From Fictibacillus arsenicus (GTDB lineage Bacteria > Bacillota > Bacilli > Bacillales > Fictibacillaceae), in contig NZ_CP016761.1 in assembly GCF_001642935.1 (NCBI RefSeq), positions 2,914,001-2,978,000 of the forward strand: 64,000 nt of DNA, read 5' to 3'. Both the position numbers and the translations under genes were made by a program. The notes under the pieces were generated by a model that did not search any database, had not been told where the DNA came from, and was given only the letters and a program-made list of their open reading frames with translations. Below, piece by piece: positions 1-64,000 of the stretch. Position 1 is the stretch's first letter; each line of letters begins with the position of its first letter.

Positions 1-47
1 CCATTAAATAATGTGTTAATCTCTGTTTGATCTTCTATCCGAAACAT
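1..47 (-). CDS. 5' end of an unidentified gene
   Basis: An ATG start (45-47, minus strand) is preceded by a good GGGGAG ribosome binding site and opens a frame that runs off the left edge of the window. The visible peptide is MFRIEDQTEINTLFNG. Sixteen residues are too few to recognise a family. The start is supported only by the ribosome binding site and the open frame. Confidence 0.4.
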   Translation of the reverse strand, partial: MFRIEDQTEINTLFN

Positions 48-194
48 ACTTTAGTCTCCCCGATAATTAAGTTGATAACTATCAAAAAATTCAAATTTCT
101 ACTATAAGTATATAAAATTGTTAATTTTTTTACCATAAATAATAAAACAACCCCCAAAACCAATAGAAGGTGTTCGAAAAATTAAAAAGTACAT

Positions 195-232
195 AAAAAA
201 AGAACCTCTCCGATGGATGGAGGTCCTTTTAT
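195..232 (-). terminator. Rho-independent terminator of the 76-aa gene
   Basis: Arms AAAAGAACCTC and GAGGTCCTTTT pair with one mismatch. Read on the minus strand, the stem is followed by a run of seven T. It lies just past the stop of the minus-strand gene at 251-481. Confidence 0.7.
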
Positions 233-250
233 TGCTGCCGCTTTAAATTG

Positions 251-481
251 TCATCCTACTTCTTTAACAGTCATAGGAACAAAAGATAATAACAAAGAAA
301 TAATGTTATTAATTTGTTCCGGAGTAATATGTATTCCATCGTTAGCTAATAATTCTTCTTTAAGACGTATGATTCTATCCACTTCTTCTAGCCGAGCATC
401 ACTCAAGCAATAATCAATCGTATTTAATAACTCCAGCAACTGATTATTTTTATTGGTAATGTAATATGTAGTGTTCACCAA
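251..481 (-). CDS. small hypothetical protein (76 aa)
   Basis: I do not recognise this protein. It is a 76-residue, soluble, helix-rich protein with a leucine-rich N-terminal half (LLELLNTIDYCL) and a charged middle (LEEVDRIIRLKEELL). The start is TTG at 481 or GTG three bases on; both sit 6-9 nt behind a GGGGGG ribosome binding site. It is a single gene with its own terminator (195-232). Coding is supported by the strong ribosome binding site, the terminator and its clean isolation. It carries no membrane segment or signal peptide. The function is unknown. Confidence 0.6.
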   Translation of the reverse strand: MVNTTYYITNKNNQLLELLNTIDYCLSDARLEEVDRIIRLKEELLANDGIHITPEQINNIISLLLSFVPMTVKEVG

Positions 482-697
482 TAAACACCCCCCACTATCA
501 TTATTATCGAAACTAAGGTCATTTTCCTACAAAAACAATTCGTCAAATGACGACATATCTTACTTTATATGGATTTTAACCCATTATACCTAATGCTTTT
601 TGTCGAAATCGGTCGTATTTTCAGGAACAAAGTCCTATTATTAATTCTTTTGTTAACTTACATATTTTACAAGTTTACGCATATCTGTGTAATTACT

Positions 698-1342
698 TTA
701 GTTAAATAACTTTGATAATGAAGCAAATGGAGAGATTTCCTCTTCAGCTTTTGTTTTATATACTAGTTTTTCAGGTTCGAAGAGTTTAGATTCCATGTAA
801 GAAGCTGGATTAATTGTAAAGACAACATTACTGAAAATCTTTTGAAGGATTTTAGCAGTATTAATTGCATCATCTAACGCCCGATGCTTAGAACCCTCAT
901 AGGTTAGTTCCAATGTTTGAAGGGCCCGTGATAATCCGTAGCGAAATCCTTTATCACTATCATGCAGCATACTGAAATGGAATTGCAGATCATTGTGATT
1001 AATAATCCATTCAATATCTGTCTGGTGAAAAGTAGAATCTGTAATGAGAGCCCATTTATCTTCAGGTCCCCAGGAGCATAAATAATAGTCTTCTAAGCCT
1101 ATCCATGCTCGAAAGCTTTCAATGGCTTCAGTGTAAGAAGGAGCCGAAATTAAATCTTTTTTTGTTATACCTGTAAGATTTGTTATGCGTGTATTTAATT
1201 TATCCATTTTCGGCTGAACAAAGGATTGAAACGTATCAAGATGCATTAGTTCTCCATTTACTACCTTCATTCGTATTGCGCCAATCTCAATAATTTCAGA
1301 CAATCGGTTAGTCATTTCCAGATCATAGACAATATATTGCAT
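698..1342 (-). CDS. DnaQ-like 3'-5' exonuclease (KapD/ERI-1 type)
   Basis: This is a 214-residue single-domain exonuclease of the DEDD superfamily, which removes nucleotides from 3' ends of DNA or RNA using two metal ions. Exo I is seen at about residues 7-9 (DLEMT, the D-x-E pair). A region with NLTGI at about 57-61 precedes the Exo II aspartate. Exo III is the HRALDDA motif at about 151-157. The size and architecture match stand-alone sporulation or RNA-processing exonucleases such as KapD rather than polymerase III epsilon. I chose the ATG at 1342 because AGGTG lies 9 nt upstream; an in-frame GTG at 1354 is also open but has poor spacing. The gene stands alone. Its substrate is not visible from sequence. 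Confidence 0.8.
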   Translation of the reverse strand: MQYIVYDLEMTNRLSEIIEIGAIRMKVVNGELMHLDTFQSFVQPKMDKLNTRITNLTGITKKDLISAPSYTEAIESFRAWIGLEDYYLCSWGPEDKWALITDSTFHQTDIEWIINHNDLQFHFSMLHDSDKGFRYGLSRALQTLELTYEGSKHRALDDAINTAKILQKIFSNVVFTINPASYMESKLFEPEKLVYKTKAEEEISPFASLSKLFN

Positions 1343-1667
1343 CCTCCACCACACCTGCCTTTCATCATTTTGCCCTTTTGGTGAATGTCTACCATTATTG
1401 TAGATGATTTGTTAACAAAATGAAATATTTCCATGAGTTTAATTCGTTGCAAGCTGATATAATTACTATGTCTTTTTATTTAGCTTCTTCGTTAACATTA
1501 TTTTATGATTTTGATCAGCTTACATGTCATCTATTCTCCATCTGTAAATGTTTATTAATCTGCCAAACTTTTTCATTTTCAATTTACTGTTTCTTTTGTT
1601 ACCATTATTGTTGTCTGTTTTAAATAAATACTATTCATGTAATCTTTGTAGCTCTTGGAAGGGTTGA
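1343..1667. other. intergenic AT-rich region
   Basis: Between the exonuclease gene and the GC-rich repeat I see no convincing gene. Short frames on the plus strand here are low-complexity Phe/Leu/Cys-rich and lack ribosome binding sites. The sequence is otherwise featureless. Confidence 0.5.
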
Positions 1668-1795
1668 TTTCCATTTCAGGTACTCGCTTTCCGCGGGGCG
1701 TGCGGTGAGCCTCCCTATCGCTTCGCGCTGACGGGGTCTCACCTGTCCCGCTAATCCCGCCGGAGTCTCGCACCTTACACTTCAATCAACTTTTC
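1668..1795. repeat. GC-rich palindromic dispersed repeat
   Basis: A block of about 125 bp is strikingly GC-rich against its AT-rich surroundings. It carries nested inverted repeats: GTGAGCCTCC pairs loosely with GGGTCTCAC, and the outer CGCTTTCCGCGGGG region with CCGCCGGAGTCTCGCACC. It ends in ATCAACTT. From memory, blocks with the CTTTCCGCGGG...GGAGTCTCGCAC pattern occur in many Bacillaceae intergenic regions as dispersed REP or MITE-like elements; that part is recall and was not searched. No protein is encoded. It lies between two unrelated genes. Confidence 0.6.
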
Positions 1796-1864
1796 AAAGA
1801 AGCCGAAAAGTAAAAATCTTTGTGAAAAGCCTAAAAAATCGAATTACATAATGAGGGATCTACT

Positions 1865-2527
1865 ATGAAAAAACCAATAATTTTATTAATATGCGCTGTG
1901 CTTTTAACCTTCTCAGCTTGTTCTAATGATGATAAACCGATAGATCAGACAACTGCTGAGACGAAAGCAGAAAATAATAAGGATGAACCTTCTCCGCCTG
2001 CCGCTTCAGGTGATGAAGAAGCAGAAGAAACTGCAGCAGCTGATGATGCAGAAAATACTTCAGAAGAAGATGAAACGAACGAAAATCAGGATGAAGAAGA
2101 AAAAGATTACTTAACAAGCCATCACCAATTTGTAGCAAGTGAAGTAACAAACCTTTCGGAAAAAGAAGTCAGCAATATGTGGGGAGAACCCGTAAGAACT
2201 GAAAAAATTCAATTTCGTTATTCTGGAACTTCGAACTTTATTCCAGCTGTTGTTAACTATTACCAAAATGAAAAGTTTGCTGTTACTTTTGTTGAAGGAA
2301 AAGCCGCTCGTCTTGTTTATTCGGTAATTGATGAAGAAATCTTATTTGATGATGATAAAACAAAGGCACTAGAATTAGCTGGTCTGCCAACAGATGTTGA
2401 AGAAACAACAGATACCGATACTGCTTTTGTATGGAACGATATTGGCGGTGTACATGAGGTAACAATGTTCTCTAAAGGTGAATTTGCAGACTATCTTTAT
2501 ATCATTCTAGATGAAGCCTATAAGTAA
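1865..2527 (+). CDS. lipoprotein, unknown function
   Basis: This is a secreted lipoprotein of 220 residues. A lipoprotein signal peptide spans residues 1-19 with lipobox FSAC, so Cys20 would be lipid-anchored to the outer face of the membrane. Residues 22-80 form a very acidic Glu/Asp/Ala/Thr linker. Residues 85-220 form a compact beta-rich domain with MWGEPVRTEK and WNDIGGVHEV stretches, which resembles small Bacillus extracytoplasmic lipoprotein domains; I cannot name the family. A GAGGG ribosome binding site lies 6 nt before the ATG. It is a single gene. Its role is unknown. Confidence 0.7.
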   Translation: MKKPIILLICAVLLTFSACSNDDKPIDQTTAETKAENNKDEPSPPAASGDEEAEETAAADDAENTSEEDETNENQDEEEKDYLTSHHQFVASEVTNLSEKEVSNMWGEPVRTEKIQFRYSGTSNFIPAVVNYYQNEKFAVTFVEGKAARLVYSVIDEEILFDDDKTKALELAGLPTDVEETTDTDTAFVWNDIGGVHEVTMFSKGEFADYLYIILDEAYK

Positions 2528-2652
2528 ACTACTAAACTGACACTTGGTTTCTATAAATCCGCACCTATCACGTTTCTATGCTTAACCTGTCTGCATAAAA
2601 TGGGATGAGGAGAGAAATCGGCTTCTCATAGTGCAAGAAGAGGAGTGAAACC

Positions 2653-2829
2653 ATGTCGTCGAGAAAGTACTGTTCTGATAGCTTTACGCTTTATGTGGTA
2701 CTATTCGTGCTGCTCATTATTGTCGGAGCCGTTTCGTACAGCGGGAGTTGCTGCGAGTATTCGTATCCATGTCCTTACCCATACGGATATGCAGCCAATG
2801 CGCCGGTAAGCGGTTATTGGAACGCTTAA
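2653..2829 (+). CDS. YjcZ-family tiny spore-type protein (58 aa)
   Basis: This is a 58-residue protein. An N-terminal hydrophobic helix (residues 13-29) is followed by a Cys/Tyr/Pro/Gly-rich tail with CCEYSYPCPYPYGY, the style of small YjcZ/SspN-type sporulation proteins of Bacillaceae. AGGAG lies 8-9 nt upstream of the ATG. A GCATAAAATG stretch further upstream (about 2593) vaguely resembles a mother-cell sigma -10 element, but this is weak. Its base composition (GC-richer) differs from its neighbours. A hairpin terminator follows at once. Spore association is family knowledge and is not shown here. Confidence 0.65.
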   Translation: MSSRKYCSDSFTLYVVLFVLLIIVGAVSYSGSCCEYSYPCPYPYGYAANAPVSGYWNA

Positions 2830-2833
2830 GCGA

Positions 2834-2871
2834 GAAAAAACACCATTCCTTTGGGAACGGTGTTTTCTTTT
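2834..2871. terminator. bidirectional terminator
   Basis: The hairpin CACCATTCC / GGAACGGTG is flanked by A5-6 on the left and T4CTTT on the right. It serves the plus-strand small gene ending at 2829 and the minus-strand nagP ending at 2873. Confidence 0.75.
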
Positions 2872-2872
2872 A

Positions 2873-4276
2873 TTACAGCTTTTCTCTCATACTGTCTGCA
2901 ATTGGCTCAACTTCTGCTCCCACTACTACTTGGATGTTTTGATTATTAAGTTTTATTAAACCTTTTGATCCAGCTCTTTTGAGTGCTTCTTCATCCACTT
3001 TGCTAATATCCTTGATTTGCAAACGTAATCTTGTAATGCAGTTATCAAGCTGAACGATGTTATCCTTACCGCCTAGAGCTGAAAGATATGCATCAGCTGC
3101 CGTATCATATTTTGAATCGGTTGATGTACCTGTTGCAGCTGCTTCTGCTGTTATCACATCTTCATCTTCTCTTCCAGGCGTCTTTAAATCTAGCTTTACG
3201 ATTAAATAACGGAAAACGGCATAATATAGAGCAAAATATACTGCACCTATTGGCAGCAGCAGCCATCCATTTTGAGCGATTCCAATATTGAGGAAATAAT
3301 CAATTGCCCCCGCCGAAAATGTAAAGCCATGGTGGATATCAAACAATACTGCAACTGACATAGAAACTGCTGTTAAAAGTGCATGAACTACATAAAGCAA
3401 AGGTGATAAAAACATAAATGCAAATTCTATAGGCTCAGTAATTCCCGTTACAAATGACGTCAGTGCCATACTGCCCAGCATCCCAGCAACCGCTTTTTTA
3501 CGATGCCTTTTCGCTGTATGAACCATAGCTAAACAAGCAGCTGGCAAGCCGAACATCATAACCGGGAAGAATCCTGCCATATAGAATCCTGCTTTAGGAT
3601 CTTCTGCAAAGAATCTCCAAAGGTCTCCTGTGACCTTGCCATTCTCACCAGTGAATTCACCAAATACAAACCATAAGAAACTATTTAATACGTGATGAAG
3701 ACCTAATGGGATTAATAGACGGTTGAAGAAACCAAATATTCCTGCACCAATTGCTCCAGCACTTGTAATCCATGTTCCGACATTTTCTAGCCCCATTTGA
3801 ATAGATGGCCAGATGAATCCAAAAACCAATCCAAGAAGAACCATCGTTCCTGCGGTTACAATTGGCACAAATCGTTTTCCGCCAAAGAAAGATAACCATT
3901 CCGGCAATTTTATATTATAGAACTTATTGTATAAGAGCCCTGCGATGACACCTGCTAAAATCCCCCCCAGAACAGACATATCGAACTTTTCGAATTCTAA
4001 TGTCCCTACTGCGATCGATTTAGCACCTTCTGTCAATACAAAATAGCCAATTGCTCCTGAAAGACCTGCAGCTCCGCTTCCATCTCTGGACAAACCTACA
4101 GCAACACCTATCGCAAAAATTAAAGCCAAATGTCCAAAAATCGCATTACCTGCTGCAGCTAAAAAAGGAATACCTAATAAGTCATCTTGGCCAAATCGTA
4201 ATAACAACCCCGCTGCCGGAAGAACGGCAATCGGCAGCATCAGTGCACGGCCAATACGCTGTAAAAATCCCAACAT
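2873..4276 (-). CDS. nagP: PTS N-acetylglucosamine-specific EIICB transporter
   Basis: The protein imports GlcNAc and phosphorylates it to GlcNAc-6-P. It has 467 residues. An EIIC membrane domain (residues 1-375) opens with GRALMLPIAVLPAAGLLLR and includes TGITEPIEFAFMF. A Thr/Ala/Asp-rich linker (about 380-398) leads to an EIIB domain whose phosphorylated cysteine is in DNCITRLRL (about residue 415). The order IIC then IIB without IIA matches Bacillus NagP; phosphate would come from a IIA elsewhere. It is the last gene of the nagA-nagP cluster. A GGGGTAGG ribosome binding site serves ATG 4276 or GTG 4279. An alternative substrate such as glucose is less likely given the neighbours. Confidence 0.85.
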   Translation of the reverse strand: MLGFLQRIGRALMLPIAVLPAAGLLLRFGQDDLLGIPFLAAAGNAIFGHLALIFAIGVAVGLSRDGSGAAGLSGAIGYFVLTEGAKSIAVGTLEFEKFDMSVLGGILAGVIAGLLYNKFYNIKLPEWLSFFGGKRFVPIVTAGTMVLLGLVFGFIWPSIQMGLENVGTWITSAGAIGAGIFGFFNRLLIPLGLHHVLNSFLWFVFGEFTGENGKVTGDLWRFFAEDPKAGFYMAGFFPVMMFGLPAACLAMVHTAKRHRKKAVAGMLGSMALTSFVTGITEPIEFAFMFLSPLLYVVHALLTAVSMSVAVLFDIHHGFTFSAGAIDYFLNIGIAQNGWLLLPIGAVYFALYYAVFRYLIVKLDLKTPGREDEDVITAEAAATGTSTDSKYDTAADAYLSALGGKDNIVQLDNCITRLRLQIKDISKVDEEALKRAGSKGLIKLNNQNIQVVVGAEVEPIADSMREKL

Positions 4277-4297
4277 CACAACCTACCCCTTTCACTT

Positions 4298-5197
4298 TTA
4301 AGTGTAGTTTTTGATCGCTTCTTTTAATCTTCCATTATGCTGTTCCAGATGTGTTATTGCTTCATCTGGTGAAACTCCAGTTACAAGCTGAAAGATAGCT
4401 GCCTTCGTGTTTCCATTCTGTTCTTTTAAAGCTTGTTCTGCTTCCTTTTCTGATACCCCAACTGCCTCCATAATGATATTTCTGGCACGCTGTTTCAGCT
4501 TTGCGTTAGTAGGCTGAACATCAACCATTAGGTTGCTGTACACTTTTCCCCATTTGATCATACTTGTTGTACTGATCATATTAAGTACTAGTTTTTGTGC
4601 AGTCCCTGCCTTCATGCGAGTTGAACCTGTAACCACCTCAGGTCCTGTCACAACCGTAATGCTCGTATCTGCAGCTTTTTCCATAGGTGAATTTAGAGAA
4701 CAAACCACAGCAGCTGTGAACGCTCCTTGAGCCTTCGCATATTCCATCGCACCAAGACAATAAGGAGTTCTTCCTGATGCGGCTATCGCAACAACAACAT
4801 CTTTTTTAGTTACATTTGCTTTTTGTAAATCTTTCTTACCAAGCTCGGAATCGTCTTCTGCTCCTTCGATAGCATGCTGAAGGGCATAATCTCCTCCTGC
4901 GATAATACCAACTACCAAATTTGGATCGGTTCCATATGTCGGCGGACATTCTGATGCATCTAATACACCAAGTCTTCCGCTCGTACCTGCGCCTATATAG
5001 ATCAGCCGGCCACCATTTTCAAAAGCCTCGACCACTTTTTCTGCTACCGTGCCAATTTTAGATAATACCGGGGTGATACAGCTGGCTACGCCAAGATCTG
5101 CTTCGTGTATTTTTTTGACCACTTCTAAAGTTGAAAGTTCATCAATATTTATTGTGTCTGGGTTTCTTTTTTCTGTAGCCAATTTTGTTAAATCCAT
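4298..5197 (-). CDS. murQ: N-acetylmuramic acid 6-phosphate etherase
   Basis: MurQ cleaves the D-lactyl ether of MurNAc-6-P to give GlcNAc-6-P and D-lactate, linking muramic acid uptake to NagA. The protein is 299 residues, the usual length. A SIS domain carries IYIGAGTSGRLGVLDASECPPTYG (residues about 57-80) with the catalytic Glu of SECPPTY, and later AIAASGRTPYCLGA. A C-terminal UBA-like helix bundle (EAEQALKEQNGNTKAAI) is also present. An earlier in-frame ATG exists, but AAGGGAG sits 6 nt before the ATG at 5197, so I use that start. It lies between mupG and nagP in the same transcription unit. Confidence 0.93.
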   Translation of the reverse strand: MDLTKLATEKRNPDTINIDELSTLEVVKKIHEADLGVASCITPVLSKIGTVAEKVVEAFENGGRLIYIGAGTSGRLGVLDASECPPTYGTDPNLVVGIIAGGDYALQHAIEGAEDDSELGKKDLQKANVTKKDVVVAIAASGRTPYCLGAMEYAKAQGAFTAAVVCSLNSPMEKAADTSITVVTGPEVVTGSTRMKAGTAQKLVLNMISTTSMIKWGKVYSNLMVDVQPTNAKLKQRARNIIMEAVGVSEKEAEQALKEQNGNTKAAIFQLVTGVSPDEAITHLEQHNGRLKEAIKNYT

Positions 5198-5246
5198 CAC
5201 GTTCTCCCTTCGGTGTTTGTTCATAACTCCTAATATCGTATATCTG

Positions 5247-6293
5247 CTAATCTAAGAAAATATACTTTTGTCCGCTTCCGATCCATTTCAATAGTGACTC
5301 GCTTTCCTTTCTTACGTATCCGGCTATATTCACTTTTGGACTAGCCGGAAGAGTCTCTAAACAAATTTGAAGTTCGCCTGAATATCTTCCATACAGCTTA
5401 TTATCCACTGTAATCAAGCCTCTCTCGAACGTATAAGCGGATGAAGGATCAGGCTCATAGACAGCGACCATACCCCTCGATTCTACAGATCGTATAACAT
5501 ATTGAGCAGGATCCATCCTATTCGTGTGGGTGCTGTTCCAAAAATGCTCATACCCCTTATTAAAAGAAGCATAAATCGGTACTGTACCATCAGCTAAATA
5601 GCTAAATCCTTTTGCGGTCTCTTCTGAGAGATTAGGATCACCGATGCAAATCTTATCGGTACCAAGTTCACGAAGTTCTAAAGCTGCATCTAAAGGTGAG
5701 ATATGTCTATGATCCTCAATCGTTGGAAGACCTTCATGTAAAGGTCCTCTTAATCGATCGTCTCCGGGAACAAATCCCATCGTTCTTATTCCAAAACGAT
5801 GAAACAATGCATTTCGATCTTTTAATGCTTGCTTAGAAATGCCGGTGAACGGTTTCGGATAAAAGTTATGCCATGCTTCTGATTGATTTGGCAAAAGCCC
5901 TTCATCCAGAAGATCTGACAGCTGAGCTTCATCCACAGTACTAGCGTTCAATCCGATTTTTAGAGAATGGGACAGCCAAGCAATCTGCTTAGCTGTGAAC
6001 CCATAGTCCATTCTCACTCCAGATATACCCCAATCTTTTAACAGCGGAAGCTCCTCAAACTTAAGACCCAGCCGCTCAAGTGAAGCTGGCGAAACATCAG
6101 CCATAACTTCCATATGAACATCCTGTGCTGTTTCGCCCAGCCATTTAACTTTTTCAACAAAAGAGAATCCCTCTTCTTCTGGAATATGAAGAGAGGTAAA
6201 AATGTACTGAAAACCATTTTTAGCCGCCTTCTGAATCCAGTCTTTATTTAGAGAATCAGGTTCACTTAAATAAATGGATATACCATAACACAA
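5247..6293 (-). CDS. mupG: 6-phospho-N-acetylmuramidase (DUF871, MupG-like)
   Basis: In Staphylococcus aureus, MupG hydrolyses imported MurNAc-6-P-GlcNAc to MurNAc-6-P and GlcNAc. This 348-residue protein has the DUF871 layout: a TIM barrel (YGISIYLSE at the N-terminus, GVRMDYGF at about 112-119, NFYPKPFTGIS at about 165-175, GFVPGD at about 195-200) followed by a cyclophilin-like C-terminal domain (about 240-348). The start is TTG at 6293, 10 nt after AGGAG. Position between murP and murQ strongly supports the assignment. It would let the cell use disaccharides taken up intact by MurP. Confidence 0.88.
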   Translation of the reverse strand: MCYGISIYLSEPDSLNKDWIQKAAKNGFQYIFTSLHIPEEEGFSFVEKVKWLGETAQDVHMEVMADVSPASLERLGLKFEELPLLKDWGISGVRMDYGFTAKQIAWLSHSLKIGLNASTVDEAQLSDLLDEGLLPNQSEAWHNFYPKPFTGISKQALKDRNALFHRFGIRTMGFVPGDDRLRGPLHEGLPTIEDHRHISPLDAALELRELGTDKICIGDPNLSEETAKGFSYLADGTVPIYASFNKGYEHFWNSTHTNRMDPAQYVIRSVESRGMVAVYEPDPSSAYTFERGLITVDNKLYGRYSGELQICLETLPASPKVNIAGYVRKESESLLKWIGSGQKYIFLD

Positions 6294-6310
6294 AAGTCAT
6301 TCACTCCTGG

Positions 6311-7687
6311 TTAGATGTCTTTTGCCATGCTTTCTTTAAATCCAAACGTCCATGTGAACAAGAATCCAAAGACATAAGCAATGACTAATCCTACTAAATA
6401 GAGAACCATTTCATTTGGATTCACTAAGAACACAAGCGGGATTCCAGATACACCGATTGCAATTGTAGCAACCTCATAGAATGCCTGGAATGCTCCGCCT
6501 ACTGCAGCCCCTAAACAAGCAGTTAAGAACGGACGTCCAAGCGGCAGTGTTACACCGAAGATTAATGGCTCACCGATACCTAGCATACCAACTGGCAGAC
6601 CGCCTTTTATTACTTTACGAAGTCTTTGGTTCTTCGTTTTGAAGTAAATGGCAAACGCAGCACCTACTTGACCGGCACCACCCATTGCAAGAATCGGCAA
6701 TAACGGGTCATCTCCGATTGTGTTGATAAGCTCCATGTGTACAGGTGTTAAACCTTGGTGAAGTCCTGTTACAACTAATGGCAAGAATGTACCTGCTAAA
6801 ATAAGTCCAGAGAATATACCGCCAATATCAATTAAATTCAACAATCCTTTAGTGATAAGGTCTGACAAGAAGCCTCCTACAGGCTGAAGAACAAAAAGTG
6901 TAGCAAAACCAGTAATTAATAACGCAAGTGTAGGTGTAACAATGATATCAATTGATGGATGAACAAACTTTCTGATACGTTTTTCTAAAAAAGCAATAAA
7001 TACAGCTGCAAGCATAACTCCGATTAAACCGCCGCGTCCAGCTACAAGCGGATCACCAAAAAGCGTAATATTTGCAAGCCCCGGGTTGATGATCAATATC
7101 CCCGCTGCACCACCTAATGCAGGTGTTCCTCCAAATTCTTTGGCCGTGTTAATCCCTACAAAAACGGCTAGATAACTAAAAACACCCCAGCCAATCAAAC
7201 CTAACATTTGTATAAATGCAGATTCTGGATCTGCACCCATTCTTATCGCTACGTTCGTAATCCCAGCAATCAAACCTGAAGCGACGATAGCAGGAATTAA
7301 CGGAATGAAGATACTTGCAATCTTTCTTAAAAATTGTTTAAATGGCGTAGCATTTTTCTTATTAATGGCATCTTTGTTCATACGAGCCATCTGCTCTAAG
7401 TCCATTGGGTTTGTTTCTTCCTCAACTGAATGAATGTTCATACCTGTTTCTTCACTCATAGCAAGTGTGACACGGTTGACGATTCCAGGACCGACAATGA
7501 TTTGCAATGTATCATCTTCTACGACACCTAAAACCCCATCCACGTCTTTTAAACCTGCTAGGTCTGCTTTTGACGGGTCATGTAAATTCACCCTGATTCT
7601 TGTCATACAATGCATCAATGTCTGGATATTGGATACGCCACCCAGCTTTTCAATGATGCTGTGAGCCATTTGCTGCTCTTTCCCCAT
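6311..7687 (-). CDS. murP: PTS N-acetylmuramic acid-specific EIIBC transporter
   Basis: The protein takes up MurNAc (and, in staphylococci, MurNAc-GlcNAc) with phosphorylation at C6. It has 458 residues in the order EIIB (residues 5-85, phospho-Cys in LMHCMTRIRVNL, about residue 27) and then EIIC (residues 110-455) with about ten hydrophobic segments and the GLHQGLTPVHMEL and GIGEPLIFGVTLPLG loops. The IIB-IIC order distinguishes it from NagP in the same cluster. The ribosome binding site GGGGGAAGG lies just upstream. A near-consensus cre lies at 7706-7719 in the gap before it, suggesting carbon catabolite control of murP-mupG-murQ-nagP. Confidence 0.88.
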   Translation of the reverse strand: MGKEQQMAHSIIEKLGGVSNIQTLMHCMTRIRVNLHDPSKADLAGLKDVDGVLGVVEDDTLQIIVGPGIVNRVTLAMSEETGMNIHSVEEETNPMDLEQMARMNKDAINKKNATPFKQFLRKIASIFIPLIPAIVASGLIAGITNVAIRMGADPESAFIQMLGLIGWGVFSYLAVFVGINTAKEFGGTPALGGAAGILIINPGLANITLFGDPLVAGRGGLIGVMLAAVFIAFLEKRIRKFVHPSIDIIVTPTLALLITGFATLFVLQPVGGFLSDLITKGLLNLIDIGGIFSGLILAGTFLPLVVTGLHQGLTPVHMELINTIGDDPLLPILAMGGAGQVGAAFAIYFKTKNQRLRKVIKGGLPVGMLGIGEPLIFGVTLPLGRPFLTACLGAAVGGAFQAFYEVATIAIGVSGIPLVFLVNPNEMVLYLVGLVIAYVFGFLFTWTFGFKESMAKDI

Positions 7688-7705
7688 TTTTTCCTTCCCC
7701 CTTCA

Positions 7706-7719
7706 CGTAAACGCTTTCA
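7706..7719 (-). promoter_or_regulatory. cre site (CcpA) upstream of murP
   Basis: On the minus strand the sequence is TGAAAGCGTTTACG, matching the cre consensus TGWAANCGNTNWCA at 13 of 14 positions. It lies in the nagR-murP gap. A second, weaker TGAAGCGCTAAAGCG overlaps the nagR stop codon at about 7731-7745. No clear promoter is visible between them, so it may act as a roadblock. Confidence 0.65.
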
Positions 7720-7738
7720 TTTTTTTATATAAAACGCT

Positions 7739-8458
7739 TTAGCGCTTCATATCGATCATAAATTTGTATCGGTCACCTCGATAAACTGAATGGACCACTT
7801 CAAGCGGTTTCCCTGTAGTTAAATAAGTCTGCCTTTGAATAAGCAGGACGGGAGCGCCCTTGGCAATCTCCAGAATCTCACTTTCTGCCTCTCGGGCAAT
7901 GGAAGCTTCTAAACTTTGAGTTGCATAATCTATATGGAAGCCTGCATTCTCGACCTGAGAATACAAGGAGCCTTCTTTTATATGAATCTCATTTAAATGG
8001 ATAAGCTGTACAGGCACAAAAGTTGTTTCGATTGCCATCGGTATTTCGTTCGCAAGACGAACACGCTTAATCTCGTAAACTTTTTCATGTTGTGAAATCT
8101 CCAGTGCCTTGGCTAGCTGATGGTTTGCTTCAACCGTTTGAAAGGATACGAGCTTTGATGCAGGTTTATAACCTCTTGCTTTCATATCTTCTGTAAAACT
8201 TGTAAGCCCTAATAATTTTTGCTCTATTTTTTTACCGGAAACGAAAGTGCCTTTACCTTTGCGCCTCGTTAAATATCCGTCATTGACTAGATTGTTGATG
8301 GCTTGACGAACAGTCATTCGGCTTACTTCATAATTCTCAGCAAATTCTCTTTCAGAGGAGATCATGCTGCCAGACTCCCATTCTCCTTTATCGATCTTCT
8401 GCTTGATCGCCTCTTCTATCTGAAAATAAAGTGGCAGGGGTGATGTTTTATCAATCAT
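7739..8458 (-). CDS. nagR: GntR/HutC-family regulator of amino-sugar genes (NagR/YvoA-like)
   Basis: This is a DNA-binding repressor expected to sense GlcNAc-6-P or glucosamine-6-P. The 239-residue protein has an N-terminal winged helix (residues 8-75; FAENYEVSRMTVRQAINNL, then the wing RRKGKGTFV) and a UTRA effector domain (about 90-235). It follows nagB, as yvoA follows nagAB in Bacillus subtilis. DasR/NagR-type operators (ACTGGTATAGACAACT-like) lie upstream of nagA and nagZ, which fits autoregulation. Its AAGGAG lies about 14 nt from the ATG at 8458, an unusually long gap, so the gene may be weakly translated. Confidence 0.88.
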   Translation of the reverse strand: MIDKTSPLPLYFQIEEAIKQKIDKGEWESGSMISSEREFAENYEVSRMTVRQAINNLVNDGYLTRRKGKGTFVSGKKIEQKLLGLTSFTEDMKARGYKPASKLVSFQTVEANHQLAKALEISQHEKVYEIKRVRLANEIPMAIETTFVPVQLIHLNEIHIKEGSLYSQVENAGFHIDYATQSLEASIAREAESEILEIAKGAPVLLIQRQTYLTTGKPLEVVHSVYRGDRYKFMIDMKR

Positions 8459-8467
8459 AAAAATGGG

Positions 8468-9187
8468 TCAACTCTCCTTATCTAAAAGCTTTCTAGCACC
8501 TTTATCCGCAAGCACTGTAACATTTGGATGATTTATTAATGCTGTTGCAGGTATATCTTCACTTAATGATCCTTTAAAAAGCTCTTTTACAGCATTCGCT
8601 TTCCTCTCACCGATTGCGAGTAGAAGAATCTCTTTACTCTCCAGTATCGTTCCAATCCCCATGGTAATCGCTTGTTTAGGCTGTTCACTGTCAACAAAAT
8701 ATTTAGCATTCGCTTTCAATGTAGAATCTGTAAGCTGTACAACATGTGTTCTTGCATCAAAACTGGTACCCGGTTCGTTAAAACCGATATGGCCATTTTC
8801 ACCGATACCTAACACTTGCAGATCTATGCCGCCAAGCTCTTTAATCATCTGTTCATATTTGCTGCACTCTTCTATTAAACTAGCTGCCTCACCATCTGGA
8901 ATATGAATTTGGTCTCTGGGAATATCAATATGTCTGAATAAGTGCTCCTCCATGTAAGCGTGGTACGTTGTGGATCCCACGTATTCATCCAGATTAACAG
9001 TGTGTATATGTTGAAAAGTTTGCTTACACTCTTTACTATATTTTGAAAGGTAGCGGTACATGCCTTGTGGCGTTTTACCGGTTGCGAGGCCAAGAACTAA
9101 TCTTTTAGCAGACTTTACTTTTGTAAATAATATATCTGCCGCTATTCTGCTGAGTTCTTCTTCATCTGAAACCGTTATTAGTTTCAA
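8468..9187 (-). CDS. nagB: glucosamine-6-phosphate deaminase
   Basis: NagB converts glucosamine-6-P to fructose-6-P plus ammonia. The protein is 239 residues with the family motifs GLATGKTPQGMY (about 34-45), VNLDEYVG (catalytic Asp, about 65-72), LGIGENGHIGFNEPG (about 123-137) and the nucleotide-fold C-terminus. I place the start at the TTG at 9187, because AAAGGAGG lies 7 nt upstream and the longer frame would overlap nagA by 46 bp. TTGA overlaps the nagA stop, so the two genes are translationally coupled. It lacks the C-terminal allosteric extension of the enterobacterial enzyme, as in other Bacillus NagB. Confidence 0.93.
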   Translation of the reverse strand: MKLITVSDEEELSRIAADILFTKVKSAKRLVLGLATGKTPQGMYRYLSKYSKECKQTFQHIHTVNLDEYVGSTTYHAYMEEHLFRHIDIPRDQIHIPDGEAASLIEECSKYEQMIKELGGIDLQVLGIGENGHIGFNEPGTSFDARTHVVQLTDSTLKANAKYFVDSEQPKQAITMGIGTILESKEILLLAIGERKANAVKELFKGSLSEDIPATALINHPNVTVLADKGARKLLDKES

Positions 9188-10377
9188 ACTTTCTCCTCCT
9201 TTCTCCGATATGCAAGTTCTCCTCTGCAAAAAGTCATGTACACATTATAATCTTCTGTTAATACTGTTATATCGGCATCTTTTCCTTTTGAAAGACTTCC
9301 CTTTTTGTCATAAATGTTTAATTCGTTCGCAGCATTCACGCTAGTCATTTTTACGATATCTGCAATGGAACAGTTCGTAAATTTCATCATGTTTTTCACT
9401 GCATCATTCATGCTCAAAATACTGCCTGCAAGTGTACCATCTTCTAAATAAGCTCTTCCGTTTTTCACCGTTACTTGCTGTCCGCCTAACGTATAAGTTC
9501 CATCACCTAACCCTTTAGCACGCATGGAATCTGTAATGAGAACTGTACGGTCTGGTCCTGTTGAATGGTATGCGAGATTTATCATTTCCGGGCTGGCATG
9601 CACACCGTCAACAATCATCTCAACGTTTAATTCCTTCTGAATAAGTGCCGCACCGGCAACTCCAGGGTCTCGATGATGCATACCTCTCATTCCATTAAAT
9701 AGATGTGTAACGTGAGAGATGCCCGATCTAATTCCTTCTTTAACTTCTTCAAAAGTACTGTCACTATGGCCAATTGAAGCGATTATTCCATTGCTGGATA
9801 AATAGGAAGCTAAATCAAGACCTCCCTCCATCTCTGGAGCAAGTGTCACTAATCGAATATGACTTTTAGCTCTTTCATGCCACTTTTTAAACATTTCTAT
9901 ATTTGGCGATTCTATAAATCCTTTTGGCTGAGCACCTGCACGCTTAGGAGAAATAAATGGTCCTTCCAAGTGAATTCCAACAATTTCAGCTGATCCAGGT
10001 TTTTGGTTTTCAATAAAGGATGCTGTCTGTTCTAATGCTTCTTCAATATAAAGAGGATTTTCTGTCATCGTTGTCGCCAAGAATGAAGTTGTTCCTTCAG
10101 CAGGCAAGGCTTTTTCCATAATTGATAAAGCATCTTCTGTTCCATCCATCACATCTGCACCTGACGCTCCATGAATATGAATGTCGATCATACCTGGAAT
10201 TATAATGGAACCTGAAGGCATCCCATAAGTCTCTGCTTCTTCATCCTGCGTTAATGGGTTCACTCCGCCAACGTATTCAATTTTTCCGTTTTTAATAAAA
10301 AGATAGCCATTTTTAACAAGAGATCCGTTCTCATCTATATAATCTCCATGCAATAATACTCCCGGCTTCATGTCCAC
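9184..10377 (-). CDS. nagA: N-acetylglucosamine-6-phosphate deacetylase
   Basis: NagA removes the acetyl group from GlcNAc-6-P to give glucosamine-6-P, the substrate of NagB. The protein is 397 residues of the amidohydrolase fold. Metal and substrate motifs are HIHGASGADVMD (about 61-72), HLEGPF (Glu ligand, about 134-139), IGHSDST (about 198-204), HLFNGMRGMHH (about 220-230) and the catalytic Asp in LITDSM (about 279-284). The ribosome binding site AAGGGGAG lies 5 nt from the ATG. It is the first gene of nagA-nagB-nagR-murP-mupG-murQ-nagP, with a NagR operator 43 bp upstream of its start. Confidence 0.95.
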   Translation of the reverse strand: MDMKPGVLLHGDYIDENGSLVKNGYLFIKNGKIEYVGGVNPLTQDEEAETYGMPSGSIIIPGMIDIHIHGASGADVMDGTEDALSIMEKALPAEGTTSFLATTMTENPLYIEEALEQTASFIENQKPGSAEIVGIHLEGPFISPKRAGAQPKGFIESPNIEMFKKWHERAKSHIRLVTLAPEMEGGLDLASYLSSNGIIASIGHSDSTFEEVKEGIRSGISHVTHLFNGMRGMHHRDPGVAGAALIQKELNVEMIVDGVHASPEMINLAYHSTGPDRTVLITDSMRAKGLGDGTYTLGGQQVTVKNGRAYLEDGTLAGSILSMNDAVKNMMKFTNCSIADIVKMTSVNAANELNIYDKKGSLSKGKDADITVLTEDYNVYMTFCRGELAYRRKEEKV

Positions 10378-10419
10378 TCCCCTTTATCACTTTATGCCAA
10401 GCGTATCATTGTTATGACT

Positions 10420-10435
10420 AGTTGTCTATACCAGT
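10420..10435 (-). promoter_or_regulatory. NagR/DasR-type operator upstream of nagA
   Basis: On the minus strand the site reads ACTGGTATAGACAACT, close to the DasR/NagR responsive element ACTGGTCTAGACCAGT known for this GntR subfamily. It differs at one outer base pair from the site before nagZ (13968-13983), and both continue into AGT on the same side. It lies about 43 bp before nagA, overlapping the likely promoter. Confidence 0.8.
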
Positions 10436-10447
10436 CAGAAAATTCAA

Positions 10448-10482
10448 ACAAAAAAGCTAAGGCCAAGTGTTCAGCCTTAGCT
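10448..10482 (-). terminator. terminator between namZ and nagA
   Basis: A perfect 9-bp stem AGCTAAGGC / GCCTTAGCT is followed on the minus strand by TTTTTTG. It ends the nagZ-namZ transcript, so nagA starts a separate unit with its own operator. Confidence 0.85.
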
Positions 10483-10490
10483 CCCGTACA

Positions 10491-11753
10491 TTAATAAAGC
10501 AAATAGTTCTTCCTTGTTTCTTTAAAATCATTTAATTCATCTTGGTAGCGGTTTACGATCTCCTCTACAGAACTTCCAGATTCAATAGCATCCCTTACCC
10601 ATCCATTTCCGATCAATAAATCAAAGAAAGATTTACCTGCACTGTCTTCAGCACGGAAAGCAAAGTCTTGAGGGTACATATCATGAATCGTTTTCACTAA
10701 TGTAATTCCAGTAAGCACTTGCTGGAATAACTTTTCATCTGTTACATGTATTTCTACCCCATGAGATAGTTTACCTACATGTTTTGAAAATGATGGTATG
10801 AAAGATGCTGAACGGAACTTCACTCCTGGAAGTGCTTGTTCGTTTAATGCTTTAGCAAGATCATCCCCATTTATAAAAGGAGCTCCGATCAACTCAAAAG
10901 GTTTCGTTGTTCCTCTTCCTTCTGAAACATTCGTTCCTTCAATTAAGGCTGCACCAGGATAAGTGATAGCTGTATCCTTTGTTGGCATATTTGGAGATGG
11001 AAGCACCCATTCGAGTCCGCTGTCCTCATATGTCCAAGATCTCTTCCAGCCTTTCATTTCAACAACTTCCAAATCAGCACCGATATTGAACTCTTCATTA
11101 AAAAGTTTCGCAAGTTCACCAACCGTCATCCCGTGTCTTAATGGGATTGGGTAAAGACCAACAAACGATGAATAAGATGGATCCAATACTGGCCCTTCTA
11201 CTTGTTCTCCGCCAAGCGGATTAGGTCTGTCTAATACAACAAATGGAATATTGTTTTCCTTAGCGGCTTCCATCGCATAAGCCATCGTATAGATGTATGT
11301 GTAGAATCGAGTCCCTACATCCTGAATATCAAAGACCAATACGTCAATGCCTTCAAGCATTTCAGGAGTTGGCTTTTTTGTTTTCCCATATAAGCTATAT
11401 ACAGGAAGTCCTGTTTTGGGATCTGTATAAAACTCAACGTACTGACCCGCCTGGGCACTTCCTCTTACTCCATGTTCCGGACCATATAACGCCTTTAGTT
11501 CGATGTCGGGATGATTGTATAGCACATCAACGATACTGTTCAATTCACGATCAACACCTGTTGGATTTGTGATCAAGCCTACATTCTTACCCTCTAAAAG
11601 GGATACCTGATCACTCATTAGCATTTCAAGACCAGTCTTGAAATTTTGTCTATGCTGAAAGCTTTCACCCTTCGTTGCGTTCAGGATTTGTGTACCTGGG
11701 AGCATACTAATTACCAGAGCCAAAACTGTTAAAAACAATCCCCATTTTTTCAT
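10491..11753 (-). CDS. namZ: exo-beta-N-acetylmuramidase (DUF1343), secreted
   Basis: NamZ releases MurNAc from the non-reducing end of peptidoglycan fragments outside the cell. This 420-residue protein has a Sec signal peptide (residues 1-25, MKKWGLFLTVLALVISMLPG). The DUF1343 core includes GLITNPTGV (about 60-68), YGPEHGVRGSAQAG (about 90-103), LVFDIQDVGTRFYTYIYTM (about 139-157), DRPNPLGG (about 174-181) and SEGRGTTKPFE (about 278-288). It sits 18 bp after nagZ, the same pair as ybbD-ybbC of Bacillus subtilis. An AGGAGG ribosome binding site is present. The product would be imported by MurP. Confidence 0.9.
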   Translation of the reverse strand: MKKWGLFLTVLALVISMLPGTQILNATKGESFQHRQNFKTGLEMLMSDQVSLLEGKNVGLITNPTGVDRELNSIVDVLYNHPDIELKALYGPEHGVRGSAQAGQYVEFYTDPKTGLPVYSLYGKTKKPTPEMLEGIDVLVFDIQDVGTRFYTYIYTMAYAMEAAKENNIPFVVLDRPNPLGGEQVEGPVLDPSYSSFVGLYPIPLRHGMTVGELAKLFNEEFNIGADLEVVEMKGWKRSWTYEDSGLEWVLPSPNMPTKDTAITYPGAALIEGTNVSEGRGTTKPFELIGAPFINGDDLAKALNEQALPGVKFRSASFIPSFSKHVGKLSHGVEIHVTDEKLFQQVLTGITLVKTIHDMYPQDFAFRAEDSAGKSFFDLLIGNGWVRDAIESGSSVEEIVNRYQDELNDFKETRKNYLLY

Positions 11754-11771
11754 CTCGATATTCCTCCTCTA

Positions 11772-13847
11772 TTAATAACTTAAACCGTGTCCAAATGGAT
11801 AAAGAACCGAATCAGCATCTCTATAAATCGTTACCGGAAGCTTTCCTGACGGATTATTTAAACCAAAAATAGTTTCTGCCGAAGCTTTGAAACTTGCATC
11901 TCTAAAACCGTACTGAGTGATATAAGAAGTAACTTCCGGAAAAGCCATAATGTCATATGGATTTCTAATTCCTACAGCAACAGTCTTATCAGGCGCAGCC
12001 TGAATAACTTGATTTACCATCTGCATTTGAGGAGACGATGGTGAACGGCCAGATACATTGAATGTGTATGTTCCAAGAACGACTAAATCTGCATTTCTTA
12101 CCTTCGTTAATTGCGCTTCACTTAGAGGCTGTGTTGATTTAATCAGTTCTACTGACGAGTGATGCTCAGCTAGAGCTTTTTGCAGACTATCACTATATGT
12201 GTTTCCAATAACTACAACAGAGTCTAGGTTATTTTTATCAGCAGGCAACAAGCCATTGTTTTGTACTAAAGTAATCGATTTCCGGGCAACTTCTAGTTCT
12301 GTTTCTTTATGAGTGATGTTTCCAACCACTTCTTCTGCATGTTCGATCTTTTCCTCTACTGGAGTTTCCGTTACTTGTTTGAAAATTCCGCGCTTAGCTT
12401 TTAATGTCAGCAGCCTTTCAACAGACTGATTTAACCTTTCTTCAGTAATTTCACCCTTCTCTACTGCTTCATATAATCCAGAAGCCACTTCTTCTAACCC
12501 TACAGGCATTAAGATAATATCTGTACCGGCATTGACCGCTCGAATTACAGCATCAACAGGACCAAAGTGATCTGCAATTGCTTTCATATTTAATGCATCA
12601 GTAGAAATGACACCATCAAATCCCATTTCATTTCTCATTAAGTTTGTTAGGACTTCGTATGACAATGTTGCAGGCAGCGCAATTTCTGTTCCGTCCTTTT
12701 TTGAAATAACTGTTGTCGGGTCAATCTTAGGGAAAGTGACATGTGCAGTCATTATTGCATCTATCCCTTCATTCATTGCCTGCTGAAAAGGATAAAGTTC
12801 TACTTCTAATAGACGCTCTTTATCATGTGGGACAGAAGGCAGTCCTAAATGCGAATCTGTTGCAGTATCTCCGTGACCTGGAAAGTGCTTTGCAGTTGCA
12901 GCCATGCCTGAATTTTGCAGTCCTTTTGTGTAAGCAGTTCCTAAGTCAGCAACAAGCTGTGGATCTTCACCGAACGAACGAACTCCGATAACCGGGTTAT
13001 CAGGATTGTTATTCACATCTAAGACAGGCGCTAAATTCATGTTTATTCCTAAAGAATGAAGCTCTGATCCGATTGCATATCCGACAGATTCCGCCAGTTC
13101 TGTTGATCTTGTTGCACCAAGCGCCATATTTCCTGGGAAATCGGTACCACTCTGCAAACGTGTCACAATTCCTCCTTCTTGGTCGATTGAAAGGAGTAAG
13201 CCATAATCTTCATTTGCCTTTTTATACTCATCAACAAGTCTTACCGTTTGCTCTGTTGTTACAACATTTTCGCGAAACAGGATGACTCCGCCAAGATGAT
13301 ATTTCTTAACTAGCTCTTTAATTTCATCATTCATTTCTGTAACAGGCTGTCCATTCCAGTTACGGAAATCTGGCATTAACATCTGGCCGACTTTTTCTTT
13401 CACTGACATAGAACGTACAGCATTAGAAATGATGTCATATTTATGCCCTTTTTGCTTGTCAAAATTTGCTTCACCATGTTTTACATGTATACCGATTCTG
13501 TCGTAAGATTTACCATTTGTAACAAAAATAAATGTTTTGCCGCTTTGGCCGCTTAACGTAACGACACCTTCATTTGAAATTGATGCTACATTTTTATTCA
13601 AAGATCCCCACTTAAGATTTTCTTTCACTTCAACATATTTACCATTCTCATAAGCTAATAAAGCTGAAAGATCAAAGGTTTCCCCCTTGATTTCATCATC
13701 TAGCTGTGGAATGTTCTGTGCAATGATTAAATGCCCATTATTACCTTGTTCCGCAGAAACAGAATCACTCTTCCCCATTCCACTGAACAACGGAACGATC
13801 AATACAGCAGCTAAAATTAAAAAACGAATCATTTTAAATGCGTTCAA
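11772..13847 (-). CDS. nagZ: beta-N-acetylglucosaminidase NagZ (GH3), secreted
   Basis: NagZ cleaves terminal GlcNAc from peptidoglycan fragments. The protein is 691 residues. A signal peptide (1-32) is followed by an Ig-like or BIG2-style domain (about 45-125; NVASISNEGVVTLSGQSG). The GH3 barrel (about 140-480) shows DQEGGIVTRL, KHFPGHGDTATDSHLGLP (the Asp-His general acid pair) and GFDGVISTDALNM (nucleophile Asp). A C-terminal GH3 sandwich domain (about 515-691) follows. It is longer than a minimal NagZ, chiefly through the N-terminal domain. The start is TTG at 13847, 8 nt after AGGAGG. It is first in the nagZ-namZ operon, with a NagR operator and a cre upstream. Confidence 0.93.
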   Translation of the reverse strand: MNAFKMIRFLILAAVLIVPLFSGMGKSDSVSAEQGNNGHLIIAQNIPQLDDEIKGETFDLSALLAYENGKYVEVKENLKWGSLNKNVASISNEGVVTLSGQSGKTFIFVTNGKSYDRIGIHVKHGEANFDKQKGHKYDIISNAVRSMSVKEKVGQMLMPDFRNWNGQPVTEMNDEIKELVKKYHLGGVILFRENVVTTEQTVRLVDEYKKANEDYGLLLSIDQEGGIVTRLQSGTDFPGNMALGATRSTELAESVGYAIGSELHSLGINMNLAPVLDVNNNPDNPVIGVRSFGEDPQLVADLGTAYTKGLQNSGMAATAKHFPGHGDTATDSHLGLPSVPHDKERLLEVELYPFQQAMNEGIDAIMTAHVTFPKIDPTTVISKKDGTEIALPATLSYEVLTNLMRNEMGFDGVISTDALNMKAIADHFGPVDAVIRAVNAGTDIILMPVGLEEVASGLYEAVEKGEITEERLNQSVERLLTLKAKRGIFKQVTETPVEEKIEHAEEVVGNITHKETELEVARKSITLVQNNGLLPADKNNLDSVVVIGNTYSDSLQKALAEHHSSVELIKSTQPLSEAQLTKVRNADLVVLGTYTFNVSGRSPSSPQMQMVNQVIQAAPDKTVAVGIRNPYDIMAFPEVTSYITQYGFRDASFKASAETIFGLNNPSGKLPVTIYRDADSVLYPFGHGLSY

Positions 13848-13868
13848 TTTTCTAGCCTCCTCTTTTTT

Positions 13869-13882
13869 TGGTAGCGCTTTCT
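13869..13882 (-). promoter_or_regulatory. cre-like site in the nagZ leader
   Basis: On the minus strand the sequence is AGAAAGCGCTACCA. The central AAGCGCT core and most flanks fit the cre pattern, but the first and last positions deviate. It lies between the NagR operator (13968) and the nagZ ribosome binding site, a position suited to CcpA roadblock. Confidence 0.5.
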
Positions 13883-13967
13883 TTCTTTGACACTTTTCGG
13901 TAGAAAAAAGGAGGTTCCTGTCACATGTTGTTAAAACAGAACTTAAGTCCTCTGCAGTACTAGGACT

Positions 13968-13983
13968 AGTTGTCTATACCAAT
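13968..13983 (-). promoter_or_regulatory. NagR/DasR-type operator upstream of nagZ
   Basis: On the minus strand the site reads ATTGGTATAGACAACT, identical to the nagA site apart from the second base, and both are followed by AGT. It places secreted NagZ-NamZ under the same GlcNAc-6-P-responsive repressor as the cytoplasmic NagAB. Confidence 0.8.
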
Positions 13984-14021
13984 TTGAATTACTGTTTTTT
14001 ACAGGTAAGAAAGCCTCATGT

Positions 14022-14054
14022 AAAAAAGCTTTATCCGATTTGGACAAAGCTTTA
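14022..14054 (-). terminator. hairpin with minus-strand T-run
   Basis: AAAGCTTTATCC pairs with GGACAAAGCTTT with one mismatch, and TTTTTT follows on the minus strand. No minus-strand gene precedes it, since the tRNA upstream reads plus. It may insulate nagZ from antisense transcription, or be a relic. Confidence 0.45.
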
Positions 14055-14113
14055 GATTATTTCTTTTATTGTTAGAAATGAGAATATATTTATGCAAAAT
14101 TAGCCAAAAAAGC

Positions 14114-14142
14114 TTGCGGCTTATTTTCTAAGAATATATAAT
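14114..14142 (+). promoter_or_regulatory. sigma-A promoter of tRNA-Ala
   Basis: A -35 TTGCGG (14114-14119) and a perfect -10 TATAAT (14137-14142) are spaced 17 bp apart. The tRNA begins 21 bp further on. Confidence 0.7.
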
Positions 14143-14163
14143 TCAATTTGTCAGGACAGATAT

Positions 14164-14239
14164 GGGGGCTTAGCTCAGCTGGGAGAGCGTTTGGCTGGCA
14201 GCCAAAAGGTCAGCGGTTCGATCCCGCTAGTCTCCACCA
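14164..14239 (+). tRNA. tRNA-Ala (anticodon GGC)
   Basis: This is a 76-nt cloverleaf. The acceptor stem GGGGGCT pairs with AGTCTCC using two G-U pairs. The D arm has GCTCAGCTGGGAGAGC. The anticodon loop CTGGCAG gives anticodon GGC, closed by a TTTGG/CCAAA stem. The T arm has GGTTCGATCC, and CCA is encoded. The 3' part from the anticodon loop to CCA is duplicated at 54695, marking this gene as the attachment site of a genomic island. The gene itself remains intact. Confidence 0.95.
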
Positions 14240-14244
14240 TAAAT
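14195..14244 (+). repeat. attL: 50-bp direct repeat (tRNA-Ala 3' end)
   Basis: The repeat starts CTGGCAGCCAAAAGG in the anticodon loop and runs through the tRNA 3' end CCA to TAAAT. It is identical to 54695-54744. The bases on both sides differ from those around the other copy, so the 50 bp define the core repeat exactly. Confidence 0.9.
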
Positions 14245-14252
14245 AACAGTCG

Positions 14253-14280
14253 AAAACCCTTGATAATCAAGGGTTTTTTT
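14253..14280 (+). terminator. tRNA-Ala terminator supplied by the island
   Basis: The perfect stem AAAACCCTTGA / TCAAGGGTTTT with loop TAA is followed by T-rich sequence. It lies just inside the island, downstream of attL, and replaces the original terminator now found beyond attR (54750-54790). Confidence 0.8.
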
Positions 14281-14326
14281 TATTTATAAAGAGTAAATTT
14301 TTTTGAAATAAAATGTTTTTATTGCA

Positions 14327-14361
14327 TTGGTTCACATTTGGTTCACCTTTAGTTAACTAAA
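14327..14361 (+). repeat. probable integrase arm-type repeats near attL
   Basis: Two direct repeats TTGGTTCACA (14327) and TTGGTTCACC (14338), 11 bp apart, precede a perfect 14-bp palindrome TTTAGTTAACTAAA (14348-14361). A similar tandem pair lies near attR (54547-54568). The spacing of about one helical turn and the position by attL suggest arm-type binding sites for an integrase; this is inference. Confidence 0.45.
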
Positions 14362-14440
14362 GTGAATATTAAAAATATATACTTAAGAAAAATCCCTTTT
14401 CTTTTATGCGATATAATTTCCAATAATTTTAGTTATAATC

Positions 14441-14490
14441 ACAAAAAACACCTCAATTCTCTGCTCTTGATAGCGGATAATTGAGGTGTT
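14441..14490 (-). terminator. terminator of the methylase gene
   Basis: The stem ACACCTCAATT / AATTGAGGTGT (11 bp, perfect) is followed on the minus strand by TTTTTTGTG. It lies 86 bp past the stop of the minus-strand gene at 14576. Confidence 0.75.
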
Positions 14491-14575
14491 GGACTAAATA
14501 AAGATAATACAGATACGATTTAAAAAATCCAAAGATTTTTTCTAGTGAATCTTAAACAATCTTACTCAAAATGTT

Positions 14576-17500
14576 TTATTCAATTTTGAAGTCCCTAATA
14601 ACTTGTTTTTCTTCTTGGTTTAATTTGTAAAGATCCATTACATATTCATTTATTGCATGATCTAAATTAGTCATTTCTTCTCTTTCGTTTTCTGTTGGAA
14701 GAGAAGTTGTATGCAATGCAATTTGTTTTTCTACTAGATTGGAAAGGTGAACTTGTTCCTCTTGGGTAGCATTTGGTATCGGTAATTCTTTTATCTGATA
14801 CAAACGTAATTGAGGAAAAGTTTTCCGCTGCAGAAAATCATATTTATGGATAGCATAATAACTTTCTACTTTGGAATTTAAAACACCTAAGATAAAATAG
14901 GAATTAATTTTTAGGTTACGAATTGCAATTAAACTTCGTTCGTGCATTATAGGTTTGTCTGTATGCATTACTGTTAATGAATAAGCAGCTTTTCTAGGAA
15001 TTTGTCGAATAAGAAGGCGTTCACCCATAAACATTTCTGGATTTCGAGGTTCTGCTAAATGACGTCCATATCGAATATATTCTTTCCCTCTAAAAATTTT
15101 AAAACGATCAATGTGTTCGCCCTTTATAATTTCCCAGTAGTTTTTATCTACCTTGAGGGGTGAAAACCAATCCCTATCCTTTTTTAATTTTTTAAAATCA
15201 TTATCATCATGTGTTTGTTTAGGTTCTCCTTTTCCTTTTTGATATACTTTCAAACCATCTCGGACAATAGCATAATTAGGTTCAAGGATTTTCGAATTAT
15301 CTTCTATGGATTTAATTATTGTAGAAATGTCTAAAGGGTTTTTTCCTTCTTTAAATACTGAGAGATTAAAAACTTGGTGCTTTAATAATTCATTTGGTCC
15401 TACTTTTTTAATTACATTTACTTCTTCGTTTTGCAGTTCAGCTAGTTCAACCAAGGATGGTGATGAAATTTTACCACTAATTATGCAATTATCTACAGAG
15501 GCATCCTCAAAAATTTTATCATGTGAATTTAAAATGAATACGTCTCCTGTGTTTTCCAAAATATATCTTCTCATTGTATTATATTGACCGATTGTAAGGA
15601 ACGTATTAGGTATAATCATTGAATACAGTCCGTTTTTTCGTAAAATTTTAAAACTCAACTCTAAAAATAGTCCAAAAGTATTTGCCTGATACTTACTCAA
15701 TGGATATTCCTGTTCAAAATATCTTTTTTCGGAAGTGCTAAAAACGCCTTCAGAAGAATATATATATGGCGGATTAGCAATTACTACATCAAAACCAACA
15801 AAGTTACCATCATCATCTAAAATTTCAGGAAATTCCATGCGCCATTCTAAGCCTTTACGAAAAAGAGGATTTTGACGTGAGTGCTCCAAATCGGCCATAG
15901 CTTTATTAAGTTTTTTCTCAATTTCTAAAATTTCTTCTCGCTGTTTTTTAACATCTTCTTTAGAAGCGAAAAGATCTATCTGACCTACTTTTGCTAGATT
16001 ACTATTCAATCGTTTTACTTTTCGTAATTCAGGTGTTTCAATACTTGATAAAAAATTCAGTTTAATTTGATCAATTTGATTTATTATATCTTGTTTCTTT
16101 CGTTTATTATTAGTGCTTTTATAATCAGAAACAAGTTGAGTATAATTTTTTATTTGAGAAAATCTTTTATCTAAACTATCATCAACTCTAAATTTATGAA
16201 GTAAACTGTTACCAACTTTGATGTTAATATCAATATTGGGTAAAGTGATTAACTGCTGTGTTTTTGATTCCTTTTCAAGGTAGTAATAAGAGTTTTTAAG
16301 TAACTCAATCCATAAACGCAATCTACATATATTAGCTGAGTTAGGATTGATATCAACACCAAATAGGCAGTTTTCAATTAATTTTCTTTTTTCAAGGAAA
16401 ATAGCTTTTTGGATGCGCTCAGATTCTGGATTACCTCTCTTATAAGTAAAGTTGTCGCCATTAAAATCTTGAATGATAAGCTCATCATTTACTACCGTAC
16501 AACGAATATCATTCATTGATCGTTCTTCATGATCAATTAAAACTCGAAGCTCACTTTTAATAGCAATAAGTTCGTTTAACACAGATACTAGGAAATGCCC
16601 TGAACCTACTGCTGGATCACAAATTTTAAGTGTATTAATAATTTTGTTGATTTCTTTAGCATCATCTAATGATGTTATATTAAATTGTACTTCGTAAATA
16701 TTTTTACAATTCCAACGCTTGATTTCATTTATTTTTTCCACCACAGCATCTCTAATAATTTTCCGGCTCATATACATTGTGATGCGTCCAGGGGTATAGA
16801 AAGAACCCTCTCTATAACCATTAATTTTTTCAAATATTAATCCAAGTACTGCAGCGTTTATTAAATTATTTTTATCTTTTTTATTATGTCTAACTGAAGT
16901 GGAAAAATCATATGCGCTCAAGAAATCAAACAGATAAGTCAGGAATTCAACTTTTCCGGTTTTTCTTTTTCCATCTTTACCTTTTAATATTGTTTTTGAA
17001 TAAAATGTAATTTGATGTTCTCTTAGACGATCGATTCCTAATCCATCACGAGAAATTTCTAATTCAGTTTCTTCAAATAAACTACTATTTAAATATGGAA
17101 TTTGTGGGAATTTTTCTTGCATTTCGCTACTTCTTTGATGAACTTTTTTTGCAAGAACACCAAAAAATAGGTAGTATATATCATCAAATGTTGGTAACAA
17201 GTTTTTTGTTAAAAACTTATACTTTTCCTCACCATTAAAAGCTATTAATTGGCTTTCTAATAGCTTTAAAAACAATATTCGATTTACCCAAACAACAGTT
17301 AATTGAATAGCAATTTCCTGTTGTTTTTCTGTAGGAACATCATTCATTTGTAATCTGTCAACTACGTTTTCAACAAATGAACCTAATTGACGCTTATTAG
17401 CAGGCAAGCGTTGAATAATCTTTTTATTATCAACTTTAATTTCTTCTAGTCCCATAAGAAAAAGTAATTCATCATAGAACCCTTTGTTTAATTTATTGGA

Positions 17501-18229
17501 ATCTGCAAAAATTTCTTTGTTTAATAAATTTTCAGGTGTAAAAAACCTATAAAGTTGAGTAAGTTTATTTTGTTGGATCTCGATTTTCTTATTTTGTTTT
17601 AAAGCATTACGTAAATCAAAGTGTGCTAGTATCAATCCATCATTAATAGCTTTATCAATTGCCGGAGCTATTACTTCTTTAAATAAGAAATCTGTTTTCA
17701 CACTCGATAATTGTGCTAGGCGCCACTTATTATATAAATCAATTAATTTCTTATTTTTAACGAAATGTTTTTCTATTTCTTTGGCTTCAATAACAAACCA
17801 TTCTAAACCGTTTGTTATTATACATTTTTTTACTTCAAGATTTTTTCTTATCAATCGTTCATTTAAGTAATAATGAATAATTTCTTGAAATGCCTTAGTA
17901 TTATAATTTACTTTTGACATCATTTCACTTTTGTTTTTGAGACTCTTAGATTCAATTAATATTCCTACTGTTGACTCTGGAGAAGGACCGTTATAAATAG
18001 CTAAGTCAGTTCTTTCAATTGTATTAATAAAATTGTTTGGAAAACATTCCTTTAAGAAATCTTTTAATAGATTTTTTTGAAATTCTTCTGATTCCTCAGG
18101 CTTTGCGTAGAGATTTTCTAAAAAACCCACAAGATTGGCTTCAAACACCAATTTATCATCTTCTTGTGGCATTATTGCTTGTATATTTTTCGACATACTC
18201 TGTTTTAAAGTTAATCCTTGAATACTCAT
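14576..18229 (-). CDS. type IIG-like restriction/DNA methyltransferase (Eco57I/PglX class)
   Basis: This is a large class I SAM-dependent adenine methyltransferase with a probable nuclease module. In 1217 residues, the N-terminal region (about 1-230) carries a PD-(D/E)xK-like pattern with TDLAIYNG and GILIESKS. The SAM motif I is KICDPAVGSGHFLVSVL (mid-protein). The catalytic motif IV is ANPPYIYS. A C-terminal target-recognition region contains LLIRQIPRKAA. The start at ATG 18229 follows GGTGGG; the longer upstream frame is AT-rich noise. It lies downstream of a helicase gene on the same strand and near a divergent OLD nuclease, forming a helicase-methylase-ATPase defence set. The target sequence is not predictable. 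Confidence 0.85.
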   Translation of the reverse strand: MSIQGLTLKQSMSKNIQAIMPQEDDKLVFEANLVGFLENLYAKPEESEEFQKNLLKDFLKECFPNNFINTIERTDLAIYNGPSPESTVGILIESKSLKNKSEMMSKVNYNTKAFQEIIHYYLNERLIRKNLEVKKCIITNGLEWFVIEAKEIEKHFVKNKKLIDLYNKWRLAQLSSVKTDFLFKEVIAPAIDKAINDGLILAHFDLRNALKQNKKIEIQQNKLTQLYRFFTPENLLNKEIFADSNKLNKGFYDELLFLMGLEEIKVDNKKIIQRLPANKRQLGSFVENVVDRLQMNDVPTEKQQEIAIQLTVVWVNRILFLKLLESQLIAFNGEEKYKFLTKNLLPTFDDIYYLFFGVLAKKVHQRSSEMQEKFPQIPYLNSSLFEETELEISRDGLGIDRLREHQITFYSKTILKGKDGKRKTGKVEFLTYLFDFLSAYDFSTSVRHNKKDKNNLINAAVLGLIFEKINGYREGSFYTPGRITMYMSRKIIRDAVVEKINEIKRWNCKNIYEVQFNITSLDDAKEINKIINTLKICDPAVGSGHFLVSVLNELIAIKSELRVLIDHEERSMNDIRCTVVNDELIIQDFNGDNFTYKRGNPESERIQKAIFLEKRKLIENCLFGVDINPNSANICRLRLWIELLKNSYYYLEKESKTQQLITLPNIDINIKVGNSLLHKFRVDDSLDKRFSQIKNYTQLVSDYKSTNNKRKKQDIINQIDQIKLNFLSSIETPELRKVKRLNSNLAKVGQIDLFASKEDVKKQREEILEIEKKLNKAMADLEHSRQNPLFRKGLEWRMEFPEILDDDGNFVGFDVVIANPPYIYSSEGVFSTSEKRYFEQEYPLSKYQANTFGLFLELSFKILRKNGLYSMIIPNTFLTIGQYNTMRRYILENTGDVFILNSHDKIFEDASVDNCIISGKISSPSLVELAELQNEEVNVIKKVGPNELLKHQVFNLSVFKEGKNPLDISTIIKSIEDNSKILEPNYAIVRDGLKVYQKGKGEPKQTHDDNDFKKLKKDRDWFSPLKVDKNYWEIIKGEHIDRFKIFRGKEYIRYGRHLAEPRNPEMFMGERLLIRQIPRKAAYSLTVMHTDKPIMHERSLIAIRNLKINSYFILGVLNSKVESYYAIHKYDFLQRKTFPQLRLYQIKELPIPNATQEEQVHLSNLVEKQIALHTTSLPTENEREEMTNLDHAINEYVMDLYKLNQEEKQVIRDFKIE

Positions 18230-18639
18230 TTTCATCCCACCAATAACTATATATATATTTATAATAGTACACTTATTTATAACATTTAAATATACTTTTG
18301 AATTTTTTACAAAAAATAGGCTATTGAATATAAATCGAGTTTGCATGAAACTTATTCGCACATAAATAGCCTTGGTATCTCCCTTATATACCAAGGCTTT
18401 ATTCGATTGAATCTTCTATCTCAAACTTGATTAATAAAGACTTTCATAACATATTCGATAGATATATAAACCTTGTTAGATTAAGGATTTGCCACCGATT
18501 TTTACTTTAATAACATTTCAATGCTTTTCATATTTTTATTTGGCGCAAAAAATTGGCATAAAGTAAAGACGATAGTGATATGGTTTCCAATGAGAAATCT
18601 GTGTTATATCATTTAAAGTTGAATTTTTTTCTATTAACT
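18230..18639. other. 410-bp gap between helicase and methylase, with hairpin
   Basis: No gene is seen. The perfect 11-bp hairpin AGCCTTGGTAT / ATACCAAGGCT lies at 18368-18398 without a strong T-run on the minus strand. A GGCTATT...AATAGCC inverted repeat overlaps its left side. This could be a partial terminator or attenuator separating helicase and methylase expression. The rest is AT-rich. Confidence 0.45.
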
Positions 18640-21204
18640 TTAACCATTTGTAATTTTTATGTGGCTACTTTTTCTAATTGGTCTTTCAGGTAGTGAATTT
18701 AATATATCTGTATGAGTTAGATTTGCTTCTATAAGATTTTTCTCTAACTCACTGTACAAAGTTGCTGGAGTTGATTCTTTCCAAGTATCTCGGATTAACT
18801 TACGGATACGATCTGAAAGCTTATATATTTCCTCAGGTAACCATACATTCATTTCTTCTGTGGGACTCGCTGCAGGGGCAGCTTCAACATCTGGACCAGC
18901 AATCATAAGTTTCGAGTTCACCTTTATATCAGGATAGTCCTCTCTTATCCACTCTATGTGATTATGAGATTGGCCCACTTCCTTTTTTGAATATGGAGCC
19001 ACCCCTCCTTTCTCACTTTTGCTTTCAATCATTATAGCAACTTCTGAAGAGAGCCAAAAATTATCTGGCCCACGACCTATACCAGATTCTTGATCAGGTC
19101 TAGTGCTTTGAAAACCAAGATAATTTCCTAACCATTTTAGAGCCTCTTCATAGACATTAGTAGAAACATTTGTTACTTGTGATAAGGCGGAGATTCTATC
19201 GTCCATTTGTGAGAAAGAGCCGTAATTAATCTCACCACGTTCTGCCAAAACTTTAAGTATACGAGCAGCTTGTGTTTCATTATCAGGAATAAGTGGGGAA
19301 ACAACCGTTTTTTCTCCTACCTCTGGCATAGCACCTAATATACGAAAGCTTTTTGATGCTCTTTTAAAATATTTTTCAGCTGTTATTTCATCTCCAGCTT
19401 TTAAATAACAATAGCCAATCCAATGCGAATGCCATGCAGCAAGGCCCTTATCATGTTTAAACAACTCATCTAAATGTTGTTCCAGCTTCCTAGCTGCTTT
19501 TACATAATCCCTATTCCAGAGATGTCTAATGAAATTAACTTCAGCAATTGGAAGCTTCTCAGTCTCATCCTTCTCTGGAGCTACCTCAATTGACTCTATT
19601 TCCGATGTAACAGAAGCATTTTTTATTTCCTCTTGGTGTAATTCAGCCCAACTAGGGTTTCTTTCTAATATTGAACTTTCTAATTCCTTAAGTTCTTCTA
19701 TTGAAGATAAATTTTCTGTCATCCGTTCGCCTAATTCAAGTTGTGCACTTATGTAGGAAGATAAACGATTTCTATTGTTTTTTCGTGTAATCCAATCAGC
19801 TAAATCATTACCAAGTAAATAAACAATCCCATAATCGTCATTCCCTCTGGAAATCCTACCCAAAGACTGTACTACCCTTGAAGCAATCGTACCTTGTAAC
19901 GACTTTACTTCACCTAATGAATTCCACATCAATTTTTCCAGAAGACCAGTTCCTGATGGAAGTCCATCAATAACTAAGGTTCTACATGTATCGTTTGGAA
20001 AATCCATTCCTTCAAATCTTGCAGGAGCCACTAACAAGCCCGAACTAGCTGATTTAAACTCACTTACTCTTTGGGCAAAATCATCGCTAGTAAAAGTCAT
20101 TTCATGAGAGCGCCAACGACGTGCTCTTCTTTCACTGTTTGAAATAACTAGAACTTTGTTAGTTTTGCTATATTCTAATAAATGATCAAACAATTTCTCC
20201 GATACTTCCTTATTTACATAAGGAGTTACTATCAATCTTTCAGACTCCCCAGCTCGTGTTTTAGGTGCTATCTTTTCACCAGGTAAAAAGCCAAACGATC
20301 TAATAAAGTCAATATTATCTTGAACAGTAGCTGAAAGAAATATTTTTCTAGTATTCCCACCCATAAATTTCAATAAATGCACTGGAGGTAAAAAGGGTGT
20401 TACTTCAATAGAGTGTGAAGTAAGAAAAACCGAACATAAATCAAGGTGATCACGTAAATACTCCCATGAATATTTTGTAGAGTGCCCAGTTGGTACTCCT
20501 TCTTCCACCATAACTTGTGCTAATTTCTTATAAGCATCCTTCCACACAAACATTGGAATGAAAAGAATTGTAGGATCATTCTTATGTACAACTACTTGTT
20601 CGAACAATTGAGAAGAGTGAACATTGCTGTAATAACCCTTTACGGTGTTTATTAGTGTAGAATAAGTTTCTGGAAATTCATTTTCGGATAAACTCAAAGT
20701 ATAATGATCACGAATTATGTGAGATGCGACATGTGAATCATCAAAGATCAATCCAGAAATATCATCTTTTGCAAAACGGCTGAATCCATTAAACAAAGCT
20801 TGATAAGTTGTAATACAAAGAACTTCCCCCATATTGAATTCTCTTTCATTTTCAAATTTCCGGTTATAGTATGTAGCAACTTTTAGCCCTAAGGACTTAG
20901 CTGCATCTGCAGTTTGCTTTATTAATTGTATTGAACCGCACAGGTAAAATACTCTACCTTGTGTTTCGTTCACTAAAGCTTGTCCTTGTAATAAACCAAT
21001 TACTGTTTTTCCTCCACCTGTATTTAATCCAACCACTAGATTTTCATTAGCACGTAGTTCATGCCATTCCTCCAATGCTAAATACTGACCACGCCACAAG
21101 TCGTTTAGCCCTCCACTTCTAGTTAATCCATCATATATCTTTATAGGATGTGTATCCCTTGGTACTTCCTCTTTCTTTTTAAATTTACTAAAATCAATCG
21201 GCAT
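18640..21204 (-). CDS. DEAD/DEAH-box (SF2) helicase, defence-associated
   Basis: This ATP-dependent nucleic-acid translocase has 854 residues. Motif I is GLNTGGGKT (about 59-67), motif II DDSH (about 150-153), motif III LSATV (about 290-294), and motif VI QSLGRISRG (about 441-449), preceded by FEGMDFPNDTCR. Residues about 560-640 hold a TPR-like segment (WIGYCYLKAGDEITAEKYFKRA). A C-terminal domain (about 690-854) is unassigned. The start ATG at 21204 follows AGGGGG. It is the first gene of the minus-strand helicase-methylase unit, divergent from the OLD ATPase at 21344. The DDSH box and RAD3-like middle resemble helicases of phage-defence loci rather than repair helicases. Confidence 0.8.
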   Translation of the reverse strand: MPIDFSKFKKKEEVPRDTHPIKIYDGLTRSGGLNDLWRGQYLALEEWHELRANENLVVGLNTGGGKTVIGLLQGQALVNETQGRVFYLCGSIQLIKQTADAAKSLGLKVATYYNRKFENEREFNMGEVLCITTYQALFNGFSRFAKDDISGLIFDDSHVASHIIRDHYTLSLSENEFPETYSTLINTVKGYYSNVHSSQLFEQVVVHKNDPTILFIPMFVWKDAYKKLAQVMVEEGVPTGHSTKYSWEYLRDHLDLCSVFLTSHSIEVTPFLPPVHLLKFMGGNTRKIFLSATVQDNIDFIRSFGFLPGEKIAPKTRAGESERLIVTPYVNKEVSEKLFDHLLEYSKTNKVLVISNSERRARRWRSHEMTFTSDDFAQRVSEFKSASSGLLVAPARFEGMDFPNDTCRTLVIDGLPSGTGLLEKLMWNSLGEVKSLQGTIASRVVQSLGRISRGNDDYGIVYLLGNDLADWITRKNNRNRLSSYISAQLELGERMTENLSSIEELKELESSILERNPSWAELHQEEIKNASVTSEIESIEVAPEKDETEKLPIAEVNFIRHLWNRDYVKAARKLEQHLDELFKHDKGLAAWHSHWIGYCYLKAGDEITAEKYFKRASKSFRILGAMPEVGEKTVVSPLIPDNETQAARILKVLAERGEINYGSFSQMDDRISALSQVTNVSTNVYEEALKWLGNYLGFQSTRPDQESGIGRGPDNFWLSSEVAIMIESKSEKGGVAPYSKKEVGQSHNHIEWIREDYPDIKVNSKLMIAGPDVEAAPAASPTEEMNVWLPEEIYKLSDRIRKLIRDTWKESTPATLYSELEKNLIEANLTHTDILNSLPERPIRKSSHIKITNG

Positions 21205-21343
21205 TATGATCCCCCTCTAGAATAAACTCATTCTTTATTTCAATTATTATATAAATAGCTAATACTCACACACTATTTTACATTACTTTTCCAATTATGA
21301 TAGACTTTATATAAGTAAAATATTGTAAAAGGAGACATGATAA

Positions 21344-23077
21344 ATGACAAAACACAATATTCCACGTCCTAGGTTAAGTAAGTTGGTTATAAGTAACTTT
21401 CGTTGTATTGGACCAAAACCTGTAGTTATTGATCTTGATGAAATTGTTGTGCTTGTAGGTCCAAATAATTCAGGGAAAAGTTCAATTTTAAGAGCCTATG
21501 AAGTTGTAATGTGCGATGGGTCAAAGAATGGAGAGTTAAACCTAGATGACTTTCCAAATGGGAAAATTGAATCTCACGCACTTCCAAAAATAGAATTACA
21601 TACAGTTGTATATGATCATTCCCCAGGAGAAAAATGGATAGATGAAACTTCAGGAGAAAAAGTGGTCCGTGAACTTTGGACTTGGGCAAATATCGGGAAA
21701 GCAAAAAGACAAGGATTCAATGTGACAACTGGAGAATGGGATGATTCAGTACCATGGGGGGCAGCAAACGTTGCTAATTCTAGAAGACCCCAACCTCATA
21801 AGGTAGATGCCTTCTCAGATCCTGAAGTTCAGTCAAAGGAAATTATTAAACTTTTAACCTCAATTATAAACGATAGGGTTAAATCTTTTATTAATCCAAA
21901 GATAGACCAAGAAGAACAATCCGAGTTTGTTAAACTTCTTGAACAAGTAAAAACAATTCAAAAAAGCATTATTTCCGAATCTCAGGATGAAATTAACAAA
22001 GCACAAGATGGTATATCTGAATTAATAAAGGAAGTATTTCCTGGTTATAAAGTAGTTTTTGATTCACGCCCAGAAGATGATATTGAAAAAAGTATTAGTT
22101 TATTTAAAGCAGGTTCAAAATTATTAATGGGACCAGAGGAAGGATTTCAAAGTACAATTGATCGTCAAGGTAGTGGTGCCAGAAGAACATTGTTATGGGC
22201 GGCACTTCGCTATATTTCTGAATCCTCTTCAAAAAATGATAGACCTCATGTTTTATTATTAGATGAACCAGAACTATGTTTGCACCCCAACGCAGTTAGA
22301 GAAGCGTGTAGGGTTCTTTACGATTTGCCTAAGACAAATAAATGGCAAGTTATGGTCACAACACACTCACCTTCTTTTATTGATGTCTCTAGAGACAACA
22401 CAACAATTATTAGAGTAGAGAGAAACGCTGAAGGAGAAATTGAAGGGACAACTGTTTATAGACCCAATAAGATAATGTTGAATGATGATGATAAAGTACG
22501 ATTGAAATTGTTAAATATTTGTGATCCTTATGTAACTGAATTCTTTTTTGGTGGACATACAATTGTTGTTGAAGGAGATACCGAATACACAGCTTTTAAA
22601 CATGTAATTTCACAGTATCCAGACCAATTTAAAGATGTTCACATTATACGCGCGAGGGGTAAAGCTACTATTATTTCACTAATTAAAATTTTGAACCATT
22701 TCGGTTCAAGGTATTCAATTTTGCATGATAGTGATTACCCTACCTTATCAAATGGAAATAAAAATGGAGCATGGACTACTAATGAAAATATACGAAATGC
22801 TGTATATTGCCACGAAGACCCTACCAAAGTACGATTAATAGCTTCCATAAGAAATTTTGAAAACGCATTTTTAGGTGAGGAAGTAAGTAAGGAAAAACCT
22901 TATAACGCATTAGTAAATCTTATGGAAAAACCAAATTCTCTAAAACAAATAAGAGACTTACTAGAAGCTTTAGTTAATCATGCTGCCCGCATTCCACACG
23001 GATTTATAGAGTGGGACGTTCTTGAGGATCTAGAAAAATCACTTAATAATAGAACAGAATTAAATCATTTTAGTTAA
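21344..23077 (+). CDS. OLD-family ATP-dependent endonuclease (AAA ATPase + Toprim)
   Basis: This 577-residue protein combines an ABC-like ATPase with a Toprim nuclease. Walker A is GPNNSGKSS (about 39-47), the signature region is RQGSGARRTLL (about 274-284), Walker B is VLLLDEPELCLHP (about 302-314), and the H-loop is TTHSPSF (about 339-345). The Toprim Glu is in VVEGDTEYTAF (about 409-419), with the paired acidic residues in LHDSDYP (about 461-467). It is related in architecture to GajA and OLD nucleases that cut phage DNA. It is transcribed divergently from the helicase and has an AAAAGGAG ribosome binding site. A partner UvrD helicase, as in Gabija, is absent. Confidence 0.85.
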   Translation: MTKHNIPRPRLSKLVISNFRCIGPKPVVIDLDEIVVLVGPNNSGKSSILRAYEVVMCDGSKNGELNLDDFPNGKIESHALPKIELHTVVYDHSPGEKWIDETSGEKVVRELWTWANIGKAKRQGFNVTTGEWDDSVPWGAANVANSRRPQPHKVDAFSDPEVQSKEIIKLLTSIINDRVKSFINPKIDQEEQSEFVKLLEQVKTIQKSIISESQDEINKAQDGISELIKEVFPGYKVVFDSRPEDDIEKSISLFKAGSKLLMGPEEGFQSTIDRQGSGARRTLLWAALRYISESSSKNDRPHVLLLDEPELCLHPNAVREACRVLYDLPKTNKWQVMVTTHSPSFIDVSRDNTTIIRVERNAEGEIEGTTVYRPNKIMLNDDDKVRLKLLNICDPYVTEFFFGGHTIVVEGDTEYTAFKHVISQYPDQFKDVHIIRARGKATIISLIKILNHFGSRYSILHDSDYPTLSNGNKNGAWTTNENIRNAVYCHEDPTKVRLIASIRNFENAFLGEEVSKEKPYNALVNLMEKPNSLKQIRDLLEALVNHAARIPHGFIEWDVLEDLEKSLNNRTELNHFS

Positions 23078-23099
23078 GAAGGTTTCGCAACCATTAAGG

Positions 23100-23135
23100 A
23101 GAGAATTTCTTTTAAACGGAATTCTTTTTTTTATT
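23100..23135 (+). terminator. terminator of the OLD gene
   Basis: The stem AGAATTTC / GGAATTCT (imperfect) is followed by T8. It lies 23 bp after the OLD stop. Confidence 0.6.
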
Positions 23136-23162
23136 ATTTAATAATAGATTTCTTTAAAACAA

Positions 23163-23189
23163 AAGAAAGTTCTAGATTAGAACTTTCTT
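23163..23189 (-). terminator. terminator of the hsdR relic
   Basis: The perfect 12-bp stem AAGAAAGTTCTA / TAGAACTTTCTT with loop GAT is followed on the minus strand by TTTTGTTTT. It directly follows the stop of the HsdR remnant, showing that the 3' end of that gene was kept with its terminator. Confidence 0.65.
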
Positions 23190-23203
23190 AAATTCTTTAT
23201 TCT

Positions 23204-23338
23204 TTATAAGTTAGTTGCCATTAATTCCGCCTGTTTCACCACTGTTTCTAACGCCATTTTTTGAAGATCAGGCGGATAGCCGTATTTCTTTAACAGTCTT
23301 CTTACAGTGATCCTCATCTTAGCACTTATTATTATCCC
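23204..23338 (-). pseudogene. relic of type I restriction enzyme R subunit (HsdR C-terminus)
   Basis: The minus-strand frame encodes about 38 residues, including ITVRRLLKKYGYPPDLQ and the following ETVVKQAELMA, ending in TAA at 23204. This closely resembles the last helices of HsdR proteins, where KYGYPPD followed by an AELL-type helix is typical (from memory of the family). Nothing upstream of it in frame is open beyond the TAG at 23339, so only the extreme C-terminus of a gene of about 3 kb remains. It lies between the OLD gene and the integrase, implying that an earlier type I system was replaced. Confidence 0.6.
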
Positions 23339-23353
23339 CTAACATTAACATAT

Positions 23354-24481
23354 TCATTTATTGTTGAAAAAAGATTCTTCTAATCTTAGAGCAGCTTCTT
23401 CTTGGATATCATCTGTAACATGAGAATATAAATCAAGGGTTATTCCTACGCGACTATGTCCAAGTCTTTCTGAAACTACCTTAGGATTTTCTCCGTTTTT
23501 CAGCAATAAAGTAGCATGTGTGTGTCTCAAATCATGAAATGATATTTTAATCAAACCTGCCTTTTTAGTTAGCCTACTAAACTCCCGAAGAAGATTTCTA
23601 GGATCTTTAAAGTTTCCGTTAATTGAAGTAAACACTAGACCTTTATCTAAATAGTCTTCTCCTAGTTTTTCTTTAAAATTGTTTTGTATTACTTGATGTT
23701 GTTTTAAAACATCAATGATATAAGGAGATAATGAAATTTGTCTCCTAGATTTACTCGTTTTTACATCTTTTAAAAATAGCCCTTTTTCACTTGTAAATGC
23801 CAAACTTCTTGTTACATATATTTTTTTAAGATCAAAATCTATATCCTGCCATTTTAGACCAAGAATCTCTCCCCGTCTCATTCCTGTAAAGATTGCTATA
23901 ATATAGATGGTTGCCTCTTCACTCAATTTAGCAGTATCTATAAATTTCTTAATATCGTTTTTAGACCAAGTATGTCTTTCTTTAATTTTCTCTTTTGGCG
24001 GCGTGGCATTAACGGCTGGATTAAATTTTAATAAACTCCATTTGATCGCCTGTTCAAATGCTCTTCTCAAAAGTGAATGTAATTCACGTATCGTCTTAGC
24101 AGAATAACCCTCTTCTAGCTTTTCATTATAAAAGCAATCTAATTGATAGGTTGATATGCTGCTGATAACTTGTTTGTTAAAATAAGGAATCAAATGACCT
24201 TTAATTAAACACCAGCTTATATCAGCTGTAGTTTCAGCCACGTTTCTTTTATAATAGGTATTAAACCAACGCTCTATAAAAATCGAAAATTCTTCCTTAC
24301 TAGGCTGTAGAAAAGTACCTTGATTGACCTCATTAATGGCATTAACGAGATATTCTTGTGCTTCTTTTTTCGTTTTAAAACCACCTTTAGCCCTTTGAAT
24401 TCTCTTCCCACTACCTGAGTCTCTACCAACGTCGAAACGAATCATGTAAGTGCTACCCTTTTTTACTATTGATCCCTTCAA
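23354..24481 (-). CDS. int: phage/ICE-type tyrosine integrase
   Basis: This site-specific recombinase is the likely agent of tRNA-Ala integration. It has 375 residues: an N-terminal arm-binding domain (about 1-60, with the YMIRFDVG strand and FKTKKEAQEYL), a core-binding SAM-like domain (about 65-150) and a catalytic domain. The catalytic residues are Arg in TGMRRGEILGLKW, HxxR in FHDLRHTHATLL, and H and Tyr in LGHSRVGITLDLYSHV. I use the TTG at 24481 because GGAGG lies 7 nt upstream; the longer frame lacks a ribosome binding site. It lies between the defence module and the recombinase trio, not beside an att site. Confidence 0.9.
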   Translation of the reverse strand: MKGSIVKKGSTYMIRFDVGRDSGSGKRIQRAKGGFKTKKEAQEYLVNAINEVNQGTFLQPSKEEFSIFIERWFNTYYKRNVAETTADISWCLIKGHLIPYFNKQVISSISTYQLDCFYNEKLEEGYSAKTIRELHSLLRRAFEQAIKWSLLKFNPAVNATPPKEKIKERHTWSKNDIKKFIDTAKLSEEATIYIIAIFTGMRRGEILGLKWQDIDFDLKKIYVTRSLAFTSEKGLFLKDVKTSKSRRQISLSPYIIDVLKQHQVIQNNFKEKLGEDYLDKGLVFTSINGNFKDPRNLLREFSRLTKKAGLIKISFHDLRHTHATLLLKNGENPKVVSERLGHSRVGITLDLYSHVTDDIQEEAALRLEESFFNNK

Positions 24482-24730
24482 AAAACAACCTCCATTCACC
24501 ACCTTTTTACATTGTTTCCGATTTCAAACTAAATATTCTAAATATAATTAACACTTTAAAATGTGGCCACTATTCTTCCAAAACTAAATTCATAAAGTTA
24601 GTAGTGTAAAATGGCCCTTAGTTTGCAACAAAAAATGTATAATAAGACAATGAAAAGGCCCTCTGATTCTCAGAAAGCCAATTAATAGATATTTTAAGTG
24701 TGCAATTAAACACTTAGTGATGAAGATTAT

Positions 24731-25699
24731 TTAAGTTTTTACCCTGTTTTTTATATGCTTATAAACTTCTTTATTCACTTGTAATTCCATTCCTATATTC
24801 CGAGTATAGTTTTGGTCTATATAAGTTTTTGTAGATTGTATCTTTTTATGACCTAGTAGTTGTTGGATCACTAATATTTCCGCGCCACTTTCAGCCATTA
24901 TGGTTGCAAATGAATGTCTTAAACTATGAAGAGTTGAAAAAGGTAAATTAGCTTCGGCTAAAAAAAATTCAAATGCTTTCTGTAACTCTTTTAGATGTAT
25001 TTTTTGTCTATTATTATTGATTAGATAGTCATTCTTGCTTAAATCATACCTATCTATATATCTCTGAAGTATCTGTCCAAATCCAACCCTTAGTATTATA
25101 TATTTACTTTCCTTATTTTTTGTTTGCTTTCTATATATTGTTTCATTAACGAAGTCAATATCACATACTTTAGTGTCTAATATTTCAGATGATCTGCTCC
25201 CTGTCGTAATTAGTAACAGAAAGAAGAGCAAGTCTCTTTCCATATTTGTACTTTTTCCTATAAGACTTTGTAAAAACTTGAGCAAATCATGTCGGGTGGG
25301 AACATATTTACTCTTTTCTTGATGTGGTCTTTTGTGATCATCTATCATAAAACACATATCATCTGTTAAAATAGGGAAATCATATTTTCTATTTAAATAA
25401 AAAAAGAAACTTTGAAGTGCTCGTCTAGACTGGTGTAACCCATTATAACTTTTATGAAGATTAGCTTGAAAATACTGATCAATTAGAACTGAATCAAGTC
25501 TCGAATAAAATAAGGTTTTCCCAGAAGAGTTTACTGTTTCATAAACTTTCTCCAAGTTGACTTCTTCAACATTTTCTCCTGTTTCATTAGATAAATAAAT
25601 TAAGAATTCACATAGGCGTTTTTGAAAATTCTTTTTATATAGACTGCTATAAGAAGAATGCTTAATAAATAGCTCTATTTCCTCTTTTAAATTTTTCAT
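24731..25699 (-). CDS. tyrosine recombinase, third gene of trio
   Basis: This is a DNA strand-exchange enzyme of the XerC/D superfamily with 322 residues. The core-binding domain is residues 1-130. The catalytic domain has Arg in TTGSRSSEILDTKV (about 169-182), the HSLRHSFATIM box (about 261-271), and LLGHKKIQSTKTYIDQN with the nucleophile Tyr (about 284-300). All catalytic residues are present. It starts 18 bp after the stop of the middle recombinase, with AAGAGGTAAGAG as ribosome binding site. It is probably co-translated as part of a heteromeric recombinase. Confidence 0.82.
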   Translation of the reverse strand: MKNLKEEIELFIKHSSYSSLYKKNFQKRLCEFLIYLSNETGENVEEVNLEKVYETVNSSGKTLFYSRLDSVLIDQYFQANLHKSYNGLHQSRRALQSFFFYLNRKYDFPILTDDMCFMIDDHKRPHQEKSKYVPTRHDLLKFLQSLIGKSTNMERDLLFFLLLITTGSRSSEILDTKVCDIDFVNETIYRKQTKNKESKYIILRVGFGQILQRYIDRYDLSKNDYLINNNRQKIHLKELQKAFEFFLAEANLPFSTLHSLRHSFATIMAESGAEILVIQQLLGHKKIQSTKTYIDQNYTRNIGMELQVNKEVYKHIKNRVKT

Positions 25700-25717
25700 A
25701 AGCTCTTACCTCTTTTG

Positions 25718-26794
25718 TTAAATTAGATCATTGAGAAGTTCTTCAAAAGGAAACGGATAGTGATTCATCACTTGTTCTTTTAAATCTTTAGGAATGAGTT
25801 GGGTGTATATTGATGTAGTTTTAGGATCTTCATGACCCATCATTTGCATCAAGAATGGTTTCTTGATTCCGGCTTTTAAACACTTAACTGCAAAGGTATG
25901 ACGAAAAGAATGAACAGTGAAATCTAATCCCAAATCAATAGAATCAAATAAATCACGGACTAACTTCTGAACACTTCTTTCCAATACCTTCTTCTCCCTA
26001 ATCAAACCCTCATCTTGGCAAAAAAGATACCCTTTTAAATCCGAGTTCCACTGGGTGACACCACTCAATTTCAAATAATGCAATACAGCGGTTTTTACTT
26101 CTTTGAATATAGGAATGTACCGTTCTTTATTCCCTTTTCCTTTTCGGATAAAGATCAACCCTTCATCTACATTAAAATCACTCACTTTTAAATTTGTAAG
26201 TTCGCTAACTCTACAGCCAGTACCTAATAAAAATATAAGCATAGCTCTTTTACGGTAACCATATGTTTTTTGCAAAGCACCATTAAGTACATTTTTAATT
26301 TGTGAATCACTTAAATATCTGGGCAATGTTGTAACAGAGTTGAGAGAAAACCTATAACGCAGGTCCTTATCTAAGTAACCTTTCTCAAATGCAAATTTAT
26401 ATAAATTGCGAATGATTGCCATGTATTTATTCACGGTATTTATGGATAATTTATTATCTTTTCTTGGGGAACTACTCTCTAATAGAGTCAGAATAATCTC
26501 TTCATTTAATTGATAAAGTGTTATATCGCGGTGTTTTTCATTTACAAAGTTTTTAACCCGATTTAAAAAGTTTAGATACGTTATCAAAGTAGTCGAAGTC
26601 CTCTTATTTGTTCCTTCAAGCTTCTTAAGATTACATATATATTCATCAAGGATTTGAACAAAAGACATGTGTTGTTGAGGAACAGAGATATAATGGTTCT
26701 TGTTCTCAACTATATTTCGAAGCTCTTCAATCGTTATTCCTAACTCATTTACAAGTAACTCATAATCTAAATTTGTTTGTTTTTTTATTGCCAT
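25718..26794 (-). CDS. tyrosine recombinase, second gene of trio
   Basis: This 358-residue tyrosine recombinase has an N-terminal SAM-like domain (about 45-150). The catalytic domain has Arg in LGTGCRVSELTNLKV (about 189-203), the VHSFRHTFAVKCLKAG box (about 295-310) and MMGHEDPKTTSIYTQL (nucleophile Tyr, about 317-332). All active-site residues are present. It is closest in style to XerD or Tn554 TnpA/B and lies only 6 bp after the upstream recombinase, with an AGGTGAATT ribosome binding site. The three products are expected to act together. Confidence 0.82.
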   Translation of the reverse strand: MAIKKQTNLDYELLVNELGITIEELRNIVENKNHYISVPQQHMSFVQILDEYICNLKKLEGTNKRTSTTLITYLNFLNRVKNFVNEKHRDITLYQLNEEIILTLLESSSPRKDNKLSINTVNKYMAIIRNLYKFAFEKGYLDKDLRYRFSLNSVTTLPRYLSDSQIKNVLNGALQKTYGYRKRAMLIFLLGTGCRVSELTNLKVSDFNVDEGLIFIRKGKGNKERYIPIFKEVKTAVLHYLKLSGVTQWNSDLKGYLFCQDEGLIREKKVLERSVQKLVRDLFDSIDLGLDFTVHSFRHTFAVKCLKAGIKKPFLMQMMGHEDPKTTSIYTQLIPKDLKEQVMNHYPFPFEELLNDLI

Positions 26795-26800
26795 AATAAT

Positions 26801-28120
26801 TCACCTCATATTCATAAGTGGACTTTTATCTATGGTATTTTTCAATAGTCGTTTTTTAGATCGATGTACATAATAATTGGTAGACCGCCATTCTTTATGT
26901 CCGATACTCTCAGAAACGCGCTGGAAATTATGTTCTTCTATAGCATTTGTAATTGTAGTATGACGGAAGGCTAATGCTGGATAGAGAGATTCACCAAAAG
27001 CGTGTTTATTAGCGTTATAAAATACAATGTTAATTCCACTAGGTGAAAGTGGTCCCCCTCTAGATCCCACAAACAAATGTTTTGTATTAGGCAGATATTC
27101 ATTTCTTATATCAAGGTAATCTTCAATTACCTCCATTACTTCATGGCTAATTTTCACTTTTCTTCTTTCTGTTTTACTACAATGTAAAGAAAGAGTCCTT
27201 TCCACCATGTCAACATCATTTATAGTCAAGTTTGATACTTCAATTGGTCTACATCCTGTATCTAAAATAATTAAAAATACCGACAAATCCCGTGTGACAT
27301 GTGGAGAGGATTCATATATAGCGTTTATTAATTCAATCATTCTTTCTTTTGGTACGTAATCATTTCTACGTTTTGATCTTCCACGTAATCCAAGGGGAAT
27401 AGAGTATCTCTTGCTTATTAGAGACCGACTGATCAAAAATTTGACAAACAGCTGCACCGTTCTCAGGTAGATTGTAGCAGTTTCTAAATGAATTTCTTCC
27501 AAAGAAACTCGTGAAGATAGCATTTTTTCATACTTTCCAATCTGTTCAAATAAAAGTACTTCCTTTTTTTCTTCATAAAACACATCAATCGATAAACCAT
27601 TTTGTATTAAAAATTGATTGAATTTCATAAGTTTTGTTCGATACTTAAATGAATTAGAATACTTCTTATTTCTTAAATAGGATTGAAAGTCTATTATGAT
27701 TTCTGGAAGAGTATTTTTTCTTGATGAATGAGTATGATTTCTTTGATCACTCTTAGATGACTTTGACGTTGTACTTAGCAGTCTGAGATACTGCTCAAAA
27801 CCTGCATCAAGGCAAATAGCTTTCTTTTCCTTCAAGTAAGTTAAATATCGGGTTAAAATCTTTTCTCTCTTTTTAAAAAGCGATGATGAATATCCTTTAT
27901 AAGAATATTTCCTACTCAAGTAATCTAAGTATTTTTGATAGTCTTTCAAAGTTACTTCAGACCACTCTTTCCCTATGAAAAACGAAAAATCCATTATGAT
28001 GTTTTTATATTCATTTTTTGTATTCGGATTATTTATTCTCTGTAGAAACAAAAAATCCACGATTTGATTTTCGTCTCTGTTTAGTAATTTGATATCCACT
28101 TCGTGCTTTAATAACAACAT
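26801..28120 (-). CDS. tyrosine recombinase-like, first gene of trio (degenerate His box)
   Basis: This is the largest member of the trio, 439 residues. An extra N-terminal SAM-like region (about 10-100) precedes a second core-binding domain (about 140-240). The catalytic Arg is in TGCRPIEVSNL, and the terminal IGHKEWRSTNYYVHR holds the His and Tyr. The usual H-x-x-R box reads PALAFRHTTI: the Arg-His part is kept but the first His is replaced, so catalysis may be impaired and the protein may have a structural role. AAGGAGGTAAAAG precedes the ATG. A strong hairpin with a T10 run lies in its leader. Confidence 0.75.
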   Translation of the reverse strand: MLLLKHEVDIKLLNRDENQIVDFLFLQRINNPNTKNEYKNIIMDFSFFIGKEWSEVTLKDYQKYLDYLSRKYSYKGYSSSLFKKREKILTRYLTYLKEKKAICLDAGFEQYLRLLSTTSKSSKSDQRNHTHSSRKNTLPEIIIDFQSYLRNKKYSNSFKYRTKLMKFNQFLIQNGLSIDVFYEEKKEVLLFEQIGKYEKMLSSRVSLEEIHLETATIYLRTVQLFVKFLISRSLISKRYSIPLGLRGRSKRRNDYVPKERMIELINAIYESSPHVTRDLSVFLIILDTGCRPIEVSNLTINDVDMVERTLSLHCSKTERRKVKISHEVMEVIEDYLDIRNEYLPNTKHLFVGSRGGPLSPSGINIVFYNANKHAFGESLYPALAFRHTTITNAIEEHNFQRVSESIGHKEWRSTNYYVHRSKKRLLKNTIDKSPLMNMR

Positions 28121-28575
28121 CTAATCTTTTACCTCCTTAAAATTTTCAAATTTTGGTATAATCTATTTAACAAATACGTTGTTTCGGTTACTCAAAACAA
28201 TGGTGGCACACTCTTCGGAGCAAAAAAAAAATGCCTGGTAACATTGTTACCAGACATTTCCAAAAGTATTCGTGGAATCCCATTTCTACGAATATTCGCT
28301 TTATCCTACTAAAGGATATGGTAACATATTTTCCGGATTTTGGATACGATTTTCTTTTTAAAATTTCATTGAAAGGGGTGTTGGAATGAATGATGTTAAC
28401 TAATTTTTATAATGATTCTTTTTATCCAGTAAATACAGGTCAAGCAAAATATCAATTCAATCCTTCATTAATCATAATCGTATCCTTTAAAGACGAATAT
28501 CAAAAGAAGAGACTTTTATAAGTCTTTCATAGAGGAACTTCCATATATGACAGTAAACTTATCTTGGTGATATAT
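28121..28575. other. divergent regulatory region of the trio and the 278-aa gene
   Basis: This 455-bp region has no gene. It holds the attenuator-like hairpins at 28231-28294, a short TTTAACAAATACGTTGTTT segment (about 28168) that weakly resembles the boxes of the cassette repeats, and AT-rich promoter-like sequence toward the plus-strand gene. A short ORF-like stretch at about 28387-28520 lacks clear coding character. Confidence 0.4.
28231..28294 (-). promoter_or_regulatory. attenuator-like double hairpin in the trio leader
   Basis: On the minus strand, a first hairpin (TATTCGTAGAA with its partner, 28267-28294) is followed by a second (28231-28257, 13-bp arms ATGTCTGGTAACA / TGTTACCAGGCAT, one mismatch) and then ten T. 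This is a strong intrinsic terminator about 110 nt before the first recombinase start, as in transcription attenuation. It could also simply block read-through from upstream. Confidence 0.55.
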
Positions 28576-29412
28576 ATGGAGGAACAATCTGCTTTTAAAG
28601 ATTTCATTGAGGGCAAAATCACAGAAGAAACTTTTTTTTCCAAGAAAACAGATAATGCGGGAAGACTATCTATTGATTTTGAGGAGCTAGATTTACTAAA
28701 AAATAATATGAACCTGTTCAGAAAATTTTTATTAGCTCTTTCATTGAAAGGGCGAATAAGGATTCTTCTACATTACCAGCTTCTCGGTATGACACACGAG
28801 AGCTTAACAGATAAATACGGAATTCCAAAGGATCAATTGAGAGTTCTTAAAGGACAGCACGATCCAAAAGAAAAATATAAAGGTGAAATTAGAACCATAA
28901 TAAAAAATAATATTCCTAATGATTTGTATGCAGCTCTTGCCATCTTTACACGTTTACCTGAACCTTGGATTAGAGAAAAAGTCCCTAATTCTTTCTGGTC
29001 TGTGGCTCATTTTGAAAAAATCGCGGATTTCTTATCATTAGATGAATTTCTTGTTTACTTAAACGAAACAGAGAAGAAAGCTTTAAAATCCAAGAAAGAG
29101 AAACATAGAAGGCCAAATAACCAATGGGTATTTGATATTAGAGGGGTCATACTACAATTTAACAGCAAACATAAAATTTATCTAAGAATTGCAATATATG
29201 AATTAGGTGGATTTGTTATTGAAGTGTTTAGCGAAAAAAATGAAATATATGATTTCATAATCCTCCAAGAAATATTATTGGGTTTTGGCCCTATTCAAAC
29301 AGGCTACTTTGAAACAATAATAAAAAAACGTTTAAATCCTGTAATTATTTGCAAAAGCCGTTCACAAATTTTAAATACACCAATAGAATTAAAACCGTTT
29401 ATCACCTTATAG
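28576..29412 (+). CDS. unknown protein (278 aa) divergent from the recombinase trio
   Basis: I do not recognise the family. The 278-residue soluble protein has a short N-terminal acidic segment (MEEQSAFKDFIEGKITEETFF), a helical region with RIRILLHYQLLGMTHESLTDKYGI (about 58-82) that looks like an HTH, and a C-terminal beta-rich domain (about 165-278). The ATG at 28576 follows GGTGAT; the TTG at 28564 lacks a ribosome binding site. It begins a plus-strand trio with a 41-aa and an excisionase-like gene. The HTH-like stretch (YGIPKDQLRVLKG) suggests DNA binding, possibly as an accessory factor or regulator of the recombinases. Confidence 0.6.
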   Translation: MEEQSAFKDFIEGKITEETFFSKKTDNAGRLSIDFEELDLLKNNMNLFRKFLLALSLKGRIRILLHYQLLGMTHESLTDKYGIPKDQLRVLKGQHDPKEKYKGEIRTIIKNNIPNDLYAALAIFTRLPEPWIREKVPNSFWSVAHFEKIADFLSLDEFLVYLNETEKKALKSKKEKHRRPNNQWVFDIRGVILQFNSKHKIYLRIAIYELGGFVIEVFSEKNEIYDFIILQEILLGFGPIQTGYFETIIKKRLNPVIICKSRSQILNTPIELKPFITL

Positions 29413-29481
29413 ACTTTTTAAAGTCTAACATTATTTTAGTTTCTATTTATGTTCAACCTCCTAAAAAAGGAGGTTTTTCTT

Positions 29482-29607
29482 ATGGATAAAGAAGCTAATT
29501 CCAGCCAGCAAAATTTAGAAGATCTAAAAAGAAAACAAGCAATTGAACTGCTAGAAAGTTGGAAGGAAAAACTGAAAGAAAAGAATAGTAATAATGAAAA
29601 AAAGTGA
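29482..29607 (+). CDS. small charged protein (41 aa)
   Basis: A very strong AAAAAAGGAGG ribosome binding site lies 8 nt before an ATG opening a 41-codon frame. The product is Lys/Glu-rich and helical (LKRKQAIELLESWKEKLKE), with coiled-coil character. It overlaps the next gene by 14 nt in another frame, as in coupled genes. I do not recognise it. Placement between the 278-aa protein and an Xis-like HTH protein suggests an accessory role. Confidence 0.6.
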   Translation: MDKEANSSQQNLEDLKRKQAIELLESWKEKLKEKNSNNEKK

Positions 29608-29806
29608 GCATAAAATGATCGTTAAAGAACAGGAAGAAAATTATCCATTGGTTCTAACCGCCAAAGATATAAGCCAGATCTTAAAAATATCGAAACCAAC
29701 TGCATATGAATTGATGAATCAAACAGATTTTCCATTAATGAAAATTGGTAGATGCAAAAGAGTATTCCGGTTTGAATTCTTTAACTGGCTAAGAAATCGA
29801 GTTTGA
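29594..29806 (+). CDS. excisionase-like helix-turn-helix protein (70 aa)
   Basis: This 70-residue DNA-binding protein is of the HTH_17/excisionase type. LTAKDISQILKISKPTAYELM (about 21-41) is the helix-turn-helix, and FPLMKIGRCKRVFRFEFFNWL (about 46-66) is the wing with the typical G-x-x-x-R-F pattern. Such proteins act as recombination directionality factors or small regulators. The ATG overlaps the end of the 41-aa gene. The nearest recombinases are the trio and the integrase; which one it serves cannot be told from sequence. Confidence 0.7.
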   Translation: MKKSEHKMIVKEQEENYPLVLTAKDISQILKISKPTAYELMNQTDFPLMKIGRCKRVFRFEFFNWLRNRV

Positions 29807-30374
29807 TTTTAAATCCTTTTTCTAGTATCAATGTTCAACAACAGCCTTATATTTTAATTAACGTGTTTTGTAGGAGTACAAAAAGTGAAAAAACATAAAG
29901 TATCGAATAAAATTAGCAATATTGAAAAAGCACTGAAGTCAGTGCTTTTCCACTTTTTATTAAATTAAATTATACATAGATTTCTTCAGCAAACGTACCC
30001 GTTGAATTTGTTTTAGGTTAACTGGTCAAATATATCTTTACTGGCTTCTTTTCTCCTTTAAGGTTTAGGTCTTAAATTCTCTATATCATCTATGAGCTTT
30101 TGGAGTATTTAAATGTTTTGTTTGAATGAATTGCGAAAATCGGTTAAATCCCCCATTCCTGTTGGAGACTGTTTAATTATTACAGCATCTTTCGTACTAT
30201 ACGATTCATATTCCTTTTTCATCTTAATTACCCCGCTAGACTTAATTTCTTTCCACAAATTTGAAGTGTTATAAATATGTATTATTCTTAATACAACTCC
30301 GCTACTTCGATAAAGCTCTTTTAACCGTTCGGTTTATCTTTATCTTCTACTTCTTTTTCAATTCCTTCTGTTAA
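29807..30374. other. degenerate region downstream of the HTH gene
   Basis: There is no intact gene here. A plus-strand terminator hairpin AAAAGCACTG / CAGTGCTTTT lies at 29926-29950. At about 29981-30010, CTTCAGCAAACGTACCCGTTGAATT looks like a decayed cassette repeat. A minus-strand gene remnant occupies 30109-30333. Confidence 0.45.
30109..30333 (-). pseudogene. gene remnant (open frame without start)
   Basis: An open minus-strand frame of about 74 codons ends at TAA 30109 and includes LWKEIKSSGVIKMKKEYESY and IIKQSPTGMGDLTDF. It has no start at its 5' boundary (stop at about 30336); an internal ATG at 30222 would give only 37 residues. I do not recognise the protein. It looks like the 3' part of a decayed cassette gene. 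Confidence 0.35.
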
Positions 30375-30452
30375 TAATCATTCACAATCCTGCTAATTTT
30401 CTTGAGGAAGGGTGATATATTTATGCAGCAATAGCACCCGATTGCGGAATAA
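30375..30452 (-). repeat. cassette repeat copy A
   Basis: The left box ATTCACAATCCTGC and right box GCACCCGATTGCGGAATAA form an imperfect inverted repeat. The right end abuts the stop codon of the HIT gene (30453). The central hairpin is degenerate here. Confidence 0.65.
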
Positions 30453-30782
30453 CTATCTCAGTGGTTTTCCTGAGACAATATGCCAATGCAAATGTTTTGA
30501 GTCTTGATAGGACCCTAAATTTGTAATAACTCTACAAGCTCCATTTTCTTTTGTAACCTTAGTTGCAACCTTTTTAATTACACCCAGTAGTTCTAATAAT
30601 AATTCGGTATCACTGTCCTCTAATGCAATTAAAGAAGAGATATGTTTCTTTGGAATTGCAACAATATGTACCGGATAAAAAGGTCTTGTATGATTATAGG
30701 CTAATACATTTTCTGTCTCTAACACTTTATTTACGTGGGTTTTACCACTTAAAACCTCATCACAATAAAAGTCTTCAGTCAT
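30453..30782 (-). CDS. HIT-family nucleotide hydrolase/transferase
   Basis: This 109-residue histidine-triad protein hydrolyses or transfers nucleotides from adenosine phosphoramidate-type or dinucleoside polyphosphate substrates. The N-terminal Cys/His zinc residues of Hint proteins are not obvious. FYPVHIVAIPKKHISSL (about 35-51) is the conserved strand-turn, and HLHWHIVSG (about 96-104) is the histidine triad. It overlaps the upstream hydrolase gene by ATGA, so the two form one cassette-like operon. Repeat copy A begins right at its stop. It is a complete gene of normal length. Confidence 0.85.
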   Translation of the reverse strand: MTEDFYCDEVLSGKTHVNKVLETENVLAYNHTRPFYPVHIVAIPKKHISSLIALEDSDTELLLELLGVIKKVATKVTKENGACRVITNLGSYQDSKHLHWHIVSGKPLR

Positions 30783-31669
30783 AATTCCTCTCCTCGATCT
30801 AAAAACTCTTGGACTGTCCCATTAAACTTTTCTGGTTCCTCTAATTCAGGGAAATGTGCACTGTTATTAAACAGTATGATTTCACTACTCCTTAATTCTT
30901 TATGTATTAACGTTGAAATAGGTATACCTGTATTTCGGTCAAAAACACCCGTGATAATTATAGATTGGTGATTAATGTCTTTTAGACGCTCGAGTAGTGG
31001 GATTGCAACAGGATTTTTTTGTAATGCTTTTAACATGAGTCCCGTATTTTCTAAGTTACTTTCCTCCCACATTTTTCTATTCTTTTTTGATATGTCTTGA
31101 TTTTGAAACAATAATAAATCAACTGATTTACTATCTACCAATTCCCAAAACTTGTTGTATGTTTCGTCAATATTTAACCCTTTATTAAGGACATCTTGCA
31201 TTTGTCTATACATTTGGTGATCAACCACCGAACAAAAACCCGTAATCTGAACCATCTTATTTATTTCTGTATTTATAAGACTGGGTCCGGATAGAACGAT
31301 TTTATTTATTTCTTCTGAAGTTGCATGGGCAATCTCTAGAGCTAACTCTCCCCCAAAGGAATACCCCAGTAGATCTACTTTCTTTACATCTAACCACCTC
31401 AGTAAAGATTTAAAATCCTCAACCAACAAATCAATAGAGTAATTTGTATCATCTGAGGGTTTGCTAGTTCTACCGCATCCACGTTGCTCATAATAAATAA
31501 CTGTTCTACTATTTGAGAGTAAAGGACCTATTGTTCGTTCAAATACATAATGATTCCCACCTGGACCTCCGTGTAAAACCACTAAAGGAATTGTATTATT
31601 CTCACTTCCTGCTACCCTAATCCAATGGGTAATGCCATTTAATTTTGTTTTAAATTCTCCATCCCTCAA
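30779..31669 (-). CDS. alpha/beta hydrolase, proline iminopeptidase-like
   Basis: This 296-residue serine hydrolase has the proline iminopeptidase layout. The oxyanion motif is LHGGPGGNHYVF (about 33-44), the YEQRGCGRTSKP loop is at about 60-71, the nucleophile Ser is in LLGYSFGGELAL (about 99-110), the acid Asp in ITGVFDRNTG (about 239-248), and the His in NSAHFPELEEP (about 270-280). It would cleave N-terminal proline or small amide/ester substrates in the cytoplasm. The start is TTG at 31669 with AGGTG 7 nt upstream. It is coupled by ATGA overlap to the HIT gene. Exact specificity is unknown. Confidence 0.8.
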   Translation of the reverse strand: MRDGEFKTKLNGITHWIRVAGSENNTIPLVVLHGGPGGNHYVFERTIGPLLSNSRTVIYYEQRGCGRTSKPSDDTNYSIDLLVEDFKSLLRWLDVKKVDLLGYSFGGELALEIAHATSEEINKIVLSGPSLINTEINKMVQITGFCSVVDHQMYRQMQDVLNKGLNIDETYNKFWELVDSKSVDLLLFQNQDISKKNRKMWEESNLENTGLMLKALQKNPVAIPLLERLKDINHQSIIITGVFDRNTGIPISTLIHKELRSSEIILFNNSAHFPELEEPEKFNGTVQEFLDRGEEL

Positions 31670-31705
31670 TAACAGACACCTCGATTTTGATAAAGTTCCA
31701 AACCT

Positions 31706-31770
31706 TTATTAGTTCAATAAAAAAGAGCACATTCCTTTCTTAAGAAATGCACCCGATTGTTGAAGAAGAA
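31706..31770 (-). repeat. cassette repeat copy B
   Basis: AGTTCAATAAAAAAGAGCAC, the hairpin ATTCCTTTCTTAAGAAATGC and the box GCACCCGATTGTTGAAGAAG occur in order. On the minus strand the hairpin is followed by TTTTTT, so it also works as a terminator. It lacks the outer CTTATTCCACAATCC box of the full copies. Confidence 0.65.
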
Positions 31771-31853
31771 TTATTATGCTTTGAAAAATCAGTTTACAAC
31801 ATCAAAATATTAACGAATAATAATATTATTAGCTAACTATTGGGGATGGAAAA

Positions 31854-32153
31854 ATGAGTTCACTACTTGACTTAATGAGTTCGAAAAGTTTAGGAATATT
31901 TTGTTTTATAATTGCGTTAGTCTTATTATTCATTTCCTTTAACTATAAGGAATGGTACAGAAAGAACTTATTACTAAGTTTTAGCTTTTTTCAAATAAAC
32001 ATTGGAATTTTATCCATATTCGAAAATGAAACTTATTTGATTGGACTACATATAAGATTTTTTGAATACTTAGCAATAATCGGATTTTCATTGTTCCTTT
32101 TTAGTTTATCCCATGGGTTGTATGTAACTTTCAAACAGAGGCGTAGATTATGA
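31854..32153 (+). CDS. small membrane protein (99 aa)
   Basis: This 99-residue protein has three probable membrane helices (about 10-28, 38-57, 68-90) and a short basic C-terminus (KQRRRL). GGGGATGG lies just before the ATG. It is one of few plus-strand genes in the cassette region and may share a cassette with the convergent DUF5063 gene. I do not recognise the family. The function is unknown. Confidence 0.6.
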   Translation: MSSLLDLMSSKSLGIFCFIIALVLLFISFNYKEWYRKNLLLSFSFFQINIGILSIFENETYLIGLHIRFFEYLAIIGFSLFLFSLSHGLYVTFKQRRRL

Positions 32154-32238
32154 TTAAAAACTACATTATAAATAGTGTAATGTATACAAATTTTGTTCCC
32201 TTTTCAACTAACCTTTACTTAAATAAGAAAAGTGATTT

Positions 32239-32688
32239 TTAATTAAAATTCAATGAATGTAAGGCTCGCATTGCATTAATTGCGTGTCTACCCCAATGGA
32301 TTTCAAAGTTAAATTTCCAATACCAAGTTGCTTCTACTTGTTTGTCTCTTTGGTACAATAAAACCCCTTCTTTTAAGTCTTTATAAATGTCTAAGAGGTC
32401 GTCAGTTAAACTTCCACAAACAGGTTCTTCAAATGTGTACGGTTCGAAGACTACCCAATATGTATCGTTTCTTTTAAGTTTCAAATCTGGTAAATCAAAA
32501 TTCAAGTCAGATACTTCAGTGTGTTTAGGTTTAACTTCGGGAAGAGATATAGCCTGAACATATAGAGCTGAGACAGAAAAAAGAAGTTGATTTAATTTAT
32601 TAGTATCGTTATTGGTAGTATAATTTTCAACTAAGTCACAAAAGGATATTGCCGAACCTAAGAAAACTTGAACTTCTTTTAAGTCCAT
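32239..32688 (-). CDS. DUF5063 family protein
   Basis: This 149-residue helical protein has the DUF5063 features: VQVFLGSAISFCDLVENY at the N-terminus, then DTYWVVFEPYTFEEPVCGSL (about 75-94), DLLDIYKDLKEGV (about 97-109) and the C-terminal WYWKFNFEIHWGRHAINAMR (about 122-141). The family is found in Bacteroidota and Bacillota; its function is not established as far as I know. TAAGAGA precedes the ATG. Repeat copy C lies just upstream. Confidence 0.7.
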   Translation of the reverse strand: MDLKEVQVFLGSAISFCDLVENYTTNNDTNKLNQLLFSVSALYVQAISLPEVKPKHTEVSDLNFDLPDLKLKRNDTYWVVFEPYTFEEPVCGSLTDDLLDIYKDLKEGVLLYQRDKQVEATWYWKFNFEIHWGRHAINAMRALHSLNFN

Positions 32689-32722
32689 TTCTCTTACCTC
32701 CGAATCGTTTTTAACAAAAGAC

Positions 32723-32811
32723 TCTTACTCCACAATCTTGCTACGTTTGTTGAATAAGTTCTATAAAAAAGGCGTTAATCCCTCTTGGATCAACGCACCC
32801 GTTTGCTAAAT
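32723..32811 (-). repeat. cassette repeat copy C
   Basis: This is a full-form element. CTTACTCCACAATC pairs with TTTGTTGAATAAG nearby. TATAAAAAAG, the hairpin GGCGTTAATCC / GGATCAACGC and the box GCACCCGTTTGCTAAAT follow. It lies 48 bp past the stop of the effector-binding gene at 32859. Confidence 0.7.
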
Positions 32812-32858
32812 TTCAAAGTTCTATATTACTAATGAATAAAAGGTCAATAAAAAATCGT

Positions 32859-33341
32859 TTATGTGACTAATTGACTCTCTTTGCTTGTAACGTTATCGAT
32901 ACAACTATTTATCGGTATGTAAATCTCAACTTCTTCTCCTTCCTCAACCGGATGATACATCTCGATAAAATAAGATTCCTGTGTTGGGTGATATCCGTGT
33001 TCTTTAGACCATTTTTGTAAAGAAGTGTAAAGATCGGATACAACCGTCATACTCCCTCTCGTTGAAACAAATTCACCTGATATTTCTATATACTCCATGC
33101 CAGCTGGCACTTCATCCATCTTACCCTTCACTAGGACCCCAACATAATAATGTCCTTCTTTATGATCCTCACCTTTTTTCGGTTCGAAAAGCGAAACCTC
33201 TACTCCTAAGTGGTTCTTTATTTCATCAATTCTGCTCATGAATCCTTGTGCATTTATTGGCACCTCACTTGCCAAGTTGCTGTAAAGACCTTTGTTCTTC
33301 TTCCCCACTACTTGAAACACTTTGTTTATTCTTTTATTCAT
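32859..33341 (-). CDS. GyrI-like / AraC effector-binding domain protein
   Basis: This 160-residue stand-alone SOUL/GyrI-type small-molecule-binding domain has the alternating beta-alpha pattern: LASEVPINAQGFMSRIDEI, HYYVGVLVKG (about 65-74), VPAGMEYIEISGEFVSTRGS (about 79-98), LQKWSKEHGYHPTQ (about 108-121) and the conserved FIEMYHPVEEGEEVEIYIPI C-terminus. Such domains bind cationic or hydrophobic ligands, or hydrolyse cyclopropanoid toxins. It is the last gene of a minus-strand unit headed by an ECF sigma factor (36136). Confidence 0.75.
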   Translation of the reverse strand: MNKRINKVFQVVGKKNKGLYSNLASEVPINAQGFMSRIDEIKNHLGVEVSLFEPKKGEDHKEGHYYVGVLVKGKMDEVPAGMEYIEISGEFVSTRGSMTVVSDLYTSLQKWSKEHGYHPTQESYFIEMYHPVEEGEEVEIYIPINSCIDNVTSKESQLVT

Positions 33342-33399
33342 AATCTATTAACCACCTTTTTAAAAAATATATATAATACTCCATTTCATCTTGCATTAT

Positions 33400-33825
33400 T
33401 TATGGTGTAATCATGTGTAACTTTTTATATTTCGGGCTTAACTCACTCCATACATCAAACAAATTTCCACTGGGATCTTGAAATACAAAGTTCCTTCCAG
33501 CATGACCTCTGTTTTCTATTTTTCCAACATTAATTTCTTGTTCAATAAATTCATGATGCATTGTCTCTAACGTTTCAATCCCATTCACTTCAAACGTTAA
33601 CGAGAAACGTTCTTCTCCGTTGAAATCCTTAAAGTTAGAGGTTTGTCCCTGGTGCGACTTTACTAAAAAAATGCTTTGATCTGCAAGGTTAAGAATCGCC
33701 TTATCTTCATCTAGGTAACTTAATTCTGCACCTAGTTTATTAACATACCAATCTTTGGAGCTATGAATGTCTGTAACTGGAATATAGGTTGTACCCACTC
33801 TTTGTAATTTTTCTTTCATTTTCAT
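33400..33825 (-). CDS. VOC-family (glyoxalase/bleomycin-resistance-like) protein
   Basis: This 141-residue protein has two beta-alpha-beta-beta-beta modules of the vicinal oxygen chelate fold: TTYIPVTDIHSSKDWYVNKLG (about 12-32), a mid region with RFSLTFEVNG (about 72-81) and the terminal GRNFVFQDPSGNLFDVWSE (about 109-127), including the metal-site Glu/Asp near the C-terminus. Family members isomerise, cleave or sequester small toxins such as antibiotics. It lies between two effector-binding proteins in the sigma-factor operon. Confidence 0.8.
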   Translation of the reverse strand: MKMKEKLQRVGTTYIPVTDIHSSKDWYVNKLGAELSYLDEDKAILNLADQSIFLVKSHQGQTSNFKDFNGEERFSLTFEVNGIETLETMHHEFIEQEINVGKIENRGHAGRNFVFQDPSGNLFDVWSELSPKYKKLHMITP

Positions 33826-33846
33826 ATACCCTCTTTGTAATTAGAA

Positions 33847-34323
33847 TTATTTGATCGTATCTAGCAGTTCCACCTTAAGGTTATTAGAGTCTTCCCAAGA
33901 CTGAAAAATCTCAATGTGCCATGTATTTTTTAGCCTTTTATGGCCGTTTTCCTCAGCCCATTGATGCAGTTCATCATATGCTTCAAATATTTGTTGATTT
34001 GATCCTTGAAAGTTTGCTGCAGCATACCTTTGACGTGGAATTGTTATCATTACCATATCTTTTGGGATATCTTCAAACTTCTCCACTTCCACACAGACCC
34101 AATACCCGTCTTCCTCTTCCTTTTTTGAATCAACGAAAAAAGCTCCAAATTGAATATCTTTGTTCAACAGGTGTTTAATCTCATTCAACCGATTGCTCAA
34201 GGATTTTACCGCTTTAGGAATCTCGTTTTTGTATTCGTCGTTTCCACACAACACTCTAAATCCAACAAGCTTGAGTTCTCTAACTTCTTTTACAGATAAG
34301 TTCTGTATCAACTGAACCTTCAT
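33847..34323 (-). CDS. GyrI-like / effector-binding domain protein
   Basis: This 158-residue single-domain protein is a paralogue in fold of the one at 32859. It has LKLVGFRVLCGNDEYKNEIPK at the start, GYWVCVEVEKFEDIPKDMVM (about 73-92), IPRQRYAAANFQGSNQQI (about 94-111), LHQWAEENGHKRLK (about 118-131) and a final IEIFQSW strand. An AGGAGG ribosome binding site is present. It is predicted to bind a small ligand in the cytoplasm. It sits 18 bp downstream of the BtrH-like gene, clearly co-transcribed. Confidence 0.75.
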   Translation of the reverse strand: MKVQLIQNLSVKEVRELKLVGFRVLCGNDEYKNEIPKAVKSLSNRLNEIKHLLNKDIQFGAFFVDSKKEEEDGYWVCVEVEKFEDIPKDMVMITIPRQRYAAANFQGSNQQIFEAYDELHQWAEENGHKRLKNTWHIEIFQSWEDSNNLKVELLDTIK

Positions 34324-34340
34324 TTACTATTCCTCCTCAT

Positions 34341-35351
34341 TTAATTGACCCATTTCTCTGCATAATAGTTCTTCATAAAGTTATGTAGAGTCTCTAAACA
34401 CTTCACACCTTCTGTCTCAGCATCTTTTGCTTTGCTTATGAGGTTGACAGCAATACTTGCATTCTCTTCTTTTGATGGATCACCACCGTGTGGAAAAGGA
34501 AACAACTCACGAAGTTCAACAAGTGCATCGACGACTATAGCGTATTGTTTTAGTGCATCGGATGCTAACTTTCTGACACCTCGCTCTACTATGTTCGCCC
34601 CGTCCCATTTGATTGTAAGATCGTGTAAGTACTTCATTGCAAACTCCCTTGCATCAGATACCACAAGTGCATTAAACGCGTTTCCGTGCGGGTCGGCATT
34701 TCCTTTTTCCAACACATCAATCCATGCATCATACGCTTTTAATCCTATCTTGTACTTACCTTCTAAGACATGCTGCCACTCTCTGCCATGAGCATGATCT
34801 AAAATTGTATCTAGACTCATCCGAAGCATCTCATATTTAGAATGAGGAAGACTCTCGCCAATTGTCGTTGTATATAGAACACCGTTTACATCTGCAAAAT
34901 CTTCATAAGTTACTTCTCCGTCTTTTGAACAATCCTTCGCATAAAATACTTTTTTATCGTCGTCATACCCATAGATTAACCCGAACTCTGGTATGAACAT
35001 ATCGAATACAATAGCCGGTATCCCTCTATCCACAGATTCTTGAATTAACTCGATGGTTTCTTCTAATTTTTTCGGTTGCACCGGTGTTAGAGAGTCTGCG
35101 AGGTTGCTCGTAAAGCCTAGGTTACATAAGTTTTTTCGTAAGAGGTATCCTCCAGGTATTGCAGTCGGTCCGGCAACGTTGATTTCTTTTGGATCGATGT
35201 TAATGCGAAAAGCATGACCCGAGATTCCCATGACATCTACAAGATTCAGATGTTTCTTATCGGTGTATTTGATGGCTCCATGAAGCGCAGCGGCCGCTGA
35301 AGTTTTCGTTCTTAACCAACACTCTTCTTTGTTTTTATCCTTGCGTTCCAA
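34341..35351 (-). CDS. BtrH-like N-terminal domain protein
   Basis: This 336-residue protein carries features of the butirosin biosynthesis protein H N-terminal (papain-like fold) family: ECWLRTKTSAAAALHGAIKY (Cys about 11, early in the chain), GISGHAFRINIDP (about 43-55), IPAIVFDMFIPEFGLIYGYDD (about 112-132), FYAKDCS. A helical C-terminal half (about 175-336) follows. It may bind or transfer an acyl or peptide group. It immediately follows the sigma factor gene with an 11-bp gap. The true substrate is unknown. Its company with effector-binding and VOC proteins suggests a response to a small molecule. Confidence 0.6.
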   Translation of the reverse strand: MERKDKNKEECWLRTKTSAAAALHGAIKYTDKKHLNLVDVMGISGHAFRINIDPKEINVAGPTAIPGGYLLRKNLCNLGFTSNLADSLTPVQPKKLEETIELIQESVDRGIPAIVFDMFIPEFGLIYGYDDDKKVFYAKDCSKDGEVTYEDFADVNGVLYTTTIGESLPHSKYEMLRMSLDTILDHAHGREWQHVLEGKYKIGLKAYDAWIDVLEKGNADPHGNAFNALVVSDAREFAMKYLHDLTIKWDGANIVERGVRKLASDALKQYAIVVDALVELRELFPFPHGGDPSKEENASIAVNLISKAKDAETEGVKCLETLHNFMKNYYAEKWVN

Positions 35352-35362
35352 CGTTATTCCTC

Positions 35363-36136
35363 CTAAATATCCGGCTTCAACAAGACCTTTCGTTTACAAA
35401 CTCCTCGCTCTTCCTTTCTCTGAACGTACTGATGAATCGTGATACGAAGTCTTTCCTTTTGTACTTTTACCCTAGAGCGTGAGATGGTATTATACACATT
35501 TGCTTTGGTAGTATTAAAAAGCTTAGCAATTTCAAGTGGTGGAAGATCTTCAAAGAAGTATGCTTCAAAGAACGCTTTTTCACGTTTGGTCAAACACTTT
35601 AATAAGGTACAAATCCCCTCCACCACGCTTAACCGCATTAAATGTTCTTCAGGATTATCCTCTTGCGATCTTTTAGAAGCGGAAGAAGAAATAAAATATA
35701 AGATCTGGTCAATATCTCCCCAATCCACCATGGACGGCGAAAGCTGATTTTCTCTTCCTGCAGCTAATGAAGTTATTGAGCTTTCCATACGATAGCCGGC
35801 ACTACGTACACTCATGTAAGCTTGATTGCGCACAATCTGTTTAAGCCAAGGAGTAAACCTATTCGTGTCTATAAGTGTGCCAATCTTAATAAAAGCTCTG
35901 TATAACGCTTCTTGAACAATGTCTTCAGCTAAAAAGGTATCCTTAGTGACAGAAAATGCCCAACCATGAGCTTTTGCCCGATGCAACCTCACTAGTTCAT
36001 TGAAAGCTTCTTGATTCCCCTTTCTGGCCAGGTGGACCAACTTTTCTTTTTTCATCTCTTGAATCCTGGACTCGGATTCCTCATTATGCTTATTACTTAA
36101 GGCTTGCTCACTACCATCAGCGAGAATAACATTCAT
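35363..36136 (-). CDS. ECF-type sigma-70 family RNA polymerase sigma factor
   Basis: This 257-residue sigma factor has region 2 at about 30-100 (NQEAFNELVRLHRAKAHGWA, DIVQEALYRAFIKIG, FTPWLKQIVRNQAY) and region 4 at about 165-235 (LTKREKAFFEAYFFEDLPPLEIAKLFNTTKANVYNTISRSR). The N- and C-terminal extensions are longer than in a minimal ECF sigma. No anti-sigma gene is adjacent; the next gene is BtrH-like. It heads a five-gene unit with two effector-binding proteins and a VOC protein. A possible autoregulated promoter was not identified. Confidence 0.85.
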   Translation of the reverse strand: MNVILADGSEQALSNKHNEESESRIQEMKKEKLVHLARKGNQEAFNELVRLHRAKAHGWAFSVTKDTFLAEDIVQEALYRAFIKIGTLIDTNRFTPWLKQIVRNQAYMSVRSAGYRMESSITSLAAGRENQLSPSMVDWGDIDQILYFISSSASKRSQEDNPEEHLMRLSVVEGICTLLKCLTKREKAFFEAYFFEDLPPLEIAKLFNTTKANVYNTISRSRVKVQKERLRITIHQYVQRKEERGVCKRKVLLKPDI

Positions 36137-36352
36137 AAGAAATAGACTCCTTTCAACACCTCCACTACTAGAGATGCATTTGAAAACAAAAATCTATCAA
36201 AAATTTTAAATTTTTTTCTCTCTCTCACTCTTGATTAAAAGCTAAGATTTATTAATTGAATACATTTGGTAACTACAAGTGATTTTTCATGTTACAAACT
36301 TCGACAAAAAAATGGAAATCCATTTTAAAAAAATAGATAAAATAATTTTTTT
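36137..36352. other. AT-rich upstream region of the sigma-factor operon
   Basis: There is no gene. This is very AT-rich sequence containing the upstream region of the sigma-factor gene. Candidate -10 elements are too many to choose from by eye. Confidence 0.4.
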
Positions 36353-36404
36353 AGCAACAAAAAGAGTGCATTTCTTATTAAAGAAATGCACTCTTTTTGT
36401 TGAA
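36353..36404 (-). repeat. cassette repeat copy E (perfect 22-bp hairpin)
   Basis: A perfect 22-bp inverted repeat runs from CAACAAAAAGAG (36355) to CTCTTTTTGTTG (ends 36402) with loop ATTA. The right end reads GTTGAAT. The core matches the hairpins of copies B and I (GTGCATTTCTT / AAGAAATGCAC) but lacks the CCCGATTG box. A gene-tail-like frame and a TGAACAGTA / TACTGTTCA hairpin (36419-36442) lie between it and the next gene. Confidence 0.65.
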
Positions 36405-36501
36405 TATCGCTTATCTATTGAACAGTAAAATTGTACTGTTCAGCAAGTCCATCTATCATAGTCCCTGTGTAATTATTGATAAAAACTAATGTATGAATAC
36501 T

Positions 36502-36879
36502 TTACCAATGGGTTTGAAGCTTATTACCATTTGGGTCATAAAAGTTGAAATAAGCATGTCCTTTATCTTCTAGTATTTCCTCCACTTTAACACCATGATT
36601 AATTAGGTGTTGATGAAACTGAGATAACTCTGGACTGGTAAAGCCAATGCTAAAGGTAGGTTTATTATCAATTGTAAAATGTGCAAATGTTTCATCTTCA
36701 GTAGGGACTAAAATAATTAAAAAAGGTCCTTCATTAATTTTAAGAATTGCAAATGGATCATCCGTAATGGTTAATAATTCAAGCCCTAAAACATTTCCGT
36801 ACCATTGTGCAGATTTCTCTAAATCTCTAACCGGGATTCTAATATAATGTACTTGTTCAATGAATGATTTACTCATCAT
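36502..36879 (-). CDS. VOC-family (glyoxalase-like) protein
   Basis: This 125-residue VOC protein has HYIRIPVRDLEKSAQWYGNVLGLEL (about 11-35), FAILKINEGPFLIILVP (about 43-59), HFTIDNKPTFSIGFTSPE and the C-terminal GHAYFNFYDPNGNKLQTHW with the metal-binding pattern. It is a probable small-molecule modifying or sequestering enzyme. AGGAGAGG lies 3-8 nt upstream of ATGATG. It ends a three-gene unit with an AraC-type regulator and an effector-binding protein, so it is likely induced by that regulator. Confidence 0.8.
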   Translation of the reverse strand: MMSKSFIEQVHYIRIPVRDLEKSAQWYGNVLGLELLTITDDPFAILKINEGPFLIILVPTEDETFAHFTIDNKPTFSIGFTSPELSQFHQHLINHGVKVEEILEDKGHAYFNFYDPNGNKLQTHW

Positions 36880-36890
36880 TTACCTCTCCT

Positions 36891-37517
36891 TTATTTAATG
36901 GGATATAAAATATCAAAATCAAATGCCTGAATTTCACGAGCTGGCACTTCAAAAGGATTAAATGTGTCAAGACGATTCGGTTCAAGAGAAAAAGCACCGG
37001 TATCATGATTAATCTGATATCCTTCTTCTTTAATCCATTCACTTAAATAATGATATCTACGGTCCATCTCTGCTTTACTGAAACAACAGCATTCAATTTT
37101 CGCATACCTTCTTTCAGGTATGGTGAATCCTCTACACTCCTCAGTTGTATGAGTAATGTCACTCACTTTAACTCCTACCCAAAGGTCAATTGTTCCGTCT
37201 GATTTCACCATATTTCCCTGATCATAAAAGACAATTCCTTCATTTTCTTCGATTGCCATTGAATCATAAGAAGATAATAAATGGCTTAGTTTTTTCCAGC
37301 CTTTACGGACTTCCTGCCCTGCCTCAAAGTTTTCCATACGACCGTTTACTTTTATAGCTATCATTTTAAACTGTTCAATAATAACTGTTTTAACTTCTAG
37401 TTTTCTGCTTTTTTGATGCTTCTCTCGTTGCCCTAATAGAACTTGCAACGATTGTGGAGTTCGTTGAGGATGATAATCTTCTAAAGGAAACAGGTTTCTT
37501 ACAGCTCTGTCACCCAT
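36891..37517 (-). CDS. GyrI-like effector-binding protein
   Basis: This 208-residue protein has a variable N-terminal segment (1-45, basic, KHQKSRKLEVK) followed by a GyrI-like domain (about 45-208). Its features are MIAIKVNGRMENFEAG, WVGVKVSDITHTTEECRGF (about 125-143), IPERRYAKIECCCFSK (about 145-160), LSEWIKEEGYQIN (about 169-181) and FDILYPIK at the end. The ATG overlaps the AraC-family gene by 8 nt, and AGGGG lies 8 nt before it. The same fold occurs within the upstream AraC protein, suggesting a shared ligand. Confidence 0.7.
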   Translation of the reverse strand: MGDRAVRNLFPLEDYHPQRTPQSLQVLLGQREKHQKSRKLEVKTVIIEQFKMIAIKVNGRMENFEAGQEVRKGWKKLSHLLSSYDSMAIEENEGIVFYDQGNMVKSDGTIDLWVGVKVSDITHTTEECRGFTIPERRYAKIECCCFSKAEMDRRYHYLSEWIKEEGYQINHDTGAFSLEPNRLDTFNPFEVPAREIQAFDFDILYPIK

Positions 37518-38862
37518 ACAATTTGCCCCTTTCTATAATAGGAATATAGATTCGCACACTCATGTTATTGTTAGCTGAACTTACTTGATATTGAGCAAAC
37601 CACTGTTTAGAATCATCTAGAATATATTTTTCTCCACTTACGATCCACCGGTGCATAATTTCTAAAATACCCATAAGTGTTCCGTATGCCCTAGTTTCAA
37701 TAACAGCAAATAATCCACCACCCAATACCTTTTGATTAATACTTTGAGTGTTCATATCTTCATGATTTAGATAATTGGTAATACCATATTCACCCCAATG
37801 CTCTAAGTCATTTTCAGAATCATAGTTGTATGACAAGTAAAGCTTAGCACTGAAATAGTCTATTGATGGCGTAGATCTTAGCCATTCAGATAAAGTTTTA
37901 TCCGCCTTCACTAGGCAACCATGTCCGTAACTCCTACAATATGACACCCTAAAAGATTCTGTTTCCTCTACTGTAATCAGCTCGGGTCTTATCTGGCGGT
38001 CTAATGGCAAATATAGTTTCATTCGAACAAGTTTTTCATTAAAGGTAATATACTCTTCCAAATACGTATGTTTGCCTTCTTTAAACGAACTTTTAGGCAA
38101 CCACTCTGAATACATTTGATTCCATAATGATAGAATACTGGCATCACTAGTTGATGGTGTTACCCCCACTGCAAACATGCCACCCTGAATAGTTTTAATA
38201 GGCATTCCGGCTATTGAATAAACAATAGGATCTTCAATAGATATCATGACTTCATATTCATATAATTGAGATTTCTTATCCAAAGCTTCATCGTATCCTA
38301 TATTTCGTCCGAAAATCCTTATTTTTTTTTCATTTAAATCAGATGCTTGAACTAGGTATTGAACTACCGTAAGCGCTTCCTTTTCAATTCCATCTAAACG
38401 GTCTGCTCTATGTATATAACTTAATACCACCATGTCTTTTACTTGAATGACCTTTATGTCTGGGTATCTATCGAATAATTCACGTCCCTCTAAGTAATTA
38501 ATCTTTTCATATAAATCAATTCGGTCAAAACAAAAAAACATACCCGAATCTTTATATACTTTTGGAGTAATTCCAACTACTTTCTTAAATGTCTTTGTAA
38601 AAGATGCCTGTGATTCAAAACCAACATGAATAGCAATATCCAAGATTGTACGATTAGAGTATTTTAGATGGTCTGAAGCGATGCTAATTCTTCTTTTACG
38701 CATGTAGTCTTTTACTGGATAACCAGTAAGAGAGTAAAACATGCGGTATAAATGTGGGAGTGACATGGAGGCTATTTTTGCAACATCTTCTAACTCTATT
38801 TTCTCTTCAATATTTTCTTCTAAAAAATCTATTGCTGCTTGAACACTAACTAAGTAATTCAT
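37510..38862 (-). CDS. AraC-family regulator with effector-binding domains
   Basis: This 450-residue transcription regulator has an N-terminal AraC/XylS double HTH (about 8-105: LEDVAKIASMSLPHLYRMFYSLTGYPVKDYMRKRR and later TILDIAIHVGFESQASFTKTF). The long C-terminal part holds one or two GyrI/Rob-like ligand-binding modules (about 150-290 and 295-450). DNA binding at the N-terminus with ligand binding at the C-terminus matches the SoxS/Rob-like type common in Bacillaceae. It is first in a unit with an effector-binding and a VOC gene. GGTGGTGAATA precedes the ATG. Confidence 0.8.
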   Translation of the reverse strand: MNYLVSVQAAIDFLEENIEEKIELEDVAKIASMSLPHLYRMFYSLTGYPVKDYMRKRRISIASDHLKYSNRTILDIAIHVGFESQASFTKTFKKVVGITPKVYKDSGMFFCFDRIDLYEKINYLEGRELFDRYPDIKVIQVKDMVVLSYIHRADRLDGIEKEALTVVQYLVQASDLNEKKIRIFGRNIGYDEALDKKSQLYEYEVMISIEDPIVYSIAGMPIKTIQGGMFAVGVTPSTSDASILSLWNQMYSEWLPKSSFKEGKHTYLEEYITFNEKLVRMKLYLPLDRQIRPELITVEETESFRVSYCRSYGHGCLVKADKTLSEWLRSTPSIDYFSAKLYLSYNYDSENDLEHWGEYGITNYLNHEDMNTQSINQKVLGGGLFAVIETRAYGTLMGILEIMHRWIVSGEKYILDDSKQWFAQYQVSSANNNMSVRIYIPIIERGKLYG

Positions 38863-39044
38863 TATTCACCACCTTTCATAAAAGAAAATTCGACGCAGAT
38901 TGTGAAAGAATAGTTCTTTGATTGTAACTATAACAAAGATTCAGATTTTATTTTTGTCCTTTTTTATCAAAAACCCATTATTTCACAAACTTAGTATTTC
39001 TACTTAATGATTGATCTAAGTACTGCTTCGATTTACCAACAATA

Positions 39045-39105
39045 CCTTCACAAACAAAAAAAGGGTGAAATATCACACCAATATCGCACCGGATCGTAAT
39101 ATAAG
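39045..39105 (-). repeat. decayed cassette repeat copy (G0)
   Basis: ACAAACAAAAAAAGGGTG, a weak hairpin and CGCACCGGATCGTAATATAAG resemble the right half of full copies (GCACCCGATTG...AATAAG) with several substitutions. It lies just 3' of the 51-aa gene. Confidence 0.4.
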
Positions 39106-39136
39106 ATTAAACAGAATTTCTGGTTGACCTTTCTGT

Positions 39137-39292
39137 TTAATAGTGGTTAAAAATGCTTTTTATTAAGCGGAACATCATTCTTGGAATTAAAGTTAGGATG
39201 TTCCATAGTAATTCAAATAATAATTCACTTCTGAATTCCCTGAATATACTTCTTATAGATCTCCTGCATCTCCTTCTTTTGCTCATTTTCAT
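39137..39292 (-). CDS. small cationic membrane-associated protein (51 aa)
   Basis: An ATG at 39292 with TAGGAG 6 nt upstream opens a 51-codon frame. The product has a strongly basic N-terminus (MKMSKRRRCRRS) followed by an amphipathic or hydrophobic helix (ELLFELLWNILTLIPRMMFRLI). A hairpin ATTAAACAGA / TCTGTTTAAT spans its stop. I do not recognise the family, but Arg-rich plus hydrophobic short proteins of this layout are common in Bacillus. A longer frame reaches into the adjacent repeat and lacks a ribosome binding site. Confidence 0.45.
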   Translation of the reverse strand: MKMSKRRRCRRSIRSIFREFRSELLFELLWNILTLIPRMMFRLIKSIFNHY

Positions 39293-39340
39293 ACTTTCTC
39301 CTACTCCATATGTTACTTTTCTCACCTTTATCCACTCTTG

Positions 39341-39431
39341 CTTATTCAACCATCCTGCACGTTTGTTCAATACGTTCAATAAAAAGTGCAGATCTCCTTC
39401 TTAGAGAAATGCACCCGATTGTTGAAGAACG
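39341..39431 (-). repeat. cassette repeat copy G (full form)
   Basis: CTTATTCAACCATCCTGCACG is followed by TTTGTTCAATACG, then TTCAATAAAAAGTGCAGAT and GAGAAATGCACCCGATTG, ending GTTGAAGAACG. All three boxes and the central hairpin are present. Confidence 0.7.
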
Positions 39432-39436
39432 AATCA

Positions 39437-39720
39437 TAGTTTTTTAATAGAAAATATTAAATCATTAAATTCAGTATCGAATCCATATGAATTGCATTTA
39501 TAAACTAATGAACCCTCTTTTTCGCTTATCGACATTCCTGAGGAGTATGATTGAGATTCTCTACCGTCACCTTCATCTCAAATATTATAAATACTCAATT
39601 TTACATCGTTTGTATGACATTTATAATGACTTCTTCTTGAGATGTGTCTTCCCACAACATCCCATAAAACCACATTTTCCAATCCCTTTTCATAATAGGC
39701 TTTATTAAAGACTTTCCGGG
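39437..39720 (-). pseudogene. decayed cassette gene
   Basis: The minus-strand frames carry plausible peptide pieces (KMWFYGMLWEDTSQEE; GSLVYKCNSYGFDTEFNDL, ending at a TGA by 39437) that lie in different frames and are interrupted by stops. This suggests a frameshifted small gene between repeat copy G and the DJ-1 gene terminator. The family is not recognised. Confidence 0.35.
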
Positions 39721-39767
39721 GTAGCATCAGGAAAATGTGGATTTACAACGATAAGGAAATTCCAAAT

Positions 39768-39817
39768 TAAAAAGCCCAACTTCTCTACAAATCAAAATAG
39801 AGAAATGGAGCTTTTCA
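39768..39817 (-). terminator. terminator of the DJ-1 gene
   Basis: Arms AAAAGCCC..TTCTCTA and TAGAGAA..GAGCTTTT pair. On the minus strand TTTTTAA follows. It is located just past the stop at 39824. Confidence 0.65.
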
Positions 39818-39823
39818 GTTACT

Positions 39824-40456
39824 TCATTTATTAATTGAATTCATTAACTGGAAGAAGTATTCAGGTTTATGAGTCTTATTTAGGTTATACCATGAATGTA
39901 ATGCATCTGGTGTGAATACATCTATTTTTTTTAGTACCTCCATGGCAAATTCCAGAGGAGCTATTCCTGATGCGGTGACTAAATTCGCATCAGATACGGC
40001 AGATTCCAACTCATAAAACTTTTCTCCTTTGTAGTTAGGACATACCATTTTGGTATATTCCAAGTTATTACTTGTGTGCTTTCTAGTATCTAAGTATCCC
40101 CTATTCGCGAGGGCCTCAATTGCGCCACAAATTGCAGCAACAATGGTGCCAAGCTTTAAAGCCTGGCCGATTCTTTCCAAGATAGGCTGATGAATGTCTT
40201 CACTCCAAGTAGTTCCTCCCGGTAAAATTAAAAGATCTTTATTTTCAAAAGTACAATCATCAAGGGACATATCTGGTTTTATGCTCAGCCCTCCCATAGT
40301 CGTAATCATTTCTTTATTAGCTCCTACTGTCATTACTTTTAAAGGTGCTAAATCTTTTTTGAAATACCTTCCTGAGTTTAGTTCAGCTATTAAATATCCA
40401 TATTCCCAGTCTGACATTGTATTAAATACATATAAAAAAACTTTTTTTGTTTGCAT
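39824..40456 (-). CDS. DJ-1/PfpI family protein
   Basis: This 210-residue protein has the DJ-1/PfpI glutamine-amidotransferase-like fold. It opens KKVFLYVFNTMSDWEYGYLIAEL, has DLLILPGGTTWSEDIHQP (about 84-101) and the nucleophile elbow with Cys in VAAICGAIEALANRGYLD (about 119-136), and a late SGIAPLEFAMEVL segment. Members act as chaperones, deglycase-like enzymes or small hydrolases. The start ATG 40456 follows GGAG at 9 nt. The adjacent WYL regulator (40531) is on the same strand but separated by a terminator. Confidence 0.8.
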   Translation of the reverse strand: MQTKKVFLYVFNTMSDWEYGYLIAELNSGRYFKKDLAPLKVMTVGANKEMITTMGGLSIKPDMSLDDCTFENKDLLILPGGTTWSEDIHQPILERIGQALKLGTIVAAICGAIEALANRGYLDTRKHTSNNLEYTKMVCPNYKGEKFYELESAVSDANLVTASGIAPLEFAMEVLKKIDVFTPDALHSWYNLNKTHKPEYFFQLMNSINK

Positions 40457-40500
40457 CCAATAACACTCCAATCACAATTGATATAGCCAGTATAATAAAA

Positions 40501-40527
40501 CTTCCCTGACAGTTAGCGTCAGGGAAG
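40501..40527 (-). terminator. terminator of the WYL-regulator gene
   Basis: A perfect 10-bp stem CTTCCCTGAC / GTCAGGGAAG is followed on the minus strand by TTTTATTATA. It separates the regulator from the downstream DJ-1 gene. Confidence 0.8.
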
Positions 40528-40530
40528 TGA

Positions 40531-41493
40531 TCATACTTCATGAAATTTTATTAATTCCGACAGAACTTCAACAAGTCTTTTCTTCAGACTGATCGGCTCA
40601 ATCACTTTAATAGATTGATTGTACGGTAAAAGTAAATAAGGTACATATGTATGAATCACATCTTTTTCAAGAAGAAAAACGGCTTGATTTGAAGTCCGTT
40701 CTTGTAAATAATGTCCTATAAACCAATGTTGGCAAATATCATCCAATACACTTTTGTCCCCAGAAATAACCAAAGCAATAATCCCTTCCTTATCTTCTAT
40801 AGCTGGAAGAAGATTTCTTGTAAAAAAGTCACGTGCTGAAAAATCTTCCGGCCGGTTAAACGTATTTTCGGTCAGCATTAGACTTTCAATTCGATCTACT
40901 CTAAAACTACGGATATCATTTCTAAGATGACAAAATCCAATCACATACCACTTATTATTCCAATAGATCATTCTGTACGGATCGACCAATCTATCATTTA
41001 ATTGCTTTTCTCCACTTTTATGGTAAACAATTTTTACTGAGTACCCGTCAGCTACGGCCTGCTCCAACTCCTTCAAAAAAGGTTCCATAGAAAGTGAACG
41101 TAATCGACTGATTACTTCAAGACTCGTTAAATGTTGGTTTACCTTTGTTTCCTGTTCTTGATTTGAGTAGTTACTTAGTTTTGAAATGGCCCTATTTAGT
41201 GCCTCACCACCATAATATCCGGCTTCTTCTGCAAAAACAGCAGCGTGAAATAATGAAGTTTGCTCCTCAAAATCAAAAAATAGAGGAGCCTCAATAAAAT
41301 TGTCCAATAAAGTGTATCCACCGTTATGTCCTGGTTCTGAAATTATAGGTACGCCACTTTTTGAAATTGTATCAATATAACGATACACAGTCCTTATATT
41401 CATCTCTAACTTTTCTGAAATTTGTTTTGCAGTAATTTTTTCACCTGAACGAAGCATCCATAGAATTGCTAACATATTGTCAATTTTAGGCAT
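40531..41493 (-). CDS. YafY-type transcriptional regulator (HTH + WYL domain)
   Basis: This 320-residue regulator has an N-terminal HTH_11 (about 5-60: MLAILWMLRSGEKITAKQISEKLEMNIRTVYRYI) and a WYL domain (about 135-215: RLVDPYRMIYWNNKWYVIGFCHLRNDIRSFRVDRI) followed by a WCX tail (to 320). WYL domains bind nucleic-acid or nucleotide-type ligands, and such regulators often control DNA-damage or defence genes. GAGGTGG lies before the ATG. The downstream DJ-1 gene is a plausible target. Confidence 0.85.
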   Translation of the reverse strand: MPKIDNMLAILWMLRSGEKITAKQISEKLEMNIRTVYRYIDTISKSGVPIISEPGHNGGYTLLDNFIEAPLFFDFEEQTSLFHAAVFAEEAGYYGGEALNRAISKLSNYSNQEQETKVNQHLTSLEVISRLRSLSMEPFLKELEQAVADGYSVKIVYHKSGEKQLNDRLVDPYRMIYWNNKWYVIGFCHLRNDIRSFRVDRIESLMLTENTFNRPEDFSARDFFTRNLLPAIEDKEGIIALVISGDKSVLDDICQHWFIGHYLQERTSNQAVFLLEKDVIHTYVPYLLLPYNQSIKVIEPISLKKRLVEVLSELIKFHEV

Positions 41494-41584
41494 ATAATTC
41501 CACCTCTATATCCCTATACATATATATAATTAATAACCAACTTACAATACCAATTATTTCAAATATTATAATATTGAGCAATCC

Positions 41585-41663
41585 CCTTATTCCATTAAAT
41601 GGCCAGTTTCATAAAAAAGAGTACATTTCTTATTACAGAAATGCACCCGATTGCGGAATAAGG
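41585..41663 (-). repeat. cassette repeat copy I
   Basis: Ends CCTTATTCC and GGAATAAGG form a perfect terminal inverted repeat. The inside reads ATAAAAAAGAGTACATTTCT, a short loop, then AGAAATGCACCCGATTGC. It lies 20 bp 3' of the minus-strand gene at 41684, and acts as a terminator with TTTTTT on the minus strand. Confidence 0.7.
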
Positions 41664-41683
41664 AAGTTAATACTAAGATTCAT

Positions 41684-42007
41684 TTAAAAATGTATATTGA
41701 TCATTTTTATTTCTGGTAACTTAATTTTGCATTCGTCTGCAGTATCCGATACTAGGATTTCATTTACTGGATCTTCAAATGTGATCCAATTTTCAGCAAT
41801 GGGTAATAATGCTTGAATTATATCATTTTCATTTATTTCTGGTTGCAGATCCATCTCAACTTCAATGACATAAATACCTTCAATCTTCCAGTAGGGTTTT
41901 ATAACTTGTTTAGAAATTCTTCTTAGTTTAATATGACCGAGAACCTTTCCTGCAATTTGCATAACAAAATCTTCACGTTTTGCTTCTACATACATCCTTA
42001 AAAACAT
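41684..42007 (-). CDS. hypothetical protein (107 aa)
   Basis: This 107-residue soluble protein of alternating strands and helices is not recognised. GYVxxx-type motifs are absent. IEGIYVIEVEMDLQPEINENDII (about 43-65) and NWITFEDPVNEILVSD are the most regular parts. AGGAGATATAA precedes the ATG at 42007. It sits alone between repeat copies I and J, a classic single-gene cassette arrangement. Confidence 0.6.
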   Translation of the reverse strand: MFLRMYVEAKREDFVMQIAGKVLGHIKLRRISKQVIKPYWKIEGIYVIEVEMDLQPEINENDIIQALLPIAENWITFEDPVNEILVSDTADECKIKLPEIKMINIHF

Positions 42008-42018
42008 TTATATCTCCT

Positions 42019-42083
42019 GTTCTTTAGCTTTATAAAAAAACTGCTTACATAACTCTGGAAAAGCACCCGATTGTGGAGCAAAG
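42019..42083 (-). repeat. cassette repeat copy J
   Basis: TTATAAAAAAACTGCTTAC and GCACCCGATTGTGGAGCAAAG are the recognisable parts. The hairpin arms (CTGCTT / AAAAGCAC) are degenerate. It is located 36 bp 3' of the DUF4937-like gene at 42119. Confidence 0.6.
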
Positions 42084-42118
42084 TTAAGTTAGTTAATTAC
42101 TAATCCAAAATATGCATA

Positions 42119-42769
42119 TCATATCTTAAGCTGTGGAATAACACTCCAAGTCTCTTCCAGTTTAAACTGTTCACCTTCTATGATTAAAGCATCCATTTTA
42201 GCATTGGATCTTCTTAATAATTCGGGAAGGATATTATCTACATAACTTTGATGGAAGCCCTCATTTTTCCATCCAGATAAAACAAGAAAACTATTGTCTT
42301 CTTTTATTGAACTTGCAAACATACCTCCTTGCATCCCTTCAGCGTTACTCATTCCTATGTTCCACACATTCCTTTGCATTTCCTCAAAGTGTTTCACTTT
42401 TTCATCTTTCACCTGTACAGTAGCAATTCGCATAAATTCAGTTTCACTTAGCAGTTGATTTATAATGTATTTGTTACTAGGAAAAGCGATTTTTTCAATA
42501 AATAATTGCACGTTTATTGAATAGTAGGTTTTACCTTGTCCCGAGTTAATGAAAATAGGATCGTGTACTTCTTTCATAAAATAATTATAGTGCTGCTCAC
42601 TTACCCAAAAAGAGTAAATACAAGCTTTTAATTTATCAGTTTGGCTCCATCCTCCAAACTGACCTAAAAACCCTTTCACCCGATATAAAACTTCCCATTT
42701 TTGTTGATCTGTATAAAATTTGTCCTTATGTTCTTCTTTGACTTTACAACTAATACTTTTAATAATCAT
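42119..42769 (-). CDS. DUF4937/YdbC-like protein
   Basis: This 216-residue protein has two dimeric alpha-beta-barrel-like halves. SISCKVKEEHKDKFYTDQQKWE and FWVSEQHYNYFMKEVHDPIF lie in the first half. FMRIATVQVKDEKVKHFEEMQ and LSGWKNEGFHQSYVDNILPEL lie in the second. This matches the DUF4937 (YdbC) style as I recall it. The biochemical role is unknown; related antibiotic-biosynthesis-monooxygenase folds bind small organics. The start overlaps the GNAT gene by ATGA, so the two form one unit. Confidence 0.65.
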   Translation of the reverse strand: MIIKSISCKVKEEHKDKFYTDQQKWEVLYRVKGFLGQFGGWSQTDKLKACIYSFWVSEQHYNYFMKEVHDPIFINSGQGKTYYSINVQLFIEKIAFPSNKYIINQLLSETEFMRIATVQVKDEKVKHFEEMQRNVWNIGMSNAEGMQGGMFASSIKEDNSFLVLSGWKNEGFHQSYVDNILPELLRRSNAKMDALIIEGEQFKLEETWSVIPQLKI

Positions 42770-43287
42770 ATGTTGTTATCCAGTTCCATTCCCATAATCA
42801 CATAAGATTTCCCTGCGGCTCCGTTTGGTAAAAAAGGTTCTTTAATAACCTTCCAATTCAATGTTCTGTACAATGATTTAGCAGGGATATTATCTTGTTG
42901 TGTAGTTAGAATTGCTGTCTTGTTAGCGACATCTTCTAATAGCAAGTTAACTAAACGTCTCCCTATGCCTTTCTTTCTCTGAAAAGGATGTATAGCTAAT
43001 TCCACAAATTCAAAACAGTTTTCGAGCCAATAAGTCACTTGTTCTGAAGTTAATGTATTTTCAAGCAATTCTCTGTAATACTGTCCTTTTAGAGAGTTAT
43101 AACCATATGCAAAACCAATAATTTGTTCTTCATCATTCATTGCTATAATTGCTTTAAAACCATTATATGTTGAATGCTTCTCTAGTCGATTAATAATTAC
43201 ATTTTCATCTTCATTCCAAACACTACTATAAAGAGCTGCTATTCTTTTTCTCATTTTTTCGGAATTATCAAAGTTTATGATTTTCAC
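42766..43287 (-). CDS. GNAT N-acetyltransferase
   Basis: This 173-residue acetyl-CoA-dependent acetyltransferase has AIIAMNDEEQIIGFAYGYNSL (about 48-68), the core FVELAIHPFQRKKGIGRRLVNLLLEDV (motif A with the R/Q-x-x-G-x-G/A CoA loop, about 96-122) and AILTTQQDNIPAKSLYRTLNWKVI (motif B, about 126-149). GTG start at 43287 follows GAGGGGG at about 8 nt. The substrate is unknown. It is coupled to the DUF4937-like gene downstream. Confidence 0.85.
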   Translation of the reverse strand: MKIINFDNSEKMRKRIAALYSSVWNEDENVIINRLEKHSTYNGFKAIIAMNDEEQIIGFAYGYNSLKGQYYRELLENTLTSEQVTYWLENCFEFVELAIHPFQRKKGIGRRLVNLLLEDVANKTAILTTQQDNIPAKSLYRTLNWKVIKEPFLPNGAAGKSYVIMGMELDNNI

Positions 43288-43336
43288 AATAAATCCCCCT
43301 CAATCAGAAGTCCAACTCTAAACTATAATAGATTAA

Positions 43337-43428
43337 CTTATTCCACAATCCTGCACGTTTGTTTAATAAGTTCCACAAAAAAAGGCGTTAATCCTTTTTA
43401 GATCAACGCACCTGATTGTTAAATAAGG
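43337..43428 (-). repeat. cassette repeat copy K (best full form)
   Basis: Starting CTTATTCCACAATCCTGC, it carries TTTGTTTAATAAG (inverted partner of the first box), TTCCACAAAAAAAGG, the hairpin GGCGTTAATCC / GATCAACGC, and ends CTGATTGTTAAATAAGG. It shows three CTTATT...ACAA-type boxes around one hairpin in 92 bp. Confidence 0.75.
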
Positions 43429-43531
43429 AGAAAATACACATTAACCTTAGATCAATTGTAAAAGCTTGTTGAACAAGGTTGGTGTATTAATAACACTCCA
43501 TTCTTTTTACTTGTAACACTCTTCTACACCT

Positions 43532-45136
43532 TCAAAAGAAATATTGCCATAAATCTATAATGGGACTGAATAAACTCATTATTTTATTCTGATTTTTATC
43601 ACTTAACTGATAAAACAATGAAAAACCTGCAAAAATAGTTGCTGCTAATGATAATACAAACGTTATAATTGAAAGCCAAAAAGACCTTCTTCTTAGAGAA
43701 TCGTTTGTTTTAATTTCGAGTAATTTAACGCTATCATCTATTATTTTTGCAAAGTTTTGAGAGTGTTCAAATGTTTTATCTACTATATATTTAGTGTTAT
43801 CAACAATCATTTCTGATGCACTTGTACGATTATAACTATAACTAGGGTTTGATGGTTCAAATTCAGCTAATTTCTTTATTTGAGATTTTATTCTATTAAA
43901 ATAGTCATCACCTATTTCATTTTTAAATCTTTTGAGAATTTGTAAGTTCCTCTCCAATTCATATCTTATATTTATTAATTTTTGATACTTTGGTCTTTCC
44001 TTTTTAATTGATGAAAAAGTTTTATTCTGTTGTATTGCAATTTTCTTACTGGTATCTACAGCATACTCCCTCATAACAATAATTGGAAGAAGTAACTCCG
44101 CAAATTCCTGTAACATATCAACAATCTGGAAGTCAAGTGAATGATACATTGGTTCTCGTTTAATTATTGAGTTACAAGTAACCTTCAATGAACTATCAAT
44201 CAAATAAGGTTCCCTTCCTTCGGTAAATAATTGCCAGTAACCATCTTTAGATATATCGCTGAAAGGACTATAACTATCCATTCCAATAGCATTCCAGAAA
44301 GAACTTCTTTTCTCATTCTCAACATTTTTAAAAACACAAGAAGTTTGATTCAACTTGTAGACTTCGATCCCTGGAGGAATCAGTTTGTTTTTTGTGAAAT
44401 ACAAGGGAAAGAACTTACTAATTTCTTTCAATGTCCTCCATTTCAGTTCTACTATTAAATCTTCTAACATTTGGTTTTTCACAATATCATATGATAATCT
44501 TTTTCCGCCCCAAAATTTTAAAAAACTCTTCAATTTAAAATTAAATGAATGCCCAACTTTTATATCGCTCTTAATTAACTTGTTATATTCATTAGTAAAC
44601 TCATCAGAAGGAGTTATTACAAACTGTAAAATAATTGAGGATGAAGATAAGTGTGTCCCTTGAATTTGTATGTATTTCACAAAATCCGAAACACTATCTT
44701 CCTTAGTCAGATCTAAATAACCGAAATTACTCCAACGACCTCCATGAATGCTCTGTTTCACCTCATTACAAAATTCATCAACTTGCTCAGCTGTTCCATA
44801 TTGCAAACCAGCTGGATAACTTTTAATCAGTTTTTTAAGCCCTTTGTTCAATTTATTCACGTTCTCAATTGGTATATATTCAGCCACGTAAACAGATAAT
44901 AAATCCAAATGAATGTCCCTTGGGATTTCAGATGTACTGTTTTTTTCTCTTTCCCAACCTTTAACATTAATTATTGCTGATTCTAATACTCTAGGAACGA
45001 ATTTTGACTTTACTTTCCAATTCTCATCCAAAGGAATCTTTTTAATGTAAGGAACTATAAAATCAGTAATTTTCCTATCGAATTTTTCTTTTAAACTCAA
45101 TCTATTACGACTGTATGGATTCTTTATTTCTACCAT
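43532..45136 (-). CDS. unknown protein with C-terminal membrane hairpin (534 aa)
   Basis: I do not recognise the family. The 534-residue protein has a large mixed alpha/beta soluble region (1-470), including coiled-coil-like EKRSSFWNAIGMDSYSPF and IKKERPKYQKLINIRYELERN. A C-terminal hydrophobic segment (about 488-520, LSIITFVLSLAATIFAGFSLFY) precedes a short tail. Start ATG 45136 follows TTGGGGG. It sits alone between repeats K and L. A large soluble domain with a C-terminal membrane anchor is a layout seen among abortive-infection effectors, but there is no motif to prove that. Confidence 0.6.
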   Translation of the reverse strand: MVEIKNPYSRNRLSLKEKFDRKITDFIVPYIKKIPLDENWKVKSKFVPRVLESAIINVKGWEREKNSTSEIPRDIHLDLLSVYVAEYIPIENVNKLNKGLKKLIKSYPAGLQYGTAEQVDEFCNEVKQSIHGGRWSNFGYLDLTKEDSVSDFVKYIQIQGTHLSSSSIILQFVITPSDEFTNEYNKLIKSDIKVGHSFNFKLKSFLKFWGGKRLSYDIVKNQMLEDLIVELKWRTLKEISKFFPLYFTKNKLIPPGIEVYKLNQTSCVFKNVENEKRSSFWNAIGMDSYSPFSDISKDGYWQLFTEGREPYLIDSSLKVTCNSIIKREPMYHSLDFQIVDMLQEFAELLLPIIVMREYAVDTSKKIAIQQNKTFSSIKKERPKYQKLINIRYELERNLQILKRFKNEIGDDYFNRIKSQIKKLAEFEPSNPSYSYNRTSASEMIVDNTKYIVDKTFEHSQNFAKIIDDSVKLLEIKTNDSLRRRSFWLSIITFVLSLAATIFAGFSLFYQLSDKNQNKIMSLFSPIIDLWQYFF

Positions 45137-45302
45137 TTTTACCCCCAAGATCTTTATCAAATTCTTTCAGATATGTGCTACAATTTGAATTCAATACAAA
45201 TTCTTCTTAAGTATTTATAATAATATGATTTCATTATTTCAAATCCAAATAATTCCTACAAGAATAAATAATAATTTTAATAATTAAAAGAAAAATTGTT
45301 TT
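45137..45302. other. AT-rich upstream region
   Basis: There is no gene. Very AT-rich sequence lies upstream of the 534-aa gene, with no clear operator. Confidence 0.4.
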
Positions 45303-45338
45303 CTTATTCCACAATCTGGCCCGATTGTTGAATAAAAG
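45303..45338 (-). repeat. cassette repeat copy L (minimal 36-bp palindrome)
   Basis: Only the outer boxes are present: CTTATTCCACAATC, a 6-bp centre, and CGATTGTTGAATAAAAG, with no terminator hairpin. The shape is what a recombination of the outer boxes would leave. It is the last copy and lies 200 bp 3' of the sugar operon. Confidence 0.65.
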
Positions 45339-45392
45339 TGATTCAAATTAATAATCATTTTAGTATAGTTGAATTCTTTAAATTTGGGAGAT

Positions 45393-45437
45393 CAACAAAA
45401 AATAGCTAGCTAATTTACATATATTTTTAGCTAGCTG
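45393..45437 (-). terminator. terminator of the sugar operon
   Basis: The stem AGCTAGCTAA / TTAGCTAGCT with a 13-nt loop is followed on the minus strand by ATTTTTTG. It lies past the lacI-type gene stop at 45539. Confidence 0.7.
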
Positions 45438-45538
45438 TACGAATTCCTTTATTCTGTTTTTATTAAAGATCAGAACCTTTTAGCTTATATGAAAAAAATA
45501 TAAAACAATATATTTGATATTTTCCTTACATCGTTTAA

Positions 45539-46519
45539 TTATGTTGTTGTTCTATGAATCAAATGGAAGGATAAATTTGTTGGGTTCTTACTTTCTTCAC
45601 CAGTGATTGCTTGAATCATTACTTTCATTGTCTGACTCCCCATTTTCTCAACTGGTTGAGCGACTGTAGATAAACCCAGCAGCTGCGCGAGAGGCTGGTT
45701 ATCAAAACCAATGATGGCTAGATCTTGAGGAACCCGCCAACCACTATCTTTTGCTGCTTTTAAGAGTCCCGCAGCCACTTCATCACTCCCCGTAAAAATC
45801 GCTTCTGGTCTATTTTTTATCTGTTTTAATCGTAGAAACACATTCTTTCCATCTTCTATACTGATCGCATTGTACAAGTACCAGTCTTCATCGATTACTA
45901 AACTTGCTTCTTTCATAGCCTGTTCGTATCCTTTTCTCCGGTCTCTTGTTAACCTGGACCTTCTTTCACTTCCAGCACAATACGCTATTCTTTTGTATCC
46001 GCGGTCAATGAGATGTTTCGTTCCAAGGTATCCACCCTTCACTTGGTCTAAATAGACCGAAGGAACGTAAGCGTCATCATCGTATTCGTTACAAATCACG
46101 ATAGGACCATCGTTCAAATACGGTTTAAAATGTCTCCATTCGTTTTCTATCGAGGTCAGAATTACGCCATCCACTTGTTTTGTTTTTAACAGCTCAAGAA
46201 ACTTCTTTTCTTGTTCTTTGTTGTAATGAGTCTGACAGAGAATAAGTTTATACCCAAACTTTGCTGCCTCGTTCTCCATCACTTCTACCAGGTAACTAAA
46301 GAAAGGGTTCGTGATTCTTGGTACGAAAACAGCAATCGTATCCGTTTTGGTTTTACGTAATCGTTGCGCTGAACTATTAGGCACATAGTTTAATTGTTTC
46401 ATTGCGTTTAATATCTTACGCTTCTTTTCTTCTGTAACGTAAGGGTGGCAATTCAAGACCCTTGAAACGGTGGTTCGAGATATTCCGGCAAGCTTTGCTA
46501 CATCATGAATCGTAGCCAT
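45539..46519 (-). CDS. LacI-family sugar-responsive repressor
   Basis: This 326-residue transcription regulator has a LacI HTH (residues 2-50: TIHDVAKLAGISRTTVSRVLN, then YVTEEKKRKIL and the hinge YVPNSSAQRLR) and a periplasmic-binding-like sensor domain (about 60-326, with TDTIAVFVPRITNPFF and the GFDNQPLA motif). It is the last gene of the operon containing a GH31 enzyme and an ABC importer, and is probably a second local regulator beside the ROK protein. No operator was identified with confidence. Confidence 0.88.
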   Translation of the reverse strand: MATIHDVAKLAGISRTTVSRVLNCHPYVTEEKKRKILNAMKQLNYVPNSSAQRLRKTKTDTIAVFVPRITNPFFSYLVEVMENEAAKFGYKLILCQTHYNKEQEKKFLELLKTKQVDGVILTSIENEWRHFKPYLNDGPIVICNEYDDDAYVPSVYLDQVKGGYLGTKHLIDRGYKRIAYCAGSERRSRLTRDRRKGYEQAMKEASLVIDEDWYLYNAISIEDGKNVFLRLKQIKNRPEAIFTGSDEVAAGLLKAAKDSGWRVPQDLAIIGFDNQPLAQLLGLSTVAQPVEKMGSQTMKVMIQAITGEESKNPTNLSFHLIHRTTT

Positions 46520-46538
46520 CTAGAACATCCATCCCTTC

Positions 46539-49500
46539 TTAATAGAGATAACCTAAATCACTTTTTTGAAGATCTTTGAATTTACAACGCTTATCGTTGA
46601 TGGTGATATGACCATCTTGTGGAAATTGCAGTTCAATAAACAATAGTTTCAGTTCTGTAATCTCACTATCAACTGTTACCTCCCACTCCGTATTTACAAG
46701 GTTTGCTCTTACGCCGAGCTTTTGATTCAAGTGATCGGTGATAAAGATGTCCATCCCGTCCTCTAGGTAAATTTTCGCTAAAGGTTTTGTATATCCATCG
46801 ATTTGGTTGCCGACATAAGAACCTAATCGAAGAGTCTCGTCTGTATTCGTTAAGAGAACAGATCCTTGTTTTACGTAAACAGGTATCGTATCAAGAGGTG
46901 CATTCACTCGTTTGAATTGTGGACCTACAATCGCCTCACCTGACCATAGACAATACCACTTGCCATCAGGAAAATAGACGTTTCGCTCCGTACTTCCCTC
47001 TTCAATGACAGGTGCAATAAGCAGATTCTCACCAAACATGTATTGATCAAACATCGTCTTAACACTAGAATCCTCTGGATATTGTAAACATAGAGCCCGC
47101 ATCAATGGGATGCCTGAAATACTTGAGAGCCTTGCTTGATCATAAATATAAGGTAAGAGGTTCATCCTAACGTTCGCAAAGAATCGATATCCTTCAATCG
47201 CATACGGATTTCCCGTTCTCTCAGCAATGTTCCACGGTGTTCGGTCCTGGTTAAACTCTCCCTTACTCTCCGCATGATATTGCATGATTGGACAGAAAAC
47301 AGCCATCTGTGCAGAACGAATGAAAAGTTCCGCTGTCGGGATATCTCCATTAAAACCACCTAAATCCCATCCCCAAAACGGAATCCCAGAAAGACCAGAT
47401 GATAACCCAGCAATCAATGAACGCTGAAATGCTTCGAACGTGGAACGCTCATCACCCGCCCAATGGGCAGGAAAGTTTTGAGCGCCGGTATAACCCGCTC
47501 TACTGAACGTCATCGCGTCTCCTTTATGTTCTGAATTTACGAAATCATAGTACGCTTCCACATAGTCGTTCGGATATTGGTTTCGCATCACATCTCCCTT
47601 ACGTCCATCAGAGAATATCAGGTCCTTACCAAAAACGAACTCACCACCATCAGTCTTAAAACCATCTACTCCTATATCAAGAAGATATTGTCGTTTATTA
47701 AACCACCATTCTTTTCCTTCAGAAGATGAAAAATCCATCAACATACTCTCTTTGAACCACCCTTCTGGCATACGATAAGGCGTCCCGTCATTGTTCTTTA
47801 CCATGAATCCTTTTTGAATCATATAAGCTTCATCACTATCTTTTTGAGGATGATGCTGTCTGTTTAAGTATTTCATGATTGGAATCTGCCAAAGAATCAG
47901 TTTCAATCCGTTTTCATGTAGGTAGTCCGTGAGTCCTTTAGGATCTGGCCATCTTCCCCATTCAGGAAAATGAAAATCTTCATACCGATGATAGTCGCTT
48001 TCTTCTTTTACGGTATACTCCGCATCGTTAAAAATATAATACGTCGCTTCATCGCTCCACTGCTCTAACACTAGCACCGTAGAAGGAATTTTAAGCTCGT
48101 TCGTTAACTTCACCTGGTCTCGCACGACTTTATCTCGGTCCCAGTTGTTACTCGACATCCAAGGCCCGAATGCCCAAACTGGTGGAAGGATAGGTTTACC
48201 CGTCTCCAACGTAAACTGTTGTGTAACCTCACCGATTTCTCCTATAAACAAGTGCATCTTTAACGGTGTGTCTCCGAGATCACACTCGATCTGTAGAAGG
48301 TCATGAAGGTTATTTCCAAGATCAAACGCACTCCACCTCAAGGTATCGATCCACATACCATAACCCTTAGAACTGACGAAGTAAGGAACAGGCATGTAAG
48401 TTCGTGTTCCTTGATCTCGGTATTGGTTGTAGACGAAACAATCGAGTACGTTTCCTCTTTGATTCAACGAGTTATATCTCTCACCGAACCCATACAGTTT
48501 CTCTTCGTCTTTGAGTTTAAAGTTAAACATCAATTTGAATGAATCATGTTCGTCTGTCAGCCAGGAGATAGGATATAAATTTTTATCATAACTCTGTATC
48601 AGCGTTTTGCCACATGAATCTTTAAGTTCGATAGAGAAGAGATTCTTATGTAGTTCATACTGATACTTCGGTTGCGTCATGACATACCTATCACCAGAAT
48701 CAATAACAAGAGAAGAATGAGTGATTTCTAATCCCTTTGGTTCTTCAAACTGAAGAGAGAGTGAAGAATGATTATGTTCTAACTGAAAACCTACATACAA
48801 AGATGAGTAACCTAAAAGGTCTTCCCCTTTAAACCAAACTGTTTTCTCTAAATGTCCGATATAGTGAACCGACTTTATGGCGTTCGTTTGTAATGGATAG
48901 AAGTGATGTGTTTCACTAGTCGCTACCTCTACACCATCTTTTAAGGCTTTAAATTCATACGAAACGTCTTTCGTAAAACTCCCTATATTTGCCTTCCACG
49001 TCGTTCCCTTCTCCTTGATGCAGGGAACCACTTTTACGTCTTCTCCACTTCTTACCGATACATAAAGTTTATCGATATCATTCGGCCAGATCTCAGCACA
49101 CACGGTTACGTCTTGCTCTACTTGAGGCTGTTTAGGGAACCGTTCAAAGGGTTGCGGCTCATAATGGTTTCCATGTCCGTATGGATTATGGATGATCTGG
49201 TACGACGTACTAAGTTTCAGACTCTCATCAAGATAGTATTTAACGATGGCGAGCAGACTCTCAGTTAGTAAGTATTCTTTATCGTTTTTCGTTCTATTAT
49301 TTGTCTCTTCAAAATAGTGTCTCGCTTTTTTCGTATCGCCTTTTTCCGTAAAATAAAGAGCCAGCCAAGCACAGCTCGCAGAGGAATGTACGTTGTCTCC
49401 TGGTGTCGTAAACACTCCTTGATCGGATACGAGTCTAGATTCAATTTCTTTCACAGCTTCGACCATGATCAAGTCTTCTGGTGAGAATAGACCAAAAGGC

Positions 49501-50000
49501 ATTACTGTCGCGAGAAGGTCTGTTGAGACCGTTTGTTTGTTTAACGAACTGATTAACATCCCACCGTTTAAGCCTTGATCAAAAAAGTAATCTCGAATCT
49601 CTGTGAGGTCTTCCTGTAGGTAGTTCTCACCTAGTTGTTGTTTAACGGCTAATAACGCAGCGTACGTAATTCCTAAATTAGAGAAATAAACATCCTTCTC
49701 CTGACTATTCATGAATAAGTTATATTGCGGAAGTTGCCACGTGTTCCTTAACGTCTCGACGATAGCCTCAATCTTCTCTTGATGTATAAGTGTGAGATCA
49801 TGTCTTCCTATTCTTTTATCATGCTGAACAACAGACCAGACCCAGCTAGCCAGATAATAGATCGTCTCTTCTGTCTCGCTCGGTTGGTAGTCGTTTAAAA
49901 GTTTTTCAGAGGCATCAAAATTGTTTTTTAACTGAAGAGCATGTGCTTTTATAATAGAAGAAAAAGCGATAAATGGTTTATCTGTGTCTTGTAGAATCAT
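46539..50000 (-). CDS. GH31 alpha-glycosidase fused to an N-terminal alpha/alpha-toroid domain
   Basis: This is a 1153-residue two-part glycoside hydrolase. Residues 1-280 are helical with YYLASWVWSVVQHDKRIGR (about 48-66), YFSNLGITYAALLAVKQQLG and SASCAWLALYFTEKGD repeats, resembling a six-hairpin glycosidase toroid. Residues about 285-1153 form a GH31 enzyme: beta-sandwich, then a barrel with FGPWMSSNNWDRD, the nucleophile Asp in GVDGFKTDGGEF and the acid/base Asp in HWAGDERST, followed by C-terminal sandwiches. No signal peptide is seen, so it acts inside on oligosaccharides imported by the adjacent ABC system. Alpha-xylosidase or alpha-glucosidase cannot be decided. Confidence 0.85.
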   Translation of the reverse strand: MILQDTDKPFIAFSSIIKAHALQLKNNFDASEKLLNDYQPSETEETIYYLASWVWSVVQHDKRIGRHDLTLIHQEKIEAIVETLRNTWQLPQYNLFMNSQEKDVYFSNLGITYAALLAVKQQLGENYLQEDLTEIRDYFFDQGLNGGMLISSLNKQTVSTDLLATVMPFGLFSPEDLIMVEAVKEIESRLVSDQGVFTTPGDNVHSSASCAWLALYFTEKGDTKKARHYFEETNNRTKNDKEYLLTESLLAIVKYYLDESLKLSTSYQIIHNPYGHGNHYEPQPFERFPKQPQVEQDVTVCAEIWPNDIDKLYVSVRSGEDVKVVPCIKEKGTTWKANIGSFTKDVSYEFKALKDGVEVATSETHHFYPLQTNAIKSVHYIGHLEKTVWFKGEDLLGYSSLYVGFQLEHNHSSLSLQFEEPKGLEITHSSLVIDSGDRYVMTQPKYQYELHKNLFSIELKDSCGKTLIQSYDKNLYPISWLTDEHDSFKLMFNFKLKDEEKLYGFGERYNSLNQRGNVLDCFVYNQYRDQGTRTYMPVPYFVSSKGYGMWIDTLRWSAFDLGNNLHDLLQIECDLGDTPLKMHLFIGEIGEVTQQFTLETGKPILPPVWAFGPWMSSNNWDRDKVVRDQVKLTNELKIPSTVLVLEQWSDEATYYIFNDAEYTVKEESDYHRYEDFHFPEWGRWPDPKGLTDYLHENGLKLILWQIPIMKYLNRQHHPQKDSDEAYMIQKGFMVKNNDGTPYRMPEGWFKESMLMDFSSSEGKEWWFNKRQYLLDIGVDGFKTDGGEFVFGKDLIFSDGRKGDVMRNQYPNDYVEAYYDFVNSEHKGDAMTFSRAGYTGAQNFPAHWAGDERSTFEAFQRSLIAGLSSGLSGIPFWGWDLGGFNGDIPTAELFIRSAQMAVFCPIMQYHAESKGEFNQDRTPWNIAERTGNPYAIEGYRFFANVRMNLLPYIYDQARLSSISGIPLMRALCLQYPEDSSVKTMFDQYMFGENLLIAPVIEEGSTERNVYFPDGKWYCLWSGEAIVGPQFKRVNAPLDTIPVYVKQGSVLLTNTDETLRLGSYVGNQIDGYTKPLAKIYLEDGMDIFITDHLNQKLGVRANLVNTEWEVTVDSEITELKLLFIELQFPQDGHITINDKRCKFKDLQKSDLGYLY

Positions 50001-50017
50001 CTTATCTCTCCTGTTAC

Positions 50018-50053
50018 AAAGATACAGCCAAGAAAATTCTTGGCTGTATCTTT
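50018..50053. promoter_or_regulatory. 17-bp intercistronic stem-loop after the binding-protein gene
   Basis: Perfect arms AAAGATACAGCCAAGAA / TTCTTGGCTGTATCTTT flank an AA loop between the binding-protein stop and the GH31 start. On the minus strand no T-run follows, so it is likelier an mRNA 3'-end stabiliser or processing hairpin that favours binding-protein expression than a full terminator. Confidence 0.65.
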
Positions 50054-50058
50054 TTGTT

Positions 50059-51327
50059 TTATTTTTTGATCAAAGTGTTTAATTCTTTCTCCACATTTTT
50101 TAAAGCTTCTTCAGGTGTAGCCTGACCGAGCTTTACTTTATCTAGCTCTTTACCAAACATATCCGTCATCTTGCTCCATTCTTCGATCACTGGTGGAACA
50201 ACTAACGTATCAAGTGCTTTAAAGACAACATCTCTGCTCTCTGGTGGTGATTTTTCTAAATAACCCTTTACAAGAGCGTCGTTCGATACAGCAGGAAGTT
50301 CCCACGCACTATCGATTCTGATCTTCGCAGCTTCCTCAGAGCTACTCATGAACTGTGCCCATTTCCAAGCCGCTTCCGCGTTCTTCGTTTTCTTTGAAAC
50401 CGCGAGTCCGTTCGCGAAGAAGTGATGTGCTTTTTGTGTGTTTCCCGGCTCTAATGCGATGTCCCATTTAAACGGTACATCTTTAAAACCATCAAACATC
50501 CAGATCCCTGTACGAAGCATTGCGATCTTGCCGGCTTTAAACAAATCTTCATTTGCCTGACCTGACATCTCTTTTTCCGTTGGAGTCACATGGTATTTGT
50601 TCATCTTATCCATCATCCATGTTAAAGTCTCCACGTTTTCAGGGCTATTTACGGTTACTTCTGTCTTGTCTTCATTTAGAATCGAACCGCCATTTTGTGC
50701 GATCGTCTTATAGAATTCCCAAAACTGAACAGGTGAGTACGTACCCCAAACACCATTCTTTTTATCCGTTAGTTTCTCAGCTGCCGCTAACTCTTCTTTC
50801 CACGTCCAGCTGTCGTTCGGATACTCAACACCCGCTTTATCAAAAAGATCTTTGTTATAGAAAAGGACAACATTTGAGAAACTTTCTACCATTCCGTACT
50901 GTTTGCCATCATACTGAAAAGCTTCATACGCTTTTTTGTTGATACTATCTGGATTAAAGTTCGTATCTTTTTCGATAAGTGGATCGAGTTCTAAGAGCGC
51001 TCCTTTAGAAGCGTAACTCACAAAGTTCTCATAGTTCAGTTCAAACACATCCGGTGCGTTGTTCCCAGCTATCTGTGTTTGAAGTTTTGTAAAATAATCA
51101 TCGAAAGATGCCAGTTCATAATCCACTTTGATTTTTGGATTCTTCTTTTCAAAAGCAGCGATCATCGCTTTTAGTTCATCTTCATGATCTTCACCTGGTG
51201 AGAACGCAAAGTACTTAAGTGTTACAGTTCCGTCTTTACTTGTACCAGTAGATTGGTCAGAACTACATCCTGCGATAATCCCTATCAACAGAACGAGAAT
51301 AATAGCCCAAATACCCGATTTTTTCAT
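50059..51327 (-). CDS. sugar ABC transporter substrate-binding lipoprotein
   Basis: This 422-residue extracellular binding protein delivers an oligosaccharide to the two permeases upstream. The lipoprotein signal is MKKSGIWAIILVLLIGIIAGC with lipid-anchored Cys at about 21. The class 1 solute-binding fold follows (KYFAFSPGEDHEDELKAMIAAFEKKNP, DVFELNYENFVSYASKGALLELDP, VVLFYNKDLFDKAGV, WAQFMSSSEEAAKIR). I use ATG 51327, behind GAGGGG; an earlier in-frame start lacks spacing. It is the fourth gene of the ROK-led operon, with a strong stem-loop after it. Confidence 0.9.
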   Translation of the reverse strand: MKKSGIWAIILVLLIGIIAGCSSDQSTGTSKDGTVTLKYFAFSPGEDHEDELKAMIAAFEKKNPKIKVDYELASFDDYFTKLQTQIAGNNAPDVFELNYENFVSYASKGALLELDPLIEKDTNFNPDSINKKAYEAFQYDGKQYGMVESFSNVVLFYNKDLFDKAGVEYPNDSWTWKEELAAAEKLTDKKNGVWGTYSPVQFWEFYKTIAQNGGSILNEDKTEVTVNSPENVETLTWMMDKMNKYHVTPTEKEMSGQANEDLFKAGKIAMLRTGIWMFDGFKDVPFKWDIALEPGNTQKAHHFFANGLAVSKKTKNAEAAWKWAQFMSSSEEAAKIRIDSAWELPAVSNDALVKGYLEKSPPESRDVVFKALDTLVVPPVIEEWSKMTDMFGKELDKVKLGQATPEEALKNVEKELNTLIKK

Positions 51328-51348
51328 GTTTATACCCCTCATCTTTTT

Positions 51349-52230
51349 TTATTTGATCCCACTTAATGTAATCCCTTTGATAAAGTATTTCTGAGCGAAT
51401 AAATAGACAGCTAAGATCGGAATGACACTAATCACAACACCAGCCATTAATAGATTCCAATCTGTTGCCCACCTCCCTTGAAGAATTGAAAGTCCAAGCG
51501 GCAGTGTCATCAAATCTTGATTACTTACGATGATCAACGGCCATAGAAAATTGTTCCACGATTGCATGAACGAGAAGATGGCTAATGTCGCAAGAGCCGG
51601 TTTTGATAATGGCAAGATGATCTGAAAGAACACTCTAAAATGACTGGCTCCATCGATAAATGCCGCTTCTTCTAACGATTTTGGTATTCCTAAGAAAAAC
51701 TGTCGTAATAAAAACGTGCCGAATGCGTTAAATAAACCTGGTAGAATCAAACCTTGATACGTATCTAACCAGCCGAGATATTTCATCAAGATGAACTGAG
51801 GTGTCATCGTGACCTGCATCGGGACCATCAGTGTCGCAAGATAGATAAAAAATAACGTATCCCGTCCTTTAAAATGAAGCCGTGAGAAAGCGTAAGCCGC
51901 CATCGAACAAAGAAGCAATTGCCCGAGCGTTGAAGTGACTGCTACGAAAAAGCTGTTGAACAAGAACTTCAAGATCGGGAATGATTCGGCTACTTGTGCG
52001 TAGTTGATGAATGTAATCGTCTCCGGTATGAACTGTGGAGGAAGCGTCATCGTTTCTCCTTGATCTTTAATCGATGTTGATAACATCCACAAAAAAGGGA
52101 TGATCATGATGAGTGCACCTAGACTGATCGTGGTGTAGAAGACAATCTTTTTCAGCCATTTTCTCTTGTTGAGGGAGATGACGGGTTGTGTTGTTTGTTT
52201 TTTCGTGACGACCGTTACATCACTGTTCAT
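51349..52230 (-). CDS. sugar ABC transporter permease (MalG type)
   Basis: This 293-residue inner-membrane permease has six hydrophobic segments. The EAA loop EAAFIDGASHFRVFFQIILPLSKPAL (about 197-222) contacts the ATPase. It starts with a basic N-terminal tail (TKKQTTQPVISLNKRKWLKK). It overlaps the MalF-type gene by 11 nt. No ATPase gene is present in the operon, so a shared MsmX-type ATPase elsewhere on the chromosome is expected. Confidence 0.92.
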   Translation of the reverse strand: MNSDVTVVTKKQTTQPVISLNKRKWLKKIVFYTTISLGALIMIIPFLWMLSTSIKDQGETMTLPPQFIPETITFINYAQVAESFPILKFLFNSFFVAVTSTLGQLLLCSMAAYAFSRLHFKGRDTLFFIYLATLMVPMQVTMTPQFILMKYLGWLDTYQGLILPGLFNAFGTFLLRQFFLGIPKSLEEAAFIDGASHFRVFFQIILPLSKPALATLAIFSFMQSWNNFLWPLIIVSNQDLMTLPLGLSILQGRWATDWNLLMAGVVISVIPILAVYLFAQKYFIKGITLSGIK

Positions 52231-53104
52231 AATCGACCCACCTCTTTTGTAGTCTGTTTTGGATCAGGGTAACAATAAAGATGATAAGGAAGAGTACCCA
52301 TGAGACCGCTGAGGCATAGCCCATTTCAAAATAACGAAAAGCATGGTTGTAAATCTTTTGAACAAGGACCGTTGTCGAACCGGCAGGTCCACCTTCAGTC
52401 ATGATCATGACCTGGTCAAACACTTGAAACGAATTGATCAACGAGATAATAAGTATGAAAAAAGTCGTAGGTGTAAGAAGTGGAATCGTGATGTGAAGAA
52501 ACTTCTTTAACGGTGAAGCCCCGTCGATTTCAGCAGCTTCATAGTACGTTTCCGATATATTTTGTAACCCTGCTAGAAATAAGACCATAACAAAGCCTGT
52601 ATCTTTCCAAACACTCGTTAGTACAATAGCGATCATCGCCCATTGTGGATCTTGTAGCCAGTCAGGACCGACAAACCCAAACCAAGATAAAAAGTAGTTA
52701 ACCAGACCATAAGCTGGGTTGAAGAGCCATTTCCAAATGAGGGACACGGCCACCCAAGACGAAACAACCGGGATGAAATAAGCTGCTCGGAAGAAAGCTC
52801 TTCCTTTCATGTTCTTATTTAAAAGCATCGCGATACCAAGAGCTACAATCAATACGGTTGGTAAGTAGGCGATTATAAACAGAAGCGTGTTCTTTAGTGC
52901 AGACCAAAATTCTGTGTCTTCAATGATTCCTTTATAATTATCAAAGCCGATAAACTCAGGAGTTGATAATAAATCCCACTTCGTAAAACTAAGTCCCAGG
53001 GATGTGAGTATAGGGATACCAATAAAGACGAGAAATCCGATAAAGTTAGGTAACAGGAAAAAACTGATGACTAGCCATTTTTTCCAACCTTTATCCCCTA
53101 CCAT
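52220..53104 (-). CDS. sugar ABC transporter permease (MalF type)
   Basis: This 294-residue permease has about six membrane helices beginning ISFFLLPNFIGFLVFIGIPIL. The EAA loop is YYEAAEIDGASPLKKFLHITIPLLTPT (about 192-218). It forms the heterodimeric channel with the MalG-type protein encoded next. ATG 53104 is 6 nt from GGAGG; an ATG at 53107 is an alternative. It follows the ROK gene closely. Confidence 0.92.
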   Translation of the reverse strand: MVGDKGWKKWLVISFFLLPNFIGFLVFIGIPILTSLGLSFTKWDLLSTPEFIGFDNYKGIIEDTEFWSALKNTLLFIIAYLPTVLIVALGIAMLLNKNMKGRAFFRAAYFIPVVSSWVAVSLIWKWLFNPAYGLVNYFLSWFGFVGPDWLQDPQWAMIAIVLTSVWKDTGFVMVLFLAGLQNISETYYEAAEIDGASPLKKFLHITIPLLTPTTFFILIISLINSFQVFDQVMIMTEGGPAGSTTVLVQKIYNHAFRYFEMGYASAVSWVLFLIIFIVTLIQNRLQKRWVDYEQ

Positions 53105-53116
53105 CATTATCCTCCT

Positions 53117-54337
53117 TTACTTGATTAAGAGTTCTGATTCCTCATATAACGGAACTTGGAACAGCTGGTTGATCGCAAGGAGAGCAGCACCTTGCACCCA
53201 TGCATCGTCACCGAGTTTAGATAACTTGATCTGGGTTTTACAGTTCGCGTTTGAGAAAAAATTTTGATCAGCGAGTTTAAGTGCATAAGGAAGGAAGAAA
53301 TCTTTTGCGATCATGCCCTCTCCGACTAAAACGACCATCGAAGGGTTGAAGCTGTTGATCGCACTTACCATGCCAACGCCAATGTTCTTACCAAGCCTCT
53401 TTAAGAGTTCGATCGCTAAATCATCTCTTTTCGTTGCCGCTTGATAGACTTCAGAAAACGAGAAGTCTTCATCTAATAGAGTGTTTGCATATTGAGCTTT
53501 TAGATAGTTTCCTTCTATGGCTAAGAAGGGTTCAGATGCATACATCTCAAGGCACCCGTTCTGACCGCAATGGCATTTATAACCGTCGATGTTGACGATG
53601 ATATGCCCAAATTCTCCTGCCCCGCCATGTTCCCCGTAATAAAGTTGATTGTTGATTACAATCCCTGTACCGATTCCCGCTCCGACGGATAGACAGATAA
53701 AGTTCTTGTGCAGACGACCGATACCTAGACAATACTCCGCCAACGTGTAAGCGTTTACATCGTTATCAATAAAAATAGGAACATTATAGCGTTCTCTAAG
53801 TTGTGCACATAGGTCGATATCCTCCCAACTGAGAAGAGTCGATCGTAGGACCTTTCCATCCTTACGGCTAATGAGTCCAGAAGAAGCGATTCCGATTCCT
53901 AAAATGTATTCATTTGTGATTCCGAACTGGAATAATATTTCTTCAATGCCTTGCTGTATCGTGTTAAGAACGACTTCAGGCGAACTTCCTTTGATGAAAG
54001 AATAATGTTTTTTTAAGAGGATGGTAGCTTTTAAGTTTGTGAGGGCAATGATGACTTGTCTTTCTTCGATCTTAATGCCGAACGTGTAGCCGAAATTGTC
54101 ATTCAGCTCTAAGAGGATGGGACGTCTGCCGCCTGTTGAAGTAGCGGTTCCAACCTCATAAACCAAGTTGTGCGTAATCAAGTCTTCCACAATATTGGTT
54201 ACAGTCGATAAGCTGAGCTTTACTTTCTTTGATACATCTGTTCGACTAATCGGGCCGTTAACCCGAATGTTTTCGATCACGAGTGCACGGTTGATATCTT
54301 TGATTAGATTCCGATTCCCTATACGTAATTTATCCAT
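53117..54337 (-). CDS. ROK-family (NagC/XylR-like) regulator
   Basis: This 406-residue repressor-type ROK protein has an N-terminal winged HTH (about 10-75: VIENIRVNGPISRTDVSKKVKLSLSTVTNIVEDLI) and a sugar-kinase-like domain with SVGAGIGTGIVINNQLYYG, a GHIIVN segment and the zinc motif CHCGQNGCLEMYASE. The missing or altered catalytic residues of true kinases cannot be judged here. It heads the ABC-GH31-LacI operon and is probably its first-line, ligand-responsive regulator. ATG 54337 lies 7 nt after AAAGG; an ATG at 54343 is an alternative. A perfect cre lies inside the gene. Confidence 0.88.
   Translation of the reverse strand: MDKLRIGNRNLIKDINRALVIENIRVNGPISRTDVSKKVKLSLSTVTNIVEDLITHNLVYEVGTATSTGGRRPILLELNDNFGYTFGIKIEERQVIIALTNLKATILLKKHYSFIKGSSPEVVLNTIQQGIEEILFQFGITNEYILGIGIASSGLISRKDGKVLRSTLLSWEDIDLCAQLRERYNVPIFIDNDVNAYTLAEYCLGIGRLHKNFICLSVGAGIGTGIVINNQLYYGEHGGAGEFGHIIVNIDGYKCHCGQNGCLEMYASEPFLAIEGNYLKAQYANTLLDEDFSFSEVYQAATKRDDLAIELLKRLGKNIGVGMVSAINSFNPSMVVLVGEGMIAKDFFLPYALKLADQNFFSNANCKTQIKLSKLGDDAWVQGAALLAINQLFQVPLYEESELLIK
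53746..53759 (-). promoter_or_regulatory. cre site inside the ROK gene
   Basis: TGTAAGCGTTTACA (plus strand) matches the cre consensus TGWAANCGNTNWCA at every position. It lies about 580 bp inside the first gene of the operon, in codons for a conserved VNAYT stretch, so it may be a CcpA roadblock or a coincidence of coding sequence. Confidence 0.5.
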
Positions 54338-54347
54338 AATCATACCT

Positions 54348-54397
54348 TTCCTTTATTTTCTAATTATGATTATAACTTCCTTTATTCAGTGAAGCAA
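54348..54397 (-). promoter_or_regulatory. promoter and direct-repeat operator of the sugar operon
   Basis: On the minus strand, -35 TTGCTT (54392-54397) and -10 TATAAT (54369-54374) are separated by 17 bp. Two copies of AATAAAGGAA lie in the spacer (54377-54386) and downstream (54348-54357), a possible ROK operator. The second copy contributes to the ribosome-binding region. Confidence 0.65.
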
Positions 54398-54437
54398 GTA
54401 TATATTTTGATTTTTCTGACATTTACTTTTAAAAGAT

Positions 54438-54470
54438 AAAGCTAATCCTTATTGATCAGGATTAGCTTTT
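54438..54470. terminator. terminator hairpin near the right end of the island
   Basis: A perfect 12-bp stem AAAGCTAATCCT / AGGATTAGCTTT is followed by T on the plus strand. It may end plus-strand transcription or insulate the operon promoter. Confidence 0.6.
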
Positions 54471-54546
54471 CATCTACTATTTTTGAGATTGAAGGAGATG
54501 AAATCGTGGACAAGCTAAAGGAATACATGAGAACTCAATAAAAAAA

Positions 54547-54568
54547 TTAGTGCACAAATTGGTGCACA
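54547..54568 (+). repeat. probable integrase arm-type repeats near attR
   Basis: TTAGTGCACA (54547) and TTGGTGCACA (54559) are direct repeats 12 bp apart. They parallel the TTGGTTCACA pair by attL. Interpretation as recombinase-binding sites is inference. Confidence 0.45.
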
Positions 54569-54694
54569 GACGTATTTTATTCTATTGGTTTAAATTGTTT
54601 TATTTTTATTTCGAATTTCTAAAAAACCTTATTTAATAAGACTTATTTAATTTTATTAAATCTGAATTAACTCAGTTTTAACTCTGAATTTCCT

Positions 54695-54744
54695 CTGGCA
54701 GCCAAAAGGTCAGCGGTTCGATCCCGCTAGTCTCCACCATAAAT
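54695..54744 (+). repeat. attR: 50-bp direct repeat with orphan tRNA-Ala 3' end
   Basis: The sequence is identical to 14195-14244: anticodon loop to CCA of tRNA-Ala plus TAAAT. There is no 5' half of a tRNA here, so it is not a functional tRNA gene but the right junction of the island. Confidence 0.9.
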
Positions 54745-54749
54745 TAATT

Positions 54750-54790
54750 AAAAAATCCCTTTGAATCAAGTTAATTCAAGGGGATTTTTT
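54750..54790 (+). terminator. original tRNA-Ala terminator beyond attR
   Basis: AAAAAATCCC..TGAAT pairs with ATTCAA..GGGATTTTTT and is followed by T-rich sequence. Before integration it would have terminated the tRNA-Ala transcript. Confidence 0.65.
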
Positions 54791-54891
54791 AATTTGATAG
54801 TCTATTGACTCTTCCAAAAACAGTTGTAAAACATACTATATTAGAATGAAGCTAATGCTTCATGAATTTGGTTAGGAAGGGTGATTTTCAT

Positions 54892-55179
54892 ATGCGAATC
54901 CAACAACCAATCGTTAAAGATAATATTTCAATTGCGAAAGATATTTTAAACGGAAATAATAACCTTACAACAGTCGAAATTATTAACTCTACTATTAAGC
55001 AAAGTACAATTATCACACCGATTACCATTCACATTAACAGCGTAACTGATACGATCGCAGGAGAGCAACAAGGTGGTCCAATAGGAGGCAGCACCATTGC
55101 GTCAGGTACTAATGGTGTCTGGGTAAGAAAAATGTCTTCACCTGCTGCTCTTACAAACAATAGAAAATTAAGAATATGA
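54892..55179 (+). CDS. hypothetical protein (95 aa)
   Basis: This 95-residue protein is rich in Ile, Thr, Asn and Ser with alternating hydrophobic residues (TTVEIINSTIKQSTIITPITIHINS, about 24-48), giving a beta-strand or small beta-helix look, and a Gly-rich segment after it (GEQQGGPIGGST). AGGAAGGGTG lies before the ATG. It has no signal peptide. I do not recognise the family. It is the first gene outside the island and has its own terminator (55188). Confidence 0.55.
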   Translation: MRIQQPIVKDNISIAKDILNGNNNLTTVEIINSTIKQSTIITPITIHINSVTDTIAGEQQGGPIGGSTIASGTNGVWVRKMSSPAALTNNRKLRI

Positions 55180-55187
55180 CAAAAAAG

Positions 55188-55216
55188 CAAAATACCATGA
55201 GACTCTCATGGTATTT
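55188..55216. terminator. terminator after the 95-aa gene
   Basis: A perfect stem AAATACCATGA / TCATGGTATTT with loop GACTC is followed by TT on the plus strand. It probably also protects against the convergent YndM-type gene. Confidence 0.7.
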
Positions 55217-55243
55217 TTAGTACGAGCTGTCCAAACAGACGTA

Positions 55244-55693
55244 TTATTTTTTCTTTTTATCTCTCGGATCTTGCTCCTCGGCAAACTCCGTCGCATACCT
55301 TAGACTTGGCTGTCTAAATCTTCTATGCTGGCGCTTCACCTTTTTTCGTTCCGGCATATTTTTTAACAAGTACTGATGAACGAAAACTTCTCCTGCTGTT
55401 ATAATGCCCGCAGAAATAATACTTCCCCACGCAATTTGAAGGTACCCGTTTAAAAGGATAGAACCAAAAATCCATACAATCATATAGATTAAAATAAATT
55501 CCGCCATTAGAGTGTTCTTTTTACCAAGTCTCGGTAAAAGAATCCTATCAGCAAGAATATAAGATACAGCTGTAGCAGTTACGGCGAATGAAATGATATC
55601 ACTGATTGATGCATCAAAGAATAAATCCAATGCAATCCAAAAAGCGATCAAAGAGACGATAAATTTGATTAAAATACCTTTAACTTGTTCCAA
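55244..55693 (-). CDS. YndM-like DUF2512 membrane protein
   Basis: This 149-residue integral membrane protein has four helices (about 8-27, 33-50, 58-85, 88-108) and a basic cytoplasmic tail (RKKVKRQHRRFRQPSLRYATEFAEEQDPRDKKKK). The layout of DUF2512 (YndM) includes the ILADRILLPRLG segment after helix 2. The function of the family is unknown. AAGGAGG lies upstream. Confidence 0.8.
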   Translation of the reverse strand: MEQVKGILIKFIVSLIAFWIALDLFFDASISDIISFAVTATAVSYILADRILLPRLGKKNTLMAEFILIYMIVWIFGSILLNGYLQIAWGSIISAGIITAGEVFVHQYLLKNMPERKKVKRQHRRFRQPSLRYATEFAEEQDPRDKKKK

Positions 55694-55781
55694 TGAAAAG
55701 ACCTCCTTATTCTGCTCTTAGTTTGCAACAAAACAAGAAGGTTCATACTTAAGCAAATTGAATCACTTTGTAAGGAATTTT

Positions 55782-57380
55782 TTATTCAGAAACAGCAGGT
55801 GTTATTTCTGTATTGTCTCTTTGTTTATTTAAGTTTGCGCTTTTATCCATTAAAGTTACGGCAATGAATACAACTGTTGAAAGAGGCAGAGCATAAAATA
55901 ATGGATCAACATGTGTCCATGGGAATGGCAATAGCGTAGCTTTACCAAAAAGAGCCTGCGAAAGACCAATGGCTGCTGCTTCTTTTAAATGGAAAAATAA
56001 AAATCCGATAATACTCGCCGTAAACCCTGTGATCATGCTAGCTGTTGCGGCTGCTTTTGTTGCTCTTTTCCAGTAAAGCGCTCCGATCAGAGCTGGTAAA
56101 AAGCCAGCAGCACAAATTCCAAACCAAAACGCTGTCGCTTGTGCAATAATACCTGCAGGAAGAAGATAAGCAAGAATTACTGCTGCTATTACACCAATTA
56201 AAACCCCGATTCTTGAAGGACTTAGCTTTGAGCCGAATAAAGTGTTAACACCAAGTGTCTTCAAAATATCCTGTCCAAAAGCTGTAGCTTGTACATGTAT
56301 CAATGAACTGATTGTTGAGATCGTTGCAGAAAGAAGAGTTAACGTAAATAAATAGATGAACCAATCTGGCATAAGCTGATTAATAAAAATCGGAATAATT
56401 AAGTCAACATTTCCTTTTGCAACACTTAATGATATTTCCCCAGTACTATTATAAAAATAAAGATTGCTTAAGGGGCCGATTACAAATGCAGCACCTGTCA
56501 TGAAGAAGATAAAAATACCCCCGACAAGAACAGAACGATACAACGCCCGGTCGTCCTTTACCGTCATACATCTCATTGCTAGCTGCGGCTGGGCCAAAAC
56601 ACCGACACCGACTCCCATTATGATCGTACTGACAATTGTCCACCAAAGCGGTGAACCAAGCTCAGGCATGCTTGTCCAGCCTTGATGGCCTTGGTCAACA
56701 AGTGCCTGCGGTACAAGATCTTTCATCGCACTTAAGCCGCTATGTCCATCTACAATTCCGCCAACAGCTTGATATGTAACAAACAAGAAAATGGCCATTC
56801 CAATAAGCATGATGACAGCACCAAAAGCATCGGTATACATAACAGCTTTGATGCCTCCAGTGATAACATAAATAGCGATGATGGCAGCAAGAATAATTAG
56901 TGCAAGGTTAAAGTTCATGGACATCGATTCTTGCAGGAACCTTCCCCCGCCGATCAGAACGATACTTGTATAGGCTGGCATTAAAACAAAAATCATGAGA
57001 CCTGAAAATACTGTGATGAATTTCGAATCGTATCTTTTACCTAAAAGTGTAGGAAAAGTCGTTGCATTCAAATTTAAAGAAAGCTTTCTAATTCTCGTTC
57101 CGAAAATCGCAAATGCTACAAAAATTCCTAAAACGATATTTAAAAAAGCAAGCCATAGCAAGCTGAATCCGTGTGCGGCAGAAACTCCCCCAAATCCTAC
57201 AATAGCGGAAGTACTGATAAATGTAGCACCATAAGAAAGTGCCATAATCGAAGGATGAATATTTCGCCCGCCAACTAAATAGTCAGCTTCTGTTACTGTT
57301 TTTTTGTAACCATAATAAGCCAGCCAGGACATGATGCCCATATAAACGATAAGGACTGGAATCAAGATCGCAAAATTCAT
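55782..57380 (-). CDS. sodium:solute symporter (SSS family)
   Basis: This 532-residue Na+-coupled transporter of the SSS family has about 13 membrane helices. Features are GYKKTVTEADYLVGGRNIHP near the N-terminus, SYGATFISTSAIVGFGG (TM2, Na-site region), TFPTLLGKRYDSKF, the amphipathic KAVMYTDAFGAVIMLIG segment and NLYFYNSTGEISLSVAKG. The substrate is not evident (monocarboxylate/acetate, amino acid or choline type). It overlaps a tiny accessory protein gene by ATGA and has a perfect cre 174 bp upstream of its start. Confidence 0.9.
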   Translation of the reverse strand: MNFAILIPVLIVYMGIMSWLAYYGYKKTVTEADYLVGGRNIHPSIMALSYGATFISTSAIVGFGGVSAAHGFSLLWLAFLNIVLGIFVAFAIFGTRIRKLSLNLNATTFPTLLGKRYDSKFITVFSGLMIFVLMPAYTSIVLIGGGRFLQESMSMNFNLALIILAAIIAIYVITGGIKAVMYTDAFGAVIMLIGMAIFLFVTYQAVGGIVDGHSGLSAMKDLVPQALVDQGHQGWTSMPELGSPLWWTIVSTIIMGVGVGVLAQPQLAMRCMTVKDDRALYRSVLVGGIFIFFMTGAAFVIGPLSNLYFYNSTGEISLSVAKGNVDLIIPIFINQLMPDWFIYLFTLTLLSATISTISSLIHVQATAFGQDILKTLGVNTLFGSKLSPSRIGVLIGVIAAVILAYLLPAGIIAQATAFWFGICAAGFLPALIGALYWKRATKAAATASMITGFTASIIGFLFFHLKEAAAIGLSQALFGKATLLPFPWTHVDPLFYALPLSTVVFIAVTLMDKSANLNKQRDNTEITPAVSE

Positions 57381-57496
57381 TTTGAATCTTCGCCTCCTTT
57401 ATTCCACATTACTGCTCCAAAAACAGCACATCCTACAGCAGAAACCACCGTTGCAATCCAAACAAAAGTTATTACTCCGTCTTCCATTCCAAGCAA
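57377..57496 (-). CDS. symporter small accessory protein (39 aa)
   Basis: A TTG start at 57496, 8 nt after AGGAGG, gives MLGMEDGVITFVWIATVVSA and a single membrane helix, ending NKGGEDSK. This matches the short MLGxEDG-type proteins that precede SSS symporter genes in Bacillota (from memory of the family). Its stop overlaps the symporter ATG (ATGA), showing translational coupling. It probably supports assembly or activity of the symporter. Confidence 0.75.
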   Translation of the reverse strand: MLGMEDGVITFVWIATVVSAVGCAVFGAVMWNKGGEDSK

Positions 57497-57553
57497 ACCA
57501 ATCTCCTCCTAGAATTTCATTTTGCAAACTTGGTGTCATTAAATAAACCCAAT

Positions 57554-57567
57554 TGTTAACGCTTTCA
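57554..57567 (-). promoter_or_regulatory. cre site upstream of the symporter operon
   Basis: On the minus strand the site is TGAAAGCGTTAACA, a perfect match to TGWAANCGNTNWCA. It lies 58 bp upstream of the 39-aa gene start, predicting CcpA control. Confidence 0.8.
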
Positions 57568-57769
57568 TTTTTTAGTGTATTTATTCCCCCTTACATTTTT
57601 AGTCATGAAATGTCATAATTTTTAGATTTCTTCTTTCGCATAAAATAACCCTTTTAATTTATTCAACATTCAACCTATGTAATATTAGTGAAATAATTTC
57701 GTAATAATTGAAACCAAACAGAAGGTATTATCGTCTAATAAGTAACTAGCTTTTAAGGGGGATTTAAAA

Positions 57770-58486
57770 ATGAAGAAAAGAAATCGTACGGTTATTTTTA
57801 CAGTTTCAGCACTGCTTACAGTCGGTGTGTTTACTTATAATGATCTTGAAAGCAAAGCCAAGGCAACTTCTGATCTAATCATAAAAGATAATAATGAAAT
57901 ACATACATCTGATCGTTCAGCTGAATTAAATTCGAATGAACTTGTTCAAAATCCCTATAAACAAAAAACAATGGATGAAGAAAAAGTTCCAGTAGTTGAC
58001 GGTGTTAACAAAAAAGCATCACCTAATGTTGAACAGTCAATTGTTGAACGAAGCCAAGCTGAAGATAAGAAGCCCGTTAAATGCGGTACCGGGACAACAA
58101 CTAAAGAAAAAGAAACTAAAACTGTTAACCCTGAAACAAGAGTGATAGATGGTTATACGTTTGTAAATATCACGGATTCAGCAGAAGAAAATTTGGCTGA
58201 TTTGATTGAAGTAGCAAAAAAGCATAATGCTGCGTTATACGCGATTGAATATAGTGACTCATTTGCGATGTATTCCAATGATACAGGTGAACCTCTTATC
58301 ATGTTCAGCACAGGTTCCAGATCTGTTTCGGTTGAGCATGCAGCCATTCTCTATGACATGCATCCCTCAATTAAAGAGCAGATTAAATCTGTAGTAGAGA
58401 CTGGCAAGGAAACAATTGTTGAACTTGGTGAATTCGAGAGCTACCATATTTCGAAAACAGACGGAAGAATTTATCTTTCATTTTAA
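57770..58486 (+). CDS. secreted hypothetical protein (238 aa)
   Basis: This 238-residue protein has an N-terminal signal or anchor segment (RNRTVIFTVSALLTVGVFTY). A disordered, Lys/Glu-rich middle (about 35-125) with one Cys in KPVKCGTGTTTKEKE follows. A compact C-terminal domain (about 130-238; VIDGYTFVNITDSAEENLADLIEVAKKHNAALYAIEYSDSFAMYSN) completes it. GGGGG lies 9 nt before the ATG. I do not recognise the family. It has its own terminator. Confidence 0.6.
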   Translation: MKKRNRTVIFTVSALLTVGVFTYNDLESKAKATSDLIIKDNNEIHTSDRSAELNSNELVQNPYKQKTMDEEKVPVVDGVNKKASPNVEQSIVERSQAEDKKPVKCGTGTTTKEKETKTVNPETRVIDGYTFVNITDSAEENLADLIEVAKKHNAALYAIEYSDSFAMYSNDTGEPLIMFSTGSRSVSVEHAAILYDMHPSIKEQIKSVVETGKETIVELGEFESYHISKTDGRIYLSF

Positions 58487-58493
58487 TCAATGC

Positions 58494-58527
58494 AAAAAAA
58501 AGTCCTCCATTTAGAGGGCTTTTTTAT
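58494..58527. terminator. bidirectional terminator
   Basis: AAAGTCCTC / GAGGGCTTT (G-U pair) with ATTTA loop is flanked by A7 and T6. It serves the plus-strand gene ending at 58486 and overlaps the 3' end of the minus-strand gene ending at 58511. Confidence 0.7.
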
Positions 58528-58939
58528 TTTTCTTTTTTATTTCTTTTAGGGCCACAACTTTTAAAGCAAGCAGTTCTTTTTCAGTAAATTTTTCTAATAG
58601 CTTTTCATAAACAGCTACCTTCTCTTCTTCACTTAATCCGCCGCTAACCTGTTCTCTCGTTCTAGCTAATTCAGTTACCGTATACTTCTCAGAAATCAGC
58701 TTTACTGCTTCTTTTCTCGTGGTAAACGGGAGGTTTTTCGAATTCGTTTCCCCTGTTTCTATGTATTTTCTGATCTCAGGATCCTCAAGAAGCTTGTTTA
58801 TCTCTTCTTCATTAGAGGATAATTCTCTTGAGATCTCGCTCATCGCTTTTTCAGAGGCATAGTCCATTACAAATAAATAACTGATTACACCTGTTGCTAT
58901 AAAAAACATGAATACAACTCCAAGCAACCACTTAACCAT
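58511..58939 (-). CDS. membrane-anchored hypothetical protein (142 aa)
   Basis: This 142-residue protein has one N-terminal membrane helix (WLLGVVFMFFIATGVISYLFVM, about 4-25). A charged, helical remainder is rich in Glu/Lys (about 30-142), with LSSNEEEINKLLEDPEIRKYIETG, GLSEEEKVAVYEKLLEKFTEKELLALKVV. It may form a coiled coil outside or inside. Function and family are unknown. It is convergent with the secreted protein gene. Confidence 0.6.
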   Translation of the reverse strand: MVKWLLGVVFMFFIATGVISYLFVMDYASEKAMSEISRELSSNEEEINKLLEDPEIRKYIETGETNSKNLPFTTRKEAVKLISEKYTVTELARTREQVSGGLSEEEKVAVYEKLLEKFTEKELLALKVVALKEIKKKNKKAL

Positions 58940-59103
58940 TTAATCACCAACTCATTTTAGATAATTTATTCATAACACACCTTCAAAATTTTGGAAAGTA
59001 ATGATTAAGATTTTTAAAGTTTTCTTTAGTCTTACATTCAGTTTGTTTCTATTATGCTATTATTTACCATAAGAGCAGATTAACATTGAAGCTGGAGGTC
59101 ATT

Positions 59104-60414
59104 ATGTCGCGTCTTACTGATCATTTAATCGTAATCTCTTTTGATTGCCTATCTTCGCTGGATTTTCCTATGCTCCAGGAACTTCCGCATTTTAAAGAAC
59201 TTTTACAAAGAGGATCTTACTGCAATCAAGTTCAAACAATCTATCCTTCTGTTACTTATCCATGCCATACAACGATTGTGACGGGAAATTATCCAAAACG
59301 TCATGGAATCGTTAATAATACGCTTCTTCAGCCTGGTAGATTATCTCCAGACTGGTATTGGCATCGCAAACATGTGAAAGGCACAACTTTATATGATGAA
59401 GCTAAAAAAGCTGGTATGACGACAGCAGCATTATTATGGCCAGTTACAGCAAGAGCAAACATCGATTACAATATGCCTGAAATATTTGCAAACCGTTCGT
59501 GGCATCATCAGGTACCTGTTTCTCTTTCAAATGGAAGTATACGCTATCAATTGGATTTAAACAGACGTTTTGGACATCTTCGGAAAGGACTTAATCAGCC
59601 TGAACTGGATGATTTCGTATTAGAGTCAACGGTGTATACGATTAAAACGAAAAAACCAGAACTGATGCTCGTTCATTTTGTAGATTTGGATTCACAGCGT
59701 CATTACCATGGCTTTGCTTCAAAAGAGGCGATGGCTGCCGTCGAGAGACATGATGTTCGTCTTGGACGCATCATTCAAGCACTTAAAGAAAGTGGTATAT
59801 ATGAAAATTCTACGATCGTCGCTCTAGGAGATCATAGTGCACTTGATGAATCAAAAGCGATTAAGCTCAACGTATTATTCAAAGAAAAAGGTTTGATAGA
59901 TGTAAATGAACATGGAAAAGTGAAAAGCTGGAAAGCCTATTGCAAGAGTTGTGATGGGTCCGCATATATTTACTTAAATGAGCCATCAGATCATCAAACA
60001 AAGGAGGTAGTGGAAGAGCTTTTGAAGAATCTAGTATTAAATCAAACAAACGGTATAGAAAAAGTCATCAGCCAGCATGAAGCAGCAGCAATGGGAGCAG
60101 ATGAAAACTGTGCTTTTATGGTAGAGGCAAGAAGAGGCTTTTACATCAAGGAACAAATAGATGGAGAATTTATCGATTCTATTACCGAAAGAGATGTAAG
60201 AGCGAAACGCTATACACTCGCTTCGCACGGCTATTCACCTGAAAAAAAAGATTATACAACGCTTATCATTGCAGCAGGGAAAGGAATTCGTCCTAATGTG
60301 GTGGTGCCTTCCATGCATCTTGTCGATGAAGGACCAACTTTTGCTAGACTTCTTGGTCTTGATTTAGGCAGCACAGACGGTTCCGTTGTGGAAGATTTAA
60401 TCTATGATTCTTAA
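59104..60414 (+). CDS. nucleotide pyrophosphatase/phosphodiesterase-type alkaline phosphatase family protein
   Basis: This 436-residue metal-dependent hydrolase is of the alkaline phosphatase superfamily. The N-terminal VISFDCLSSLDF holds the first metal Asp. The nucleophile Thr is in SVTYPCHTTIVTGNYP (about 55-70). HFVDLDSQRHYHG (about 199-211) and ALGDHSALDES (about 248-258) give further metal ligands, and YTLASHGYSPEKKDYTT a late His. It is predicted to cleave phosphodiester or pyrophosphate bonds of nucleotides or nucleotide sugars. ATG 59104 is set by GGAGG 6 nt upstream. No signal peptide is present, so it is cytoplasmic. Confidence 0.85.
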   Translation: MSRLTDHLIVISFDCLSSLDFPMLQELPHFKELLQRGSYCNQVQTIYPSVTYPCHTTIVTGNYPKRHGIVNNTLLQPGRLSPDWYWHRKHVKGTTLYDEAKKAGMTTAALLWPVTARANIDYNMPEIFANRSWHHQVPVSLSNGSIRYQLDLNRRFGHLRKGLNQPELDDFVLESTVYTIKTKKPELMLVHFVDLDSQRHYHGFASKEAMAAVERHDVRLGRIIQALKESGIYENSTIVALGDHSALDESKAIKLNVLFKEKGLIDVNEHGKVKSWKAYCKSCDGSAYIYLNEPSDHQTKEVVEELLKNLVLNQTNGIEKVISQHEAAAMGADENCAFMVEARRGFYIKEQIDGEFIDSITERDVRAKRYTLASHGYSPEKKDYTTLIIAAGKGIRPNVVVPSMHLVDEGPTFARLLGLDLGSTDGSVVEDLIYDS

Positions 60415-60464
60415 AAGACAGCTTATTAACCTAGTAAAAAATCGTTAAAGAGAGGATAAACCAA

Positions 60465-61736
60465 ATGAAACGGTTTACGAAAGAAGAGAATAGCTGGATG
60501 TTCTATGATTGGGCTAATTCCGCATACTCCATCATTATTACAACAGCAGTGTTTCCTCTATTCTATAAGGCGGCGGCCATGAAAGCCGGTGTGAGTGCTT
60601 CTGATTCAACAGCCTATCTCGGCTATACGATTGCCGTTGCCACTTTTATTCTGGCGATGCTTAGCCCGATATTAGGCACGATTGCAGATTATAAGGGACT
60701 TAAGAAACGTTTTTTTACCTTCTTTTTTATTCTTGGATTGATCTCTACCGCAACGCTCGCTTTTATACCAAGTGATCAATGGCTCTTATTATTGATTTTT
60801 TATACATTAACCGCGATTGGCTCCAGCGGGTCAAACGTCTTCTACGACGCATTTATTACGGATGTAACAACTGAAGATAGAATGAACAGAGTATCGTCAA
60901 GAGGTTTTGGTTTAGGTTATATCGGAAGTACGATTCCCTTTATTATCAGTATCGCTATAATCATTCTAGCTCAAAATGAGGTACTTCCGTTTTCAACAAC
61001 GATTGCAAGTAAGATTGCATTTCTTATAACAGCTGTATGGTGGGGCGTATTTACCATTCCAATGCTGAAAAATGTGTATCAGCGTTACGGAATTGAGCGA
61101 GAGCCAAAACCGATTGCTAACAGCTTTAAGCGTTTAGGAAATACGTTAAAAGAAATCCGAAAATATCGTGCATTGTTTTTATTCTTGCTTGCTTATTTCT
61201 TTTACATCGACGGTGTAGGAACAATTATTACGATGTCCACTGCGTATGGTTCAGATTTAGGCATCACTTCTACTAACCTGTTAATTATTCTGTTTGCCAC
61301 TCAGGTTGTAGCAGCGCCGTTTGCCATTCTTTATGGTAGATTAGCAGAGAGATTCACAGGAAAAACGATGCTGTACGTAGGTATTTGTGTTTATATTATT
61401 GTCTGTATTTATGCTTACTTTTTAAAAACGACGCTCGACTTTTGGATATTAGCGATGCTAGTCGCAACTTCACAGGGGGGCATTCAGGCTTTAAGCCGTG
61501 CTTACTTTGCTAAGCTGGTACCGAAGAAAAATGCTAATGAATTTTTCGGCTTCTATAATATTTTTGGTAAGTTCGCCTCCATCATGGGTCCTTTGCTAGT
61601 TGCCATTACAGCTCAAGTTACCGGGAACTCAGCAAGCGCTGTATTCAGCCTGGTCATTCTTTTCATTATTGGGATTACCATACTATTTTTTGTCCCTGAA
61701 CCTAAAGTTGATTCTTCTCATACGATTAGTGCTTGA
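60465..61736 (+). CDS. MFS transporter, UMF1/Atg22-like
   Basis: This 423-residue protein has about 12 membrane helices of the UMF1 (Atg22-like) family. The signature N-terminus is SWMFYDWANSAYSIIITTAVFPLFYK, then LSPILGTIADYKGLKKRFF, TAIGSSGSNVFYDAFI and GFGLGYIGSTIPF. It carries a GGIQALSRAYFAKLVPKKNANEFFGFYN loop. UMF1 proteins are proposed effluxers of small solutes; the substrate is unknown. AGAGAGG lies before the ATG. It lies 50 bp downstream of the phosphodiesterase gene and is probably co-transcribed. Confidence 0.88.
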   Translation: MKRFTKEENSWMFYDWANSAYSIIITTAVFPLFYKAAAMKAGVSASDSTAYLGYTIAVATFILAMLSPILGTIADYKGLKKRFFTFFFILGLISTATLAFIPSDQWLLLLIFYTLTAIGSSGSNVFYDAFITDVTTEDRMNRVSSRGFGLGYIGSTIPFIISIAIIILAQNEVLPFSTTIASKIAFLITAVWWGVFTIPMLKNVYQRYGIEREPKPIANSFKRLGNTLKEIRKYRALFLFLLAYFFYIDGVGTIITMSTAYGSDLGITSTNLLIILFATQVVAAPFAILYGRLAERFTGKTMLYVGICVYIIVCIYAYFLKTTLDFWILAMLVATSQGGIQALSRAYFAKLVPKKNANEFFGFYNIFGKFASIMGPLLVAITAQVTGNSASAVFSLVILFIIGITILFFVPEPKVDSSHTISA

Positions 61737-61751
61737 TAGTAAAATAAATAC

Positions 61752-61797
61752 AAAAGACAGACCTTCTGGTTCTTCCTTAGGCCTGTCTTTTATTTTT
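61752..61797. terminator. terminator after the UMF1 gene
   Basis: AAAAGACAGACC..GGCCTGTCTTTT pairs around a 14-nt loop and is followed by T. It also lies between convergent genes, so it works both ways. Confidence 0.7.
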
Positions 61798-61804
61798 CAT
61801 TATA

Positions 61805-63940
61805 TTACGCAGTTACTTCTCTGTTTTGCTCATATACTCTGTCCTTCTTAAAGTTGAACACTACAAAAGCTAAGAGGGCAAACACCATGAGGAATGTCAG
61901 CAGTATACCCATGTTGGACAATGCAGCACCAAAATCATTTAACGTAATGACTGATTTAAATCCTGCAATGGAATATGTGAAAGGCATAAATTCACTCAGG
62001 TTTCTCAAGTTCTCTGGCAGCATTTCTATCGGCAGGTTAGCTCCTGTTATGGAAAGCTGCATGATTACTAGTCCTAGCGCAATAAAACGGCCTACGTTCC
62101 CGCCAAAAGCAGCCAAGAAAAGAACAATTGCAGAAAAGGCGACGCTTGCAACAATAGCGAACACTATTAATCCGCCAGGGTTGCTTACGTTCACTTTTAA
62201 TACGAATAGCACGACAATCAAAAGCAAGATCGCTTGTACAATCGCAAGTGAAGCCAGCTTTAAGAACTTTACCGCAAACCAGTTAAAACTTGAAACGAAT
62301 GACGGTCTTTTAAAATCAATAAATAAAGACATGATCAAGATGCCAACAAATAATCCGAGTGTAAGAACATATGGTGCTGTTGAATCACGATAGTGCTCAT
62401 ATTCATTTACTGATTTACTTTTCAGCTGAACGGGAGAAGCAAACATATTAACGTTATCCTTCTCTGTATTCAAACCGCCTGTCTTCTCAGCACCTGATTT
62501 AAGACCGGTTGATAGTTTTTCACTTCCCGCATTAATTTTCCCTGCACCATCATTCAGTTTAGTTGCTCCTTGAGAAAGCTTTTTCCAGCCTTCGTCTACC
62601 TTAGCATTTCCATCTGAAATCTGACCAGCTCCAGAATCTAATTTTGTTACACCAGTGATTAATTCATTCCAGCCTTTATCAACTTTAGCGTTGCCGTCTG
62701 CAATCTGTGCAGCACCAGCTTCGAGTTTTCCGGCACCTTGATCAAGTTTTGTCTGTCCAGTCACAAGCTGATTAAGACCGTCATTTAAAGCGACAGTTCC
62801 TGGCGCAATTTTGTAAGCGATTCCATCAGCGACCGAAACAGCTCCTTCATTCAAAGCGACGGATTTAGTGGATAAATTATCTAATCCACTAGAAATCTCT
62901 TTTGCTCCATCAATAATTTGCTGATAATAAGGTCCAACATTTACTGTTGGATTTGCTTTCTTATATTCTTCCAATCCAGCGACCAATCTTTGAGCTCCAG
63001 CTGCAAGTTTGGCTGAACCGTCCTTTAATCTTCCCGTACCATCGGCGACCTTTCTGCTCCCTGGTACTAAACGTTCTGCAACACCATTCTTAAGCTCCTC
63101 ACTTCCTTGTTCAGCCTTTTGAAGTCCTGCAAGAATCTGAGAAGAACCATCCTTTAAGCTGACTGTTCCTTCGTGCAGCTGCTGAGAACCATCAGCCAGC
63201 TTATTAATATCACCAGATTTTTCGTTCAATTTATTTAATAAAAGTCCTGTTCCGTTTTTCAGTTCCTTCGTACCGTTAGCCAGTTTCGTGATATCTGGCT
63301 GCTTGGAAGTTACTGAAGTTAAGAGTTCATTTGTACCTTTATGCAGCTGGCTTGTCCCGTTTGCGAGCTGTGAAGAACCATCTGCAGCTTTCCCAAACCC
63401 TTCAGAGACTTCTCCTAAACTGGCAAACATGTTTGTCACATACTTTTGTGTAATCGTATCAGCCAGTTTTTCACGCATTCTTTGTGTAGCTGTTTCAGTA
63501 ACTTTTGAGGCCAAAAAGTTAAGCCCTTCATTCTGTATATATTCTAATTCAAGCTTTTTGGGATTTGGATCTAAGACAGTTGTGACTCTCTGTGAAAAAT
63601 CCTCTGGAATAATGATAGCCATGTAATAATCATTCTTTAGAAGTCCTTTCATGGCATCAGTTGAATTTACAAATTTCCAGCCTAAATCCTTCCCATCTTT
63701 CATATTGGCTACGAGATCATCCCCAACATTGATCGCCTGATCACCATTGAAAGCACCTTTATCATTATTGACTACTGCAACTGGCAAGTTAGAAAGATTG
63801 TCATACGGTCCCCAGGTAGCTGATAAAAGTATTCCGCCATATACTACAGGAACAAGCAAAGCTGCAATAACAGAAAAAAGAATGGCCTTATTTGCAGCGA
63901 GTTTGCCGAATTCTGCGGAAAGCAACTTAAAAGTATTCAT
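61805..63940 (-). CDS. YhgE/Pip-family membrane protein
   Basis: This 711-residue protein has the YhgE/Pip domain pair. The N-terminal helix (about 15-38) is followed by an extracellular domain (about 39-160; VAVVNNDKGAFNGDQAINVGDDLV). A long repeat-rich, coiled-coil-like stalk is about 185-475, with GTSQLHKGTNELL, GSQQLHEGTVSLKDGSSQI and a near-duplicate GAGQISDGNAKVDEGWKKL repeat. Then come five or six membrane helices of ABC-2 type (about 520-700). It is related to phage-infection-protein and type VII/ESX-style exporters. A TetR-type operator lies upstream. Confidence 0.85.
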   Translation of the reverse strand: MNTFKLLSAEFGKLAANKAILFSVIAALLVPVVYGGILLSATWGPYDNLSNLPVAVVNNDKGAFNGDQAINVGDDLVANMKDGKDLGWKFVNSTDAMKGLLKNDYYMAIIIPEDFSQRVTTVLDPNPKKLELEYIQNEGLNFLASKVTETATQRMREKLADTITQKYVTNMFASLGEVSEGFGKAADGSSQLANGTSQLHKGTNELLTSVTSKQPDITKLANGTKELKNGTGLLLNKLNEKSGDINKLADGSQQLHEGTVSLKDGSSQILAGLQKAEQGSEELKNGVAERLVPGSRKVADGTGRLKDGSAKLAAGAQRLVAGLEEYKKANPTVNVGPYYQQIIDGAKEISSGLDNLSTKSVALNEGAVSVADGIAYKIAPGTVALNDGLNQLVTGQTKLDQGAGKLEAGAAQIADGNAKVDKGWNELITGVTKLDSGAGQISDGNAKVDEGWKKLSQGATKLNDGAGKINAGSEKLSTGLKSGAEKTGGLNTEKDNVNMFASPVQLKSKSVNEYEHYRDSTAPYVLTLGLFVGILIMSLFIDFKRPSFVSSFNWFAVKFLKLASLAIVQAILLLIVVLFVLKVNVSNPGGLIVFAIVASVAFSAIVLFLAAFGGNVGRFIALGLVIMQLSITGANLPIEMLPENLRNLSEFMPFTYSIAGFKSVITLNDFGAALSNMGILLTFLMVFALLAFVVFNFKKDRVYEQNREVTA

Positions 63941-63974
63941 TTAGAATCCCTCCAAATGTATGTAAGACTTCAAA

Positions 63975-63998
63975 AAATGAATGGCGACTCATTCATTT
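63975..63998. promoter_or_regulatory. TetR-type palindromic operator upstream of yhgE
   Basis: A perfect 9-bp inverted repeat AAATGAATG / CATTCATTT flanks a 6-bp spacer (GCGACT), 34 bp before the YhgE/Pip start. Palindromes of the TGAATGA...TCATTCA type next to TetR genes are common for this family; a TetR gene would lie just beyond the right edge. Confidence 0.6.
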
Positions 63999-64000
63999 AA

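Follow-up and report, generated by a model that had tools for sequence, protein, structure and literature searches.

Organization of the array in the Fictibacillus chromosome

The window (the whole stretch of 64,000 nucleotides analysed here, from Fictibacillus arsenicus) carries on its minus strand a series of short units, each with one to a few genes, whose cargo is varied and includes Cass2 proteins (Table 1); the cargo scan of cassette ORFs took in 120 of the 183 available. The first-pass annotation had described related palindromes at ten places in one orientation, and all ten were found to hold related elements in the sense of the genes. Under strict rules nine sites were recognized in the window, one of type B, six of type A and two of type C, and a relaxed scan added five degenerate or partner sites, giving 14 sites at the same ten places. 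Four tyrosine recombinases encoded at 23.4–28.1 kb of the window, 20–33% identical to the array recombinase described below and to Xer proteins and with no sites among them, were considered as the enzyme and set aside.

Table 1 Sites and gene units of the array, in the order in which its genes are read.
Feature	Position in window	Strand	Basis
Type B site, centre GGGCCA, array head	45303..45336	-	site scans
Cassette 1: 542-aa protein, no Pfam or NCBIfam match at E 0.001	43532..45160	-	
Type A site, centre AGGTGC	43394..43427	-	strict and relaxed scans
Remainder of terminator-like hairpin and T-run, between A and C sites	43371..43393	-	sequence, class statistic
Type C site, centre GTGCAG	43337..43370	-	site scans
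Cassette 2: GNAT acetyltransferase (42766-43287) and DUF4937/ABM protein (42119-42769)	42119..43287	-	family search
Type A site, GGGTGC, then T-run	42049..42082	-	strict and relaxed scans
Cassette 3: 107-aa protein without family match	41684..42007	-	family search
Type A site, GGGTGC	41629..41662	-	site scans
Degenerate partner site, centre TGGCCA	41586..41619	-	relaxed scan
Cassette 4: WYL regulator (40531-41493) and DJ-1/PfpI protein (39824-40471)	39824..41493	-	family search
Type A site, GGGTGC, then T-run	39397..39430	-	strict and relaxed scans
Type C site, GTGCAG	39341..39374	-	site scans
Degenerate type A site, CGGTGC	39072..39105	-	relaxed scan
Cassette 6: AraC-Cass2 regulator, Cass2/GyrI-like protein and VOC protein	36502..38862	-	family search
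Degenerate type A site, 7-bp centre AGAGTGC	36374..36408	-	overlaps perfect terminator palindrome 36355-36402
Unit 7: ECF sigma factor, 336-aa unknown, two GyrI-like/Cass2 proteins, VOC protein	32859..36136	-	family search
Type A site, GGGTGC, decayed arms	32781..32814	-	relaxed scan
Type C site, 7-bp centre GTAGCAA	32724..32758	-	relaxed scan
Cassette 8: DUF5063 protein	32239..32688	-	family search
Type A site, GGGTGC, then T-run	31735..31768	-	strict and relaxed scans
Cassette 9: alpha/beta hydrolase and HIT protein	30453..31669	-	family search
Type A site, GGGTGC, array's last	30420..30453	-	strict and relaxed scans

Each recombination site consists of two inverted arms of 14 bp, CTTATTCMACAAWC and GWTTGTKGAATAAG, flanking a centre of 6 bp (7 bp in some copies). 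As in dif modules, where Xer half-sites are separated by a 6-bp spacer, the arms were spaced by 6 bp in 125 cases and by 7 bp in 35, every other length from 2 to 12 bp occurring three times at most. Both arms of a site are alike, unlike dif with its distinct XerC and XerD half-sites.

When the 20-bp core was searched with up to three mismatches, the whole 4.06-Mb genome yielded 13 copies and the reversed control none. Seven lie at 1.160–1.167 Mb (all on the plus strand), where a second array is found, five within the window (all on the minus strand) and one at 3.26 Mb. Since the cores are confined to few places and the reversed control is empty, there is no genome-wide scatter of the kind that the first-pass annotation had named as the mark of a merely dispersed repeat; the cores sit in arrays. 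Another genome of the genus holds 101 cores, and the phenomenon thus extends beyond the window.

Site types and terminators across the surveyed stretches

Fifty stretches (about 1 Mb, 17 genomes) were surveyed, with orientation referred to the majority of cores within each stretch; they were picked around pattern hits, so the site counts are not genome-wide rates. Type A sites were oriented 341:0 and type C sites 69:1, the reversed sequence yielded 1, and a looser core gave 381:27. Type B is near-palindromic and was recognized on either strand (48 and 38 calls). A partner site follows 34–90 bp further on at only 37 of the 341 A sites, forming composite elements. A B site stands at the head of 15 of 44 clusters against 4.5 expected (the block and cluster survey omitted 35 A-to-A gaps longer than 3.5 kb), and the DNA upstream of it is the same in six genomes. 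The recombinase genes that were found sit within arrays or at the array tail and not at the B site.

A hairpin with a T-run was present in 189 of the 341 A sites, compared with a mean of 7.3 in shuffled sequences and 10 of 341 random positions. The idea that each palindrome includes a terminator thus holds for many copies and fails for the rest. The terminator lies downstream of the crossover point and would therefore move together with the gene that follows it, not with the gene that it terminates. Terminators at cassette heads argue against mostly promoterless cassettes read from a common promoter.

A XerA-like recombinase is linked to the sites

A XerA-like tyrosine recombinase of 280 residues is encoded in or beside arrays of many Bacillales genera, and 78 of the 80 named loci have sites. 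The gene lies within the arrays of three genomes (G006, G009 and G022), with a shortened copy in a fourth (G002). Within 300 bp of the 80 named copies the site density was 15.4 per 10 kb upstream and 9.0 downstream, and 0.15 inside the gene, from 441 sites against 15 in the reversed control. The best NCBIfam match of the protein was NF040815 (XerA-type recombinases), yet its score of 214.2 bits narrowly misses the curated cut-off of 220; the best match among solved structures by sequence was 4a8e. Relatives within the order (E up to 1e-60) are mostly 47–96% identical, four being at 39–40%, while Fictibacillus XerC/XerD-type proteins are 29–33% identical. The core occurs in 57 of 86 genomes with the recombinase and in 117 of 311 without it (p = 2.6e-6, kinship ignored), and 29 of the 86 lack the core pattern.

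This linkage bears on the most serious alternative, namely that the host XerC and XerD act on the sites, as on Acinetobacter dif modules, and that the linked recombinase is a passenger. Two Xer-type proteins of 300–309 residues, presumed to be XerD and XerC, occur in all 14 genomes examined, the centre has the 6 bp of dif, and the site arm matches the XerD half of relatives' dif at 7 of 11 positions, as a random AT-rich word would with a probability of about 0.03. A B. subtilis-like pattern detected no dif in the window's own genome; it matches in 12 of 34 family genomes. An intact linked recombinase (95–96% identity) was found in only two of 18 Fictibacillus genomes, one more having a shortened copy and one a 53% relative. 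However, the two arms are alike and the XerC half is matched at only 4 of 11 positions. Moreover, sites concentrate at the linked recombinase, with 3.5–4.7 per 10 kb in three bands of recombinase identity versus 0.20 at 28 Fictibacillus xer loci, although Xer proteins act in trans and their genes need not lie near the sites. The density at 21 viral homologue loci was 0.31 per 10 kb (46–61% identity; one viral locus, L291, was left out, and the lower viral group was split by rank and so includes two loci at 50–56%). With a looser half-site scan the contrast was weaker, recombinase loci giving 36 hits in 110 kb and xer-type loci 11 in 106 kb, with 1 and 6 in the respective reversed controls. We regard action by the host Xer proteins alone as unlikely; judged from sequence, the linked XerA-like recombinase is likely the enzyme acting on the sites.

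In the window's genome the search gave Xer-level matches only and no linked recombinase, so the window array looks orphaned, resembling integron cassette clusters without integrase. G003, the genome richest in sites, likewise gave Xer-level matches only. Given this and the rarity of the gene in Fictibacillus, either the arrays persist after the enzyme is lost or a further enzyme acts as well.

Homologous blocks end at sites far more often than by chance

Among 484 internal ends of homologous blocks, 90 fell within -30 to +60 of a core in both copies, while rotated cores gave a mean of 0.93 and a maximum of 5; near a core in either copy there were 192, compared with 40.5, and 394 ends lay away from a core in at least one copy. 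This count omitted 26 minus-strand blocks, all blocks shorter than 200 bp and any end lying no more than 150 bp from the border of a stretch. Sites stood at both ends in both copies for 13 of 277 blocks and at one end for 57.

Arms were then compared at A-A junction pairs, blocks overlapping the recombinase gene being omitted. In 24 right-homologous pairs the left arm agreed at 9.5 of 14 positions, which is background (random 10.0), and the right arm was shared (11.6 versus 8.2 at random). The 35 left-homologous pairs showed the reverse (left arm 12.2, right arm 8.2). The breakpoint falls in the site centre, and the left and right arms derive from different neighbours. Alongside the 24 A-A pairs stood 5 C-C pairs, and alongside the 35 A-A pairs 14 B-B and 4 C-C pairs, with no mixed pair, so the centre type was kept at 82 of 82 classified junctions; these pairs share sequences and are hence non-independent, some lie within one genome, and the B-B pairs among those listed are a single orthologous locus. 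In eight species pairs, those listed with a difference above 8 points, the best site-ended block (site end checked in one copy) was 89.9–99.1% identical and the two Xer-gene loci 80.6–85.5%. Twelve candidate gaps were inspected for an A site seen both empty and occupied by a cassette; no clean case emerged, and one gap fitted the pattern weakly, at B sites with flanks 72–87% alike.

Block ends at sites, breaks in the centre and same-type junctions point to movement of the site-bounded genes as cassettes through site-specific recombination. The cassette array and the mobility surmised in the first-pass annotation are thereby backed by junctions at base level, and sequence comparison supports tandem, one-way cassettes that move as units. 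Ordinary homologous recombination between the repeats, for example following natural transformation, would also place block ends at repeats, and same-type sites are similar over 20–34 bp. Yet breakpoints cluster in the centre with the arm on one side at background, site spacing is conserved, a recombinase is linked, and a mismatched stretch of 34 bp is a short substrate for RecA; we hold this explanation to be very unlikely.

The array is unlikely to be an integron

A true integron array (CALIN), with divergent attC sites folding as single strands for an integron integrase, would fit the single orientation, the few genes per unit and the varied cargo. A fold resembling attC can even be sketched for the composite of A site, terminator and C site, in which the outer and the inner arms pair round an unpaired centre. 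Against this, none of 34 family genomes encodes a protein above the TIGR02249 cut-off, the search giving partial Xer-type matches only, and the linked recombinase itself scores 87 bits where 265 are needed. Across the 37 composite elements co-variation is absent from the outer arms (9.92 pairs, 9.91 when permuted) and weak in the inner arms (44 of 2000 permutations reach the observed value), partner sites are rare, and the centre type is retained at junctions. The fit of the outer boxes to GTTRRRY/RYYYAAC, read earlier as an integron mark, is a likeness of letters, which Xer half-sites partly share; the crossover lies in the 6-bp centre between 14-bp arms and not at the G|TT of an attC box. 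Membership among integrons is thus highly improbable. The IntegronFinder 2.0 paper describes integrons as only occasional in Firmicutes and reports a single complete one there, besides a few CALIN in Firmicutes genera (PMC9024848); these CALIN count in favour of the integron reading. A review names Firmicutes among integron-bearing phyla (PMC8618304). Some of the CALIN reported in Firmicutes might be arrays of the present kind.

Terminator/MITE-like repeats are known from Bacillus genomes and the terminator hairpins recall them, but insertion of such repeats behind accessory genes, with no part in moving them, would keep both flanks from one locus and scatter through the genome, whereas here the site halves derive from different loci and the cores sit in arrays, so that we give this explanation next to no credence, disfavoured as it is by the junctions unless all of them arose by homologous recombination in the repeat.

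Discussion

The sites, the junctions in their centres, the keeping of type at junctions, the high interspecies identity of the units and the linkage of recombinase and sites are established here. We consider the region, with a probability of roughly 85%, to be a mobile gene-cassette array run by site-specific recombination, with the XerA-like recombinase as the likely enzyme.

For the action of this enzyme, the circles and the insulation by terminators, we infer the following course. On each Xer-type core, an arm of 14 bp, a centre of 6 or sometimes 7 bp and an inverted arm of 14 bp, the tyrosine recombinase would cleave where the centre meets the arms and exchange strands between two sites that share a centre type. 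As the sites are direct repeats, a reaction between adjacent sites would release a circle carrying one cassette and a single site, which the reverse reaction would insert elsewhere. Each cassette extends from the right half of one site, across its gene or genes, to the left half of the following site; that right half is in many cases part of a terminator hairpin, so that an inserted cassette would block transcription from upstream. The recombinase itself is carried within or beside the arrays across Bacillales.

With chromosomal integrons and CALIN the arrays share long one-way series of small accessory-gene cassettes bounded by tyrosine-recombinase sites, enzyme-free members and exchange between species. 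They differ from integrons (IntI, attI, attC) in that IntI is absent, two 14-bp arms, a 6-bp centre and type-keeping junctions replace attC, co-variation of a fold is not clear, a terminator heads the cassette and the recombinase lies inside arrays or at their tail. With the Acinetobacter plasmid dif modules (pdif, XerC/XerD) they share short Xer-type sites, the 6-bp spacer and small bounded modules. In those modules, however, the half-sites differ, the modules alternate in inverted order and XerC/XerD are held to act, whereas here the arms are alike, the sites are direct repeats in long arrays (A sites never inverted) and a separate recombinase is linked. The Acinetobacter paper called dif modules unique to that genus. 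Full-text searches gave no description of such a system among the matches listed, and a search for 13–14-base core words matched a mouse paper, which was taken as chance.

The system seems to work like Gram-negative integrons and to be built from different parts. We think it probable that it is a third independent class of cassette capture beside integrons and dif modules. It would extend throughout Bacillales and have its own XerA-like recombinase, which would travel as one of the cassettes. The cassettes would insulate themselves by the terminators at their heads, the 6-bp centre would define several incompatible types of site, and one chromosomal position would be preferred for docking. Hundreds of accessory genes would be traded in this way across species, in a group regarded as nearly devoid of integrons. 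If many Bacillales carry a system that resembles integrons and differs from them in construction, this would account for the trade in small accessory genes among these soil bacteria. Mobile genes would then be predictable from sequence and a second evolved solution would be available for comparison with integrons, and the recombinase with its several site types may serve as a genetic tool.

Site anatomy and distribution

The first-pass annotation had placed ten related palindromes at 30.4-45.3 kb of the window, in one orientation and behind accessory genes, and all ten places proved to hold sites, each consisting of two inverted 14-bp arms around a short centre. Strict rules gave nine sites in the window, and a relaxed scan gave 14, covering all ten places. 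A search of the entire single-contig genome (4.06 Mb) with a 20-bp core pattern at up to 3 mismatches found 13 cores vs 0 for the reversed pattern. Genome-wide spread, raised earlier as the mark of a dispersed family, was not seen; nearly all cores make up two arrays, with a single orientation within each. The core at up to 1 mismatch was present in 26 of 34 family genomes (reversed pattern, 1 of 34), and G003, a genome of the same genus, was the richest with 101 cores. Across the order, 174 of 397 genomes, representing 78 of 135 genera, carried the core (reversed pattern, apparently 10 genomes).

Coordinates of sites and neighbouring features
Feature	Position	Strand	Description
Cores in window genome	1.160-1.167 Mb		7 cores
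Cores in window genome	in window		5 cores
Core in window genome	3.26 Mb		1 core
Second array of window genome (stretch L022)	G000:C1:1150001-1170000	+	10 A + 1 C site, all +, among small genes
Two B-like sites (stretch L023, ~6375 and ~8667)	G000:C1:3062376, 3064668	co-oriented	2.3 kb apart, no A between
ORF within unit 8	window 31854-32153	+	99 aa, opposing array orientation
Run of four tyrosine recombinase genes	window 23354-28120	-	382, 322, 358, 439 aa, just past array tail; three tightly packed, recombinase-trio-like
Four tandem Xer-like recombinase genes	G004:C1:2808255-2811575		29-35% identical to array recombinase

Site anatomy was assessed on 50 stretches from 17 genomes (~1 Mb), picked around pattern hits. 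When up to 3 mismatches were allowed per arm, CTTATTCMACAAWC and GWTTGTKGAATAAG stood 6 bp apart 125 times and 7 bp apart 35 times, while any other spacing from 2 to 12 bp occurred at most 3 times; the reversed sequence gave 1 and 2 occurrences at 6 and 7 bp, respectively. Three centres prevailed: GGGTGC (type A), GGGCCA (type B), and GNGCAG or GTAGCAG (type C). Relative to the array, orientation was 341 vs 0 for type A and 69 vs 1 for type C in these stretches, and 381 vs 27 with a looser core. A hairpin with a T-run was present at 189 of the 341 A sites (shuffled, 7.3; random positions, 10 of 341), and a B or C partner lay 34-90 bp further on at 37 of them. The 92-bp palindrome form described earlier resolves into three parts in series: A site, terminator hairpin and C site.

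Type B stood at the head of 15 of the 44 clusters holding at least 3 A sites, with 4.5 expected. The DNA upstream of B is common to six genomes, and to a seventh, G012, over 0.6 kb; in the genomes with this common DNA, divergence begins directly after B. Where ORFs were listed, in three of these genomes, the preceding gene encodes a 399-residue protein, which we take to be MinJ-like and which matches HtrA/DegP-type models weakly, below cut-off. Judged from sequence context, B with its conserved upstream DNA looks like a docking site. The B site of the window lies behind a different gene, a putative LacI-type regulator named from its sequence.

Breakpoints within the sites

Comparison of the array stretches among themselves gave 277 homologous blocks with 484 internal ends, 90 of which fell at a core in both copies (rotated cores: mean 0.93, maximum 5). 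Sites in both copies bounded 13 blocks at both ends and 57 at one end. Pairs homologous only to the right have a common right arm and common sequence beyond it, with left arms similar at background level only (n = 24; left 9.5/14, right 11.6/14 identical), and pairs homologous only to the left show the reverse pattern (n = 35; left 12.2/14, right 8.2/14), random pairs giving 10.0/14 and 8.2/14. As read from these alignments, the breakpoint of the homologous blocks is inside the site centre. All 82 classified junction pairs had the same type in both copies, B calls whose centre ends in CAG being entered as C; the 14 B-B pairs, so far as listed, represent one orthologous locus. Centre type is tested by one of the right- and left-homologous sets, whichever side carries the centre.

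In at least 8 species pairs, the best site-ended block (end at site checked in one copy only) was more than 8 points more identical than their two Xer-gene loci, the extreme being 99.1% over 1.8 kb vs 85.5%. No clean pair of empty and filled site was found among the compared array stretches.

Cassettes and cargo

The median A-to-A distance was 837 bp (259 units), and the longest ORF ran with the array in 206 units, opposite in 44 and was absent from 9. Among 120 cassette ORFs taken from 183 available, 112 Pfam families were matched in total, GNAT being the commonest (6), with 4 each for NUDIX, alpha/beta hydrolase and DinB. Nine PADLOC families were matched, most through a single ORF. The window cargo comprises HIT, hydrolase, DUF5063, Cass2/GyrI-like, VOC, ECF sigma, WYL, DJ-1 and GNAT proteins and unknowns.

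A recombinase linked to the arrays

No protein in 34 genomes scored above the cut-off for an integron integrase. Within the arrays of G006, G009 and G022 (the last a separate genus by the genome grouping used, but named Fictibacillus sp. at NCBI) lies a 280-residue tyrosine recombinase, 93-97% identical among copies; G002 has a shortened copy. It scored 214 for XerA (cut-off 220), 199 for XerC (335), 195 for XerD (330) and 87 for IntI (265), and its active-site residues, presumably catalytic, are invariant across 15 aligned relatives. At E ≤1e-60, matches occurred in 86 of 397 order genomes and 8 of 398 genomes of a phylum sample, five of the eight only 41-44% identical. Eight plasmid records held a match, phage records held none at E ≤1e-50, and viral contigs carried relatives (best, 61% identical). 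Of 18 Fictibacillus genomes, 2 encode an intact recombinase; the window genome and G003 had Xer-level matches only.

Around 80 recombinase copies, site density was 15.4 per 10 kb within 300 bp upstream and 9.0 downstream, vs 3.1-3.2 beyond 3 kb. These loci held 441 sites vs 15 in the control, with at least one at 78 of 80, across every identity band. They come mostly from other genera (4 from Fictibacillus), and of 270 block ends among them, 9 coincided with a site in each copy (0.39 after rotation; maximum 3). No site excess was seen at viral homologue loci (6 vs control 4; lower group, 11 vs 12) or at 28 Fictibacillus xer loci (2 vs 2), and when half-sites were sought under looser rules around other copies, the separation was weaker (36 hits vs 11 at xer-type loci). 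The core was present in 57 of 86 genomes with the recombinase vs 117 of 311 without, in a test that ignores kinship.

Site-like sequences lie 170-760 bp upstream of four viral-contig homologues (L271, L272, L276, L288; 51-59%), an attP-like placing; these may be chance, control counts being similar. One plasmid (L269), listed under Arthrobacter citreus NEB 577, a species label that seems doubtful, carries a copy (62.6% identical) at the tail of a small-gene row, with ten sites of their own centre, TGGCAG, in an array of Bacillales type. Eight genomes of genus g24 (G129, G157, G183, G207, G298, G318, G357, G394) encode a recombinase 78-82% identical, and 8 of 8 are without the core pattern; perhaps they have a different site sequence or use the recombinase differently.

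Relation to known systems

Among the matches listed in the open full-text literature, by titles and abstract openings (subscription papers and preprints lying outside), no description of such a system was found. With dif modules it has in common a 6-bp spacer and the part that matching spacers play; arms, orientation and enzyme differ (PMC13141974). We infer recombinase activity, circles and terminator insulation, and host XerC/XerD may take part in recombination at the sites. The cassette borders had first been called integron-like: the system seems to function in an integron-like way but by the features tested is not an integron, and the sequence junctions support movement of the cassettes.
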